Positions 1 to 64,000 of a stretch of DNA of 64,000 nucleotides are shown piece after piece. The stretch's first letter is position 1; each line of letters starts with the position of its first letter. This DNA comes from Hemileia vastatrix. Taxonomy: Eukaryota > Basidiomycota > Pucciniomycetes > Pucciniales > Zaghouaniaceae. The notes below the pieces were generated by a model, which saw only the letters and a program-made list of their open reading frames with translations, did not search any database and was not told where the DNA came from. The position numbers and the translations under genes are program-made. The stretch is from assembly GCA_030280995.1 (NCBI GenBank), contig JASXTE010000007.1:19383501-19447500 (forward strand), in the 5' to 3' direction.

Positions 1-2
1 CC

Positions 3-3000
3 TTGGCATTTGCTGAGGAGGAAAGGGGTGTATTGAAACACTCTTATGTGGAACCTTACTTGATTCCTGTGGTTTGTCATGAACCTTGGAAAATAAAACC
101 TATTCCAATTCCGGCTGCTATCAGAGAGGATTTTGTGGAGATTTTTAGGGAAAGAGTCATGACTGGGTTATTCAAACAATCAACATCCAGTTACTCAAGT
201 CCGGTTTTCTGTGTAAAGAAGCAGATTGGAAAGTTGAGGGTGATTCATGATCTTAGAGCCTTGAATAGAGTCACAATCAAGGATGCTGGTATGTCACCAA
301 GTGCAGAGGATTTTGTTGAAGCTTTTGCTGGAAGGGTGTGTCATGGATTGGGTGATATTATGGGTGGTTATGATGAGAGGGAACTCCATACGGATTCAAG
401 GCCTCTCACAACTTTTGAGACTCCTTTGGGAAGATTTCAGCTCACTAGGTTGCCTCAAGGAGCAACTAATTCAGTGGCAGTTTATCAAGCACAGATGGCT
501 TGGATTTTGCAGGATGAGGTCCCTACTCATGCTGGTATTTTCATTGATGATGGTGGAATTTAAGGACCATCCACTGATTATGGTAATGTGGTGCTGAAAG
601 AGAATCCTGGTATAAGGAGGTTTGTTTGGGAATATGCAATAACTCTAGAGAGAGTGTTGTTTAGGATTGAAGAGGCTGGTTTGACCATTTCTGGGTCAAA
701 ATTCTGTTGTTGTGTTCCTGATTTGGAAATTCTGGGTCATGTGGTATGTAAAGAAGGAAGGGTTATGGCAAAGAAAAAGATTAATATAATTCAGTCATGG
801 CCAAGGCCTAAAAATACTACTGAAGTCAGGGGATTTTTGGGTGTGTGTGTTTATGTCAGGATGTTTATTAAGGATTTTTCTTTGTTGGATTCATCTTTAA
901 GGAGGCTGACCAGGAAAGACGCAGATTGGGAATGGACTGAAGAGTGTGAAGAGGCTTTTCAGAAGTTAAAGAAGGTGGTTGGTGAAGATATTGTCCTTCA
1001 CAAATTGGATTATGGTGTTGATTCTGGAAAAATTTATCTGGCAGTGGACTCAAGCTATATTGCTGCTGGTGCTGTTTTGTCTCAGGAATATAAAAATGGG
1101 AGGGTCAGACCAGTAAGGTATGAGTCTGTGGTGTTTAATGAAGTGGAATCTAGGTATTCTCAGCCTAAGTTGGAATTGTGTGGTGTAGCAAAAATTTTGA
1201 AGAAGCTACAAACTGTTTTGTGAGGGCAGCATTTTGAGCTGCAGGTGGATGCAAAATCTCTGGTTCAGATGATCAACACACCTAGTCTTCCAAATGCTCC
1301 AATGACTAGGTGGGTGGAATTTATTCAACATTTTTCTTTTGACCTGGTACACAAACCGGGCAAAACTTTTACGATGCCTGATGGATTATCAAGGAGGCCA
1401 CCTACAGATGAGGATTCTGATTCTGAAGAGTTTGATGAAGATGTTCCAGTGGTTAGGGCCAGCACAAAGGGTGCTGAAGATTTTTCTCTCCTCCCCCATG
1501 AGGCTAAACTGGATGATTGTTCTGACCTCCCCCAAGAGGCTAAACTGGCTGGATCTGATCTTGATTCTGGTGATCAGAATGTTTTTGTTGATGAAGATGG
1601 AGTTGTTGTTTGGGACATCTCAAAGTTGGAGAATGGTGTCTTTGTTAGTGAACTGGATTCTCATAAGATTCAGTGGAAGAAGAAGGATGTGCCAAAATTT
1701 AAAGATTGGTGTCCTGGTTGGGCTGGTCAATTGGCTCATGTTTACACTAATGATTTTGATGACAGGGTTGTACCCTTGGATGTTGTTTTTTTGGATTTTG
1801 AAGATGAGACCTGGGGTAAGTCTGGGTTTTATTTTACTATGGTGGAATATCTGTTGACCTTGAAGAGGACAGATAGTTGTAATGATGATACTTGGCTGGC
1901 AATCAAGAAGAAGAGTCCTGGCTTCTATGTGTCAGGAAGAAGGCTGATGAGAAGGAGACATCCTAATCCTCAAGTTGTGGTGACTCAGAAGAAGGGTCAA
2001 GAAGTTGTGTTGAAGTCTTTGCATGAAGAACTTGGTCATAGAGGCTTTGGGGAGACTTATCAAATAGTAGCAGACAGATTTTGGTGGCCAGGTATGAAGT
2101 TGGCTGTGCAAAGTTGTGTTCAATCTTGTGAAGAATGTCAAAGAAGAAGTCATTTGAAATCTAAAGAGGTTGGCCGTGCTACTGGTGAATCAACTGTGTT
2201 TGGAAGAGTCAGTCTGGATGCTGTCCATATTAAAGGGGGAAGGTATAAATACTTGATTGTTGCTAGGGTTGAATTGTCTGGTTGGGTTGAGGCAGTGCCC
2301 TTGGTTAATTTGACTGCCAAGAATGTGGAAAAATTTTTGAAGAAAGAGTGGATTTATAGATATGGGTTGATGAAGTTGGTGACTGTTGATGGTGGGCCAG
2401 AGTTTGGGGCCGAATTTAAAGAAGCTGTGGCAAGTGTTGGTTCTAAAGTTAGAGTAGCAACACCCTATTATCCTGAAGCTGAAGGCATGGTTGAAAGAGG
2501 ACATCAAGTTATCAAGAATGCTTTGGTGAAGATGTGTGGAGATAGTGCTGAAAAGTGGAGGCATTATTTACCCTTGGTGTTATTTGCTGATAGGGTCACT
2601 GTGAAGAGGACAACTGACTATTCTCCTTATGAATTAATGTTTGGTCAGAATGCGGTTCTGCCAGTGGACTTGGAAGCTGTATCCTATCTTGGAATTGATT
2701 GGGATGATGTGAACTCAACAGAAGATTCTCTTTGTGCCAGGATGAAACAGTTGGAATGTAGAGAGGAATGTCAGGAGAAGGCATACTCAAGGATGATGAA
2801 GATAAGAAATCAATCAGTCAGATACTGGGAGAAGAAGTTGGCTCATGGACTCAGGAATCCCTTGAAACCTGGTGGTTTGGTTTTGGTTTATAATAGAAGT
2901 TTGGAGAGTCAGTGGGGAAAGATGTTTGCTGACAGATGGAATGGACCTTACAGATTCAGATCTCAGGTGTCTGGAGGTTCTTATGTTTTGGAAGAGTTGG

Positions 3001-3083
3001 ATGGTGCAGTCTTAAAGAAGAGAGTGGCTGCAGATCAGGTGAAGAGATTTTATCCCAGAGGCACAAGAAATGAAGAAGATTGA
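3..3083 (+). pseudogene. pol of element A1: RT, RNase H, integrase (two in-frame stops)
   Basis: This is a retroelement polyprotein that would copy element RNA to DNA and integrate it. One frame is open across the whole stretch except for TAA at 561-563 (AAA in A3) and TGA at 1221-1223 (TGG in A2). Reverse transcriptase runs from the edge to about 900, with the active site as FIDD (about 540-551) rather than YxDD. RNase H begins near LAVDSS (about 1038). The integrase zinc-binding region (paired His, CEECQRR) is at about 2020-2150. The integrase core follows, with DAVH (about 2218), VDGGPEFG (about 2388) and EGMVERG (about 2480). A spacer near 1490-1560 contains two DLPQEAKLAG-like repeats that are copies of the element's stem-loop motif. 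The family is the basidiomycete gypsy pol with an FIDD box. The start lies outside the window. Confidence 0.93.
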
Positions 3084-3209
3084 CTCCGCAATGAGGATAA
3101 ACTATGGAACTTTCTTTTAAATTTTGGATTCTGGTGTTGCAGAGCAACTTTTTTGTTGGAAACTTTTGTTAGAGGGTACCCATGGGCAGGGCCTCTAGAT
3201 TTTGCCTTG

Positions 3210-3324
3210 GCAAGTGTGGGGGTGACTGATGGGCTGGCTGCTCTATCAAAAGTTACCCCAGATTGTCTGTTTCCAACCCCTTCTCTTAATTTGGTTGAAC
3301 CCTAGTATTGGTTTCTTTTCACAG
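3210..3324 (+). other. GC-AG intron-like segment with hairpin, copy 1 (115 nt)
   Basis: The segment begins GCAAGTG right after TTG and ends in a pyrimidine-rich stretch plus ACAG. A GTTGAACCC branch-like sequence lies about 30 nt before the end. A hairpin starts a few bases after the 5' site: GGGGTGACT pairs with AGTTACCCC around GGGCTGGCTGCTC. Five nearly complete copies in the window are 114-116 nt with the same ends. No spliced transcript is known to me, so the intron call is inference. Confidence 0.55.
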
Positions 3325-3471
3325 GTTTTAGTCCTCTATGACTTTAAACTGGAAATTCCTTTGGTCTTCAAGTGCCGGACTCTTCACTTTTATTGGTTTT
3401 GGTTTATTGTGTTGGATGTTGTGTTTTGTTTGTTAGAAGGTACCCAGGGGGGGCTTCTAGATTTTATTTTG

Positions 3472-3587
3472 GCAAGTGTGGGGGTAACTGATGAGCTGGC
3501 TGCTCTGTAAAAACAGTTACCCCAGAATGTCTGTCTCAAGTCTTTTGTTTGTCCTAGTTGAATTCTAGTTCTGTTATTATTATTCAG
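3472..3587 (+). other. GC-AG intron-like segment with hairpin, copy 2 (116 nt)
   Basis: This is the same architecture as the copy at 3210: GCAAGTG at the 5' end, a GGGGTAACTG/CAGTTACCCC stem, an inner GAGC/GCTC hairpin, GTTGAATTC before the end, and a TTATTCAG 3' end. The upstream flank (GGTACCC...CTAGATTTT) also resembles copy 1, so the unit was probably duplicated together with its flanks. Confidence 0.55.
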
Positions 3588-3655
3588 GTTTCTAGTCCAC
3601 TATGACTTTAAACTGGTTTTCCTTGGATGTTTTTTAGTACTTTGGATTGGTGGTG

Positions 3656-4160
3656 GATCACTTGTGGTCTCCCATCATTTTTACTTATTGGAAGGAGACC
3701 ACCCAGTGATCATTTCTATGGACGGGACTTTCACTTACTGGACCTCCTCTGAATCTGGATCCTCTATGGAGCTGGACTGTCTTTGATTTTGTAGTTATGT
3801 TTTTGCTAGATAGTAGTTTTAGATTATTTTCTTTTTTTCTCTTCTTTTTCTTTTAGTTTTTTTATGAGGATTGTTTAAAATTATAAAATCAAAATATAGG
3901 GTGTTACCACATCAGGGTCACCTGGATGTGGGCAAGCATTGGTGGGGAAAGGCTCATCAATTGACTGGGCAATTCTATTTTCTTTTTATTTATTTCATTT
4001 ATTTCTGTGTTTCATTTTGTTATTTATTTTATTATTTTCTTTAAATTCTAAATTTTTATTGTTAATTATTTAAAATATTTAATTGTGTATCCACATCAAG
4101 GTGCACTTGGATGTGGGTAAGGTATCAGGGGATCAGCTCATCAATTGGCTGGGGGATACC
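3656..4160 (+). other. Conserved hairpins B, C1 and C2 in the A1 3' region
   Basis: Hairpin B (3656-3711) has GATCACT...GGTCTCC pairing with GGAGACC...AGTGATC. Hairpin C1 (3907-3931) is CCACATC...GATGTGG. Hairpin C2 (4091-4116) has the same stem and is followed by a second stem, GGTATC (4121) with GATACC (4155). Equivalents exist in A2 (25870-26075) and A3 (55790-56296) in the same order, while the sequence between them is AT-rich and unconserved. The role is unknown. The flanks up to 4341 hold only AT-rich filler. Confidence 0.6.
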
Positions 4161-4341
4161 ACTTTTTATAATTATTAAGTTCATTTTATTTTATTTATTT
4201 CATTTAAATTTTATTTTCAAATTTTTTTATGATTAGTAGTTTAGTAAAGATATGTTTAAAAAAATGATATTATTATTTTTTATTATTGTTTTATTATTAT
4301 TATTAATTGTTTTGTTTATTTAGTCATTGTGTTGCGGAAGC

Positions 4342-5895
4342 TCATTTTCTGGATGATGAAGCTTCTGGAGACTGGTCTGTATTGTGTTGGCGTTTTTGCT
4401 TTTTGTTGGGATTGTGGGAAGCGTGGTGATCTTTGAAGTGGATCCTGCTGGAAATATGGTACGGCTTGTAATGGGCAGGAATTGGATTAGAAGGAAGTTC
4501 AGAGGAGGAAGAAGAAGAGGCAGGAATGGAGTTCTGGAAAGTGTGCTTAATTATCCTAGACATCTTCCAGTGGTTGTCCAACAGTCACTTTCTCAGGGAT
4601 TTCTCAAAGTCATTTAAAGGTCCATGGAGGGCAAAGGCTTTCAGCATGTTAGAACACATAACGCTGAGGTGTTGCTTCATGTCTCCATAATCCAAGGTTA
4701 ATGAAGTTTCAAGAGGTTTGCCAACTCCAATAGTAGATTCAGGGGGAGGGGTGCCAGCTAGACAAGAAGAAATGGATCAGGAATTATTTTTGGTTGCTGA
4801 AGAAATGGGATGAATTAATTTGGTACTTTCAGATTGGGAGCTCATCAAATTTGTAAGCCGCCAGGATTTGGACTTCTGAAGATTTTGAAAGGGTGATAGT
4901 TTGGGGATCAATCAGGGAAAGATATGGATTCTCTTGGTCTTCCTCTGAAAGGTTTTGAGAAGGTGAACTAGGAGGCTGATGTTCCTGGGGCCTAGTTGGA
5001 GCAGCAGGGCTGTTGTTGTTGTTGTTAATATTTTGGTTGGTTTCAGCTGGATGAGGTGCTGGTGGTGGAGTACCAGGGTTGTTATAGGATGGAGCAGGGG
5101 AGGGTGATCTGGAAGCGGATTGATCTCTTCTGGATGGAGCTTTTGAAGGAATGGAACTTTCAGAAGAGTAGTTGGCTGACAGAGGAGAGGTGTAGTTTCT
5201 TTGCCTTAACCGGGGGTGAAGATTTCGCTTTGGTGCTGTGTTGGGGGCTCTGGTGCCTTGCTGAAGTCCTCTGGCAGGTCTCTTAGAATTTAGGGAAAAT
5301 TTGGTATTTTTTGACCTTGGAAAGGTTGGCTGCATTGCTCTGGGAGAAGTGGGAGGTGGTTGCTTAGAGTTGTTTTTGTTGGTTGGATGAATTTGCTTGT
5401 TTTTTGGTTGTTTTTGGAAGTTTTGAGCTGGAGTTTCACTGTCTAGTGAGGCAGGCGGGCCGCCTGGACAGGGTCTAGCAGCCTAGGAGCGGATTTTGAA
5501 GCTTTTGAAGCTGGATTAGCAGAGATAAAAGCTGCTTCTTGGGGATCTAAGGCTGGTCTTTTGGGAAGAGTTCTGGAAGCTGAGTTCCCGGATCTTCTGG
5601 AAGGTGCCAAAGATAAAGAGAAAGAGGATGGACCAAGCTCTGGGGATCTGGTAGGGGATCTTGAAAGGTATTTATGAGACGGTGAAGGAGGAGGAATAGG
5701 GTAGTTTGTGTCTCTGTCACATTTCTTCTTCTTAGAGTAGCAAGAGTCACAGGCCTTTTTGTAGAGTTTGGCTTCAGGAGTTGGAAGATTGATTGTGCAA
5801 GGTCTGCACATGTGGATGCACTGCTTGCAGGCATAGTCCTTGGGAGCAGTGAAGCAAGGAAGGTTAGAAGGTTCAACATTAGGAGATCCCGCCAT
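4342..5895 (-). pseudogene. Antisense gene 2 of A1: Cys-cluster protein (broken)
   Basis: A gene on the strand opposite pol, homologous to 54045-55615 in A3. It starts at ATG 5895. The N-terminus carries C-x2-C-x6-C-x15-C-x2-C-x6-C, with CDSCYSKKKKC as the basic half, followed by a long Ser/Pro/Arg-rich tail. Four lesions are visible. A 19-bp deletion between two GGCGGCC repeats near 5460 shifts the frame. The splice donor is GAAAGT (near 4830) where A3 has GTAAGT. A TGA lies near 4590 (AGAAAGTGA where A3 has AGAAAGCGC). The last exon (about 4342-4755) ends in a Lys-rich stretch. A DNA- or RNA-binding protein made from the element's minus strand is the likely ancestral product. I know no named family. 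Confidence 0.75.
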
Positions 5896-6250
5896 GATGT
5901 GTGGTGAGGAGGAGATGAAGAAAGAGATAAGAAGAAGGTTTTTTTCAGTGGTTGGGTAGATGATGAAGTGAAAGGTGGAAGTTCAGCGGACTGGCTGTGG
6001 CTGTATTCTGCATGGAATTGACTGGGTCCTTTCTATGCAAATTCTAAGTCCCTCAAGACTTTAAACTGAACACTGTGTTAGTCTCCCAAGACTCTAAACT
6101 GAGGATTGTTGATGGATAGTCCCCCAAGACTATAAACTGAGGAATGGGTTTTGTTTTGGAGTTGGTTGAAAGATTGGAAGAGGATATCCACAGGGGGAGC
6201 CTCTGAATTTAGCAAAGGTTTTGGGTCCCCCAAGACTATAAACTGAGGGG
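5896..6250 (+). repeat. Stem-loop/TAAACTG motif array, A1 (with an emptied intron site)
   Basis: Four motif copies lie near 6046, 6083, 6119 and 6225, for example AAGTC-CCTCAA-GACTT then TAAACTG. They sit between the two antisense genes. At 6217/6218 the sequence AGCAAAG|GTTTTGGG lacks the 114-nt GC-AG segment found at the equivalent place in A3 (53524-53637). Confidence 0.7.
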
Positions 6251-6257
6251 TTTGTGT

Positions 6258-7430
6258 CAGTATAGTCTAGTATATAAGTATGATATAATAGTGTTTATTT
6301 ATGGTCCTACTACTTATTGATAAATGATTTAGTGATTAAACCTCAGGGGAAGACTAATAAAATAGTTATACTCAAATAAAACTCACAATACTTGGATTTA
6401 AATGTGTGCTAGTGGTGGAAAATAGATGACTAAAATATAGTTATAGCTTATATAAAGATAATATCAATTTATAATGGCTTTATGATATATTTCTAAATGT
6501 TAATAATTGTATAGTAGTGTTTATTGGAGTTGTAGTAATTGAATGATGATAAATAACCGTCAAAATCCCTTCTTACTTATACCCAAATCCACTGGAGTGC
6601 ACAGACCTTCAATCCAGATGATGTCACTGCTATCCCCGGCAATTACAGCACTGTGAGGGACCATCACCTCCCCATGGCGTCCACTTCAAGCAGTTTCAAC
6701 ACCCAGACCTCCAGTAAGGACCCTCCATCACTATTAATAATAACACAGATCCATACCATAAATAGAAAATCCAGATAAAAGCGGATACCATAAAGAAACA
6801 GGTAAAATAAACAATCAAAAAGAGATTTAATGAAACCATAAGCATATAAAGGAAACAAATAAAATGTCTAAGCCCCCAATAAAATCCTCAAGCATCCACA
6901 TTAACCCAGAAATATCCTTCCAACCCATAAATCCGTGAATAACCATCCAAGGAAGTAATTTTAGTTGTCCAAACTGGGTGTATGCGCCTGATATAGGTGT
7001 CTATGCTTCTGTAGGCATTGTGAGTCCACTGATTTCGTCCATATGACCTAAAATAAGCAGAAAAACAAAGGTTATAGGCTATTAAGGGGCTAAAACCCAC
7101 TTATATACCTAAATATACATAATATACTGCATATTTCACTGAATATGAGATTTATGTATACATATAAGCTTATGTATGTCAATAATTACTTCATATCACT
7201 TAAGATAAGTATATTATGACTACATGAAAACCTTAATAAATAATATTAGGCCATGGATAAGCTATTTAAACTATTATAAGTTATATTATAGAATAATAAT
7301 TATATATATATATATAATAAAATAATATATATTATTATTTTAACCTTATTTTTAAGATATAAGCTTAATTTACTTAAGGTTATCTTATTTTAAGCATAAG
7401 AAATACTCATTCCTAAGGATATTTAGGCTG
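6258..7430. mobile_element. Unclassified AT-rich insertion inside A1
   Basis: A3 has no counterpart: the motif copies at 6225 and 7440 are nearly adjacent there. The insert is about 1.17 kb and very AT-rich, with a (TA)n run near 7300 and ATAGTAGTGTTTATT-like sequence near 6290 and 6510. A higher-complexity stretch lies at 6590-6730. I found no clear terminal repeats or target duplication and recognise no protein. A Copia fragment is one possibility that I could not support. Confidence 0.45.
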
Positions 7431-7436
7431 ACATTT

Positions 7437-7492
7437 TGAGTCCCCCAAGACTATAAAATGAGGATGGTCCCCCAAGACTTAAAACTGAGGGT
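7437..7492 (+). repeat. Two stem-loop/TAAACTG motif copies, A1
   Basis: AGTC-CCCCAA-GACT followed by ATAAAATGAGG, and GGTCCCCCAAGACTTAAAACTG. They lie just downstream (sense strand) of the unclassified insertion and upstream of antisense gene 1. Confidence 0.65.
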
Positions 7493-7548
7493 TGTTTGTG
7501 GTTACATCCTATAGAGGGTGTGGTCAAATTTTCTTTTCTAAATCAAGA

Positions 7549-8189
7549 TCAAGTACTAGTGGAATCACAGAGGGAATAAAGAGATGAAATGATGTGTTCA
7601 GAATTAGCCTTGAACTGATGGATGAGGTGCCTTCTTTTCTCAATGTCCTGTGAATCTCTAGAAGGAGTGGATTGGAAGTATTGAAGCAGAAGTTGCTTCT
7701 GTTGAGATGTGTGTTGTTGGAACTTGGCCTTCATTGTGGGCAAGTGGTTTGTTGTTGGTGGTGCAATGGATCCTACATTTTCATCATCACTGTCAGAAGA
7801 TGGAGGAACTGAGAAGTCATCAGTTTTAAAGTTGAAGGAAGAAATGAAAGTTCTTTACCATCAGATGGACCAGGGTTGGTGGAACTTGTTGTTTTACGGG
7901 TTGTGGCACTCTACTGGGAAGGGTGTAGCTTTTTGATGATTCTGGGTATCAGGATGGATGGCCTAGATCTTTTGGTGCTGGTAGAAAATGGACCAGGTTG
8001 AGGTGGAGGCAAAGGTGTTGCAGAGGATAATGGACCAGGTCTGTGGCAGGTCTTCTTTCTGGAGTGGCAAACATCACAGGACATTCTGTATGGATGGGCG
8101 GGAGGTGTGATGGTGCAGATTAGATTATTGTCAATACAGTATTGGCAGGGGCCCATGTCAGTAGCAGATTTTGAGAGAAAGCTGAACAT
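7549..8189 (-). pseudogene. Antisense gene 1 of A1: permuted Zn2Cys6-like protein
   Basis: ATG at 8189, 21 nt from the 3' LTR, reading against pol. The N-terminus has C-x2-C-x6-C-x12-C-x2-C-x6-C (CQYC...CDVCHSRKKTC). This matches fungal binuclear zinc cluster spacing, but the Lys/Arg-rich half comes second. A Pro/Ser linker follows, then a 50-nt intron (7809-7858, GTAAAG...CAG) identical in position and length to that of A3, then a short helical C-terminus. One TAG near 7913 (AAG in A3) breaks exon 1. The product was probably nuclear and nucleic-acid binding, which is inferred from the cluster. Transcription would have to start within or beyond the 3' LTR. Confidence 0.75.
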
Positions 8190-8210
8190 GGTGGTTGTGG
8201 TAAAGGAGAA

Positions 8211-9262
8211 TGTGGTCTTCCATCATTGGCAGGGGCCTTTGTTGTGCGGTTTGGTGCTGTTTGTGCATGTCTTAATTGACATTGGATGAAGAATTGGGTG
8301 TTTTTCTGGATTTATTCAATGAATATTTAGACTGTGGGTATGTGGGTACTACCATTGGATAGCCCCGGTTTTTCTCTACATTTCATGTCCTTTGGACATT
8401 TTTCATATTCTTAGTTTTAAGGGGTCATTTCCTCATATTTCATTATAAAAGATAGCTGTTTAATTTTGTTTTTTGTGTTTTATGGGCTAACCTTAGGTCT
8501 TAGGGTTATGTGCTTAGTAACATTAGCTAGGGCTAATTTGGCTCTATGTTTTATGTCACAATGTAGTCATAGCTTATCTTTGTATTTTAAGGGTTTTAGT
8601 AGTTGTAGTGAAGTTTTCTAAGTAGATTAGATGTTTTTAGTGGTTTTCTGGCTTCAGGGAGGGAGGGCCAACGTCAGGCGGCCTGCCCACCTCTGTTTTA
8701 GGAGGTTGTGGAGCGCTTCTGAAGGGTTTTTATTCAACTTGGCTGGTACAGGTGCCAAATGCGTTGCTGTGCATCAATTTTAGAGGGGTGGTATGTGTGT
8801 ATTTACTGTATAAGACAGCTTGGGGAATCTCTAATTATCATACAACCATCCGGAGGTGACATCCTTTTTCCTCACTCAGTTTTCACTGTTGTTGGCCGCA
8901 ATTTGGCTGTGTCTTGTTGCAAGTAAGTTCTTCATTTAACTTTACTTACAACTGTTTTCTCTGTTATAGTCTTGCAAGCTATAGCAAGTATCATTGCTGT
9001 CTCTGGTGTGGATTTTCAACCTACATCAAGTATCATTGCTTTCTCTGGTGTGGACATTGGTCTGGTAGTCTGTCTGGGGACTAATTTCTTGGCTGATCAA
9101 GCAGTCAAGTGTATTGGAAAAGGGGCTTTTGGTGAATAGGAACCAATTTACTGTAGCAGGTAAATCTCACTTGTTTTTCTAAAGAGACAAGGGTTATTCT
9201 TTCTGGTTTTTCTCCAACTCCCTTGGTCAAGGCCTGTAGCTATTACTATAGGATTGTCTACA
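8211..9262 (+). repeat. 3' LTR of A1 (about 1052 bp)
   Basis: Starts TGTGGTCTTCC after an eroded purine tract and ends GTCTACA. It aligns with both A3 LTRs. It contains a direct repeat of about 46 bp near 8990-9060 (CAAGTATCATTGCT...CTCTGGTGTGGA) and a GTAAGT...TTATAG segment of 47 nt (8923-8969) that looks like a short intron. A GC-rich cassette near 8668-8695 is shorter than its A3 counterpart. Confidence 0.85.
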
Positions 9263-9747
9263 ACATTTTATAATTTAATTCTAAGAAAAATTGAACCAAA
9301 ACCCAACCCCTTTTATATCTGTTACTCCTCCTTGCATTGACCTCATACCCATCCATCATTCCGCACACCAAAGACCTCCTAATTTACACCCGTTACATCT
9401 GGACCCTCCTCAATAAAATCCGTTAACCCCTTAATCCTCCACTAACCATTCCGTCCATGCTCACTGCCACTTTTTAATAACCCACAGATATTTAATAAAC
9501 CTTTTAGTGGAATATTGCATTGACTATTGTGCTGTGCGTTGCTTATTAAAGAAAAGCCTAAAAACACTTTTGAGAATTGACTAATTTAGATTTAAAGTTT
9601 ATATTAGCACAGTTGAATAGTGAGTACACAAAGGGAAGTCACTGTTGCTAGGTAGAATTGCTTTCTGCACTTTGAGTATGGATTTAGACCTCTGTTTTAT
9701 TGATTTAATGAGCTTCTTTTGTCTTGAGTGTCACGTGGCGCATGACA
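9263..9747 (-). repeat. 3' LTR of B1 (truncated by A1)
   Basis: Aligns with 16885-17370 over nearly its whole length, with scattered substitutions. On the minus strand it starts TGTCATGCGCC. Its last bases are cut at the A1 junction (9262/9263). Confidence 0.85.
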
Positions 9748-9757
9748 GATGCCCAGG

Positions 9758-9764
9758 TATAAAA
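9758..9764 (+). promoter_or_regulatory. TATA box for the antisense gene of B1
   Basis: TATAAAA within GATGCCCAGGTATAAAA, 84 nt before the ATG at 9848. The same GATGCCCAGGTATAAAA occurs on the minus strand of B2 at about 39334-39350, at the matching place. Shared retention in two diverged elements supports a promoter; no transcription data are available. Confidence 0.5.
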
Positions 9765-9847
9765 TGCAAGCTCTGTTGAGCGTGAGACATATACTTCCAA
9801 CACTACTTTCCCTCAATTTATCTCTTGATTATTAATTTTTAGTTATT

Positions 9848-10836
9848 ATGTCAACTTGTCCTACTCTGACTCCCACGCCTCCTCACCCCAAAGCGGATGG
9901 TGGGCTCGTTACCCAACAATACTGCCAAGCCTGCACGGCCTGTGAGTCGATGGAGTATTTCTGCATCAAAAGCAAGGCCACACAGGGTCCTATCCAGAAA
10001 TGTGAGTTTTGCCACTGGAGACAGGTGACGTGCAATGCCCTTTCAAAAAATGCCGACATTGAAAAACGGTTTACCAAAACTAAATACTGGATAATACCAA
10101 AGACCAAAGAGGTGGTCAAAGATATATGGGATGTGTTGGTTGGGGAAAATCAGTCGGAAGGAGTTGATGAGGAGGTCAAGAATATCGTGGCAACCTGGGA
10201 AACCCAAGCCACGGGTAAAAAAGAGGGGTGGAAGAGGAGGTGGATGAATTGGTTGAGGAAGATGAGGAGTAAGTCCCCATCTTGAGATGGAAGCCGAAGA
10301 AGTGGTGGATGGTCATTGAAGATGAAAAAGAGGAAAAAGAAATGACAGTGGAAGTCACATCAAAGTTATTTCTAGAGGCTGACCTTGTTTTTGAAGTAAG
10401 TCTCCCTTTTTATTTTCAAAAAAAATTTTTTTTTACTGATGACCATATGTTTAGAATTCAGATGTCATCGCGGAAGCCCCAATTGTGGGAGCTCCTATTG
10501 TGGAAGCCCCTACTGTGGAAGCGGCACCTTCAATCCCAGCTGAAGAAAATCAACCAAAGATTGATTTGAGGGAGGACCACCAGGAAACTCTTGACCAGGT
10601 ATTGTTGAAGAAACCTCACCAGGGTCAACTAATTTGGTTCATTGAAGAGTTAAGTGGTGAAGTCAATAAGATTCTTGATGCTGCCTCCTTTGACGTGGCT
10701 GAATAATTACTGGAGATTGGAGAAGTGGTACCAGTAGGAGAGGAGGAGGTATTTGAGAAATGCAGGAAGGAAATAAGGGTGATTTTGGAAAAAATGAAGA
10801 AATTGGTTGGAGAGAAAATACAGGACAAAATTTAAA
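9848..10836 (+). pseudogene. Antisense gene of B1: permuted Zn2Cys6-like protein
   Basis: The first exon (ATG 9848 to about 10268) encodes C-x2-C-x6-C-x12-C-x2-C-x6-C (CTAC...CEFCHWRQVTC), the same spacing as in family A. The second half is less basic here. A GTAAGT donor is at 10269. A further intron, 10396-10454 (GTAAGT...TTTAG), matches the place of one in B2. The last exon carries EAPIVGAPIVEAPTVEAAP repeats and continues past TAA at about 10704, where B2 reads through (AAAGAG), to about 10836. The acceptor for the first intron is unclear, so the exact model is uncertain. The gene faces the pol genes and starts just inside the 3' LTR. Confidence 0.65.
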
Positions 10837-11706
10837 ATGGAAGAAGAAAAAAAAAGAAAAGAAAGGAGAAGGAAAAGATAAGTAGAAAACAATTTGTATC
10901 TTTATTTTTTATTTTGTTGTTTTACTTGAAATATTTATTTATATTTTATTTTGGTTATTTTAATTGAAATTTTAATATTTTTATAAGATTTTGATAGAAA
11001 ATGAAAATGAAAGAAATAATATTTAAATGCAGTTTTTTGTTTTAAAATTTTGAATATTTAATTGAGAAAAAAAAATTTAGTTTTAAGTTTTTGAAAAGAA
11101 AGAAAAATTTAAGTAAGAAAAAGAATAGTTGATTGAAAAATTTTGCTTTAAAATGAAATGTTAATGAGAGAAAAATTTGTTATTTGTGAAAGTTTAATTA
11201 TTGGAATTTTTTGAGGAATTTTGGTTATTTGAAAAGAAAGAGAAAGAAGAATTTGAGAGAAAGAAGTAATTTGTTCAAAGAATTTTAAAAGAGAGATCTA
11301 AAGGTTGAAGTGAAGTTTGAGAGAGATTGTCGTGTTGAGTTTGTGAAAATTTTGATTGTTTGATGAAAAAAAATTTAAGGAAGAAAATGTATATAGAAAA
11401 TTGAAAAGAGAAGAAAGAGAAAATTTAAAGGAATTATTGATTTTAAAAGGTTTTATGAATTTTAAATTTTATTTGTTTTATTTTATTTTTAATTTAATTT
11501 AATTTTATTTAATTTTATTTTTTTATTATTTTATTTTATTTTATTTATTTATTTTAAAGAAGGTTGAAAAACTTTTGAAAAGAAAAAAGAAGAAAGAAGA
11601 AAAAAAATAAAACAAAAATAAGGAATTTTTTAGAAGTAAAGATGTTTTAGATTTTAAAGAGAAGAAAGAAAAGAAAAAAGAGAAGAGAAAAAAATAAAAG
11701 AGAGTT
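10837..11706. other. AT/purine-rich low-complexity spacer in B1
   Basis: Runs of A, GAAA and TTTTATTTTA, with no open frame worth keeping. It lies between the convergent 3' ends of the antisense gene and pol. The equivalent part of B2 (37560-38380) is also low-complexity. Confidence 0.7.
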
Positions 11707-14500
11707 TTAAGGTTTTGATTTTAAAGGATAGTTAAGATGGAAAGATTTTAGGAGTTCAGGGGCGTTAGAAACATTAATGGCTGGTTCCCAGGATGTTTTG
11801 TCTGAGTCATCAAGGAAGCCTTCCCATTCCACAAGGTATTGAAGTTTCCCCTTGCGCATTCTTGAATCAAGGATAGGCTTACTTCTCACTCTAGATGGTC
11901 TTCTACTTTGACTGGTTCTGGAGGAGGTTGGTTCCTGCCCGGGTATGTTTCTCAAGCCAGTTCCAGGAGAGATACGTGAAAAAACAGGGTGAATAGCCTG
12001 CCATTTAGGAGGTAGCTTGAGTTGAAATGCAGTTTTAGAGACTTCAGATTCATTTTTGAATGGTCCCAAGCGCCTTTTGGCTAGTTTCTTTGATGGTCAA
12101 GTTGTTCAAATGTTTCGTGCGTTGAGCCATACTTTGTTGCCTGGTTTAAAGGGAGGAGCAGATTGTCGATGTTTGTCAGCCTGTTTCTTGTACCTTCGAA
12201 TAGCTAGTTCCAAGTTTAATTTAAGTTCTTCTTGGAGTCGTAATATGGTTTGAAGAGAATTTTCCGCAGGATGACTAGTTCCTACATGAATTGAGTTAAA
12301 TTGAGGATGTCTTCCATAAACAGTTTCAAAAGGAGATTGTCATGTCGAAGAATGAGTTGAGTTATTATAAGCAAATTTGGCCAATGGTAACCATGTGGTC
12401 TAATCTTCTTGTGGATAACTGACATACATTTGAAGGTATTGTTTGAGGATTTGGTTGACCCTTTCCGTTTGCCCATCGGTTTCAGGATGATAGGCTGTGA
12501 AGAGATTTCTCGTGATATTGAGTTGTTGACACATTTGAGTCCAGAATGTGGATACAAACAATGAGCCTCTATCTGAAATAATATCATTAGGTAAGCCATG
12601 TTTGGAAAATACATATTCTAGAAACAATTTTGACAAATCTTCTTCTGTAGCAGTAGTAGTGGTTTTAATGAAAATAGACATTTTTGAAAATATATCTACT
12701 ATTACTAATATAGCATCAAAATTATTAGAAAGAGGGAGTTGAGAAATAAAATCCATCAATAAAGATTCCCAAGGTTTAGAGGGAATAGGAAGTGGTTTAA
12801 GCAACCCATGCTTCCGGTGACGGGGAGCCTTATTCCTATTACATTCATAACAAGCTCTTATATAGGCCTTGATTTCTCTGGTCATTCCTGGCCAGAAGAA
12901 ATCCCTTTCTATTAACTGGTAGATTTTATCAACCCCAAAATGACCAGCTAATAGAGAATCATGTCGACTATTGAAAATACATAATTTTATTTCATTGTTG
13001 TCGGGTATGACTACTCTACCTTCGAAAACTAATAGACCTGATTCAATCCTAAATTGTTTGGCCCCTTGCTTTGAGATTATTTTGTCTTTTAAGCCAAAGC
13101 AATAATTGTCCTTCGACTGAGCTTTGAGGATGTTGGATAGTGGATTTTGAAAAGATTGAATTGTCATCGAACTGAGTTGATGAGTTGTTAACATTGATTT
13201 GTTGAAAATTGATTTCACATTTGCTGGGTTCTTGTCAGCAAATGCATCCTTCTGCTGTGGGTAAACGTCATCCCGGCGTGACAGGATATCTGGGACAATG
13301 CAGTTCTTACCTGGGCAATAGGAAATAGATAAAGGAAATTCAGACAAAAATTCAGCCCACCTGGCTTGACACCTGGTTAGCACTTTGGAAGACATAAAGT
13401 ATTTCAAAGCATTATGGTGTGTTAGAATTTGAAAAGGACTATCTAGGCTGAGAAAAAAAGAGCACCATTTTTTAAGACAGTGAATAATAGCTAAAAGCTC
13501 TTTGTCATGAATTTCATAATTTAATTCCGCCGCAATGAGTTTGCATGACTCAAAAGCAACAGGATGAAACAATTTTGTTTCAGGTTTTAATTGAAAAATC
13601 ACCCCTGCAATAACATAATTGCTAGCATCTGTCTCAACTATTTTCAAAGCAGAAGGATCAAAGTGTTGAAGAATTGGAGCTGTGGTCAATGCAGTCTTCA
13701 ATGCTTCAAATTCCTTTTGTGCTGTAGAGGTAAAAACAAAAGGAATATCTTTTCTAAGAAAAGAAGTAAGATTGGAAATAGTTTTAGAGTAATATTTTAT
13801 AAATCTTCTATAGAAATTGGCAAAACCCAAAAATCTTTGGAGGGATTTAACGGTTTTGGGCTCAGGCCATTCCAGGATTTTTTGGACCTTTTTGTCTTCC
13901 ATGACTAAACCATCAGTGGATAACGTAAAACCAAAAAAATAGATTTATTTAAGATGGAATTCACATTTATCGAACATGATGAATATGTTCATCTAGAGTC
14001 TTCAAGAAAATTAAAATATCATATAAATAGACAACAAAAAATTGTTTGACAACATCTTGAAATATGTCATTAACAAAGGTTTGAAAATTAGATGGTGCGT
14101 TACACAATCCAAAAGGCATAAAAATATTCAAAACTTCCAAATCTAGTGCGCATTGCAGTCAGTGGTTCATGACTTTCCGCAATGCAAACAGGATTATAAG
14201 CGCCTCTTAGATCAACTTTAGAAAAGAAATTAGCACCATTGAAAAGGGTAAGAAGCAATGACATAGGAGGAACAGGATATGCATTCTTCTTAGTGACTGT
14301 GTTGAGATTTCTATAGTCAACACACGACCTAAGGCTACCATCCTTTTTCTTTACAAAAAGGACAGGGGAGCCGGTTGGAGATTTACTGGCTCTGATGAAA
14401 CCTTTGGCTACATTCTATGAAATGTAGTCTTGAAGAACTTGAGATTTGTCCTTCAACAAAGAATAGACAGGACCTGCTGGAGGTACTGGACCTATTAACT
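11707..14500 (-). pseudogene. pol of B1: RT, RNase H, integrase, chromodomain
   Basis: RT lies at 14500-13903 with frame breaks. Its active site (about 14020) reads YLYD where B2 has YLDD, so the catalytic Asp is lost. RNase H and integrase form a 500-residue frame (13902-12400). It has a His/Cys zinc-binding region (HDSLLAGHFG, CYECNRNK) and a catalytic triad at LLMDF, ISDRG and PETDGQTER. A TAG follows at 12397-12399 (Trp expected), then three more in-frame stops. The same frame ends in a chromodomain (about 11880-11720, YLVEWEGF...TSWEP), which in chromoviruses guides integration to heterochromatin. Confidence 0.9.
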
Positions 14501-15289
14501 CTATTTGATGGTTGTAGGGTCAATGAGGTGGTAACTTATTGGCCTTGAAAATTGAGAGAACATCAAGGAAATTGTGATAGATATCCGGTAGAGTTGATTT
14601 AATGGCTTTAACGTTGATTTGGTCATCCTCATCATCTTTGAGAGAATCTGTGAGGGAAGACCAGAATTGAGAGAGCATAATTCGACTACTTCAAGGCAAT
14701 TTAAATCCTCTTCGAGTGAAGTGATTGAGCTAGAAGAGTTAGCCAATTGCTCATTTAGAGAAGTATCAAATGCTTTCAAGTCATCTGGAAGAGATTTGTC
14801 CTCTAGCAGGACATTTTCAGGCAGTTTGTTTAACTCTCTATTGACCTGCATTGAAGAATCAGAAATATACTTAGTGCGTGGGGTGATCAATCCCCGTGTC
14901 CAATCAATTTCCGGATTACAATGCGTTAAAATTTCATGGCCAAGAATGGTATCGTCCATCCTTGGGGCGTCCAAGACTGACAATTCCCACTCAAAGGAGG
15001 GAAATTTCGGAAAGTTGAAAACCCATAAAAATTTCTTACTTACCCAATATTTGGGTTCCTCTGATTTGACCAAATAAATTGGAGTTCGATCAATATCTGT
15101 AAATGTCAGTTGTAACTTCTTGGAAAAAGTTAAACTTAAAAAAGAAATTGAAGCTCCAGAGTCTATAAGACAAATGAAGGGGGTATCCTCCTTAAAAAGA
15201 ATGAATCTCAAGCGATTTAAGGCAACTCCAGTCCTTAAGACATAGAGTTTCTGTGCACTGGGAGAGATCAGATAGTTTGCTTTGCACAC
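14501..15289 (-). pseudogene. Aspartic protease region of B1
   Basis: A 262-residue frame with the retropepsin-type active site CLIDSGASISFL (about 15160-15130) and the second conserved region ILGHEIL. It would cleave the Gag-Pol polyprotein. It sits between gag and RT as usual for Ty3 elements. Flanking frames are broken, so no complete polyprotein is encoded. Confidence 0.8.
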
Positions 15290-16491
15290 AAGTAAACTAT
15301 CTACTAGTTTTTTGACCTTGAACTAGTATCTTCTCTTTCCTTCAACTTTACACAATATTCTAGCTTGTGCTTACCCCCACAATACATACATAACCCATTA
15401 TCTGCTTGTATCTTCCTCTCAGCTTCTTTAAGTTCTCCTTTTGGATCCAGTACCTTACTGATATTGCCTGGGGTCGAGCTTTTTGGTCGAGGTTTGTCCT
15501 TTCACTTATTGGGTTTGGATTGAGTTGAGGAGGATTTAGTTGGCCTTGGGTGTTAAGAAGGTCCCAATTTAAAATTTAGGCCTTGAGATTTGTTGGCGTA
15601 TCAACAATGTTGTAGTTGTCCTTGATAAATGCCGTGGAGTTTGAGGGTTCAATCCATCAAATCCATTTAAGTAGTCATCTTCTGACCATGAAGATTTAAT
15701 TGATCCAAAATCCTCGAAGGAAGTCCCTTTTTGAAATGATACATAAGAGAAGCATTATTCTAACCTACTCAAGTTTGAAGTGCTATGAAGTTCGAGATGT
15801 ATTCAGAGGCTTTACCATTATCACTCATGCGGAGGAAGTCAAGTTCAATTTCTGCGTTGTCACTTTCATTAGGGTCACCGAACAATGTAAAAAGTTTGAC
15901 TTCGAACTTTTCCCAGTTATTAATAAGTAAGTGGGTCTCTGTCAAAGAGAGCATGAGAAGATAAGGTTCAAACCACCTTGCTGCCTTTCCGGCTAGGAAT
16001 GAAAAAGTGTAAACAACCTTTGATCGGTCATTATTGAAGGTTCAAGGATCATTATGGAAGAGTAGCTTGCATGTTTGCAAGAAAGGTCGCAATCTGTCTG
16101 GATGTTCTCCATCAAATTTATCAGGAGATTTCATGGAAGGAGTTTAAAATTTTGATCCCTCAGAAGACGTTGGATTTGAAAGGGTCTTCATGAAAAGTCT
16201 CATGAAGTCTTCCAGAGAATTAGGTGGTCCAGGTTCCAAAGGTTGACCAGAAGGGTGTGTAGCAGGGGCAGATAGTGCCTTGTGCATTGTATCCTCTCCT
16301 TCTTCATTATCACTAGAATCATCAAAATCTTGTGGGATGTCTTCTACAGATTGGACTGAGTGTTGCTGTTCCCTAAGGTCGAGAGGTTCCAGGGAGTGAG
16401 TGCAAGAAACAGGCTGTGTGGCTGTTGGCCTGCCCCTGGCACAAGCCCTAGTAGTAGCCCCCGTAGGAGGAGTGCATTGAACAGGTGCCAT
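15290..16491 (-). pseudogene. gag of B1 (fragmented)
   Basis: Starts at ATG 16491. The first 115 residues run to a stop at 16144. Other pieces follow in changing frames: a capsid-like segment at 15954-15769 and a zinc knuckle CMYCGGKHKLEYC near 15400-15350. The knuckle spacing is C-x2-C-x3-H-x4-C, one residue shorter than canonical. The role would be the structural particle protein. Confidence 0.75.
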
Positions 16492-16559
16492 TTTAAGAAT
16501 TTAGAAAACACCTGAAAAAGGACGTAGTAGTGCAAAGAATGAGAAATACGGAGAATTAA

Positions 16560-16871
16560 ATTATACTGTCACTGGACGACCTACGCACAAGGTCGAGAGT
16601 GTTCCTGAAAGTGAGATGAAGGGAGAAAATTTAGAAACTTCTTCGAAGCACAGAGGGAATGTTTGAGGAAGTGATTCGAAGATGACTCAAAGGAAGAACT
16701 ACTGCTTTGAGATATGTTCAATAAGAATCTTAATATAATTGAAAGTAATACTAATATTCTTAGAATCTCACAAAGGGTTGCAAACTCAACAATCAAAGAT
16801 TTAAATTTAGAAAAATTATTGAGAAAAGATGAAATATATAATAATAATAATTTAACTTGCAGCTTTTACCA
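16560..16871 (-). other. Leader and primer-binding site of B1
   Basis: On the minus strand TGGTAAAAGCTGCAAG (16856-16871) directly follows the LTR and has the TGG start of a tRNA primer-binding site. The leader at 16560-16830 is homologous to 39790-40110. I did not identify the tRNA. Confidence 0.5.
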
Positions 16872-17370
16872 CTATTAACTATAAATACCTTTTATAATTT
16901 AATTTTAAAGAAACATCGAACCAAAAACCTACCCCTTTTAATCTGTTACTCCTTCATGCATTGACCTCATACCCATCCATCATTCTGCACACCACAGACG
17001 TCCAAATTTACACCCGTTACACCTGGACCCTCCGTACTAACATCCGTTAACCCCTTAATCCTCCACTAACCATTCTGTCCATGCTCACTACACCTTTTTA
17101 ATAACCCACAGATATTTAATAAACCTTTTAGCGGAATATTGCATTGAATATTGTGCTGTGTGTTGCTTAGCAAAGAAAAGCCTAAAAACACTTTTGAGAA
17201 TTGACTAATTTAGATTTAAAGTTTAGATTAGTGCAGTTGAAAAGTGAGTACACAAAGGGAAGTTGCTTTTGCTAGGTAGAATCTCTTTCTGCGCTTGTGT
17301 ATGGATTTAGACATCTGTTTTATTAATTTAATGAGCTGCTTTTGCCTCAAGTGTCAAGTGGGGCATGACA
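16872..17370 (-). repeat. 5' LTR of B1
   Basis: Starts TGTCATGCCCCAC on the minus strand at 17370 and pairs with 9263-9747. The internal edge is placed next to the primer-binding site. The terminal CA expected for an LTR is not evident, so that edge is approximate. Confidence 0.75.
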
Positions 17371-17594
17371 CTGACTATGTTGGGGCTACCAACAGTGAGG
17401 GAAGACAAGACTGACTATGCTGGATACAGCAGTGAGACAAGAAAGTAACTAGATTACTTAATAAGTTGTCCAATGAGGAGCACTCTACAGCTCTTGCCCC
17501 ATATAACCCCATTATGCAGTATACACTCTTCCACACTTTCAATGCATAGCGCCCCTAGCGCTCCTCCTCTCCACATCTCAACCAAATCCTAACA
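17371..17594 (-). repeat. 3' LTR of C, truncated by B1
   Basis: Matches 34475-34702 closely and ends CCTAACA on the plus strand. The first ~90 bp of the plus-strand LTR are missing because B1 is inserted there. Confidence 0.85.
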
Positions 17595-17626
17595 CTACCC
17601 CCCTTTTTTCCCCTCCTTCCCCCTGC
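17595..17626 (-). promoter_or_regulatory. Polypurine tract of C
   Basis: On the minus strand GGAAGGAGGGGAAAAAAGGG lies against the 3' LTR start. This is the expected primer for plus-strand DNA synthesis. Confidence 0.75.
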
Positions 17627-17627
17627 A

Positions 17628-18048
17628 CTACTTCTCAAACTCTTTCAGCTTTCCCTTAGCATTTATTAAATTCTCCACTTGCTCCCAAGACCTATCTCCA
17701 ACCCCATAACCTTTCCAATGCACTAAGTACTGAACCTTTCCCCTGTATACTCTCTTTGAAACAACCTTTTCTACCTCAAACTCCTCTTCATTCCACACCT
17801 GAATTGGTGCTGGTGGTTCTTCTGGGCGTCCTGGAATCATATCTTCTCTGTGCTCTGTCAGTAATGAAGTATTAAAAAACTGGATGTACTTGTCTCATTG
17901 AGATTGGTAGCTCCAATTTGTAAGCTGAGTCAGATACTTTTCGCTTGACTTTGAATGGCCCCTTTTTCTTGTGATATAGTTTAGTGCTGGGACGTAATGT
18001 GGAAATAAAACATGAGCTGTGCCAAACCTTGTCACCTACCCGTAGCGT
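17628..18048 (-). pseudogene. C pol C-terminus with chromodomain
   Basis: The stretch at 18048-17880 encodes the integrase C-terminal GPF/Y region (VGDKVW...KKGPFKV...VHPVF). A frame break follows, then a 70-residue frame (17840-17628) holds a chromodomain: [20 protein letters not shown], then KGYG and SWE. It is the continuation of the integrase at 29910-31105. Confidence 0.85.
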
Positions 18049-19160
18049 TGTGGTAGCCTAAAGTTTAGTATGGCACCTAAGTACGTAAATGGAGTTATTA
18101 CAGCATGCAAGATTGGCGTTATTATTTTTTTATATATAAAAGGGTTTTATTTAATTTATTTGAGTTTTAAATATGAAGAAATTGGTCACAAGCAAATGCC
18201 TACACAAAAACAATTTATTTTACGGAGAAAACTTATTTTTACGGTCTGAAAAATTTATAAGTATCAAGTTAAGTCACTCAAGAACCTTGGGAAATTTTCC
18301 CAGAATTTTTACTATTTTTCTTATATTTTTAAATGAATTTTGAAGTTTTATAGAAATATTTACGTTTTCAGAAATTACTTAACTTCGATGAATTTTCACG
18401 GGGTAATTAGAGCTGCGCAGACTACGAAAATTAGTTTGGTATGTAAAGGGGAAGTAGCTCTATTATGTGTAATTTTTCTAGATTTTTTATTATAGTTTTA
18501 AGGTTCTAATTGAGTCCGGAAGTCCGGAAGGACTCCGTTTCGACTCCGTACGGACTCCGTTCCGGCTCCGGATTGACTCTGGAAGAGCTCTGGAGGGGAA
18601 AACTTAGGCACGTGACTAGGAATACTTAAGCGCTTCTCAAACTCGAAATTGAGAGAGGGGGACACAACATACAGCTTAATCTTTAACCACCACGGTCTCA
18701 TTTTTTATTACTCAACAAATTAAATAAATTGTAATACCCTTATAACTTTATATTTTATATATAACATTTTAGAAATACTACTCAACAATTTAAATCACAC
18801 TTCATACAGGGTATCTTTAGAAAGGTCTTCACCACTGGGACTTGATTATTGCTGTCTCATAAAAATTCAAATTATTATAAAAACATAAAAGTCAATCTTT
18901 TCAGATCTTTCACTGGTACACCTTAATTGTTGTTATCAGTATTTCTTTTCTCAACAGCCACGATCATTAAATCTCAATAAGCGTTAAATATTTTAGAGTT
19001 TCATTATTTTCATCAATCAGATCCAAGTAGATTGGTTAGCTTAGTGATTTAGAATTCCCATTTTGTTATTTTTATTGGAAGGACGGGGTTTTCAGCTAAA
19101 TCCACATATCTCCTCCGGATTCTGCTTACAGCAAGGCGACTGTAAGAGTTTACCTTACCA
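18049..19160 (+). repeat. 5' LTR of A2 (1112 bp)
   Basis: TGTGGTAGCC...CTTACCA. It has a run of GACTCCG-type short repeats near 18535-18570, one 11-bp unit shorter than in the 3' LTR. Apparent open frames inside are not genes. Confidence 0.93.
18133..18142 (+). promoter_or_regulatory. TATA box in the A2 LTR
   Basis: TATATAAAAG about 85 nt into the LTR, repeated in the 3' LTR near 28870. It is the best candidate promoter for the element transcript. Confidence 0.5.
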
Positions 19161-19164
19161 TAGT

Positions 19165-19181
19165 TGGCGCCCAACGTGGGG
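19165..19181 (+). promoter_or_regulatory. Primer-binding site of A2
   Basis: TGGCGCCCAACGTGGGG starts 4 nt after the LTR end. The identical 17 nt lie next to the A3 5' LTR (63435-63451), so family A uses one tRNA primer. The tRNA was not identified. Confidence 0.8.
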
Positions 19182-19337
19182 TTTGAATTCTCTAGCTTTC
19201 TTTAAAGACTTACTTGGATCAAGAATGTTATTAGCCTGCAAGAGGCTTATTCTTTGGAACTCTAATTGGATTTTTGTTATTGGCCTGCAAGAGGCTTGTT
19301 ATTTTAACGGTTGTTAACGCTTTTCTTATGTTTTGGG

Positions 19338-20540
19338 ATGTCTTCTATTATTGGAACTGCTGTGTTGGCTGCTGGTGTACCTGTTAAGGCATCAGTAAGG
19401 ATTGTATCTTGGGTTGGGCCCAAGTTTTCTGGAGATGATTTAGAAGGATTTTTACATAGGTATGAAACTGCAGCTGCAATTGATGGTGCTTTACCTTTGG
19501 ATATGGTGAAGCAGATTAGGTTCTTTATTTTGGACAGGGGGGTGGAAAATGAGGTTATTTCTATGGATGGTTATAAAGATCAAGATTGGAGAAAGCTCAA
19601 GATGGAAATGGAAAAAAGGTGGCCAAAAGTTTATTCATTGGAGGATCTAAAGGATATAGCTAGGAAATGGGAATCAAAAGGTGGTGTAACATCTCTGCAT
19701 CAGTATCATCAGTTTATGGTTGAATTTCAGGTGGTTCTGGATTATTTGTTGGAGTATGAAATTTTATTTCATGATAATGCATCAAAGTATATTTTTTGGG
19801 ATGCTATGGGGGAAAAGGTTAAGAAAGATGTTTTGATGGTGCTTATTAATGCGAATTTAATGAAGGATTGCCCAGATGGAGAAACTAGGATTCCTGGTAT
19901 GGAGGTGCTAAAGAAGGCTATTTTAGAACATCTGGATACTCATAACTCTGTTGACTTGGACTCTGGAGAAGACACTGAGGTCGCTCAAGAGATAGAAGAG
20001 GATGGTGTAAAAGAACTAGTTACTGATGAAATTTCAGATTCAGCCATTCCTGAAGATTTTGTCCAGCCTGAAGATATTATTTTTGTTGACTCTTCTGTTT
20101 GGAAAGAAGAGGTTTCTGAAGATGAAGATATTATTGTCACTGATGAAGAAAATTTGGATGTTGGAGATAATTTTGTTTTGGATAATTTGGAATTTGATTT
20201 AGAGGAATATTTACCTCAGGTTTTGTCTTCAAAAGCGGAGACTGTCTGCAATTCAGATGTGGATATGGTTTATGAATCTGGTATATGTATGGTGGATTTG
20301 CTTCAATCTCAGGAAGAGATTTTTATGGAGGATATGGTTTTCCCTGCACTAATAAAGAGTGTAGTGGCATTTGATAATAGAGTGCATAAATTGGATGCAC
20401 TCATGTTTTGGAAAAGGGTTGTTTTTTTTATGTCCAATGGTAGGACAAATTTTGGGGGTTTATTTTTGGGTTTATGGAATCGGTGGATAAGCCCTTGGGG
20501 CAAAATTATGGATTATCTCCAGGGGATATCAAGAATTTAA
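19338..20540 (+). CDS. Gag of A2 (no zinc knuckle)
   Basis: The ATG at 19338 is chosen because its downstream sequence aligns with the A3 gag start (SVRIVSWVGPKFSGDDLEGF compared with CVRIKTWDGTKFNGENVKWF). It encodes about 400 residues. Residues 1-210 are the capsid-like region shared with A3 (YETAA, DMVKQI, WDAMGEKVKKDVL). An acidic stretch follows (EDIIVTDEENLDVGDN) and then a diverged C-terminus. The CCHC knuckle seen in A3 is absent and so is any downstream protease, which suggests an internal deletion. The frame itself is open. It would form particles, perhaps only with help from other elements. Confidence 0.8.
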   Translation: MSSIIGTAVLAAGVPVKASVRIVSWVGPKFSGDDLEGFLHRYETAAAIDGALPLDMVKQIRFFILDRGVENEVISMDGYKDQDWRKLKMEMEKRWPKVYSLEDLKDIARKWESKGGVTSLHQYHQFMVEFQVVLDYLLEYEILFHDNASKYIFWDAMGEKVKKDVLMVLINANLMKDCPDGETRIPGMEVLKKAILEHLDTHNSVDLDSGEDTEVAQEIEEDGVKELVTDEISDSAIPEDFVQPEDIIFVDSSVWKEEVSEDEDIIVTDEENLDVGDNFVLDNLEFDLEEYLPQVLSSKAETVCNSDVDMVYESGICMVDLLQSQEEIFMEDMVFPALIKSVVAFDNRVHKLDALMFWKRVVFFMSNGRTNFGGLFLGLWNRWISPWGKIMDYLQGISRI

Positions 20541-20632
20541 TTCCTCCGAAATGAGGATAAACTACCTAAACTCGGCTGAAATTTTCTTTTATTGTTATGT
20601 CTTCGATTTATTCAGGATTCAAATTATTATGA
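20541..20632 (+). other. Gag-pol spacer of A2 with one motif copy
   Basis: 92 bp between the gag stop and the pol ATG. It contains TTCCTCCGAAATGAGGATAAACTACC (written with its context split as CCTC-CGAAAT-GAGG then ATAAACT), another stem-loop motif copy. Confidence 0.6.
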
Positions 20633-23600
20633 ATGCCCTCATTTTTTGGGGTAGCAGGGGCTGATCACTCTAATGTTGTAATCTCTCCTCAGGATGAGAT
20701 CCCGGATTGCAATAGGTCAGCTCACTTGGAGATAATTCAAGTGGATTCTCAATTATTTTCTGTTAATATTACTTTGGAGTGCAAATACTTTATGGACTTT
20801 TCTATATGTTTATTGGATTTACCCTGTTTTTCTATAAAATTTAAAAATGGTGAAAAAGGCAAAATGGGCCAAATTAGGTTGGATAAAAATTGGAAGGGTA
20901 TGTTTACGGACCTCCAGCAAGAGGGTAAACTGCAATTATCTCATCAAAACCCAATAAAAAATCTCGGTATAATTAAAACACAAAAAAATAATTTTTGTGA
21001 AAATTCTATTATGGACCTCCAGCAAGAGGTTAAACTGCAATTATCTCCTTCTATTTTGGGCCTCCAGCAAGAGGTTAAACTGCAATTATCTCCTTCTATT
21101 TTGGACCTCCAGCAAGAGGGTAAACTGCAAAAATCACATCAAAATCCAATTAAAAATCTCGGTATAATTAAAACACAAAAAAATAATTTTTGTGAAAATT
21201 TGTTTCCGGACCTCCAGCAAGAGGTTAAACTGCAATTATCTCCTTCTATTACGGACCTCCAGCAAGATGTTAAACTGCAATTATCTCCTTCTATTACGGA
21301 CCTCCAGCAAGAGGGTAAACTGCAAAAATCTTATCAAAATCCAATAAAAAATCTCAGTATAATTAAAACACAAAAAAATAATTTTTGTGAAAATTCAATT
21401 CCGGTCCTCCAGCAAGAGGTTAAACTGCCGACTTTCTTTACGGGTGATTTACTGTTGGATAAGGGAAGCAAAGGTGTTGGAAAATCTGTTTATAAATTAG
21501 ACGAGGGAAAAGAGAAAAGGGTAAAATTTAAAAATGAAATAAAATATTTTTCTAATTTTTCTTATTCTGATTCTGGCGATGAAGAAGATTCATTTGATGA
21601 AAGTTTTAATGGCGATACAAAAGAAAATGTTTTACCTCAAGTTAATTTAGATGTGGACGCAGCCAAATATAAGAAAGTAGCAAATAAAGTTCGACCTATT
21701 AATGAACCGCTACCTGCTGAATTAAATACACCTTTGAGAAGACCAAGGTTATCAAGAGATCCTTATGAAAGTCCCTTGGTAAAGAATCCGCCTGAATTTT
21801 CTGAGACGTCAAGAATCACTTTTGAGAGACTGGGTGTTGTTAATTTTGGACCTGATGGTTGGTTGTCTGGAGAAGAGAAGAAGTTGTTGTTGGATGTGAT
21901 GGTCAAGCGAGAGAAGGCCATTGCTTTTGTAGAAGAGGAGAGGGGTGTGTTGAAGCATTCCTATGGGGAGCCTTACAAGATTCCTGTGGTATGTCATGAA
22001 CCGTGGCAGCAGAAACCGATTCCTATTCCGGCTGCATTGAAAGAAGCTTATATCGAAGTTGTCAGAGAACGGATACGCACTGGACTTTATGAGCAATCAA
22101 CGTCAAGTTATTCTAGTCCAGTATTTTGTATCAAGAAACCAAATGGCAAGCTTAGAGTTGTTCATGATCTTAGGGAATTAAATAGGGTTACAATAAAGGA
22201 TGCTGGAATACCACCTAGTGCTGAGGAGTTTGTTGAAGCGTTTGCAGGGAGAGTGTGTTATGGTTTGGGAGATATTATGGGTGGATATGATGAGAGAGAG
22301 TTACATCCGGACTCAAGGCCTCTCACTACATTCGATACGCCACTAGGACGTTTACAGTTAACAAGATTACCTCAAGGAGCAACAAATTTGGTTGCAGTTT
22401 ATCAAGCTCAGATGGCTTGGATCCTTCAAGACGAAATTCCACAATATGCTGGAATCTTTATAGATGATGGAGGAATTAAGGGACCAACAACCAACTATGA
22501 TAACCAGGTGTTGGAAGAGAATCCCGGGATATGCAAATTCATTTGGGAGTTTGCAACTACTTTAGAAAGAATATTGTTTTGAATTGAAGAGGCTGGTTTA
22601 ACTATTTCAGGTTCAAAATTATCCTGTTGTGTGCCAGCCTTAGAAATATTAGGCCATGTGGTATGTAGAGAGGGTAGGATTATGTCCAAGAAGAAAGTTA
22701 ACAAAATTCAGTCCTGGCCAAGACCCAAGAATACGACCAAAGTTAGAGGGTTTTTAGGCGTTTGCGTATATGTTAGAATGTTTATTAAGGACTTTTCTTC
22801 ATTGGCAGCTCCATTGAGACGGTTAACAAGAAAGGATGCAGACTGGGAGTGGGATGAAGAGTGTGAGATGGCGTTTGTGAAGTTGAAGGAGGTTGTGGGG
22901 AAGGATTTAGTCCTGCACAAGTTGGATTATGGAAAAGATGCTGGCAGAATTTATTTAGCAGTTGATTCAAGTCAGGTTGCAGCTGGGGCGGTTTTGTCTC
23001 AGATGGATAAAGCTGGTTACATCAGGCCAGTTAGGTATGAATCTGTAGTATTTACTGAGGTCAAATCAAGATATTCTCAACCAAAATTGGAATTATGTGG
23101 TGTGGCAAAAATACTGAAGAAACTTCAGCATATTTTGTGGGGGCAACATTTTGAGTTGCAAGTGGATGCGAAATCGTTAATCCAGATGATTAATTCCCCA
23201 AGTTTACCGAGCGCACCCATGACAAGATGGGTAGCTTTTATTCAACATTTTTTGTTTGATTTAGTTCATAAGCCTGGCAAAAATTTTACTATGCCAGATG
23301 GTTTATCAAGGAGACCACCCACTGAAGAAGATTCAGACTCAGAAGAGTTCGATGAAGATATACCTATTATCAAAGCCAGCACTAAAGGAGCTGAAGACTT
23401 TCCATACCTCCCCCATGAGGTTAAACTGGCAGGACTATTGTGTTTAGATTATGGTGTTGATGACCTCCACCAAGAGGATAAACTGGAAAATAGTTTTTAT
23501 GTTAATAAAGGTGTTGGAAAAGGTGTAGATAAATTCGGTAGAAAGGAGGTAGAAGAAGATGTGGTGTATGTAGAGGAAGATGGATTGGTAGTGTGGGATA

Positions 23601-25144
23601 GTAGTAAATTAAGGAATGGTGTATATGTTGGAGAATTAGAGAATTTAAATAAAAAGGTGGATAAAGAGAAAGAGGTATTTTTGAATACGGTTTTCGAAGG
23701 ATCCAAAGATTCAGAAGAACAACATCGACATAGCTCGATTAAAGATTTATTTAGGGGTCAACGATTATTGGCTCATTCATGTGCAGGTGATATTGGTGAT
23801 AGAGAAGTCCCTATTGATGTTATATTAATCGATTTTCAAGATGAAGTCTGGGGTCAGACTGGTTTTTATTTTTTGTTAGTCAAATATTTGTTGACTTTAG
23901 AGAGGCCAAAAGAGTGTGAAGACAATGAATGGGTGGCTATCAAGAGGAAGTCATCTACGTTTTACCTATCTGGTCGACGTTTAATGAGGAGGAGTTATCC
24001 AAATCCTCAAGTAGTTATAACTCAACAGAAGGGGCAAGAATTAGTTTTGAAATCACTGCATGAAGATCTTGGGCATAGAGGCGTTGGAGAAACGTTTAGA
24101 AGAATTTCTGATCGATTTTGGTGGCCTGGCATGAAGATGGCTGTTAAACAGTGGGTTCAGTCATGCGAAGAATTTCAAAGACAAAGTTATTTAAGGCCAA
24201 AAGAACCTGGACGCGCGACTGGTGAATATACGCTCTTTGGAAGAGTTAGTTTAGATGCCGTTCATATAAAAGAGGGACGGTATAAATATTTAATTGTGGC
24301 CAGAGATGATTTATCTGGTTGGGTAGAGGCAGCGCCTCTTATTAATTTAACTGCCAAAAATGTGGCAGAATTTTTTTTGAATAATTGGGTATATAGGTTT
24401 GGGGTGATGAAGTTGGTGATGGTAGATGGAGGTCCTGAATTTGGGACAGAGTTTAAAGAGGCTGTATTGAAAGTTGGATCAAAGGTTAGGGTAGCAACCC
24501 CATATTATCCCGAAGCTGAAGGCATGGTTGAAAGAGGGCATCAAGTTATTAAGGATGCTTTAGTTAAAATGTGTGGGACAAGTGCCGAAAAGTGGAGGCA
24601 CTATTTACCTTTAGTTTTATTTGCTGATCGAATCACTGCCAAAAGGACAACCAGATTTTCACCATATGAACTTGTTTTTGGACAGAAAGCAGTTTTACCA
24701 GTTGATTTAGAAGCTGAATCATATCTTGGAGTTGACTGGGACACGGTCAAAACTTCTGAAGAATTATTGTGTGCAAGAATGATGCAGCTAGAAAAGAAAG
24801 AAGAATATTTAGAAAAGGCATATTCGCGGATGATGAAGATCCGAAATCAATCAGTCAGATATTGGGATGAGCGGTTGGCACATCGATTAAGGAAACCTTT
24901 GAACCCAGGAGATATGGTCCTGGTGTATAATAGGAGTTTGGAAAGTCAGTGGGGAAAGATGTTTGCAGATAGGTGGAATGGACCGTATAAAATCAAGGAG
25001 CAAGTTTCCGGCGGTTCATATGTGCTAGAAGAGTTGGATGGAGTAGTATTAAAGAAGAGGGTAGCAGCCGATCAAGTGAAACGGTTCTATCCTGAAGGCA
25101 CCAGGAGTGCCGAAGTCTTCCTCCGCAATGAGGATAAACTATGA
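20633..25144 (+). pseudogene. pol of A2: repeat-rich N-terminus, RT, RNase H, integrase (one stop)
   Basis: ATG 20633. A single frame runs to 25144 with one break, TGA at 22580-22582 (AGG in A1). Residues 1-260 hold LQQEVKLQ repeats and no protease. RT spans about 21650-22580 with FIDD near 22460. RNase H starts near LAVDSSQVAAG (22960). The spacer at 23400-23700 has two motif-derived peptides (LPHEVKLAG, LHQEDKLE). The integrase zinc region is near 24060-24190, with CEEFQRQ where A1 and A3 have CEECQRR, so one zinc Cys is Phe. The core has DAVH, VDGGPEFG and EGMVERG. The pol stop lies inside a stem-loop motif. The single stop plus the Cys-to-Phe change make activity doubtful. Confidence 0.92.
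20909..21430 (+). repeat. Eight in-frame stem-loop motif copies in A2 pol
   Basis: CCTC-CAGCAA-GAGG followed by (G/T)TAAACTGC occurs near 20910, 21018, 21060, 21106, 21208, 21254, 21300 and 21404. Spacing is about 46 bp or 104 bp. The longer unit also encodes NPIKNLGIIKTQKNNFCEN. Each copy is translated as LQQE(V/G)KLQ. Confidence 0.9.
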
Positions 25145-25385
25145 TGTTTATGAAAATCTTATTGACCTCCGCAATGAGGATAAACTATGACATCTACGAA
25201 ATTTTATGGATACCTCCACAATGAGGATAAACTATGATATCAATGAAGCTTTATGGATAACTCCGAAATGAGGATAAACTACAATTTTAATGACTTTTAT
25301 CAAATTTTATTAACCTCCGAAATGAGGATAAACTATGATATCAACAAAATTTTATGATGACCTCCGCAACGAGGATAAACTATCT
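25118..25385 (+). repeat. Six stem-loop motif copies at the A2 pol end
   Basis: CCTC-CGCAAT-GAGG-ATAAACTATG and close variants lie near 25120, 25168, 25206, 25259, 25317 and 25360, about 40-57 bp apart. The first is translated as the pol C-terminus. A1 (3070) and A3 (about 56775) have one copy at this place. Confidence 0.85.
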
Positions 25386-25597
25386 TCTTTTTTATCAAAA
25401 TACTTTACTATCGTTACATTGTATATGGTCAACGAAACTGTGATGAAACTTTACGAAATTCAAGAAAACCTTCTTTGAAATTTTCAAAACTTAAAATTCT
25501 TTAAATATGGGTGAAGATAGTTTTGGAAAAAAATTTTTTTTTTAAAAAAATTTATTGGAAGAAGTGTTCACAGGGGAACCTTCTTAATTTAATATTG

Positions 25598-25712
25598 GCA
25601 AGTGTGGGGTTAATTGATGGGCTGGCTGCTCTATACACAATTACCCCATAATGTTCGTTTCCAAAATTTTCCCTGTTTCTAGTTGAATCCTGGCTTTGTC
25701 TTTTAATTTTAG
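25598..25712 (+). other. GC-AG intron-like segment with hairpin, A2 (115 nt)
   Basis: GCAAGTGTGG at the 5' end and TTTAATTTTAG at the 3' end, with GTTGAATCC before it. The stem GGGGTTAATTG/CAATTACCCC keeps pairing while differing from A1 copy 2 (ACTG/CAGT there, ATTG/CAAT here), which is a compensatory change. A motif copy follows at once (GTCCACTAAGACTATAAACT). Confidence 0.55.
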
Positions 25713-25869
25713 GAAGTCCACTAAGACTATAAACTGGAACGAATCAAGAGACACCGCTCTCAACGCCGGATTCAAGATTTATTTTATTTTATTTTATTTT
25801 GTTTTTGATTTTTTTATGTTAGATTGTGATTTCTTTTCTTTAATATATATTATGAATTATTGTAAAGAT

Positions 25870-26075
25870 GATGCTCACTGGTGGTCTCTAATCATTTTTA
25901 TAAATTGGAGGGAGCCCACCCAGTGATCATCATTATAAAAATTATCTTCTAAAAACTTTCATTTATTTTCTTTTCTTTCAATTTCTCAAAATTGTGTAAC
26001 CACATCAAGTTGCACTTGGATGTGGGTATGATGTCGAGGGTACAGCTCATCAAATGGCCGGGGGGCATCTTTTAA
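25870..26075 (+). other. Conserved hairpins B and C of A2
   Basis: Hairpin B (about 25870-25928) pairs CTCACTGGTGG...TCTC with GGAGCCCACCCAGTGATC. Hairpin C (about 25999-26075) has CCACATC...GATGTGG followed by GGTATGATGTC...GGGGGCATC. The order is the same as in A1 and A3, but there is a single C copy. Confidence 0.55.
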
Positions 26076-26340
26076 AATTTTATTTTAAAAATTTTTTATT
26101 ACTTTTTTTTTATCTTTTCTTTTCACATTCGTTTATTTTTTTTAAAAAATTAAAATTTAACTTTTATTTCAAAAACTATCTTTTCTAAAATCTTTTATTT
26201 TAAGTTAAAAACAAAATTAAAATTAAAATTAAATAAAAAATAAAATAAAAATAAAATAAAAAATAAAAAAAAATAATATAAAATAAAATAAAAATAAAAA
26301 TAAATAAATAAAAATAAAATAATAAAAAAAAATAAAATAA

Positions 26341-26372
<32 letters not shown>

Positions 26373-26520
26373 AAATAAAAATTAATTAATTAAATCAAAA
26401 ATTATTATTATATTTCTTAGTTTTATTTTTCAGTCTTCATTCTTTTTTAGTTTTATTCATTTAGTTTAGACAGGAAACAGGGTCTAGGGGAACTCAATAC
26501 CTATGGGATTTTACTTCAAG
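26076..26520. repeat. AT-rich low-complexity tract in A2
   Basis: Mostly AAATAAAATAAAAT-type runs with T-rich ends. No gene or structured element is visible apart from this composition. Confidence 0.8.
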
Positions 26521-26523
26521 ACA

Positions 26524-27385
26524 TCTGTTAGTCCTCCAAGACTTTAAACTGGCTACTGTTCAAGACTTTCCTTAAGGGTTTTATACAAATTTTGGATCTG
26601 TTAGTCCTCCAAGACTTTAAACTGGCTACTGTTCAAGACTTTCCTTAAGGGTTTTATACAAATTTTGGATCTGTTAGTCCTCCAAGACTTTAAACTGGCT
26701 ACTGTTCAAGACTTTCCTTAAGGTTTTATACAAATTTTGGAGCTGTTAGTCCTCCAAGACTTTAAACTGGCTAAATTTCAAGACTTTCATTAAAGATTTT
26801 ATATTGGAGCTGTTAGTCCTTCAAGACTTTAAACTGAATTTCAAGGATGTTCAAGATTTTATGGATATTTTTGGAGACGTATTTTTTTTTATTTTTTATA
26901 TCAATCAAATGTTAGGTCCACCAAGACCTTAAACTGGACTGTTATCAAGCTGTTGGGTCCACCATGACCTTAAACTGGATTTCTTATCGATTAAATGTTT
27001 GGTCCACCATGACTTTAAACTGGTAGTTCATTCATTGTTTAGTCCACTATGACTTTAAACTGGAAAATTAATATCTGCAGGATAATTCAACATTCATTGG
27101 ACCACTATGGCCTTATACTGGATTACTTGTCGATAAAATGTTTGGTCCACTATGACATTAAACTGGATTATCGATTTATTCAATCTTTTGTCAAGCCTAG
27201 GCCTTACTTAGGAATATATCAAGATATTTATGAACTTAAACGATCTTTGGTCCACCAAGACCATAAACTGGCAATCGATTATATGTTTGGTCCATCAAGA
27301 CTTTAAACTGGAATGTCAATCTTGTTTGGATAACTCAATTCAATCTTTTAATTTATCACTGTCCACTAAGACTCTAAACTGGTTA
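26524..27385 (+). repeat. Array of about 15 stem-loop/TAAACTG motifs, A2
   Basis: The first part is a ~75-bp tandem unit repeated three to four times (26524-26830), each with AGTC-CTCCAA-GACT then TTAAACTGGC. Later copies (about 26912, 26955, 26998, 27037, 27095, 27143, 27246, 27287 and 27357) sit 40-100 bp apart in unrelated sequence. Stems change together: AGGTC/GACCT, GGTC/GACC, AGTC/GACT. No coding potential is visible. Confidence 0.88.
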
Positions 27386-27970
27386 TTCAATTATTTCTGG
27401 AATTGGGTGCTGATAGCTTTAGGAGGTTAAAATTTTAGGTGGTGATGATGCTAAGGAAAGCATAATGGTTAATTAGGTGAAATTTGTGGCGCTTTAACAT
27501 GGTCTAAAGTTAATATTATTATTGGAAGCCTGGCAAAAGTAATTTATGGGTTTGCTGTATAGCAAAGTTTGAAAATTGTGATGAAGGAATCAGAAGTTAG
27601 GATGGTAGTTGGATTTTAGGGAATGATTTTTTTTAGTGCCTCATAGTTAGGCCATTTTTTTTGGTGTGAAGCTTGGAGGACCTTATGGCGAGATTGGAAT
27701 CATAGAATTCGGCTCAGTGGGGGGCCCTATGAGGTTGGAATCAGGAGTATTCGGCTCATAGGAAGATCCACTCTCTCAATGCTGTGACAAGAAGGAAGAC
27801 TGGTATATGGGAGTCTGAAGGGATTCAAACCTTGCTCTCAGTAGTGGAATCATCACAAGATTTATATTATTTTATTTTATGTTATATCAAGACAGAGAAG
27901 AAAGAAAACATCATTTATGTTGAAAGTTTAAGAAGACCAAGCAAAAACAAAATTTTATCAAGTTATACTG
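27386..27970 (+). other. A2 3' region without a recognised gene
   Basis: No supported open frame on the sense strand. A short direct repeat (GAG(A/G)TTGGAATCA...ATTCGGCTCA) occurs near 27690 and 27732. The rest is unremarkable. Confidence 0.5.
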
Positions 27971-28663
27971 TTAAAAAAGATAATTTCTTTGAAATTGTTC
28001 AACATCATTATCAAAGCTTTGCATTAAAATTCTTCTTTTCATGAGGTCTTCATGGTTATTAGCTGGAGTTTCTTGAAAATAGGCCAGCATTTTTCGTTTC
28101 AACTCATTAGTAAAGTCAAGAAAAAGATAGCGATGAAAATTTGGGTAATGATTGATATAGTCTGTCTTCACTCTACCAACATCATCAGTGTTGGTTATTT
28201 CGACAGCTAGAAGTTCAAATATGTTATTAAGTCATAGGTTTAGTCAATTTTGATTAAAAGTTTTTTTTAGTAAGATAAATAGGGTCTTACATTTAGAGCC
28301 AGGAAACATAGTCTCAGCAAAGTTAGTTGGGGGTACTGGCGTTATAGGATTAGGATCTTGTGAAGGCAAAATTAGGCCGGGATCCGTTGATGAAGATTGA
28401 ACTTTTGAAGCTGTTTTTGATCTTATTCGTTTTAAGAAGACAGGAATTTTGGATCGCTTTTTAGAAGTTGAGGGATCAGGGAGAGCTGCTGGTCCTAAAT
28501 ATATGTTTGTTTTAGAAGGAACTATGGGCCGGTTGCATTTGACTTTTTTCACACGGCATAAGTCGCAAGCTGTTCTGCCAGGAAGATTAGGGTTGGACAT
28601 TAAACAAGGTACCTGGTATCGAGCGCAGAGTTCACATGGAGCGACAAGTTCTTTGGAAGACAT
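27971..28663 (-). CDS. Antisense gene of A2: permuted Zn2Cys6-like protein (intact, one intron)
   Basis: ATG 28663, 123 nt from the 3' LTR and reading against pol. Exon 1 is 28663-28291. The intron is 28290-28207 (84 nt, GTAAGA...TTCTAG), and exon 2 is 28206-27971. Splicing keeps the frame open and gives about 202 residues. The N-terminus is C-x2-C-x6-C-x12-C-x2-C-x6-C (CELC...CDLCRVKKVKC). CDLCRVKKVKC resembles the first half of GAL4-type clusters but is the second half here. Lys/Arg-rich stretches (KKRSK, KRIRSK) could be nuclear signals. The C-terminal exon (ELKRKMLAYFQETP...) resembles the A1 and A3 C-termini. The function is unknown, and DNA binding is inferred. It has no stop or frameshift. 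Confidence 0.75.
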
Positions 28664-28774
28664 ATTGATGAAGATGAATTTTATAGTTGATTAAAGAAGA
28701 TGGTGGTTGAAGGTTAAAGATGAATATTGTGTTCGACCACTTATGCAAAGTTTTAAGAATGGGGACATTCTCGA

Positions 28775-28786
28775 TTGGAGGGAGGA
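28775..28786 (+). promoter_or_regulatory. Polypurine tract of A2
   Basis: TTGGAGGGAGGA directly before the 3' LTR. The same ATTGGAGGGAGGA precedes the A3 3' LTR on the minus strand. Confidence 0.75.
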
Positions 28787-29909
28787 TGTGGTAGCCTAAA
28801 GTTTAGTACGGCAACTAAGTACGTAAATGGAGTTATTACGGCGTGCAAGATTGGCGTTATTATTTTTTTATATATAAAAGGGTTTTATTTAATTTATTTG
28901 AGTTTTAAATATGAAGAAATTGGTCACGAGCAAATGCCTACACAAAAACAATTTATTTTACGGAGAAAACTTATTTTTACGGTCTGAAAAATTTATAAGT
29001 ATCAAGTCAAGTCACTCAAGAACCTTGGGAAATTTTCCCAGAATTTTTACTATTTTTCTTATATTTTTAAATGAATTTTGAAGTTTTATAGAAATATTTA
29101 CGTTTTCAGAAATTACTTAACTTCTATGAATTTTCACGGGGTAATTAGAGCTGCGCAGACTACGAAAATTAGTTTGGTATGTAAAGGGGAAGTAGCTCTA
29201 TTATGTGTAATTTTTCTAGATTTTTTATTATAGTTTTAAGGTTCTAATTGAGTCCGGAAGTCCGGACGGACTCCGTTTCGACTCCGTACGGACTCCGTAC
29301 GGACTCCGTTCCGGCTCTGGATTGACTCTGGAAGAGCTTTGGAGGGGAAAACTTAGGCACGTGACTAGGAATACTTAAGCGCTTCTCAAACTCGAAATTG
29401 AGAGAGGGGGACACAACATACAGCTTAATCTTTAACCACCATGGTCTCATTTTTTATTACTCAACAAATTAAATAAATTGTAATACCCTTATAACTTTAT
29501 ATTTTATATATAACATTTTAGAAATACTACTCAACAATTTAAATCACACTTCATACAGGGTATCTTTAGAAAGGTCTTCACCACTGGGACTTGATTATTG
29601 CTGTCTCATAAAAATTCAAATTATTATAAAAACATATAAGTCAATCTTTTCAGATCTTTCACTGGTACACCTTAATTGTTGTTATCAGTATTTCTTTTCT
29701 CAACAGCCACGATCATTAAATCTCAATAAGCGTTAAATATTTTAGAGTTTCATTATTTTCATCAATCAGATCCAAGTAGATTGGTTAGCTTAGTGATTTA
29801 GAATTCCCATTTTGTTATTTTTATTGGAAGGACGGGGTTTTCGGCTAAATCCACATATCTCCTCCAGATTCTGCTTACAGCAAGGCGACTGTAAGAGTTT
29901 ACCTTACCA
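28787..29909 (+). repeat. 3' LTR of A2 (1123 bp)
   Basis: Nearly identical to 18049-19160. It has one extra 11-bp unit in the GACTCCGTACG run near 29270-29305. Followed by target duplicate TAGCGT. Confidence 0.93.
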
Positions 29910-29915
29910 TAGCGT

Positions 29916-31105
29916 GTGGTGTTGGGTCTTTCCCTGATCATGATGACGCTTCATTTATTGCTGAGATAACCTGAGTGCTGCTTCAAATTCTTGATGTATA
30001 CTCAGTATCTTCCTGATCCGCTCTTCAGCTTCTGGGACTTGTAACATGGATAGGGTGCCAATTGAGAATTTTGGGTGGTACCCATATTTGGAATAGAATT
30101 GTGACATGCCTGTTGCAGCATGTGTCATTTTGTTGTACGAGAATTCCGCAAGTGGTAATAGCTGTACCCAATCATCCTTCTAATAGTTAATGAAATGGTG
30201 CAGGTATTTTTTGATTGCCTTGTTTAATATCTCAGACTACCCATCAGTTTGTGGGTGCCATGCTGTTGATAAGATGGGCTTAATATTAAGTTGTTCATAC
30301 ATTTCTTTCAACAACTTAGAATTAAAGGTACTTCCCCTATCTGATACTATACTGTCAGGCAATCCATGCAATTTCCACACATGCTTCACCATTAAGTCTG
30401 AAATACCCTCTGATGTAACTTTGGTAGTGGTGGGGCAAAGTGTGCCATCTTGGTGCAGCGTTCAACTACTGTGAGGATAGCATTCTTTCCTTGAAACTTG
30501 GATAGCTCCACTATAAGATAATAGGAGAGCTCTTTCCATGGCTTTTCGGAAATGTTTAGTGGGGTCAGTTGTGTTGTTGTTGGACTAACCTTGTTCCTCT
30601 GACATGAGTCGCATGCCGCTACATAGCGCTGAATGTATGCCTTCATAGACTTCCAGAAGAATTTGTGATTTACCAGCTCCACAGTCTTCAGAGGTCCTGT
30701 ATTCCCTGCCATTGGGGAATCATGCCTTGATTTAACCACTTTCCTTTTGATCTCTTCATCATTTAACACCACTATCCTTCCATTCCAATATAGCACTTCC
30801 TCTTCTAGGTGATACTCCTCCAATACTTTCCTTACCAATACCTCCTTTGATAGCAGCACCTTCACCAGCTCCTGCACTCCCTCATCCTTTTCCTGTCCCC
30901 TCCTTACCCATTCCATTGACTCCTCATCCGCCAATTCCACCTCATCTAGGATTACCCCCTCTTCAAGGTCCCCCTTCAATAAAGTTGTGCCAACTGTATT
31001 TAGCTGATCTGGTGCTGGGCACAAATCAGGAAATCGTGATAGCGCATCAGGTTTGCAACTTTTCTTACCCGGTCTAAGTTTAAAAACAAAATTAATGCTG
31101 CTCAT
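29916..31105 (-). pseudogene. Integrase region of C pol
   Basis: A frame at 31105-30392 covers the RNase H end and the integrase zinc region. The second zinc His appears as Asn (MAGNTG where GHTG/GHPG is usual), while CDSCQRNK is kept. The core start reads SYYLIVEL where an Asp is expected. Downstream pieces (VSDRGS, HPQTDG) are in broken frames down to 29916. The protein continues at 18048. Its DNA-joining activity must be lost. Confidence 0.82.
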
Positions 31106-32434
31106 CCGTTCTTACCAGAGGGCTTGTTGGCGAGTTAAATTCTTTGTGGTCAGGAAGGTTTCCAGGTTTTTATGATCTGTGTAGATGATAACTTATAGTC
31201 TTTGAGGCCCTCCTTCCAAGTAGTTGTGCCAGGTGCATACCTCTTTTACTAGTGCCAATAACTCCTTTTAATAAATTTCATATTTCAATTTGGTGCATAG
31301 CAGTGTGCGTGACAAGTATGCTACTGGGTGCAGGACATTCTCAGCATTGTATTGGGATAGGACTGCACCAAGTGCAAAATATGAGCAGTCTCATTCCATG
31401 ACAAATGGCTTCAATAAGTCAGGGATGGCAAGTATAGGGGCCATGAAAAATTTTCCTTCTAGGTAGTTGAATGCATTTTGTTGGCTACTTGTCCAGATGA
31501 ACATGGCTTCCTTCTTTGTGAGGTCGTTCAATGGTCAACAGACATGAGAGTAATTCTCAATAAAATGGCGGTAAAAATTTGCAAATCCTAAGAATGATTG
31601 GAGCTCCTTTACTGATGTTGGTGTTGGCCATTCTGTTACTTCCTTTACTTTCTCCTGATCCATTTTCACCCTATTCTTTGAGATAATCATACCTAGATAG
31701 GGGATTTGACTCACAGAGAAGACACATTTTTATGGTTTTAACCACACTTGGGCCTCCTTTGAACGCCTCAGACAGTCTCTCACATATATCTGGTGTTCCT
31801 CCATTGATCTGGAGTAAATCAAGATGTCATCTAAATACACTGCCACATCTATCCCTATTCTATCTCTAAAGATGCTGTTGTTGAAATGTTGAAACGTGGC
31901 AGGCGCATTACATGGACCAAATGGCATTACCAACCATTCAATATAACCAAATTTAGTGCTGAATTCCAGTTTGTGTTCATTGCCTTCTTTCACCCATATT
32001 TTATGGTAACCTGCCCTAAGATCTAAGGAGGTGAAGATCTCTGCACCTTGAAGACTATCAATTAGCTCACTAGTCAAAGGAAGGGGATATCTGTTTTTTA
32101 CCATCAGCGCGTTTAACCTCCTGAAATCCATACAAGGTCTTAACAACCCATCCTTTTTTCCTGCAAAGATTACAGGGGAAGCCCAGGAAGATTTTGATTC
32201 TCTGATGAAGCCATTCTTCAGATTTTCATCAATAATCTTTTTTAGTGCTATTGACTCCAAGATTGATAATGGGATTATGTGGCTAAATTGAGGTATTGTG
32301 CCTGGCATCAGATCAATGGCAAAGTCATATGGCCGGTGAGGTGGAAGGGTCTTGATTTTCACCTCTTCAAACAGTGATAAATACTCCAAATAAGCTTTTG
32401 GGACCATCTCTTTGAGGCTTTTTGGTGGCTTCAA
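31106..32434 (-). pseudogene. RT and RNase H region of C pol
   Basis: A 234-residue frame (32434-31730) contains standard RT blocks: PHRPYDFAIDL, SPVIFAGKKDG, YPLPL and the intact active site VAVYLDDILIYS. RNase H pieces follow in broken frames ([22 protein letters not shown]). Confidence 0.88.
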
Positions 32435-32488
32435 ATACTAGACCTTGGCAGCAATCTTGGCGGATATGTTCCAAGCTGTCGCATCACA

Positions 32489-33271
32489 TTACAGTCCCTC
32501 TTCTTCCTCCAGAGCTCTCTCCAATCCCTGAAACTTAGTATCAAGAGTAAGTGTAAGTTCTTTTGAAAAGTCTACTGATGATAATGAAACACCAGGAGAC
32601 TCTCTGGGCAGGGCCTGTGACTCCTGAAGGGGCCAGGGGGAAAATGCTTTCTCTGCACCATCCACCTTTCCCCATCCTTGTTGCGCCTTCTCCTTTTCTT
32701 GCTGCGCTTTATCTCCTCCTTGGCCCTCCTTGGCGCTCCCCATTGGTGACCCATCTCCAGCCTGCTGCTTAGAATCAAGAGGAAGCATCAGTTCTGGTGG
32801 CAAGTCCACTGATGATAACAAAACATCAGAAGACTTGCTGGGATGGGCCCCTGACCCCTGAAGGGGCCAGGGGGCCGATAATTTAGCACCAGTGTCCCCT
32901 CTCTTTTCCATCTGAACCTTCTTTTCCTTCCAATTTATTTGTGGGTTATAGTGGTCCAGCCATGCCATCCCCAGTACCATGTTGTACTGGTCCTTCAGGT
33001 TTGTTGCATATGCCCTGCACTGAGATTCTTTTCCATCACACCAAAATCTGCAAAAAATCCTCTCTCTTACTTCTCCTCCCCCACCTGGCAATCCATCAAA
33101 CATAATTAGGCGCCTAGAGTGGTCTAATTTTTCTTTTTTCTTTTCATTCCTCTGTAAAAACTTGTTAGAAATAAAACAGTCTGTGGCCCCAAAGTCCAGT
33201 AAGGCTTGTACATTTGTTGTGTCATCAAGGGTCATTATAGGCAAGTTTAGTATAATGTGATTATCATTCAC
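32489..33271 (-). pseudogene. Protease region of C (active site DFG)
   Basis: A 260-residue frame. The retropepsin active site reads VQALLDFGATDCFI (near 33200), where D-S/T-G is required. The Ser/Thr is Phe, so cleavage activity is not expected. MVLGMAWLDHYNPQINW matches the second conserved region. The C-terminal half has a duplicated SSVDLP/SSVDFS segment. Confidence 0.82.
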
Positions 33272-33354
33272 TTCAATTGGCTTACATGCTGATAATTCTT
33301 CTACTAAATTCCCCTTATACTTTCCCTTTCATCCGCTCCAGGAGGGCACAACCT

Positions 33355-33597
33355 TCACTCCTGAGCGCTGTCTTTTACCTGCATCTTTCCTGCGCTATCC
33401 TCCACTTCACTAACCTGTATTTTCCCTCTGCACTCCCTTGCCAGATGACCACTACTCCCACACCTGAGACACAGACCTTTGCTTATGTGCCTCTGATACT
33501 CATCATCTGGTAAACTTTTTCTTCCACTAGTGCCATGTGCATTTTCTGCATCAATGTCCATGGTGTTTGGGTCTCTGGAACTGGCCCCACTTGACAA
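33355..33597 (-). pseudogene. Gag zinc knuckle of C
   Basis: CLRCGSSGHLAREC gives canonical C-x2-C-x4-H-x4-C in an 80-residue frame. It is separated by frame breaks from the capsid part upstream. Confidence 0.8.
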
Positions 33598-34346
33598 GGC
33601 ATAGCTGCGCCATGGAAAAGCGCCGCTCCAGCCATCAGTTCATTAATGTGTGAACTCATTGTTGACTTGGATGGCCAGTTCCATGAGTGTTTGGAGGGGG
33701 GTTGGGAGGGGGTGACTGATTAGGGTGTTCCTTATTTTTGACAAGAGCCCATTCCTGAAGTGAAACATGAGCACCCCTCCCTCCATGTTGTGATGTAGCT
33801 GGCATGGCCCCGGAACTCCGACACATATTCAGAAACCAAATTTCTTTGTTTCAACTGATTTAGCGCATGCTCCGAGGTTGTGGCCACATCTGGGTCACCA
33901 AAGGCTAATTCAAAAGCCGCCATGAATTGACGGAAGGTTGTCGCTGCCTGTGAGTTTTCAAGGAGCTCTTTGGTGTACGGCCTTGCCAAGCATGCCGCCT
34001 CATCTGTGAGGTATGATATTTCAAACCCAATTTTTGCTTGTTTGTCTGGGAATTGATGTCCATTGAGCAGGACATAGAGGTTTACCTGCAAAGCATACTG
34101 GTCTTCCCGCGGACCTCGTTTTCCATTGAAGATTGATGGGACCACATTTTTTGGACCTTTGACAGGTGGCACCTGTGCTCTGGCTTTGGCTTTGGAAGCA
34201 TCAAACTCCACTTTGGTGGGGCCGCGGTATGAGGGTTCTGTTTCTGCTAGGTGCTCCATAAGCCTAGCATTCTGTTCCTGCAAATGTGCCATCTTCTCTT
34301 GCATGGCAGCAAGAAGTGCTGCATCAGGTTGGCCTGCATAATTCAT
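33598..34346 (-). pseudogene. Gag capsid part of C
   Basis: The ATG at 34346 follows the LTR and leader. 204 residues run to a stop at 33732. A coiled-coil start (MQEKMAHLQEQNARLMEHL) and a Ty3-type capsid region (IFNGKRGPREDQY, AFELAFGDPD) are visible. A frame break joins it to the zinc knuckle. Confidence 0.82.
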
Positions 34347-34383
34347 TCTTCTTTAGTAGTACGCCAAATTAGATCAGACAAAA

Positions 34384-34702
34384 TGTTAAGACATAAGAAG
34401 ACGAACTACTACTAGCGCTGATGCTAGCCTTAAACTGGACTTACTATGTTGGGTTACAACAGTGAGACTAACTAGAATGACTATGTTGGGGCTACCAAAA
34501 GTGAGGGAAGACAATACTGACTATGCTGGATACAGAAGTGAGACAAGAGAGTAACTAGATTACTAAATAAGCTGTCCAATGAGGAGCGCTCCACAGCACT
34601 TGCCCCATATAGCCCCCTTATGCAGTATACACTCTTCCGCCTCTTCCCAATGCATAGCGCCCCTAGCGCTCCTCCTCTCCACCTCTCAACCAAATCCTAA
34701 CA
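34384..34702 (-). repeat. 5' LTR of C (319 bp)
   Basis: TGTTAAG...CCTAACA with perfect 5-bp terminal inversion. Pairs with 17371-17594. Confidence 0.88.
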
Positions 34703-37560
34703 TCTACCCAATGTTTACCATGACTTCATAGATGTTGTTTCAATATGTAAGGCCAACAAGCTATCACCCCATTAACCCTATGATTATCAAATGGAGTTAA
34801 TAGGTCCTGTCTATTCTTTTATGAAGGATTAATCTCAAGTTCTTCAAGAATACCTTGCAAAGAATGTAGCAAAAGGTTTCATTCAGGCAAGTAAATCCCC
34901 AACTTTCTCCTGAGCTCTTTTTGTTAAGAAAAAGGGTGGAAGTCTTAGGTTATGTGTTTATTATAGAAAACTCAAGACAGTGACTTAGGAGAATGCTTAT
35001 CCAGCTCCTCCTATTTCATTACTTCCTAATTTTTTTAATGGTGCTAATTTTTTTCATAAATTGATCTCAGAGGTGCTTACCATCTTATATGAATTGCAGA
35101 AAGGCATGCACCTTTAACTGCAATGCGTATCAGGTTTGGTTGTTTTAAATATTTAGAAATTCCCTTTGGATTTTGTAATGCACCATCAACTTTTAAAAAT
35201 TTTGTCAATGATATCTTTGAAGATAGTTCCAAACAGTTTTTTGTTGTCTATCTAGATGATATTTTAATCTTCTCAAGGGCCCTTTAAGCAAATATCCAAA
35301 AGGTCAAAATGGTTCTCATTTGGCTTCAAGAACGTGGTCTCTATGCAAAGCACACTAATTGTGAGTTCCACATAAAATATATTAACTTTTTGGGTTTTAA
35401 ATTGTCCACTGATTGTTTAGTCATGGATGATAAAAGGGCTCTCAAATTTTTGGAATTGCCTGAGCCAAAAAATCTAAAATACTTACAGAGTTTTTAGAGT
35501 TTGTGAATCTCTATATAAGATTTATAAAAGATTACTATAAAACTATCACAAATCTTACTTCTCTTCTTAAAAATGATACTCCATTTATCTTCATGTAAAT
35601 AGCACAAAAAATTTGAATCATTGAAAACTTCATTCCCTTCAGCTCCAATTCTTTGACATTTTGATCCTACAGACTTGAAAATAGTTAAGACAGATGTAAG
35701 TGATTACACAATAAAAGGGGTAAACTCCCAATTAAATTCTGAAAAAAAAAAATTCATTATGTCGCATTTGATTCATGCAAAATTATTGAAGCAGAATTTA
35801 ATTATGAAATTCATGATAAACTATTATTAGCTATTATTCATTGTCTTATAAAATGGTGTTCTTTTCTTTTCAAATCTTAACTGATCATAATTCTTTGAAA
35901 TACTTTATGTCTTCCAAAGTACTAAATAGACATCAGGCTAGGTGGGCTGAGTTCTTATCTCAATTTTAATTTACTATTCCTTACTTCCCAGGGAAAAATT
36001 GCATAGTCCCAGATATTTTATCATGCCTGGACAAATTTAATCTGCAGAAAGGGAAGGTATTTGCTGAAAAAAATCCAGAAAATGTGAAATCAATTTTCAG
36101 CAAATCAATTTTAAAAACTCATCAAGTTAATTTGATGAAAACACAATCAATTCTAAATTCACTATCTAACATTTGAGAAGTCCAATCAGAAGAAGATTAT
36201 TGTTTGGGGATTAAAGACAAAATACTCTTGAAGCAAGGGGCAAAGAGATTCAGTATAGAATCAAGTCTTTTATTCTTTGAGGGTAGAGTATTCATACCTG
36301 ATAATAAGGATATAAAATTATAGATTTTTAATAGTAGACATGATTCTCCATTAGCTGGTCATTTTTGTGTTGATAAAATTTAACAGTTAATAGAAAGGGA
36401 TTTTTCTGGCTAGGAATGAAAAGGGAAATTAAGGCCTATCCCAAAGCCTGTTAGGAATAGAATAGGAAGAAGGTACCTCAACACAGTAATAATTGGTATC
36501 TTCAATCATTTCTAATCCCTTCTAAATCATGGGAATCAATTTTGATGGATTTCACTTCTCAATTACCTTCATCAGATAACATAGATGCTATATTGGTCAT
36601 AGTTGATAGATTCTCTAAAATTTCTATTTTTAATAGAACTAATACTAGTGTAACTGCAGAAGATTTAGCTAAATTACTTTTAGTGTTTGTATTTTCTAAA
36701 AATAATTTACCTACTGATATTATTTCAGACACAGGCTCCCTGTTTGCTTCTACTTTCTGAACTCAACTTTGTTGAAAGTTAAATATCACAAGGAACCTTT
36801 CCACAGCTTATCAACTTGAAACTAACTGGAAGACCAAAAGAATTAACCAAATCCTCAAACAATATCTTTGAATGTATTTCAATTACCAACAAGACAATTG
36901 GACCACATGGTTAACATTGGCCAAATTTGCTTATAATAGCTCAACATATTATTTGACAAAACAATCCATGAATGAAATCCTCAATTCAATCCAATTCATT
37001 TAGGAAATAATCATCCTTCTGAACATTATCTTCAAAAAATTTCACAACTTCAAGGTGAACTCCCATCTAACCTTGAGGTGGCAAATCAAAGGTATAATTA
37101 AAAGGCCAAAAAACATCAACAATCTGCTCCACCTTTTAAACCAGGTCATAAAATATGGCTCAACTCTAAAAAAATTCAAAAAACTCAAACATCAAATAAA
37201 ATATCTGAAAAGAGCTTGGGTCCATTCAAAATATACACTGAAGTCTTTAAAAATATATTTTGACTCAAGTTACATTTAAAATGGAAATAAATTCATATTT
37301 TTTTCACATATCTCTTCTGGAACTTTCTTGAGAAATATACCATGGAAAGAATCAAACATCTCTGGAACCAGTTGAAATAGAAGATCATCTAGATTGTGAA
37401 ATAAGTCAGATTCTTGATTCAAGAAGGTGCAAGGGGAATCTTCAATATCTCATGTAATGGGAAGGCTACCTCAATCACTTGAATGAAACATCTTGTGAAC
37501 CAGCCATTAATGTCTAAACTTCTCCTGAACTTCTAACATCTTTTCATTTAAAATATTATT
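34703..37560 (+). pseudogene. pol of chromovirus B2 (heavily decayed)
   Basis: Related to B1 throughout. The start is lost at the C insertion, and the sequence opens with a YHDFIDVVSICKANKL-like segment preceding RT. RT keeps YLDD near 35243. RNase H (35600-36050) and integrase (36100-37260, including MMDFTSQLPSSDNIDAILVI and ISDTGS) have many stops and shifts. A chromodomain relic is recognisable at 37380-37560. It is the oldest element here by decay and by nesting. Confidence 0.85.
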
Positions 37561-38389
37561 AAAAACCTAAACCTTAAACTCAATTTCCGTTCTTTAAACT
37601 TTTTAAAATTCTTTCTTTAAAATAAAATTTTAAATTTCTTTATATTTTTCTTCTTCTTTCATTTCTTTTTTCTTTCTAAAATCCTAAATAAAAAAAAGCT
37701 AAAATTAACATCAACAAAAAAAATGAAATTAAAAATTAAAAATTAAAAAAAATAAAATCTAAAATAAAGTAAAATAAAATAAATAAATCAAAATAAAATA
37801 AAAAAACACAAATTGAATTTTTCTTTTTCTAAATTTTACTACACCAAATAAGATTTTCTTTTCTTTTTAATCTTCTTTATTACTTCTACAATTTCAATTC
37901 AATATCAAATCAATCCCTTACTTTTACCACCTCAATTCAAATTTATTTTTCTTTTCTTTTCTTTTCTTTTCTTTTTTTTATCTATCTAAACAATTCTCAA
38001 AACTTAAACATCTTCAAAAAACAACTCAAACAATCTTATGCCTTAATTATCTTCAAACAAGAAATCTTTTCTCTTCTCTAACATCTTATATATGTAAAAA
38101 AAATTCATTTTTCTTTTAAAATTTTCTCTAAAACAAACTTTACTCTTTTTCTCATCTTTTTATCTGAACTACCGAAATTCCAAAATAAAATAAAGTAAAA
38201 CTAAATTCTCTTTTTTCTTTTAAATAAATAAATTTAACAAATATTCAAGACAAAACTATATATATTTTCTTTTCCTTTTTTCCTTTCTTTCTACTTCAAA
38301 ATTATTTCCTCTATTTTTCTTCAAAACAAATCCTTCATCTTCTATACCATCTTTCAAATCTTCTTTCTACCCTTTTCAAATAATTCTTC
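37561..38389. repeat. AT/pyrimidine-rich spacer of B2
   Basis: Runs of AAATAAAATAAA and CTTTTCTTTTC. No gene is visible. Equivalent to 10837-11706 in B1. Confidence 0.7.
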
Positions 38390-39240
38390 TTCCTCAGCTG
38401 GCACCACTTCTCCAACTTCCAGAATCTCTTTGGCTACATCATAGGAGGCTGCATCAACAATCCCATCAATTTCTTCACAAATTTTTTTGAACAAAGTGGT
38501 TCAACAATCCTGACCAGGCTTCTTTCACCACACCTGATCCAACTTGGCCTCCCCAGTCAAATCATTCAAAATGGGTTCAGGGCTTTTAACCCTTAAACAA
38601 TCCACCTCAGTTGGTTTCTCAACTTCTGGTTGAGTTTTGACAGTGGGAGTGACTACTGGTTTCTTCAGAAACTCTTCAATCATTTCCACCTTCTAAGCCC
38701 AAGAATCAGTTAGCTATTAAATCATAACAATTTAAAATTAAAACCACTTACTTAAAATTCAGGATCTTCTTTGATTAAAAAATTATACTTGGTGGTTTCA
38801 ACTACTTCCACCACCTCATCATCTTCATCCTCAACAATAATTTGATTTCATTTTGTGGTAGGAGCTACCTCAACTACCAGATCTGACCCATCCTTGAAAA
38901 GTTCTTAAACCTCGTCTTCTGGGGTCATGGGCTGCTTTCCAATATTAAGGGTGGCCACCCAACCTGAAATTTCCTTCCTTTCCTCCTGATTAAGCACGTC
39001 CTCCGCACCATCCACCATCAATTCATTCTTGAAAGCCACCTCCCAGATATTCTCAACAATGGCCTGATCTTTAACAATTGACCAAAATTTAGTCAAAGTA
39101 AATCATCCTTTGGTGACTGCATTCTTCTCCAACACATTGCAGGCCACCTGATTCCATTGAAAAAACTTGCACTGCTTGCAAGGACCCCAAGAAGATGTGC
39201 TCTCAATGCAAAATGATTTCATAGCTACAAAAGCTGTGCA
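38390..39240 (-). pseudogene. Antisense gene relic of B2 (Cys cluster with two Cys lost)
   Basis: Homologous to 9848-10836. The region near 39220-39125 reads C-x2-F-x6-C-x12-C-x2-F-x6-C, so spacing is conserved while two of six Cys are Phe (TGT to TTT). The frame continues as KFWSIVKDQAIVENIWEV (39096-38905), matching the B1 protein. Later exons follow: an intron-like GTAAGT...CTTAG stretch lies near 38755-38697, and a tail near 38480 resembles the last B1 exon (DAASYDVAKEILEVGEVV). Confidence 0.68.
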
Positions 39241-39351
39241 AGCTATCTTGAACTTCTGCATGGGTATAACTGTTCAAGAAGTAAACAAGGAAGATAAAGA
39301 TAATGATGAGCTCTCACACTCAAAGGAGCTTGTGTTTTATACCTGGGCATC

Positions 39352-39790
39352 TGTCACACACCACATTACACTTGCAGCAAAAGTCAATCTTTTAATCCAT
39401 AAATCAGTACACAAATCCTTATGCAAAGCACAGAAGCAACATCTACATAGAAAATGCCTTTTCCTTCTGTGTGTCTCAATTTGACCATGCTATCTTAACC
39501 TTAAATCTAAATTAGTCAATCATATTCCTGCACTTTTCAATCTTAAGAAAATGTGCAATGTATTAGTGCTATGGCCAATGATATATTTTCAATGTTGGGT
39601 TATTGTGTATCTGAGGGTAAATAAAGGTCTGTGAGTAGGAATAGGGGTAAGGTTAAGGTATCTGTGGGTTATATTTGAGGGTCAGTGATAAAGTGAGAGC
39701 AGTTTATTAAAGTGGTCAAGGCTAGGTGGAGTTATCTATATATATGGGTGGATTTGGTTTGACATTCCTTAGAATTAAATTATAATATTG
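39352..39790 (+). repeat. LTR of B2
   Basis: Starts TGTCACACACC after GATGCCCAGG-type sequence on the other strand. It aligns discontinuously with the B1 LTRs, and the end near AATTAAATTATAA is approximate. Confidence 0.65.
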
Positions 39791-40110
39791 TTTTGGTAGT
39801 AGTTAAATTTATATAAAGCTATTATTGTTTCCTACCTTTCTTAATAATCAACTTCATTAATTCTTAAAAATTTCTAAATCCTTTTGATTGTTAAGTTCCA
39901 ACCCTTCATAAGGTTAGCCTGAATATTCAGTTTCACTGGTAATTACATTATTATTCACCTCAAACTTATCTTGAAGCAGTATTAATTTATCTTTGACATA
40001 TCTTTGAACCACTCCCTTGAAGTATCTCTCTGTGCTTTGAAGGAATCCTCAATCATCTTTCCAATCTCACTTACTCAGGAACACCCTTGACCTTGTGTGT
40101 AGGCTTTCTG
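39791..40110 (+). other. Leader of a second family B copy after the B2 LTR
   Basis: Matches the B1 leader (16560-16830) in the same orientation relative to its LTR. The LTR at 39352 therefore also acts as a 5' LTR, implying a tandem or recombined element cut at 40110. Confidence 0.55.
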
Positions 40111-40205
40111 TCCACAGTTAGTCTCACTGCTGTATCAGCATAGTCTGTCCCATCTTAGGCTAGTATTGGCACTATTAGTAGTCTTCCCTATTAGGTCTTA
40201 ACATT
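40111..40205 (-). repeat. LTR fragment related to C
   Basis: The reverse complement begins TGTTAAGACCTAATAGGG and continues with GACTATGCTGATACAGCAG, resembling the C LTR. About 95 bp remain. Confidence 0.55.
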
Positions 40206-40417
40206 CTCACTATTATAAACCTAAAAATATTCACACTTTATTTTTGACAATTCTTTATTTTTATAATGTTTCATTAAAAAATATTATATTTAATTAAAAT
40301 GTCAGATGAGACCACAAAATTTACTTTATTTGAAATAAAAAATCATATTGCTGAAAAAAATTCATTTTTTTTAGTTTATAATTTCATATTTAAATTATTA
40401 GCAAAATGATTCACCAC

Positions 40418-40655
40418 GCAATATGGGGGGTGGACTTGTTAGCAAGTCCGCAACCTTGGACTCAAATTCACCACAGATTGAACACACATTGAGCTATTGA
40501 CAAAGGAACCATACAATCAGGGATGAACACCATTCAGAAGAACAGTTTTAGCTGGGTCTTCAAGTAGAGTTCAGTATGAGTTCAGTCTGAGTTCCATCTG
40601 AGTTCTGTCTGAGTTCAGGTTGGGGACTTGCTAGCAAATCCACCCCCTATATTGC
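40418..40655. mobile_element. Fold-back element (238 bp)
   Basis: Terminal inverted repeats start GCAATATGGGGGGTGGACTT on the left and GCAATATAGGGGGTGGATTT on the right. They extend about 38 bp to AGCAAGTCC. The interior has four imperfect TCTGAGTTC-type repeats. No coding capacity, and the superfamily is uncertain. Confidence 0.65.
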
Positions 40656-40792
40656 ATAGTGATTATACATGAAAATTTATTGTCAACTTTATATTTCAAA
40701 TATTTGATATAAAAGAAAACAAGGAAAATGATAGAAACTTTGATTTTATTGAGTCTCAGCTTTTAAACTTCTCCTTATCCAGTTGTGAATTT

Positions 40793-41182
40793 TCAAATCT
40801 TCCATAAGTTGGAAGTGCACACTAGAATCACACAGAGTCCTATTAACTTCTTAATAGCAAGTTTGGGTATAAAAAAATTGGGGTCATGATGTGTAGGAAC
40901 TACTTGTGAAAAACTAATAGAAAAATCTACTTCTTCATTCAAAAACACATCTTCATAGGAGTTTTTTTCTACTCTCATGTTGTGAAGAATTATTGCACAC
41001 TTCATTACATTATGTATGTCAAGTAAGTGCCACAACATACAAGGCTGAGAAATGATGGGCAACTGTGCTTGATTGTTTTTATGTGCACTTGCGCACCACC
41101 ACAATTTCCTACTTTTTTTTGAGAGAGAGTATCTATTAGAGGATACAATTACTCCAACAATAGCTGTCACACAAGTTAACAA
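40793..41182 (-). pseudogene. Transposase relic, Harbinger-like C-terminus
   Basis: The fragment LLDIHNVMKCAIILHNMRVE matches the C-terminal helix region of PIF/Harbinger-like transposases of the plant-transposon-protein type. The region upstream is too decayed to follow, and no terminal repeats could be assigned. Confidence 0.55.
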
Positions 41183-41818
41183 TTATTTTTAACTTCTCCC
41201 CTCATCAGGACTGTCAACTAAATTGTTGATGCAGCCCATCAATTCAGTTGAAAGTCAAAATGTGGTGCAAAGTTGAATAATTTTTTCATCTAGAGCACCA
41301 TCAATTGTTTTTATGGCTGTAGCATAATTAACAAAGAGGGTGGTAAAAAGAGAAAAAGTGGGGGAGCAATCTTGGTCAAAATGAAGTTGCTATGATTTGT
41401 CATTTTTTCATTAAATTATCTGACCAGATTGGTAGTGAAAATGAAGCGGCTGGAGATAATGACGTATCAGACAAGCGATTCAAATTTTTCAGAAGTGATT
41501 TAATGAATTTAATGAATTTGTATTAAATAATATTCAAAGTTGAATTGCTAACGAATTACTAATATTTACATGGATATTTTATATACGTAGATGTTATATT
41601 ATGAGTAGCGGTGAGTAACTATCGAGCAGGTAGTTGTTACAGTTAGGAAATTATAGAAAAAGCTTAAAAACTGTACTTTGTCCAATAATGTCGAAGTCAA
41701 AGGTGAAAATTTAGTAAAATCAAACTAATAATGTTAAAAACCCAAAATCATGTTAAACTACCTTATTTAACTATTTACAAGAGATCAACGTTATTATTCT
41801 TATATGTCTTATCCATTA

Positions 41819-42011
41819 CACCTAAGTCATAAAAACTTGCGGAATTTTTGAAGAAAAAATAAAAGTTGTTTTCACCAAATAATGATTCGCCTATTTAAAA
41901 GGGTTGAGGAAAAGGCGGGGGTGCTTTCTTTTGAATAGGCAAATCATTTTTTCGTGGTCGAAACTTTTATTTTTTTTGTCGAAAATTCCGCAAGATTTTG
42001 TGACTTGGCTG
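41819..42011. mobile_element. Fold-back MITE with TA target site (193 bp)
   Basis: CACCTAAGTCATAAAAACTT on the left is mirrored by CAGCCAAGTCACAAAATCTT on the right. The arms extend about 80 bp with mismatches, so the element folds almost completely. TA on each side (41817-41818, 42012-42013) suits a Tc1/mariner-type origin. Confidence 0.72.
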
Positions 42012-42241
42012 TATTAGATTTCCCGTTCATCTTTATTATAATTATAGTCGTGAGAATCTATCCCATGACAGTAGTGAGTACTGCTTATTAAGGTAATATC
42101 AAGGATTGTGAGAATTGTGGAGATGAACTTATTATACAGGCGTACAACGATTATTACAATGAAGTTTTTCATTTTCAATTCTCTTAGAGTTAGGCTAATG
42201 ACTGTACATGTTCTTATATATAGTAAATTACACTAAATATA

Positions 42242-42363
42242 CAGCTGTTTGGGAAAGCCTTGCTCTTTTTTTGCCCCTCATCCCCCCGCCAAAAGCGGAT
42301 TAAACTCATGTTTTTGGCAGGGAGTGGAAGGTAAAAACACAACAAGTTTTTCCCAAATAGCTG
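42242..42363. mobile_element. Fold-back MITE with TA target site (122 bp)
   Basis: CAGCTGTTTGGGAAA on the left and CAGCTATTTGGGAAA on the right, TA at both edges. The arms reach GCCAAAA. Not related in sequence to the element at 41819. Confidence 0.68.
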
Positions 42364-42861
42364 TATGTTTATGTTCGTATCGATTTAATCTTAATAACTA
42401 TGGCAAACGTTAATCTTCGTTATAGTTGTTGAGACATAGATATGGATGTAAGAGCAAGTACTCAACTACACAAGCCGATGTATATAAATAATTATAGTCT
42501 ACATATATGAGATTATCGGAGTAAGAGAACTTAACCATTTACCATCACAATAGTAACTTGAATGAAATTGACCTTCCGTCACAATCCTAAGAAAGGAAAA
42601 AATAAAATAATACGGAAAACCCGGCGACCGCCAGTTACGATTCCCTACTAATTAATTGGTTTTGATACACTGTACTTTTCAGCCTTCAGCCTCTTATATC
42701 TCCGTAAAAAATTCATAAAAAGATTTTTCTTGTAAAACTCCAAACTTCTTCAACCCGCTCTAGAAATTTTACATCAATTTTTACAATATCAACAAGGTCG
42801 GTCCATAATGTATGGCTGTTTACCCCAGCAAGACAGCTAAAGCTTTTCCTTGCAGCTTCAG

Positions 42862-43203
42862 ATGATGGTTCTATTTGTGTTTCTATTACCAATATCATTG
42901 GTCGGTCGATCCCATCAAGGATATGTGCAAGTCTTTCCCCGAAACGACTGCTCTGGCTATAAGAATTTTTTGAAGTTTTCAGAAAATGGGGTTTATAATG
43001 GTGCATGCTTATCTCTACACCCTGTCCCTGGAAATTCTATAAGTGTGCAGACTGGTCCATCGCATTTGGATGGATGTGTCGCTAATATTTTTAGTGATAG
43101 CAAGTGTGGCCATATTATAAGGCCTGTGCGACCGGATCCGAATGGTTTGTGCCAATGGGAAAATACATCTGACATCAGGTCCTACAGAGTCCTATGTAAA
43201 TAG
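42862..43203 (+). CDS. Small secreted cysteine-rich protein (effector candidate)
   Basis: 113 residues from ATG 42862. A preceding in-frame TTG is not a credible fungal start. A hydrophobic signal peptide (MMVLFVFLLPISLVG) is followed by a mature part of about 95 residues with six Cys, enough for three disulphides. Motifs include NDCSGYKNF, GACLSLHPVPG, DGCVANIFSDSKCG and a terminal RVLCK. The protein has an intact frame and no intron. It is the only open, non-transposon gene I can support in the window. Secretion is inferred from the signal peptide, and a role in host interaction is only a guess from size and Cys content. A MITE begins 68 bp after the stop codon. Confidence 0.72.
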   Translation: MMVLFVFLLPISLVGRSHQGYVQVFPRNDCSGYKNFLKFSENGVYNGACLSLHPVPGNSISVQTGPSHLDGCVANIFSDSKCGHIIRPVRPDPNGLCQWENTSDIRSYRVLCK

Positions 43204-43271
43204 ATTGTTGCTCAATTTTTGAGGCCGCACTAGATAAACAATCAGCGCTCGCCAACATCATTCAATTAATT

Positions 43272-43471
43272 AGGGGGTATCAAAGATAGAAATCTTCCAT
43301 TTTAAAATACCTCTTTTTTGCACCAAATCAACCATGATTATTTTTTAAAGTATGCCATCTTGTGCCCCAAAAACATCTTTTTACTGAGAATTAATGTCAT
43401 GCTTGTGGCTTTCTTTTTGTGCTGTGAAATACCTTTTAAATAATTACAATATTCTAACTTTGATACCCCCT
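43272..43471. mobile_element. Harbinger-related MITE 1 (200 bp)
   Basis: AGGGGGTATCAAAGATAGAA on the left, and the inverse on the right (CTTTGATACCCCCT). ATT flanks both ends (43269-43271, 43472-43474). It shares its first 11 bases with the large element at 43743 and is about 88% identical by eye to MITE 2. Confidence 0.82.
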
Positions 43472-43539
43472 ATTGGATGTAAGCATATTGCTTGTCAAGT
43501 TGTTTAGCATCATAATTTGCGTTTTTTGCTTTCCATATT

Positions 43540-43739
43540 AGGGGGCATCAAAGTTAGAAATCTTCCATTTCAAAATACCTCATTTTTCCACCAAATCAAC
43601 CATGACTATTTTTTAAAACATGACATATTGTGCCCCCCAAACACCTTTTTATTGAGAGTTAATGTCAATTTTGTGGCTTTCTTTTTGTGTTGTGAAATAC
43701 CTTTTAAATAATTACAAATTTCTAACTTTGATACCCCCT
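43540..43739. mobile_element. Harbinger-related MITE 2 (200 bp)
   Basis: Same length and ends as MITE 1. ATT at 43537-43539 and 43740-43742. The right ATT is also the left flank of the 7.4-kb element, so the two insertions touch. Confidence 0.82.
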
Positions 43740-43742
43740 ATT

Positions 43743-43929
43743 AGGGGGTATCAATGTTCAGGGATCCACAATTAAATTAATTGTGGATAAAAATCCTTAT
43801 ACCCCAATTATCTTCCGCAATTATTTTTGCTAATAATTGGGTTATTAGACACTTTACGTGTCAATGTTCACCTCTTATCCGACACTTTTCTACTAAATTT
43901 TTCATAACCACATCTTGGACAACTTTCTG
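43743..43929 (+). repeat. Left terminal inverted repeat
   Basis: Aligns with the reverse complement of 50942-51127 with few gaps. Shared blocks include AATTATCTTCC, TTATTTTTGCTAATAATTGG and CATAACCACATCTTGGA. An internal AGGGATCC-AC stretch differs. Confidence 0.85.
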
Positions 43930-44393
43930 TCATAACCACATCTTGCATAGAGTAAAGAGAGACATAAAGATGGCATCCACAATTATATGTCATGTGACTT
44001 TCTGAAAGATCAATCATGGATGTGATGAGTTTGGGATCAGGAATAAGGAATGGAAATCTGGGTATAAGAGGTGGGATAAAGCATTATCATAGATTCCTTA
44101 TCCACTAGCCCCAGGGCTAGTGGATAAGGAATCCACAAAAGCAAGTCACATGATATATTATTGCAGATGCCATTCTTATGTGTCTCTTCACTCTATGCTA
44201 CTTAATTTTGGTGGTGAACACATAACATTTTTTATCATCCTTGTGTGCATCTTCACTCTATGATACTTAATTTTTGTGGCAAACACATAACATTTTTTTC
44301 TATCTACACACCCCACCTGCTCATTTGGTGGCAAATTCCCACTTCCCACTCATCACCTAAACTTTCTACCAACAACCTTTTCTACCAAAAATA

Positions 44394-45653
44394 ATGAAGC
44401 ACTTCTCTACTAGGAAGGAACTTCACTCAGCTATGAATGCTATCACTTTAGTTTTAGCCACTGACTCTGATTCTTACCCTGCATTGGAAGAAACTTTAGC
44501 TTATATGTCATTTCATTGCAAAAAGCATTACATCATCCCAAGGGGGCCAAATCATTATCATGATCCCAGATATAATCTTGCCTCAATTCTTGAAATTCCT
44601 CACTTAAACTTCACACAACTTTTTCAAAATTCTCCTGATTCTTTTTTCAACCTTTCTCAACTCATCTCCAATCATCCTATCTTCCATAATAATTCTCATA
44701 AAAAACAGTGTAATCTTGCCATTCAAATTTCTGTCCCACTATGTTGCTTTAGTTCAAATGGAAATGGTGCTGCTGTAAGATGTTTAGATAATCTCTTTAC
44801 CATAGGATATGGTACTGTCATATTATACACCAAGCACTGCATGATTGCTATCCTTTCTCTCAAGTCTCAAACACTTGCTTGGCCAACTCCAAAACAGTGA
44901 CTTGAATCCTCTCAAGTAATGCAAGTCAAAGGTTTCCCTGGCTGTGTAGGTTTTGTTGGTGGTACAACTAAACCTTTGAGTCAAAAGCCTGCTCATGATG
45001 GCAACCATTATTTTGATTGCAAAAAAAGTTTTCTTCAAAATGTTCTCCAATTTCACATCTTTCATAAACTAACTTTTTATCTTCTTTGTAGATAATCTAT
45101 TGCCATTCAACTAGTCTGTGATGTCAACAAAAATTTCATTGCTTTTCATAGTGGCTCCCTGGCACATGTCATGAATCTTCTGTCTTCCAAAGAATGAGGA
45201 GTTATCAAAGTCCTGACTCATACGTTGAAGAATCTCAGTACCTCCTTGCAGACTCAGCATATGCAAGTGGAAAGTAAATTATACCTGCTTTCTGTGGTGC
45301 AACTTTAGAAAATGACCCCAAAACCACCTTTAATTATCACCTTGCCCAATCAAGGGTATGGATTGAACATGCTACTGGGATTTTAAAGGGTGGATTTTCT
45401 AGTCTCCAGGAACTCAGAATCCAATTTCAAAAAAAAGGAAATCAAAACTAAAAATCATTGGATAGTGACTTGCACTATACTCCACAATATCCTAGTTGAT
45501 TTAAAGGATGAGTGGAATAATCTTTATGAAGATGAGGATCCTGAAACTGTGCCAGCTCTCCCCTCCCTTGAATCACAAAACATTCATTCAACTGCCATAC
45601 ACTCTGTCATTATGCCAATCACCCTACAACATTTTGAAACACAACAATTTTAA
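44394..45653 (+). pseudogene. Harbinger-type DDE transposase (broken)
   Basis: The ATG at 44394 opens 168 residues ending in a TGA at 44898. The same frame continues with GFPGCVGFVGGTTKPLSQKP, where family members have VDGT; the first catalytic Asp is Gly here. After a shift the second block LADSAYASGK (about 45248) and the Glu block RVWIEHATGILKGGFSSL (about 45355) are readable. A last shift near a poly-A leads into WIVTCTILHNILVDLKDEWN and the stop at 45653. It would have cut and joined the element ends. The family assignment rests on these three blocks. Confidence 0.85.
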
Positions 45654-46012
45654 TTTTTTTTCATGCTCTCCAAATGTTCAACTTGTCTGCTTAATTCACT
45701 TGGGTTGGTGTTTTTCTTGCATATTCATTTTTTTTTGAATTTATGGTGAATATCTCTTTTTTGGAGGTCTGATTTGTTTTCATTCACCAGCTCAAAATGA
45801 AATCACATATTTTCTGCAATTGCATAATTTTTCACTTTTTCTTTTTTTCATTCATCCCTCATATCCATTTCCTCCTCTCCTCAAACATTCCTCAAACAAT
45901 TTGGTTTCACATATTTTATCATCTCATCTATCCAGGTAAGTCATTTTATTAATTTCTTTTGATTTTTTGTTTTCTAATTATAATTTTTTTTGTTTTTTGT
46001 TTTTTGTTTTTT

Positions 46013-46052
<40 letters not shown>

Positions 46053-46690
46053 TAAGTGGTTCTTTTTGTGGTTTTCAAGGTTAAATTAACTCTTTTTTTT
46101 GTTCTTTCTCTCCATTTTTTGTCTTTTTTTTTTACTCATCATCATTCCCTCTTTATCCCTCCTTGGCCTGGTTATTATCCCATCCTTCCCCCCTCTTTGG
46201 TGTCCTCATTCTCACCTTTCCCTTCTATTTGGCTGCCTCTTACCCCCCTTTCCCACCTCCTTGGCTGCCTCTTACCCCCCTTTCCTCCCCCTATTACTCC
46301 CTCAAACCCCTCTTTCCTCCCCCCTATTACACCCTTCACCCCCCTACACCCGCTTCAAACCTCCCCTATAGCCCCCACAAATAAACCCCCTCAAAACCCC
46401 CCCACACCCACTTCAAACCCCCCTACCACCCCCTCATATCCCCCCTCAAATCCCCCTACACCTGCTTCAAAACCCTTCCTATAACCCCCTCATATCCCCC
46501 TACACATGCTTCAAAACCCCCCCTCAAATCCCCCCACACCTGCATCAACCCCCCCTATAGCCATCTCTTACCTCCTAATTGCTAGTTACTTATTAATGAA
46601 AGATTGAGGGAAATTGTTTGCTAGTTAAAGAACAATTGTTCTTAATTTTTTTTAGTTAACGATTGATTGCTATCAATTGTTTGTTAATAA
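45654..46690. repeat. Poly-T and C-rich minisatellite
   Basis: A run of more than 30 T (about 46018-46051) is followed by a C-rich tract to about 46560. The tract has units such as CCCCCTACACCTGCTTCAAA and CCCCTCATAT. Proline-rich open frames here are composition artefacts. Confidence 0.75.
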
Positions 46691-47199
46691 ATGAATAGAG
46701 AGGAGGGGGGTTTTAAGAGGTTTGGAAGAGAGTCGGGGGGGGGGTTTGAACCATGTGTAGGTGGGGATTGATAGGGTTTTGGAGAGGGTTTCGGGTGGTG
46801 TTTTGGAGTGGTTTGGTGAGGGTTAGTGGTGATTTTGGAGAGGGTTTTGGGGGTGTTTGGTGAGGATTTTGGGGGGTTGGAATGGGCTTTGGAGATTTTT
46901 TTCAAGGGGAGAAAGGGTACTAAAGAGGGAGTAATGAAAAAAATAATAGAAAATTTTTACAGGGATCAATGGGGGTGCAATTAAAAAATTGAAAGAAATT
47001 TTTTATTAATATTTGATTTTTTTTCTTTTCTTTCTTTTTTTTGTCCAGAATTAACCAAAAAAAACTCGTCAAATTGAAGTAAAGTAATAATTATTCTTAT
47101 TTATTATTTGATGAAAATTTTAATGGTTATTTAATTTAAATTGTGTGAGTTTTTAATTATTTAAAAAATTTTTTTTTGACATTTTTTTGACCAGTGAAA
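46691..47199. repeat. G-rich tract, then AT-rich spacer
   Basis: GAGGGTTTTGG-type units with GGGGGGGGG near 46735-46745, up to about 46910. It is roughly the inverse in composition of the C-rich tract at 46140-46560, so long hairpins or G-quadruplexes are possible. The rest is AT-rich. Confidence 0.6.
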
Positions 47200-47600
47200 A
47201 AAATTTTCAAAAAAAAAGGCTGTTTTTTCTGATTCAAGCCTTACAGCTCTATCTTCTTCATTATCTTCTTTTTCATTATCTTTTATTTCAACTTCATATT
47301 AATCATCAAAAAAAATTGAGAAAAATTGTCAAAAAATGAAAATTTGTGAAAAAAAATTTCAGAAAAAAAAAGTCTATTTCTTCTGATTCAAGCCTTATAC
47401 ATCTATCTTCATCATTATCTTCTTTATTATCTTCTTTTATTTCTACTTATTTTCAATCATCAATAAAAAATGCAGAAAAATTGTCAAAAAAATTTCAGAA
47501 GAAAAAATTTCTATTTCTTCTGATTCAAGCCTTATACATCTATCTTCATATTTATCTTCTTTATCATCTTCTTGGATTTATTCTTTTTTTCAATCTTCTT
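47200..47600 (+). repeat. Three ~143-bp tandem repeats upstream of the oxygenase
   Basis: TTCTGATTCAAGCCTTA(C/T)A plus a CTATCTTC...TTATCTTCTT tail recurs near 47228, 47376 and 47518. In one frame it gives Ser-rich SSDSSLIHLSS. It may be the remains of a low-complexity N-terminus of the next gene. Confidence 0.6.
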
Positions 47601-47659
47601 CAAAACCTTTAAAAATTAAAAATGATGATCAAACTTATCAATGTAAATAATATTTAAAA

Positions 47660-48703
47660 ATGAAAATTAACTTGGATTTTCTATTTAACCATATATCAAA
47701 CATCAATTATTTCAAAACTATAGTCAATAAAAAAGATAAATATCCCAGGAGTTTACCAGAAGATATTGAACATCTAACCAAATTAGGAGGTGATGAAGTT
47801 AAGGTAGTAATCAACAATACTTTTAAACCACAGATTATTTACAAAAATAATTCATTTGATCAAGTAAAAGATGAAGCCTTTAATCAACTATCTGATATCA
47901 TATTTATACTATATCAAATGGCTTTGGTACAATTAACAATTAAAAATGAGAATTTGTTGGGTGGTATCATGACTGGTTTTGGATGGAGACCTAGATTTAT
48001 TAAAGTTTATTCTCTTGGTAAGTCAAATAATTTTTTTTGTTTCATTCTTAATATTGATAACTTAATTTAATTCTATAGGCATCTACTTGTTACTTATAAA
48101 TTTATCTAAAGTGGATAAAAATAATGATTTTTGATTATGGGTCTCCTTACCATCCTTTAATTCCTTTCTGGATCTTTGACTCAAAAAAACTCTGTAACAA
48201 AGCTTTTGAAACCAACCAAGAACTTGCAACCAGATTTGGGATTCCAAATTGGTGTGACCCCAAGTGGGAAGAGATTAGCAGTGGTTATCTCTTATTCTCT
48301 AATGTTATAATTACTCATTCTGATTTTTCACAACAAGATTCATACCGATAAGAATGATGCCAATTATCTTACTTTGGGGATTTTCTCTTATATTCATCCT
48401 ATTACTTGACAGCCTATTACTTCCCCAGCTAAAATAAAAGTTCATGGGTTATACTTTCCAGATCACAACTGTATAATTGATTTTGGATTGGAAACTAGAT
48501 TCATTGAAACTATTTGGAACCCTTCTAAGGATAATAACCAAACAACAAAAGCACCTCCTGGTTTGGAATCTTGTCACAACTTTACTCATTTTGGCTGCTC
48601 CTTTCAAATCAGTCAAAAACTAATCCAAGAAATCAACAAGGTAAAAAAAGAAGATAAAAGTTATGAATTTAATAAAAGTAGATCTAAAAAGTATGGGGAT
48701 TAG
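47660..48703 (+). pseudogene. TET/JBP-like 2OG-Fe(II) oxygenase (broken)
   Basis: Exon at 47660-48017. A good intron follows at 48018-48078 (GTAAGT...CTATAG), then pieces in changing frames: GSPYHPLIPFWIF...ITHSDFSQQ (48124-48351), and HTDKNDANYLTLGIF with FPDHNCIIDFGLETRFIETI (from 48341, a +1 shift, with a TGA near 48409). HTD fits the Fe-binding H-x-D. The distal His region reads NNQTT, where I would expect HQTT from family memory. The family oxidises 5-methylcytosine or thymine in DNA; that this copy's ancestor did so is inference. It lies between the transposase and the accessory gene inside the same TIRs. Confidence 0.65.
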
Positions 48704-49602
48704 TAGAGTCATCAAATATTTTTTATTCTTTCATGAATTTTTAATAATTAAATATGATATTTCAATTTACTAGCTTAAAGTAATTGGCCAATGACCTTGT
48801 GTTGTATAAAAGGTAATCATGATAACACTAATTTTTTTCATGGGGTTCATCTTGCCTATACCTGTGGAAAGTCCCAAACTTAGTTTCTAGCCTTGGTCCA
48901 CATTTTGGCTTGAGGAATTGTCATAACTTTAAAGCTAGTAAATTCAAGATATCTTATTTATTTATTTATTTACTAATTTATGGAATTATATTAAATTTTG
49001 GTGATTTTCATGCCTTACTTCAATAAAATTCAGGGGAGGGTATTGACAAATTTTCAAATCTGACATGTGAAATTGATGACTTAGAAAAATATTGGTGATA
49101 CCCACCCCTTGCTTCAATAAAATGCAGGGGAGGGTATTGCCAAATTTTAAAAATAGATATAGAGTTTTTTTGAATTAGATGTATTTAGAAAAGTATATTT
49201 AATTATTTGAATTAAAAGAAGAAAAAATGTATGAGTTATTCAAATTTTTGCAAAAAAAAACCATCTAGAATCAAGAACTTTAAAAGTCAGCACATATGAA
49301 ATTATCACCAAAATGAAATGAAATAAAATTAATTTAACCAAAAAAACAAATAATCTAAAAATTTTTAATAAAATGTTTCAAATCTCAGTGAGGAGTGTGT
49401 GCCAAGAATTTATTATTAGCTTTAATGCATTCTATCAAGAAAAAATAAAAAAAAAATAAAAAAAACTAGTTATCAAAAATTTCATTAAGCATTCTATTTC
49501 TTCAATAGATTTATTATCTTTAACACATTCTCTCAAGAAATCTTTCTTTTTTGAGCCATCTTCAAGTTGATACCTGAGTTTCATTAGATATAATAGGAAA
49601 TT
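48704..49602. other. Noncoding part of the Harbinger element
   Basis: No gene is seen. A 45-bp direct repeat, TTCAATAAAATTCAGGGGAG and onward to GGTATTG, occurs near 49020 and 49112. The rest is AT-rich. Confidence 0.55.
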
Positions 49603-50823
49603 TTACTCTAGAGCCTTCTCCCCTTTCTTTATCTTGGATTTCTTCACCTCCAAGTAATTTGCCCTCTCATCCCTCTTTAAAAAAAGCTCAAATTTCTTCT
49701 CCACCAAGTCTTGTAACCTCCCATCCCTATGTAAAGAAAGCTTGAATTTCTTCTCCTCCAAGTCTTTTTCCCTACCATCCCTTTGTAAAGCGAGCTCATA
49801 TTGTTTCTTTTAAAATGTGAGAGTATCTCTTGCAACTTCAACTTTACCTAGAGTGAAAAGGAATATTAATGAAAGAAAAGAAAACTTCACTTAATTATTA
49901 AGAGATATGCTATCACTTACCAGATTCACCTTTCTCCAGAAAATCATCAATGGAAGAAAAAGGGGTTTGGGAAAAACTATCTCTGTTTTTCTTTCTATGA
50001 CTGTTCAAATTTAAAGTAGTTGATGGTCTTTGATTTTTTTTGGAGGTAACATTTTCCTCTTCATCATTGATGCTAGATTCAGACTCACTTGCTTGAGGAT
50101 CCTGGGTTCTTTCATTAGTTTTTTTAGAAATAAAAAAAATAAAACAACTAGACAAGAAATAAAAACTTACTGGAGTGGGTTAACTTTGGTTTATATCACC
50201 ATAAGGATCTATTGAATGGCTAACTAGATTTGTTGAATTTAGAACAGGTGAGGCTTGAGTGGAGGAAGAGGATGGGAAAAGATTTCTTTGGAAATCATGT
50301 TTGGAGATATTATCTTCACCATCCAACATGTTGGCAGGATTAACATCAGCTTCCTCTCCAAAAATAGCATCCATCTCTTTAAAGTATGGACATAAAGATT
50401 CAATTTTATCATCTATGGATTTTATGCCCTTACTGATATCAATGTTGGTAATACCAAAAACAGTAGAAAATGAAAGTGTCTTTGCCTTCTTGTATTTGCC
50501 TTGGTAATGCTTGAAATATTCAGACATCTGTTTAGGCAAAAGATCAATCCTTCCCTTTGTCTTATTTCTTAATTCATTGGCCATCAGAAGATAGCCATTG
50601 ACTTTTGATGCAGGGGGCTTTCCTACTTTATTTGCATTCTTAGTACCAAAACAAGAATCATAATTTGTTTTATTTTCAGCCAGTTGATAAGTATGAGATG
50701 AGGATCTTTATTTAGCTGAACAGACTTTGATTTCACAGCTGAGCAGGGGAAAGAGGGAGTAATCGGATTTGAAGAACAACTTGGGGAAGGCTGTTTATGA
50801 GAATATATTTGATGACAAGGCAT
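49603..50823 (-). pseudogene. Accessory protein of the Harbinger element (Myb/SANT-like candidate)
   Basis: Candidate ATG at 50823. An early frame break precedes VGKPPASKVNGYLLMANELR (about 50640-50570). The conserved block then reads KGRIDLLPKQMSEYFKHYQG and onward to CPYFKEMDAIFG. A further exon (to 49921) ends at a clear intron, 49920-49848 (GTAAGT...CACTCTAG). After this come three 18-19-residue coiled-coil repeats of the form LxRDGRxxDLxEKKFEL, to the stop at 49603. One TAA (near 49813) interrupts the last exon. PIF/Harbinger elements usually carry a Myb/SANT helper for DNA binding. Position and the helical block fit that role, but I cannot confirm the fold. Confidence 0.6.
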
Positions 50824-50941
50824 TTTGAGATATTTGAAGATGAAAAGAGAGAAGAAAAAATAGATGAGATGGGGAGGGGTTTTGAAAAGAAATTAATAGA
50901 CAGGATGGGAGTGTGCAGCAAGGTAGGGAGGCTGGAACATC

Positions 50942-51127
50942 CAGAATGTTTTCCAAGATGTGGTTATGAAAAAGTGAGGATAAAAATGTTGGATAGAGGT
51001 TAACATTGACACATAAGAGGTCTAATAACCCAATTATTAGCAAAAATAATTGTGGAAGATAATTGGGTTATAATGATTTTTATTCACAATTTATTTAATT
51101 GCAGATTGGCCAACATTGATATCCCCT
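50942..51127 (-). repeat. Right terminal inverted repeat
   Basis: Inverse of 43743-43929. It ends GATATCCCCT before ATT. Confidence 0.85.
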
Positions 51128-51188
51128 ATTATTTTAAACTATATATTTTATGAATGTCTAGTCAGACTTTTGAGTGAGAAAAGGAAAG

Positions 51189-51260
51189 TGTCCCCTTCAG
51201 GATTTGAATCTGTGACCACTCATGACATGTTAGCCGCTCTAACAACTGACACAACAGACA
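51189..51260 (-). tRNA. tRNA-like sequence (degenerate, 72 nt)
   Basis: On the minus strand TGTCTGT at the start pairs partly with GGGGACA at the end, exactly 72 nt apart. It has an A-box-like GTTGTTAGAGCGG and a B-box-like AGATTCAAATCC. The D and anticodon stems do not close well, so this is a pseudo-tRNA or the head of a SINE, not a working tRNA. It lies in the only unassigned spacer (51131-51370) between two transposons. Confidence 0.4.
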
Positions 51261-51370
51261 AAGTATGTTGTATTATAATAATGCAATGTCATGACATTGC
51301 ATCTAGTTTTGTTGCTACACATGAGTCCACATGCTCAAAACTGCTGCAACAATGGTCCTGATGCATACAA

Positions 51371-52470
51371 TGTAGACAATCCTATAGTACTAGCTATAGG
51401 CCTTGACCAAGGGAGTTGGAGAAAAACCAGAGCGAAAATCCCCTTTCCCTTTAGAAAAATAGAGTGAGATTTACTTGCTAAAGTAAGTTGGTTCCTGTTT
51501 TGCTAAAGCTCCTGTTTAACACACTTGACTGCTTGATGAGCCAAGAAAATAGTCCCCAGATAGACTACCAGACCAAAGAACTGAAATGTAGAACAAAGTC
51601 CACACCAGAGACAGAAAAGATACTTGATGTAGGCTGCAAATCCACACCAGAGACAGCAATAATACTTGCTATAGCTTGCAAGACTATAACAGAGAAAACA
51701 GTTGCCAAAGTTAAGTTAAATGAAGAACTCACTTGCAACAAACACAGCCAATTGTGGCCAGAAAACAGTGAAAACTGAGTGAGGAACAATGATATCACCT
51801 CCGGATGGTTGTATGATGATTAGGGTTTCCCCAAACTGTCTTATTCACTATGTACACACAGACCACTAACTAAGAGCCCATGCACACCCACCAATCTGGC
51901 GCCTGTACCCGCCAAATTGCATAAAAAACCCTCCTTAAGCTCTCCCCAACCTCCTAAAAGAGAGGCGGGCAGGCCGCCCGACTTCAGAGATGCCGCCTGA
52001 AGCGGCCCGGCCTCCTTGAAGCTAGAAAACCAATAAAAACAACTAATCTACTTAGAAAAATTAGCTACAACTACTAAAACCTTTAAAACACGGAATTTCA
52101 CTATAACAACATTGGGACATGAAATATAGAGAAAAATTAGCTCTATCCAATGGTACTAAGCACTTCACCCTAAGACTTAAGGTTAGCCCGTAAAACACGA
52201 AAAACAAAATTAAACAGCAATCTTTTATATATGAAAAATGAGGAAATCACCCCTTAAAACTCACAATATGAAAAATGTCTACAAGACATAAAATATAGAA
52301 AAAAACCAGGGCTATCCAATGATAGTACCCACATACCCGCAGACCCAATATCCACGGAATAAAACCAGAAAAATACCCAATTCCTTAACAGATGTCAATT
52401 AAGACATGCACAAACAGCGCCAAATCACACAACAAAGGCCCCTGCCAACGTTGGAAGACCACATCCTCCC
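51371..52470 (-). repeat. 3' LTR of A3 (1100 bp) and polypurine tract
   Basis: On the minus strand it starts TGTGGTCTTCC right after ATTGGAGGGAGGA (52471-52483) and ends GTCTACA. A GC-rich cassette lies at about 51963-52018. A GTGAGT...TTATAG intron-like stretch is present, as in A1. Confidence 0.88.
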
Positions 52471-52511
52471 TCCAATTGAGAATGTCCGCATTCTTTCTTC
52501 ATCCAACCACC

Positions 52512-53400
52512 ATGTTTAACCTTCTTCCCAAATCTGCCTCTGAAATGGGTCCCTGCCAATACTGCATCGACAATAATTTAATCTGCACCATGACACCACC
52601 TGTCCATCCATACAGAAAGTCCTGCGATTTCTGCCAATCTAGAAAGAAGACCTGCCACAGACCTGCTCCACTTTCTTCTGCAACAGATTCACCTCCACCT
52701 CAACCTGGTCCTTCTTCTGCCAGCACCAATAGATCTAGGCCATCCATCCTGATACCCAGATTAATCAAAAAGCTCCACGCTTCCCAGAAGAGTGCCACAA
52801 CCCATAAAACAACTAGTTCCACCATCCCTGGTCCATCTGATGGTAAAGAACATTCATTTCTTCCTTCAACTTTAAAACTGATGACCTCTCAGTTCTTCCA
52901 TCTTCTGATAGTGATGATAACAATGTAGGATCCATTGCACCACCAACACCAACGCACTTGCCCACTATCAAGGCCAAGTTCCAACAACACACATTTTTAT
53001 TTTATTTTTATTTTATTTCTTACAATCTCACCCAACTAGGGGCATGAAGGAGCAGGAAAACAAGAGGTAGGTACAGGAGGGTAGGGAGCAGATAGAAGGA
53101 AACAACGGGCAATTAAAAGTAAAGCAATATGGGACTATTGGGAGAGAGGGACATTGTTGGGGAATCTGTTTGTGGAGATGAGAAAAGAAGCAACTTGAAG
53201 CGTAATAGGGGAAGGAGACAAAAGGGAAGAAACAACACACATCTCAACAGAAACAACTTCTGCTTCACTACTTCCAATCCACTCCTGCTAGAGATTCACA
53301 GGATATTGAGAACAGAAGACACCTCATTCACCAGCTCAAGGCTAATTCTGAACACTTCATTTCATCTCTTGATTCCCTCTGTAGTTCCACTAGTACCTGA
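52512..53400 (+). pseudogene. Antisense gene 1 of A3: permuted Zn2Cys6-like protein (split by insertion)
   Basis: ATG 52512, 42 nt from the LTR edge. The cluster C-x2-C-x6-C-x12-C-x2-C-x6-C (CQYC...CDFCQSRKKTC) is intact. The 50-nt intron is 52843-52892 (GTAAAG...CTCAG). Exon 2 is open and continues to TGA at 53398-53400, apart from a 237-bp retroposed insertion plus an 11-bp duplication (52994-53241). Without the insert the reading frame would be complete. It is co-oriented with antisense gene 2 and head-on to pol. The putative role is nucleic-acid binding. Confidence 0.78.
52994..53230 (-). mobile_element. Retroposed insertion with A-rich tail (237 bp)
   Basis: On the minus strand it ends GTTGGGTGAGATTGTAAG then an AAATAAAATAAAA tail. 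AACAACACACA flanks both sides (52983-52993, 53231-53241). The tail plus 11-bp duplication is typical of LINE-driven retroposition. It is either a 5'-truncated LINE or a SINE; I see no clear A/B boxes. Confidence 0.72.
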
Positions 53401-53454
53401 ATTTGATTCAGAAAAGAAAAATTGACCACACCCTCTATAGGATGTAACTACAAA

Positions 53455-53895
53455 ACAACCCTCAGTTTTAAGTCTTGGGGGACTCAAAAACCCTCAGTTT
53501 AAAGTCTTGGGGGACTCAAAAACCTAAATCATAAACCCAGAACCAGAGATCAACCACATTAAGACACAGAGAAAAAACTAACATTCTGGGGTAATTGTAA
53601 ATAGAGCAGCCAGCCAATCAATTACCCCCAAACTTGCCTTTACTAAATTTGGAGGCTCCCCCTGTGGATACCCTCCACCAATCTTTCAAAACCAACTCCA
53701 ACAACAAAAACTTTTTCCTCATTTTATAGTCTTGGGGGACTTACAACCCTCAGTTTAAAGTCTTGGGGGACTAACACAGTGTTCAGTTTAAAGTCTTGAC
53801 AGACTAGTCTTGATAAAATCTTGAAACCAGCCAGTTTAAAGTCTTGGAGGACTAACAGAAACCAGATTTCAGTTTAAAGTCTTGATGGACTGGCG
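53455..53895 (-). repeat. Stem-loop/TAAACTG motif array, A3
   Basis: About seven copies lie on the minus strand near 53460, 53490, 53725, 53755, 53790, 53830 and 53875, for example AGTC-CCCCAA-GACT then TTAAACTGAGG. They occupy the space between the two antisense genes, as in A1. Confidence 0.78.
53524..53637 (-). other. GC-AG intron-like segment, A3 copy 3 (114 nt)
   Basis: On the minus strand, AAAG then GCAAGTTTGG...GATTTAG then GTTTTTGAG. The stem is GGGGTAATTG/CAATTACCCC. A1 lacks exactly this segment at 6217/6218. Confidence 0.6.
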
Positions 53896-54044
53896 GAATT
53901 TTGCATAAAATAGATGCAGCCAATTTCATACAGGCCACTCATACAGCCAATCTGCTGAACTTCCACCTTCACTTCATCATCTACCCATCACTGACAAAAA
54001 AATCTCCACCTATCCCTTTTTCTCATCTTTTCTCACCACAGATC

Positions 54045-55615
54045 ATGGCAGGATCTCCTGATGTTAACCCTTCTACTCTCCCTTGCTTCACTTCTCCCAA
54101 GGACTATGCCTGCAAACAGTGCATCCACATGTGCAGACCTTGCACATTCACTCTTCCAACTCCTGAATCCAAATTCTACAACAGGGCTTGTGATTCTTGC
54201 TATTCCAAAAAGAAAAGATGTGACAGAGATGCCAACTACCCTATTCCTCCTCCTTCACCTTCTCACAAATACATCTCAAGATCCCCTACCAGATCCCCAG
54301 AGCTTGGTCCTTCCTCTTCCTCTTTATCTTCAGCACCTTCCAGAAGATCCAGAAGCTCCGCTTCCAGAACTCTTCCCAAAAGACCAGCCTTAGCTTCCCA
54401 AAAAACTGCTTTTATCTCTGCCAAATTAGCTCCAAAAGCTTCAAGATCAACTCCCAGGCTTCTAGACCGCGTCCAGGCGGCCTGGCTGACATCGGGCGGC
54501 CCGCCCGCCTCACTGGACAGTGAAAATCCGGCTCCAAATCACCAAAAAAGACTGGAAAACAGCCAAATTCCATCAATCAACAAAAACAACTCTACACAAT
54601 CGCCTCCCACTTCTCCCAGAGCAATGCAGCCAACTCTTACAAAGTCCAAAAACTTCAAATTTTCCCAAACTTCTAGGAGACCTGCCAGAGAACCCCAAGA
54701 AGAAACAAGAACACCACACACTGCACCCAAACAACAACTTTGTCCCCAACTAAGACAAAGAAACTACACCTCTCCTCTGTCAGCCAACAACTCTTCTGAC
54801 AGTTCCATCTCTTCAAAAGCTCCATCCAGATGAGATCAATCTGCTTCCATATCCCCCTCTCCTGCTCCATCCTTTAACAACCCTGGTACTCCATAACCAG
54901 CACCTCCTCCTGCTGAATCCAACAGAAATAACAACCACAACCACAACAACAATCCCACTGCTCCAACTAAGCCCCAGGAACATCAGCCTCCTAATTCACC
55001 TTCTCAAAATCTTTCAGAGGAAGACCATGAGAATCCATATCTTTCCCTAGTTGATCCACCCACTATGACCATTACAAAATTTTCAGAGATCCAAATTCCA
55101 GCGGCTTACAAATTTGATCAGCTTCCAATCTGTAAGTACCGAATTAATTATCCCATTTCTTCAACAAAAATAATAACTGATCCAATTCTTCTTGTCTAGT
55201 TGGCACCCCTCCTCCTGAATCTATTATTGGAGTTGGCCAACCTCTTGAAACTTTTTTGACCCTGGATTATGGAGACATGAAGAAACACCTAAGCATTATG
55301 TGTTCCAACATGCTAAAAGCCTTTGCCCTCCATGGACCTTTGAATGACTTTGAAAAATCCCTGAGAAAGCGCCTGTTGGACAACCACTGGAAAATGTCAA
55401 AGATCATTAAGCACACCCTCCAGCACTCCATTCCTGACTCTTCTTCTTCCTCCTCTGAGCTTCCCTCTAATCCAATTCCTGACCATTACAATCCCTATTA
55501 TATCTCCAGCAGGATGCACTTCAAAGAACACAGTGCTTCCCACACTCCCAACAAAAAACAAAAATGTCATCACAATCCAGACCAGCCTCCAGAAGCTTCA
55601 TCATCCAGACAATGA
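54045..55615 (+). pseudogene. Antisense gene 2 of A3: Cys-cluster protein (two stops, one intron)
   Basis: ATG 54045. The N-terminus is C-x2-C-x6-C-x15-C-x2-C-x6-C (CKQCIHMCRPC...CDSCYSKKKRC). Next comes a Ser/Pro/Arg-rich middle (RSPTRSPELGPSSSS and SASRTLPKR), then an Asn-rich stretch. TGA at 54831-54833 (CGA in A1) and TAA near 54894 (CCA-type codon in A1) break exon 1. The intron is 55132-55199 (68 nt, GTAAGT...GTCTAG). Exon 2 (to 55615) gives a conserved end (LTLDYGDMKKHLSIMCSNML, then DNHWKMSKIIKH) finishing with NKKQK. A GC-rich cassette is embedded at 54473-54518. A TATA-like CATAAAATA lies near 53907. The function is unknown. Confidence 0.75.
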
Positions 55616-56296
55616 GCTCCTGCAAAAGATTAGAAACATAATAAAAATATAAAAAAATTAATAAAAATAATTTCAGAATTTTTTTTTTATGACTACTAAT
55701 ATAATAAAATAAAAAAAATTAATAAATAAAATTAAATGAAATAACATAAATGAAATAAAATAAAATATAAAAAATAATACAAATGGTATCCCCCAGCCAA
55801 TTGATGGGCTGATCCCCTGATACCTTACCCACATCCAAGTGCACCTTGATGTGGATACACAATTAATTCTTTTAAATGATTAACAGAAAAAAAATTCAAA
55901 AAATTTAGAAATTCAGAAGATAATAAAAATAATGAAACATGTAAAGACATGAAATAAATAATAAATAAAAAAAGGAAAATAGCATTTCCCGGCCAATTGA
56001 TGAGCATTTCCCCACCAATGCTTGCCCACATCCAGGTGACCCTGATGTGGTAACACCCTATATTTTTGATTTTATAATTTTAAACAACCCCCATAAAAAA
56101 TTAAAAGAAAAAAAGGAGAAAAAAAGAAAAAAAATCTAAAACTGCTATCTAGAAAAAAAATAACTGCAAAATCAAAGACAGTCCAGCTCCATAGATGGTC
56201 CAATAAGGGAAAGTCCAATCCATAGAAATGATCACTGGGTGGGCTCCCTCCAATAAGTAAAAATGATGGGAGACCACCAGTGATCCACCACCAATC
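55616..56296 (-). other. AT-rich spacer and conserved hairpins C2, C1, B of A3
   Basis: 55616-55785 is AT-rich filler. On the minus strand hairpin B (about 56296-56229) is followed by C1 (about 56050-55985) and C2 (about 55855-55790). Stems are as in A1: CCACATC...GATGTGG, GGTATC...GATACC and GATCACTGG...CCAGTGATC. Confidence 0.55.
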
Positions 56297-56359
56297 TAAA
56301 AGAAAAAAAGATAAAGAAGCCAGTCCCAAACCAGTTTAAAGTCATAGTGGACTTGAAAC

Positions 56360-56475
56360 CTGAATAATAAACAACAGAACTAGAATTCAACTAGGAAAAA
56401 CAAAAGACTTGAGACAGACATTCTGGGGTAACTGTTCTACAGAGCAGCCAGCTCATCAGTTACCCCCACACTTGC
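56360..56475 (-). other. GC-AG intron-like segment, A3 copy 2 (116 nt)
   Basis: GCAAGTGTGGGGGTAACTG at the 5' end (minus strand), CAGTTACCCC closing the stem, and TTATTATTCAG at the 3' end. It corresponds to A1 3472-3587. Confidence 0.55.
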
Positions 56476-56596
56476 CAAAATAAAATCTAGAAGCCCCCCT
56501 GGGTACCTTCTAGCAAAAACACAACGACTAACACAAAAAAAAAACCAAAACCACTAAACAGTGAAGAGTCCAGCACTTGAAAACCAGAGGAAATTC

Positions 56597-56690
56597 CAGT
56601 TTAAAGTCATAGAGGAAATATGGGGTAACTATTGATAGAGCAGCCAGCCCATCAGTCACACCCACACTTGCCAAGACAAAATCTTGAGGC
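56597..56690 (-). other. Partial GC-AG segment, A3 copy 1
   Basis: The 5' site and hairpin remain (GCAAGTGTGGG...AGTTACCCC), but the 3' part up to the motif copy is deleted compared with A1 3210-3324. A defective motif copy (CCTCTATGACTTTAAACTGG) follows. Confidence 0.5.
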
Positions 56691-56797
56691 CCCACCCATG
56701 GGTACCCTCTAACAAAGGTTTCCAACAAACAGATGCATAGCATCACCACAAAAAAACAAGATTAAAGAATGGTTCGTAGTTTATCCTCATTGCGGAG

Positions 56798-59700
56798 TCA
56801 ATCTTCTTCATGCCTAGTGCCTCTGGGATAAAACCTCTTCACTTGGTCTGCAGTAACCCTCTTTTTCAAGACTGCACCATCCAACTCTTCCAAAACATAA
56901 GAACCTCCAGACGCCTGAGATCTGACTCTGTAAGGTCCATTCCATCTGTAAGCAAACATTTTCACCCACTGACTCTCCAAACTTCTATTATACACCAAAA
57001 CCAAACAACCAGGTTTCAAAGGATTCCTGAGTCTATGAGCCAACTTCTTGTCCCAGTACCTGACTAATTGATTCTTAATCTTCATCATTCTAGAGTATGC
57101 CTTCTCTTGACATTTCTCTCTACATTCCAACTGTTGCATCCTGGCACAGAGCAAATCTTCTGTTGAGCACACATCATCCCAATCAATTCCAAGATATGAG
57201 ACAGCTTCCAAGTCCACTGGTAGAACGGCTTTCTGACAAAACATTAACTCATAAGGAGAATAGCCAGTTGTCCTCTTCACAGTGACCCTATCAGCAAATA
57301 ACACCAAGGGTAAATAATGCCTCCACTTTTCAGCACTATCTCTGCACATCTTCACCAAAGCATTCTTGGTAACTTGATGGCCTCTTTCAACCATGCCTTC
57401 AGCTTCAGGATAATAGGGTGTAGCCACTCTAACTTTAGAACCAACATTAGCCACAGCTTCTTTAAACTCGGCACCAAACTCTGGCCCGCCATCAACAGCG
57501 ACCAACTTCATCAACACATACCTATAAATCCACTCCTTCTTCAAAAACTCTGCCACATTCTTGGAAGTCAAATTAACCAGAGGCACTGCCTCAACCCAAC
57601 CAGACAAATTATCCCTAGCAACAATCAAGTATTTATACCTGCCCTCTTTAATATGGACAGCATCCAGACTGACCCTTCCACAAACAGTTGATTCACCAGT
57701 AGCATGGCCCACCTCTTTAGGTTTCAAATGACTTCTTCTTTGACATTCTTCACAAGATTGAACCCAACCCTGCACAGCCAGCTTTATACCTGGCCATTAA
57801 AATCTGTCTGCTACTCTTCTATAAGTCTCCACAATGCCTCTATGACCAAGGTCTTCATGAAAAGACTTCAACACAAGTTCTTGACCCTTCTTCTGAGTCA
57901 CCACCACTTGAGGATTAGGATGCCTTCTCCTCATCAACCTTCTTCCTGACACATAAAATCCAGGACTCTTCTTCTTGATTGCTAAACAAGTATCATCATC
58001 ACAACTATCTGGCCTCTCCAAAGTCAACAGATATTCCACCAAAATAAAATAAAACCCAGACTGACCCCAGGTCTCATCTTCAATATCCAACAACACCACA
58101 TCCAAGGGTACGATTCTGTCATCAAAATCACCAGTATGAACATGAGCCAATTGAGCAGCCCAACCAGGACACCAATCCTTAAATTTTTGCATGTCCTTCT
58201 CTTTCCACCAAACCTTGTGAAAATCCAGTTCACTAACAAAAACACCCTTTTCCAATTTTGAGCTGTCCCAAACAACAACTCCATCTTCATCAACAAAAAC
58301 ATCCTGATCACCAGAATCAAGATCAGATCCAGCCAGTTTAGCCTCTTGGGGGAGGTCAGAAAAATCTTCAGCACCCTTTGTGCTGGCTCTAACCACTGGA
58401 ACATCCTCATCAAACTCTTCAGCCTCAGAATCCTCATCTATAGGTGGCCTCCTTGATAATCCATCAGGCATAGTAAAAGTTTTACCTGGTTTGTGTACCA
58501 GGTCAAAAGAAAAATGTTGAATAAATACCACCCATCTAGTCATTGGAGCATTTGGAAGACTAGGTGTATTGATCATCTGAACCAATGATTTTGCATCCAC
58601 CTGCAGCTCAAAATGCTGCCCCCACAAAACCGTCTGTAGCTTCTTTAAAATTTTAGCTACGCCACACAATTCCAACTTAGGTTGAGAATACCTAGATTCC
58701 ACCTCATTAAACACCACAGACTCATATCATACTGGCCTGACCCTCCCAGTCTTATCCTCCTGAGACAAAACAGCACCAGCAGCAATATAGCTTGAGTCCA
58801 CTGCCAGATAAATTTTTCCAGCACCACCACCATAATCCAACTTGTGAAGAACAATATCTTCCCCAAAAAGCTTTTTCAACTTCTGAAAAGCCTCTTCACA
58901 CTCTTCAATCCATTCCCAATCTGCATCTTTTCGGGTCAACTTCCTTAAAGGTGAAGCCAACAAATAAAAATCCTTAATAAAAATCCTGACATATACACAT
59001 ACACCCAAAAATCCCCTGACTTCAGTAGTATTTTTAGGCCTTGGCCATGACTGAATTTTATTAATCTTCTTCTTCGCCATAATCCTTCCCTCTTTACATA
59101 CCACATGACCCAGAATTTCCAAAGCAGTAACACAACAACAGAATTTTGACCCTGAAATGGCAAACCAGCCTCTTCAATCCTGAACAACACTCTCTCTAGA
59201 GTTATTGCATATTCCCACACAAACCTCCTTATGCCAGGGTTCTCCGCTAACACCTCATTACCATAATCAGTGGATGGTCCTTTAATTCCACCATCATCAA
59301 TAAAAATACCAGCATAAGTAGGAACCTCATCCAGCAAGATCCAAGCCATCTGTGCTTAATAAACTGCCACTGAATTAGTTGCTCCTTGAGGCAACCTAGT
59401 GAGCTGAAATCTTCCCAAAGGAGTCTCAAAAGTTGTGAGAGGCCTTGAATCTGTATGGAGTTCCCTCTCATCATAACCACCCATAATATCACCCAAACCA
59501 TAACACACCCTTCCAGCGAAAGCTTCAACAAAATCCTCTTCACTTGGTGACATACCAGCATCCTTGATAAGGACTCTATTCAAGGCTCTAAGATCATGAA
59601 CCACCCTCAACTTTCCATTCTGCTTTTTTACACAGAAAACTGGACTTGAGTAGCTGGAAGTCGATTGTTCGTATAACCCAGTCCTGACTCTTTCCCTAAC

Positions 59701-60549
59701 AATCTCTACAAAATCCTCTCTAATAGCGGCTGGAATTGGAATAGGTTTGATTTGCCAAGGTTCATGGCAAACCACAGGAATCAAGTAAGGTTCCCCATAA
59801 GAGTGCTTCAATACACCCCTTTCCTCCTCAACAAACGCCACAGATTTTTCCCTTAGCACAATAACGTGCAACAACAACTTCTTTTCTTCCTTAGAAAACC
59901 ACCCATCAGGACCAAAATTAACAACTTTCAACCTTTCCACGTTCACCCTAGCCGTCTCTATAAATTCTGGAGGATTCTTCACCAAAGGAGTACAGTACAG
60001 ATCTCTTGACAAAGGCGGTCTCTTCAAAGGCAGATTCAAGCCCACAGGCATAGGCTCATTGACAGGCCTAATCTTCTGCGCTACCTTCTTATACTTTGCT
60101 GCTCCACCTTCAACTTGAGGGATCTTCAGGAAATCTTCACCACCAGAACTGGAACAAAAACCAAGGGTTTCCCCATTGCTCACATGTGTGGCCAAGGTAA
60201 TGTTTTTGAAAGGTGTAGAAGAAACCCTAGAGGTGCACAATTTGGAGGACTTACTTTTAGACCCCAATCTCGCCACTTCAAAACTTTTCCGCAATTCCAC
60301 ATCTTCATCCTCACTTCCAACTTCCAAATCTTCAAATCTTGATTCATCTTCTGAATCACATCTTCTAAAATTGTGCAGTTTATCCTCATGCTGGAGGCCC
60401 AAAAATCGATCTTGATGATCTTCTCTCTTCATAATTTTCTGCAGTTTAACCTCATGCTGGAGGCCCAAAAATAGATCTTGACAATCTTCACAAAAATATT
60501 TTGCATCTTCTTTCTTCATTACCTTCAGATTTTTTTTCTTGATTTTCAT
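56798..60549 (-). pseudogene. pol of A3: RT, RNase H, integrase (several stops)
   Basis: The N-terminal part (60549 down to about 60020) is acidic with two LGLQHE(V/D)KL motif-derived peptides. RT follows with FIDD near 59300. Breaks are TAA near 59356 (CAA in A1), a frameshift near 59140, TGA near 58727 (AGG in A1) and TAA near 57797 (TGG in A1). RNase H (LAVDSSYIAAG) and the integrase blocks (CEECQRRS, DAVH, VDGGPEFG, EGMVERG) are otherwise well kept. A DLPQEAKLAG motif peptide lies near 58340. Confidence 0.92.
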
Positions 60550-60981
60550 GAATTATCTTGAAATTTTTATCTTCTTTTCTTGAGTTTTCTTCTGACCTAC
60601 AAAAACAACCAGGGGTTTCCCCAATGCTCACAGGTGTGGCCCAGGTAATGTTTTTGAAAGGTGTAGAAGAAACCCTAGCAGTGCACAATTGGGAGGACTT
60701 ACTTTTAGACCCCAATCTCACCGCCCCAAAACTTTTCTGCATATCTTTCAATAAAGATATATAACCAATCTTCTTCCTTGAACTTGAATTAAAAATAATC
60801 AAGAATCTTTAGAGAGAACAGAGACTTGATAAAAAACTTGATGAATACTTGCAGAGAAGAGAAACATTAAAAAGAGAAAGTTGAAAATCCACTTGGTATA
60901 TCTCCAATGGAGCTGACCTACTACAAACTGGGATTTCCTCATCTTGGGGAGAGGTTGTAGCACTAGGGTGATCAGCCCTCA
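60550..60981 (-). other. Protease-pol junction with internal duplication
   Basis: A block encoding LGSKSKSSQLCTARVSSTPF occurs here (about 60720-60610) and again inside pol (about 60290-60170), about 430 bp apart and in different frames. This duplication plus stops breaks the protease-pol frame. Confidence 0.65.
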
Positions 60982-61761
60982 TTACTCTAAAAAAGACAGA
61001 CTCTCAATAGAGCCTGAGCCGCACTCCAAAAAACCAGAGGCAGCACCCACTTCCTTCCTTCTCCTGCAGCAGTCCATGCACTGGCACATTGAAGATAAAC
61101 CAGGCCTGGTCTCCCAACCATCCTCTACAGGGGATGACAACCTCATGTGAAGTCTCCTTTTGTCTTCACCAGTCAACTCCAAACTGATTCCCAAATCAAA
61201 TTGATAACCAATTCTTGCCTGAAAATCCATTAAGAATGGCCCACCCAAAACTGCTTTTACATTACCTTTAGCAATGTAAAAATGAACCTTCCCTGAGGCT
61301 CCTCCAACATCTAACTTCACAAACTCTGAAGTTCCAACCAATTCAGTGACATGGCCACCGATCCCTCTCAAAATCCCACCAATACCAGTTTTGATGGGGA
61401 GGCCCATATGAGTTGCCTCAAACAAAGAAATCAGGTTTATCTGAGAACCTGAATCCACCAATGCCCTTGCCTCCCTGCCATTCAGAGTGACATTGACATA
61501 TCTCTGAGGAGCAGAAAAATGAGTTTCCAACCCCTCACCAAACTTTTCAGCAGAATCATAAATGTATTCTACCTCACCAGAAGAAACTCTTCTCCTGGTC
61601 AACAACTTTTTCTGTCTATCAGCCAACCCTGGACTGATAGCATACAATTCCCCATAAGATAGAGAAACCTGACCCTGATTCATCCTTTCCAGGACAGAGT
61701 CCATAACATTAACTTGACCAGACACTACTGGCCTCTCAAAGTGAGCCCTTGGCTTCACCAC
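60982..61761 (-). CDS. Aspartic protease region of A3
   Basis: 259 codons open in the same frame as gag, separated from it by one TAA at 61780-61782. Active site ARALVDSGSQINLI (about 61470), and a second block VKAVLGGPFLMDFQARIGY. This is retropepsin-like and would process Gag and Pol. It could be reached by stop readthrough or be a mutated fusion. A C-rich tail (CQCMDCCRRRK) is unusual. A2 lacks this gene. Confidence 0.8.
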   Translation of the reverse strand: MVKPRAHFERPVVSGQVNVMDSVLERMNQGQVSLSYGELYAISPGLADRQKKLLTRRRVSSGEVEYIYDSAEKFGEGLETHFSAPQRYVNVTLNGREARALVDSGSQINLISLFEATHMGLPIKTGIGGILRGIGGHVTELVGTSEFVKLDVGGASGKVHFYIAKGNVKAVLGGPFLMDFQARIGYQFDLGISLELTGEDKRRLHMRLSSPVEDGWETRPGLSSMCQCMDCCRRRKEVGAASGFLECGSGSIESLSFLE

Positions 61762-61779
61762 CTTGGTCCTAGAAGCTTC

Positions 61780-63363
61780 TTAAGGACCAGCACCACCAAC
61801 AGATTTACCATTAACAGGAACCAAACCAGATCCCTCACCAGAACCTCTAACTCCAACAGGCTTTGGCAATGAAACCAAAGGGACATCCTCCTCAGAGTCA
61901 GAATCCACCTCCATTGGCATTAGGTCACCATTCATGTCCAATGCGCCAAAACTAGGGGGGCCCATGTCAGCCATACCCTTCTGCATCTTGTACAGCTCCT
62001 CTTTGCTGTACCTCTTCCTAGCTGCACTCAGCTTAGGATCCACCTTTGAAGCATTTGGCTTTGGTTGGGCCTGAGAACTGCTCTTAGGCCTTCCCATCTT
62101 TCCTGCTTCCACATCATAAACACCAGCCAAGCATTCACCGCTTGACTGTCCACCACAAGAATACAACTCCAAACCACCAAAGGAAGTAGAAAAAGAGACC
62201 TTATTGACCTCCTTCCCCTTTCCCTTAGCATCCTCATTCTCCTTACCAGAAGACTTCCCTTGATCAGGAATCTCCTCAAACCTTGGCCTCCTTTGATTGA
62301 GACCTCCCCTTCTCCTGACCAAATCAGCAGGAGCCTGCCCCTCACTAGGCTTAACAAAAGAACCATCAGGGAACTTGAAAACCCTGCCATCAAATTCCAC
62401 CTTTCCTTCAGACACATCTCTGTTCAATGCCCAACAATCATTTGACCTGTGCCCCCTCCTGCTGCAATAAGAGCAGACCCAAGGATCACTCCCACCAGCC
62501 CTCCTATCAAAATCTCTAGGCTGAGAAGGTTCCTTATTGACCTTCTTAGCCTCCTGAAAAAAAATATGCAGCTGCTTTGTAAGATCAGCCAACTGCTCCA
62601 CCATTGGGTCCCTCTCCTGTTTTGGAACCTGCACCAAATTTTTCTCCTCCTTCTTCTCCCTAACTTCCTCTTCAGCCAAAGACTCACTGACTTTGCTGAC
62701 ATACTTGGCACACCCCTCCTGATAGGTGTCCACAGCCAATAACTTCAAATGGGCCTCAACAGCCTCCTTCACCTTATCCAAGGCAGGCAACTTCTGGTCC
62801 CCATTAGAAAGAGTCTTCATCAATTCCTTTCTTGACAACTCCTTCAACACATCCATCCGGACATCTCTAGCCAGGGCAGACCAAAAAACATCCTTGGCAG
62901 CATTTTCATGTGCCAGCTCCTCCACTTCCACCAAGTATTCCACCACAGGATCAAACTGTAGCAGAAACTTCCTGTAACTATGTAAGTTACCAACACCACC
63001 ATAAGATTGCCATTCACTGACAACCTTGTTCAGATCCACCATAGTGAACCTGACACCCCACCTATCCACCATCTCCCTACACAACAATTTCCAATCCCTC
63101 TTCTTGTAGCCAGACATGGCCACAATCTCCTTCTCCACTGACCTATCACCAATGAAGAAGATAATCTGCTTCACCATGTCCAGGTAGGAAGCACCATCCA
63201 CTCCAGCAGCAGTTTCATACTTCTCTAGAAACCACTTGACATTCTCCCCATTAAACTTGGTACCATCCCAAGTTTTAATCCTCACACACTCCCTAACCAT
63301 CACAGATGGAGGACCATCCCCCCCACTGACAGTCACCTCAGGAATAGAGGAACCAGAAGCCAT
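61780..63363 (-). CDS. Gag of A3 with CCHC zinc knuckle
   Basis: The ATG at 63363 is preferred over an upstream non-ATG extension. It encodes about 527 residues in an open frame. The capsid-like N-terminal half (CVRIKTWDGTKFNGENVKWF, DMVKQI) is shared with A2. The zinc knuckle CSYCSRRGHRSNDC (C-x2-C-x4-H-x4-C) lies near 62465-62425 and would bind element RNA. The C-terminal third is acidic and Lys-rich. It follows the primer-binding site and leader by about 70 nt. Confidence 0.85.
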   Translation of the reverse strand: MASGSSIPEVTVSGGDGPPSVMVRECVRIKTWDGTKFNGENVKWFLEKYETAAGVDGASYLDMVKQIIFFIGDRSVEKEIVAMSGYKKRDWKLLCREMVDRWGVRFTMVDLNKVVSEWQSYGGVGNLHSYRKFLLQFDPVVEYLVEVEELAHENAAKDVFWSALARDVRMDVLKELSRKELMKTLSNGDQKLPALDKVKEAVEAHLKLLAVDTYQEGCAKYVSKVSESLAEEEVREKKEEKNLVQVPKQERDPMVEQLADLTKQLHIFFQEAKKVNKEPSQPRDFDRRAGGSDPWVCSYCSRRGHRSNDCWALNRDVSEGKVEFDGRVFKFPDGSFVKPSEGQAPADLVRRRGGLNQRRPRFEEIPDQGKSSGKENEDAKGKGKEVNKVSFSTSFGGLELYSCGGQSSGECLAGVYDVEAGKMGRPKSSSQAQPKPNASKVDPKLSAARKRYSKEELYKMQKGMADMGPPSFGALDMNGDLMPMEVDSDSEEDVPLVSLPKPVGVRGSGEGSGLVPVNGKSVGGAGP

Positions 63364-63434
63364 TCCTCCAGTCCAAAACACCAAAAAGAGCCAACCAAAG
63401 AAAACAGAGATTTCAAAGAACTAGAAAGTTCTAA

Positions 63435-63451
63435 CCCCACGTTGGGCGCCA
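63435..63451 (-). promoter_or_regulatory. Primer-binding site of A3
   Basis: TGGCGCCCAACGTGGGG on the minus strand, 4 nt from the LTR end, identical to A2. Confidence 0.8.
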
Positions 63452-63455
63452 GAAA

Positions 63456-64000
63456 TGTAGACAATCCTATAGTACTAGCTATAGGCCTTGACCAATGGAG
63501 TTGGAGAAAAACCAGAGAGAAAATCCCCTGTCCCTTTAGAAAAATAGAGTGAGATTTTCTTGCTAAAGTAAGTTGGTTCCTGTTTTGCTAAAGCTCCTGT
63601 TTAACACACTTGACTGCTTGATGAGCCAAGAAAGTAGTCCCCAGATAGACTACCAGACCAAAGAGCTGAAATGTAGAACGAAGTCCACACCAGAGACAGC
63701 AAAGATACTTGATGTAGGCTGCAAATCCACACCAGAGACAGCAATAATACTTGCTATAGCTTGCAAGACTATAACAGAGAAAACAGTTTCCAAAGTTAAG
63801 TTAAATGAAGAACTCACTTGCAACAAACACAGCCAATTGTGGCCAGAAAACAGTGAAAACTGAGTGAGGAACAATGATATCACCTCCGGATGGTTGTATG
63901 ATGATTAAGGTTGCCCCAAACTGTCTTATTTACTATGTACACACAGACCACTAACTAAGAGCCCATGCACACCCACCAATCTGGCGCCTGTACCTGCCAA
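63456..64000 (-). repeat. 5' LTR of A3 (cut by window end)
   Basis: Matches 51371-51915 with scattered substitutions. The remaining half lies beyond the window. Confidence 0.88.

What the first reader, a model, noticed from the sequence alone, without database searches (positions are those of the whole stretch)
7549..55615. Antisense genes with a swapped Zn2Cys6-type cluster in five LTR elements of two families
A1 (8189), A2 (28663), A3 (52512), B1 (9848) and degraded B2 (about 39240) each have, just inside the 3' LTR and opposite to pol, a protein start with C-x2-C-x6-C-x12-C-x2-C-x6-C. A1 and A3 have a second gene with x15 in the middle. Fungal Zn2Cys6 regulators have the same Cys spacing, but the Lys/Arg half (CDxCxxxKKxC) comes first there and second here. 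Introns sit at conserved places. Antisense ORFs are known in some plant gypsy elements, but I do not know of one of this kind. It could be a self-regulator of the retroelement, perhaps binding its repeated motif.
Basis: partly seen in the sequence, partly recalled or inferred. Interest (0 to 1): 0.87.

Follow-up and report, generated by a model that had tools for sequence, protein, structure and literature searches.

The report
Swapped GAL4-type antisense genes in retrotransposons
LTR retrotransposons in this DNA, likely from a rust fungus, carry on the strand opposite to their usual genes a conserved gene, with predicted introns, for a protein whose six-cysteine motif is that of the yeast regulator GAL4 with its two halves swapped, and this protein would likely control the element's own activity by binding CGG repeats in its terminal repeats.

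Summary
The pattern C-x2-C-x6-C-x(5-20)-C-x2-C-x6-C occurs six times in six frames of the window, always in the claimed antisense genes; 100 simulated windows had none. B2 keeps 4 of 6 Cys.
They are real genes. A2 (202 aa, undamaged) and gene 2 of A1/A3 match in one frame only, the antisense one, share a phase-1 intron, and A1-A3 dN/dS is 0.36 and 0.35 for the two genes.
The cluster is PF00172 with halves exchanged: in native order Pfam matches halves separately, one half, or nothing; put in GAL4 order, 6 of 6 fragments match as one stretch, 3 of 6 above cut-off (controls 83, 84).
New here: the densest CGG/CCG clusters of the window are in the A2 LTRs (11-bp array), and A3's 3' LTR has another at the same LTR position. 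GAL4-type clusters read CGG. I favour a self-regulator docking on the LTR rather than on the 24-nt internal motif. No RNA or binding evidence exists.
Antisense ORFs before the 3' LTR are known (Retand, Grande, Boty brtn); this domain and its LTR partner make a new variant.

The parts
27971..28663 (-). A2 antisense gene, undamaged, 202 aa; exons 28663-28291 and 28206-27971, predicted 84-nt phase-1 intron
   Evidence: homology to A1/A3 gene 2 in this frame only
28535..28636 (-). A2 swapped six-Cys cluster (C-x2-C-x6-C-x12-C-x2-C-x6-C)
   Evidence: Pfam Zn_clus halves in swapped order
18049..19163 (+). A2 5' LTR
28787..29912 (+). A2 3' LTR (97.8% identical to the 5' LTR)
29254..29314 (.). CGG/CCG array in A2 3' LTR (LTR positions 468-528), 11-bp units TCCGTACGGAC; densest of the window
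18516..18571 (.). same array in A2 5' LTR, one 11-bp unit shorter
28866..28876 (-). overlapping TATA-like boxes on the antisense strand of A2's 3' LTR (LTR positions 80-90)
   Evidence: consensus match only, the LTR is AT-rich and has others
7549..8189 (-). A1 antisense gene 2 (x12 form); exons 8189-7859 and 7808-7549, 50-nt phase-1 intron; one in-frame stop in exon 1
4342..5895 (-). A1 antisense gene 1 (x15 form), damaged (frame broken in exon 1, stop in exon 2, donor lacks GT)
8211..9262 (+). A1 3' LTR
   Evidence: inner edge inferred from A2
52512..53400 (+). A3 antisense gene 2 (x12 form), split by a 248-bp insertion (12-nt repeats at 52983 and 53231)
54045..55615 (+). A3 antisense gene 1 (x15 form); exons 54045-55131 and 55200-55615, 68-nt phase-1 intron; two in-frame stops in exon 1
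51369..52463 (-). A3 3' LTR (the 5' LTR runs from 63454 off the window end); scripts counted positions from 52469
   Evidence: inner edge inferred from A2
51966..52010 (.). CGG/CCG cluster in A3 3' LTR (LTR positions about 454-498), same place in the LTR as the A2 array
54495..54511 (+). 17-bp GGCGGCCYGCCCRCCTC motif inside A3 gene 1; other copies at 5448-5464 (A1 gene 1), 8677-8693 (A1 LTR), 51962-51978 (A3 LTR)
   Evidence: 4 matches with up to 3 mismatches, 0.05 expected
9848..10706 (+). B1 antisense gene; open for 145 codons (9848-10285) through the cluster; frame between about 10200 and 10322 unsettled; intron 10396-10454 supported by B2; likeness to B2 goes on past the stop at 10706
9758..9764 (+). 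TATAAAA between B1 LTR and gene start, inside a block conserved in B2
9263..9747 (-). B1 3' LTR (5' LTR 16887-17370)
38429..39258 (-). B2 antisense gene remnant; 4 of 6 cluster Cys kept, in-frame stops

Best explanation
These elements carry, opposite to gag-pol and next to the 3' LTR, a conserved gene with predicted introns whose product has the GAL4-type six-cysteine cluster with its two halves in swapped order, and this product would most likely act as a DNA-binding regulator of the element's own transcription by docking on CGG repeats in the middle of the LTR. Shown by sequence: the gene, its strand and frame, its constraint (A1-A3), the swapped halves, the CGG arrays of A2 and A3. Inferred: two zinc ions hold the cluster; because the cluster is built of two similar halves, exchanging them should keep the fold, with the Lys-rich half still reading CGG; the C-terminal pair of helices may pair two molecules; a promoter in the 3' LTR makes the antisense mRNA; one set of CGG sites in the LTR could then tune both the gag-pol RNA and the regulator's own RNA. 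Whether it activates or represses is not known; I lean slightly to activation of its own LTR, as most GAL4-type proteins activate (recalled).
For: Six of six cluster hits are these genes, 0 in 100 simulations. A2 versus A3 gene 2 exon 1 z 13.5 and A2 versus A1 gene 2 exon 2 z 18.2 in the antisense frame, the other five frames at most 2.9. dN/dS A1-A3 0.36 (0.22-0.60) gene 2, 0.15 for its first 55 codons, 0.35 (0.27-0.47) gene 1; pol end 0.22. Phase-1 intron in A1 and A3 gene 2, A2 and A3 gene 1. Pfam: native order 28.0, 22.8, 18.7 bits (two separate halves), 15.8, 15.6 (one half) and none; reordered 35.9, 29.8, 26.2, 19.3, 19.4, 19.0 as one stretch; native order with a short loop, five given: 24.7, 17.7, 15.0, none, none; Cys-preserving shuffles, 2 of 10 matched, 12.9 and 17.7. 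Foldseek: 17 hits, all zinc-cluster entries as far as I recall them, none significant. CGG/CCG per 100 bp: A2 LTRs 13 and 12, A3 3' LTR 8 at the same LTR place; rest of window 4.1 per kb; CGG ranks second of 30 triplet classes for clustering. GAL4-type proteins typically read paired CGG triplets as homodimers (PMC5559640, passages).
Against: No transcript, protein or binding data. Only one pair (A1-A3) was close enough for dN/dS. Of five elements only A2's gene is clearly undamaged. The A2 array may be only a tandem expansion of GC-rich DNA; A1's LTR has little of the cluster (6.7 CGG/CCG per kb) and B1's LTRs have no dense one (8 per kb); the A3 5' LTR copy of the site lies outside the window; a CGG cluster as strong as A3's LTR one sits inside A3 gene 1. 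TATA-like boxes occur at several places on both strands of A2's LTR, and A3's LTR has none in sense behind the cluster. B1 has Gln where GAL4 has its CGG-reading Lys (position recalled). AlphaFold of the cluster is weak (pLDDT 58.8), Foldseek E-values exceed 1. For gene 1 and B1 the reordered score of about 19 is little above the best shuffle (17.7). No homologue was found outside the window, and further genome copies could not be searched.
Confidence: 0.5

Rival explanations
1. The antisense protein is an accessory factor of integration or nuclear entry: its cluster would tether the pre-integration complex or gag to chromatin, and the CGG array in the LTR is unrelated.
For: Small basic protein with a DNA-binding-type domain; plant antisense proteins of this position are nuclear in one case and have been suggested to help transposition (PMC7264820, passages).
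Against: A gene starting beside the LTR on the other strand, and CGG clusters at the same LTR place in A2 and A3, are not explained.
Confidence: 0.17
2. One reading: the protein binds the 24-nt motif that is repeated between pol and the antisense genes.
For: The motif is real: 40 hits of its 16-nt core with up to 3 mismatches against a mean of 0.6 for shuffled cores; in A1 and A3 copies lie between the two antisense genes.
Against: No CGG in it; a look-alike is part of gag/pol coding sequence, so it may be a by-product of duplicated coding DNA; in A2 the copies lie downstream of the gene.
Confidence: 0.1
3. The protein regulates host genes (a captured host Zn2Cys6 gene kept for its effect on the host), not the element.
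For: Zn2Cys6 is a fungal host family; the gene has its own predicted intron.
Against: Halves are in the other order; found in two element families at one position, inside elements that would spread it; CGG arrays in the LTR itself.
Confidence: 0.08
4. The antisense RNA, not the protein, is what matters (double-stranded RNA that feeds or blocks silencing); the ORFs are passengers.
For: Antisense RNAs of retroelements may act this way (PMC7264820, passages).
Against: Protein-level constraint and one-frame conservation between A2 and A1/A3.
Confidence: 0.08
5. Decayed relics: the genes had a function in the past and are no longer used by any living copy.
For: A1, A3 and B2 copies carry stops, an insertion or lost Cys.
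Against: A2's gene is undamaged in a fairly young insertion (LTR identity 97.8%).
Confidence: 0.07

Closest known systems
Fungal Zn2Cys6 binuclear cluster regulators (GAL4, PPR1, LEU3, PUT3; Pfam PF00172)
   Same: Six Cys in two C-x2-C-x6-C halves, Lys/Arg-rich half CDxC..KK..C, basic stretch behind it, helices further on
   Different: Halves in the opposite order; middle spacer x12 or x15; encoded antisense inside a retrotransposon; A2's product is only 202 aa with a short helical C-terminus that has no Pfam match
Antisense TRP28 ORFs of plant Retand/Grande/RIRE2 gypsy elements (PMC11963269, PMC7264820; passages)
   Same: Antisense ORF between pol and 3' LTR, predicted DNA binding (TRP28), long pol-3'LTR region, often with tandem repeats
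   Different: Different domain (no PF04195 match here), predicted short introns, gene starts within 21-123 nt of the LTR, LTR of A2 and A3 holds a CGG cluster
brtn of Boty elements of Botrytis cinerea (Zhao et al. 2011, seen only as cited in PMC7264820 and PMC8365987)
   Same: Antisense gene between pol and 3' LTR of a fungal gypsy element
   Different: No zinc cluster is mentioned in the passages seen; sequence not compared
HBZ and APH proteins of HTLVs (PMC10186651, passages)
   Same: Antisense, from promoters in the 3' LTR, spliced forms, nuclear regulators; APH-3 and APH-4 suppress 5' LTR transcription; works like it in outline
   Different: bZIP or no such domain, not a zinc cluster; viruses of primates; no relationship

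Membership tests
Zn2Cys6 cluster (PF00172) | Six Cys with C-x2-C-x6-C halves | tested here: met
   A1 (2 genes), A2, A3 (2 genes), B1; B2 keeps 4 of 6
Zn2Cys6 cluster (PF00172) | Lys/Arg half first, short loop, second half | tested here: not met
   profile positions 1-15/16 match the second half of the domain, 17/18-35 the first; searches show that order matters, not only Cys spacing (clear for A2 and gene 2, weak for gene 1 and B1)
Zn2Cys6 cluster (PF00172) | Score above Pfam's curated cut-off (21 bits) | tested here: inconclusive
   six pieces of 74-85 aa in native order: 2 of 6 above (28.0, 22.8), 3 below, 1 none
Zn2Cys6 cluster (PF00172) | Fold of the binuclear cluster | tested here: inconclusive
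Zn2Cys6 cluster (PF00172) | Binds paired CGG triplets | not testable with these tools
   Only candidate sites seen:
Retand-type antisense aORF (TRP28, PF04195) | Antisense ORF between pol and 3' LTR | tested here: met
Retand-type antisense aORF (TRP28, PF04195) | TRP28 domain | tested here: not met
   no PF04195 among Pfam matches up to E 10 in the twelve exon pieces scanned
Boty brtn | Sequence homology to BRTN | not tested
HBZ-like antisense regulator | Antisense transcript from 3' LTR | not testable with these tools
   only TATA-like boxes and intron signals

The most novel reading that the evidence does not exclude
Ty3/gypsy elements of a rust fungus have built a self-contained transcription switch: an antisense-encoded, circularly permuted GAL4-type protein plus CGG arrays in the middle of a two-way LTR promoter, a fungal counterpart of the retroviral Tax/HBZ logic and the first GAL4-type cluster known to work with its halves exchanged.
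Probability: 0.35. Interest if true: 0.88.

Novelty: new variant of a known kind. Interest (0 to 1): 0.72.

Why it matters
Antisense genes before the 3' LTR have turned up in plants and in Botrytis without a known function. Here the product carries a domain type whose DNA target is understood, and the element's own LTR carries the densest cluster of that target in 64 kb. That makes the old question of what such genes do directly testable. It also offers a natural test of whether the zinc-cluster fold tolerates exchange of its halves, and a possible reason why LTR elements spread so far in rust genomes.

Tried and rejected
Homologues elsewhere: none for the A2 gene (12 candidates, none at E 1) or for an alignment of five exon-1 proteins (905 candidates, none at E 1), although the same database holds rust pol relatives. 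The search needs exact 5-residue words and proteins of similar length, so this does not show absence. Pol-based scans of viral contigs and genome contigs found no related locus.

Sense-strand coding as the real signal: one opposite-strand frame shares the wobble positions and also has low dN/dS (0.51 for gene 2, 0.33 for gene 1), and in gene 2 exon 1 and A2 exon 1 the opposite strand has a frame with a single stop. Rejected because A2-A3 and A2-A1 similarity exists in the antisense frame only and gene 1's opposite frames carry 12-22 stops in exon 1. Against me: in the gene 1-gene 2 comparison of A3 an opposite frame has the higher z (11.4 against 7.7), though the lower raw score (86 against 101); B1-B2 DNA is alike enough that all frames score, the gene frame best (z 30.6).

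B1 first intron (10269-10321): put in my model, then doubted on rereading, because it ends in AAG, has no clear branch site and B2 has no donor there; I no longer count it as a conserved intron.

Shared C-terminal domain of gene 1 and gene 2: looked likely by eye, not supported (280 of 1000 shuffles reach the score against A1 exon 2, 10 of 1000 against A2 exon 2). A-B homology outside the cluster: not found; within the cluster A2-B1 scores 50 against at most 47 in 1000 shuffles that do not keep the Cys.

C-terminal helices of A2 (AF2 pLDDT 75.3, pTM 0.62): no significant fold match. Pfam of exon 2 pieces: one sub-threshold hit, PH_SPO71, 15.9 bits against a cut-off of 27, taken as chance. NCBIfam: one irrelevant hit far under its cut-off.

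Print: ten paper searches on antisense retroelement genes, zinc clusters, rust elements and permuted clusters listed no swapped Zn2Cys6 cluster and no zinc-cluster antisense gene that I could recognise from titles and abstracts; the library lacks most subscription papers. A screen of TE co-option in fungi (PMC10799480) has no occurrence of 'zinc cluster' or 'Zn2' in its main text. From recall only: swapped-looking C6 proteins may exist among unnamed basidiomycete proteins; I could not check this.
Full report
What is there. The window holds three related gypsy-type elements: A1 (+, cut at the left edge, 3' LTR 8211-9262), A2 (+, LTRs 18049-19163 and 28787-29912) and A3 (-, LTRs 51369-52463 and from 63454 off the right edge), and two of a second family, B1 (-, LTRs 9263-9747 and 16887-17370) and B2 (+, degraded). 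Inner LTR edges of A1 and A3 are inferred from A2. Pfam finds RVT_1, RNase H and integrase domains in A2, and RNase H, integrase and a weak protease match in B1.

Antisense genes. Between pol and the 3' LTR, on the other strand, lie A2's gene (28663-27971, 202 aa, undamaged), gene 2 of A1 (8189-7549) and A3 (52512-53400), gene 1 of A1 (5895-4342) and A3 (54045-55615), B1's gene (9848-10706) and B2's remnant. A1 gene 2 has one in-frame stop, A3 gene 2 a 248-bp insertion, A1 gene 1 a broken frame, a stop and a donor without GT, A3 gene 1 two stops, B2 two lost Cys and in-frame stops. B1 is open for 145 codons through the cluster; its frame in the middle is unsettled, and its likeness to B2 goes on past its predicted stop.

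Chance. The six-Cys pattern with a free middle of 5-20 residues occurs six times in six frames of 64 kb, each time in one of these genes, and never in 100 simulated windows.

Gene reality and strand. A2 and gene 2 of A1/A3 are 31-38% identical in both exons. Comparing all frames, only the antisense frame is conserved: z 13.5 (exon 1, A2-A3) and 18.2 (exon 2, A2-A1), the other five frames at most 2.9. The intron is phase 1 in A1 gene 2, A3 gene 2, A2 and A3 gene 1; lengths 50, 50, 84 and 68 nt; three of these four have a CTGAT branch-like site, A2's has GACTAAAC instead. B1 and B2 share another intron (10396-10454; GTAAGT, ACTGAT, TTAG). A1-A3 dN/dS: gene 2 0.36 (95% bootstrap 0.22-0.60, 189 codons), its first 55 codons 0.15 (0.06-0.34), gene 1 0.35 (0.27-0.47, 482 codons); codons with stops or gaps were dropped. 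The pol end gives 0.22. One opposite frame shares wobble positions and is low too; see Tried and rejected.

The swapped cluster. In Pfam's Zn_clus the Lys/Arg half comes first. In A2 profile positions 1-15 match the second half of the cluster; in A1 and A3 gene 2 the best stretch is profile positions 17/18-35, matching the first half. With the halves put in GAL4 order, 6 of 6 fragments match as one stretch (A2 35.9, A1 29.8, A3 26.2, gene 1 of A1 19.3 and of A3 19.4, B1 19.0 bits; 3 of 6 above the cut-off of 21). In native order with an equally short loop 3 of the 5 given match, split in halves (24.7, 17.7, 15.0). Of ten Cys-preserving shuffles two match Zn_clus (12.9, 17.7). So for A2 and gene 2 the case is strong; for gene 1 and B1 a score of 19 is only just above what Cys spacing alone can give. 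The A2 half CDLCRVKKVKC is close to GAL4's CDICRLKKLKC.

A matching site in the LTR. GAL4-type proteins typically read pairs of CGG triplets, inverted, direct or everted, as homodimers (PMC5559640, passages). Among 100-bp stretches of the window the richest in CGG/CCG are A2's 3' LTR (13) and 5' LTR (12), then A3 gene 1 (8) and A3's 3' LTR (8); the next is pol at 6. In A2 it is an 11-bp array of TCCGTACGGAC at LTR positions 468-528, with one unit more in the 3' than in the 5' LTR; 1000 simulated LTRs reached 9 at most. In A3 a different sequence clusters at about LTR positions 454-498. CGG is the second most clustered of 30 triplet classes, after an AT-rich run. A 17-bp motif, GGCGGCCYGCCCRCCTC, occurs four times, in LTR and gene 1 of A1 and of A3, 0.05 expected. 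TATA-like boxes of A2's LTR lie on both sides of the array, antisense ones at 80-90 and sense ones at 719 and 839 among others; in an AT-rich LTR this is weak evidence. B1 and B2 share a TATAAAA block just inside the LTR. Because both A2 LTRs descend from one, the independent LTR cases are two, A2 and A3; B1's LTRs (8 per kb) and A1's (6.7 per kb) have no dense cluster.

Reading. The simplest account is a regulator made by the element from its 3' LTR, acting on CGG sites in both LTRs and so on gag-pol RNA and on its own RNA. This part is inference. HTLV antisense proteins work in this outline (PMC10186651, passages). In kind it belongs with antisense additional ORFs of plant Retand, Grande and RIRE2 elements, where TRP28 is predicted to bind DNA (PMC11963269, passages; PMC7264820, passages), and of Botrytis Boty (brtn; cited there and in PMC8365987, passages; original not seen). 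A survey of rust elements (PMC12210899) has no occurrence of 'antisense' or 'zinc' in its main text. It is a new variant, not a new kind.

Noticed in passing
3336-3616, 6053-6260, 7445-7490, 25721-27390, 53463-53890, 56332-56615: A 24-nt motif (GTCC.CCAAGACTTTAAACTGG) is repeated about 30 times in the post-pol regions of A elements, all in element sense orientation; a close look-alike is part of gag/pol coding DNA (1532, 21022-21412, 23413, 23470, 58334), where it encodes D-L-x-Q-E-x-K-L-like peptides.
   Followed up: partly
52983-53242: A 248-bp insertion bounded by a 12-nt repeat splits A3 gene 2; identity of the inserted DNA unknown.
   Followed up: no
6290-7430: About 1.1 kb in A1 between genes 1 and 2 has no counterpart in A3.
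   Followed up: no
20908-21492: A2 has a 195-nt tandem repeat (3 copies) inside an open frame of the gag-pol region.
   Followed up: no
9262/9263 and 29912: B1's LTR abuts A1's 3' LTR end, and a third gypsy-type element (gag to integrase on the minus strand, 30392-34346) lies just beyond A2's LTR.
   Followed up: no
protein hits P0009, P0044: Proteins filed under a Sphingobacteriaceae metagenome genome (EOP45) are close relatives of this rust-type retrotransposon pol, probably contamination.
   Followed up: no
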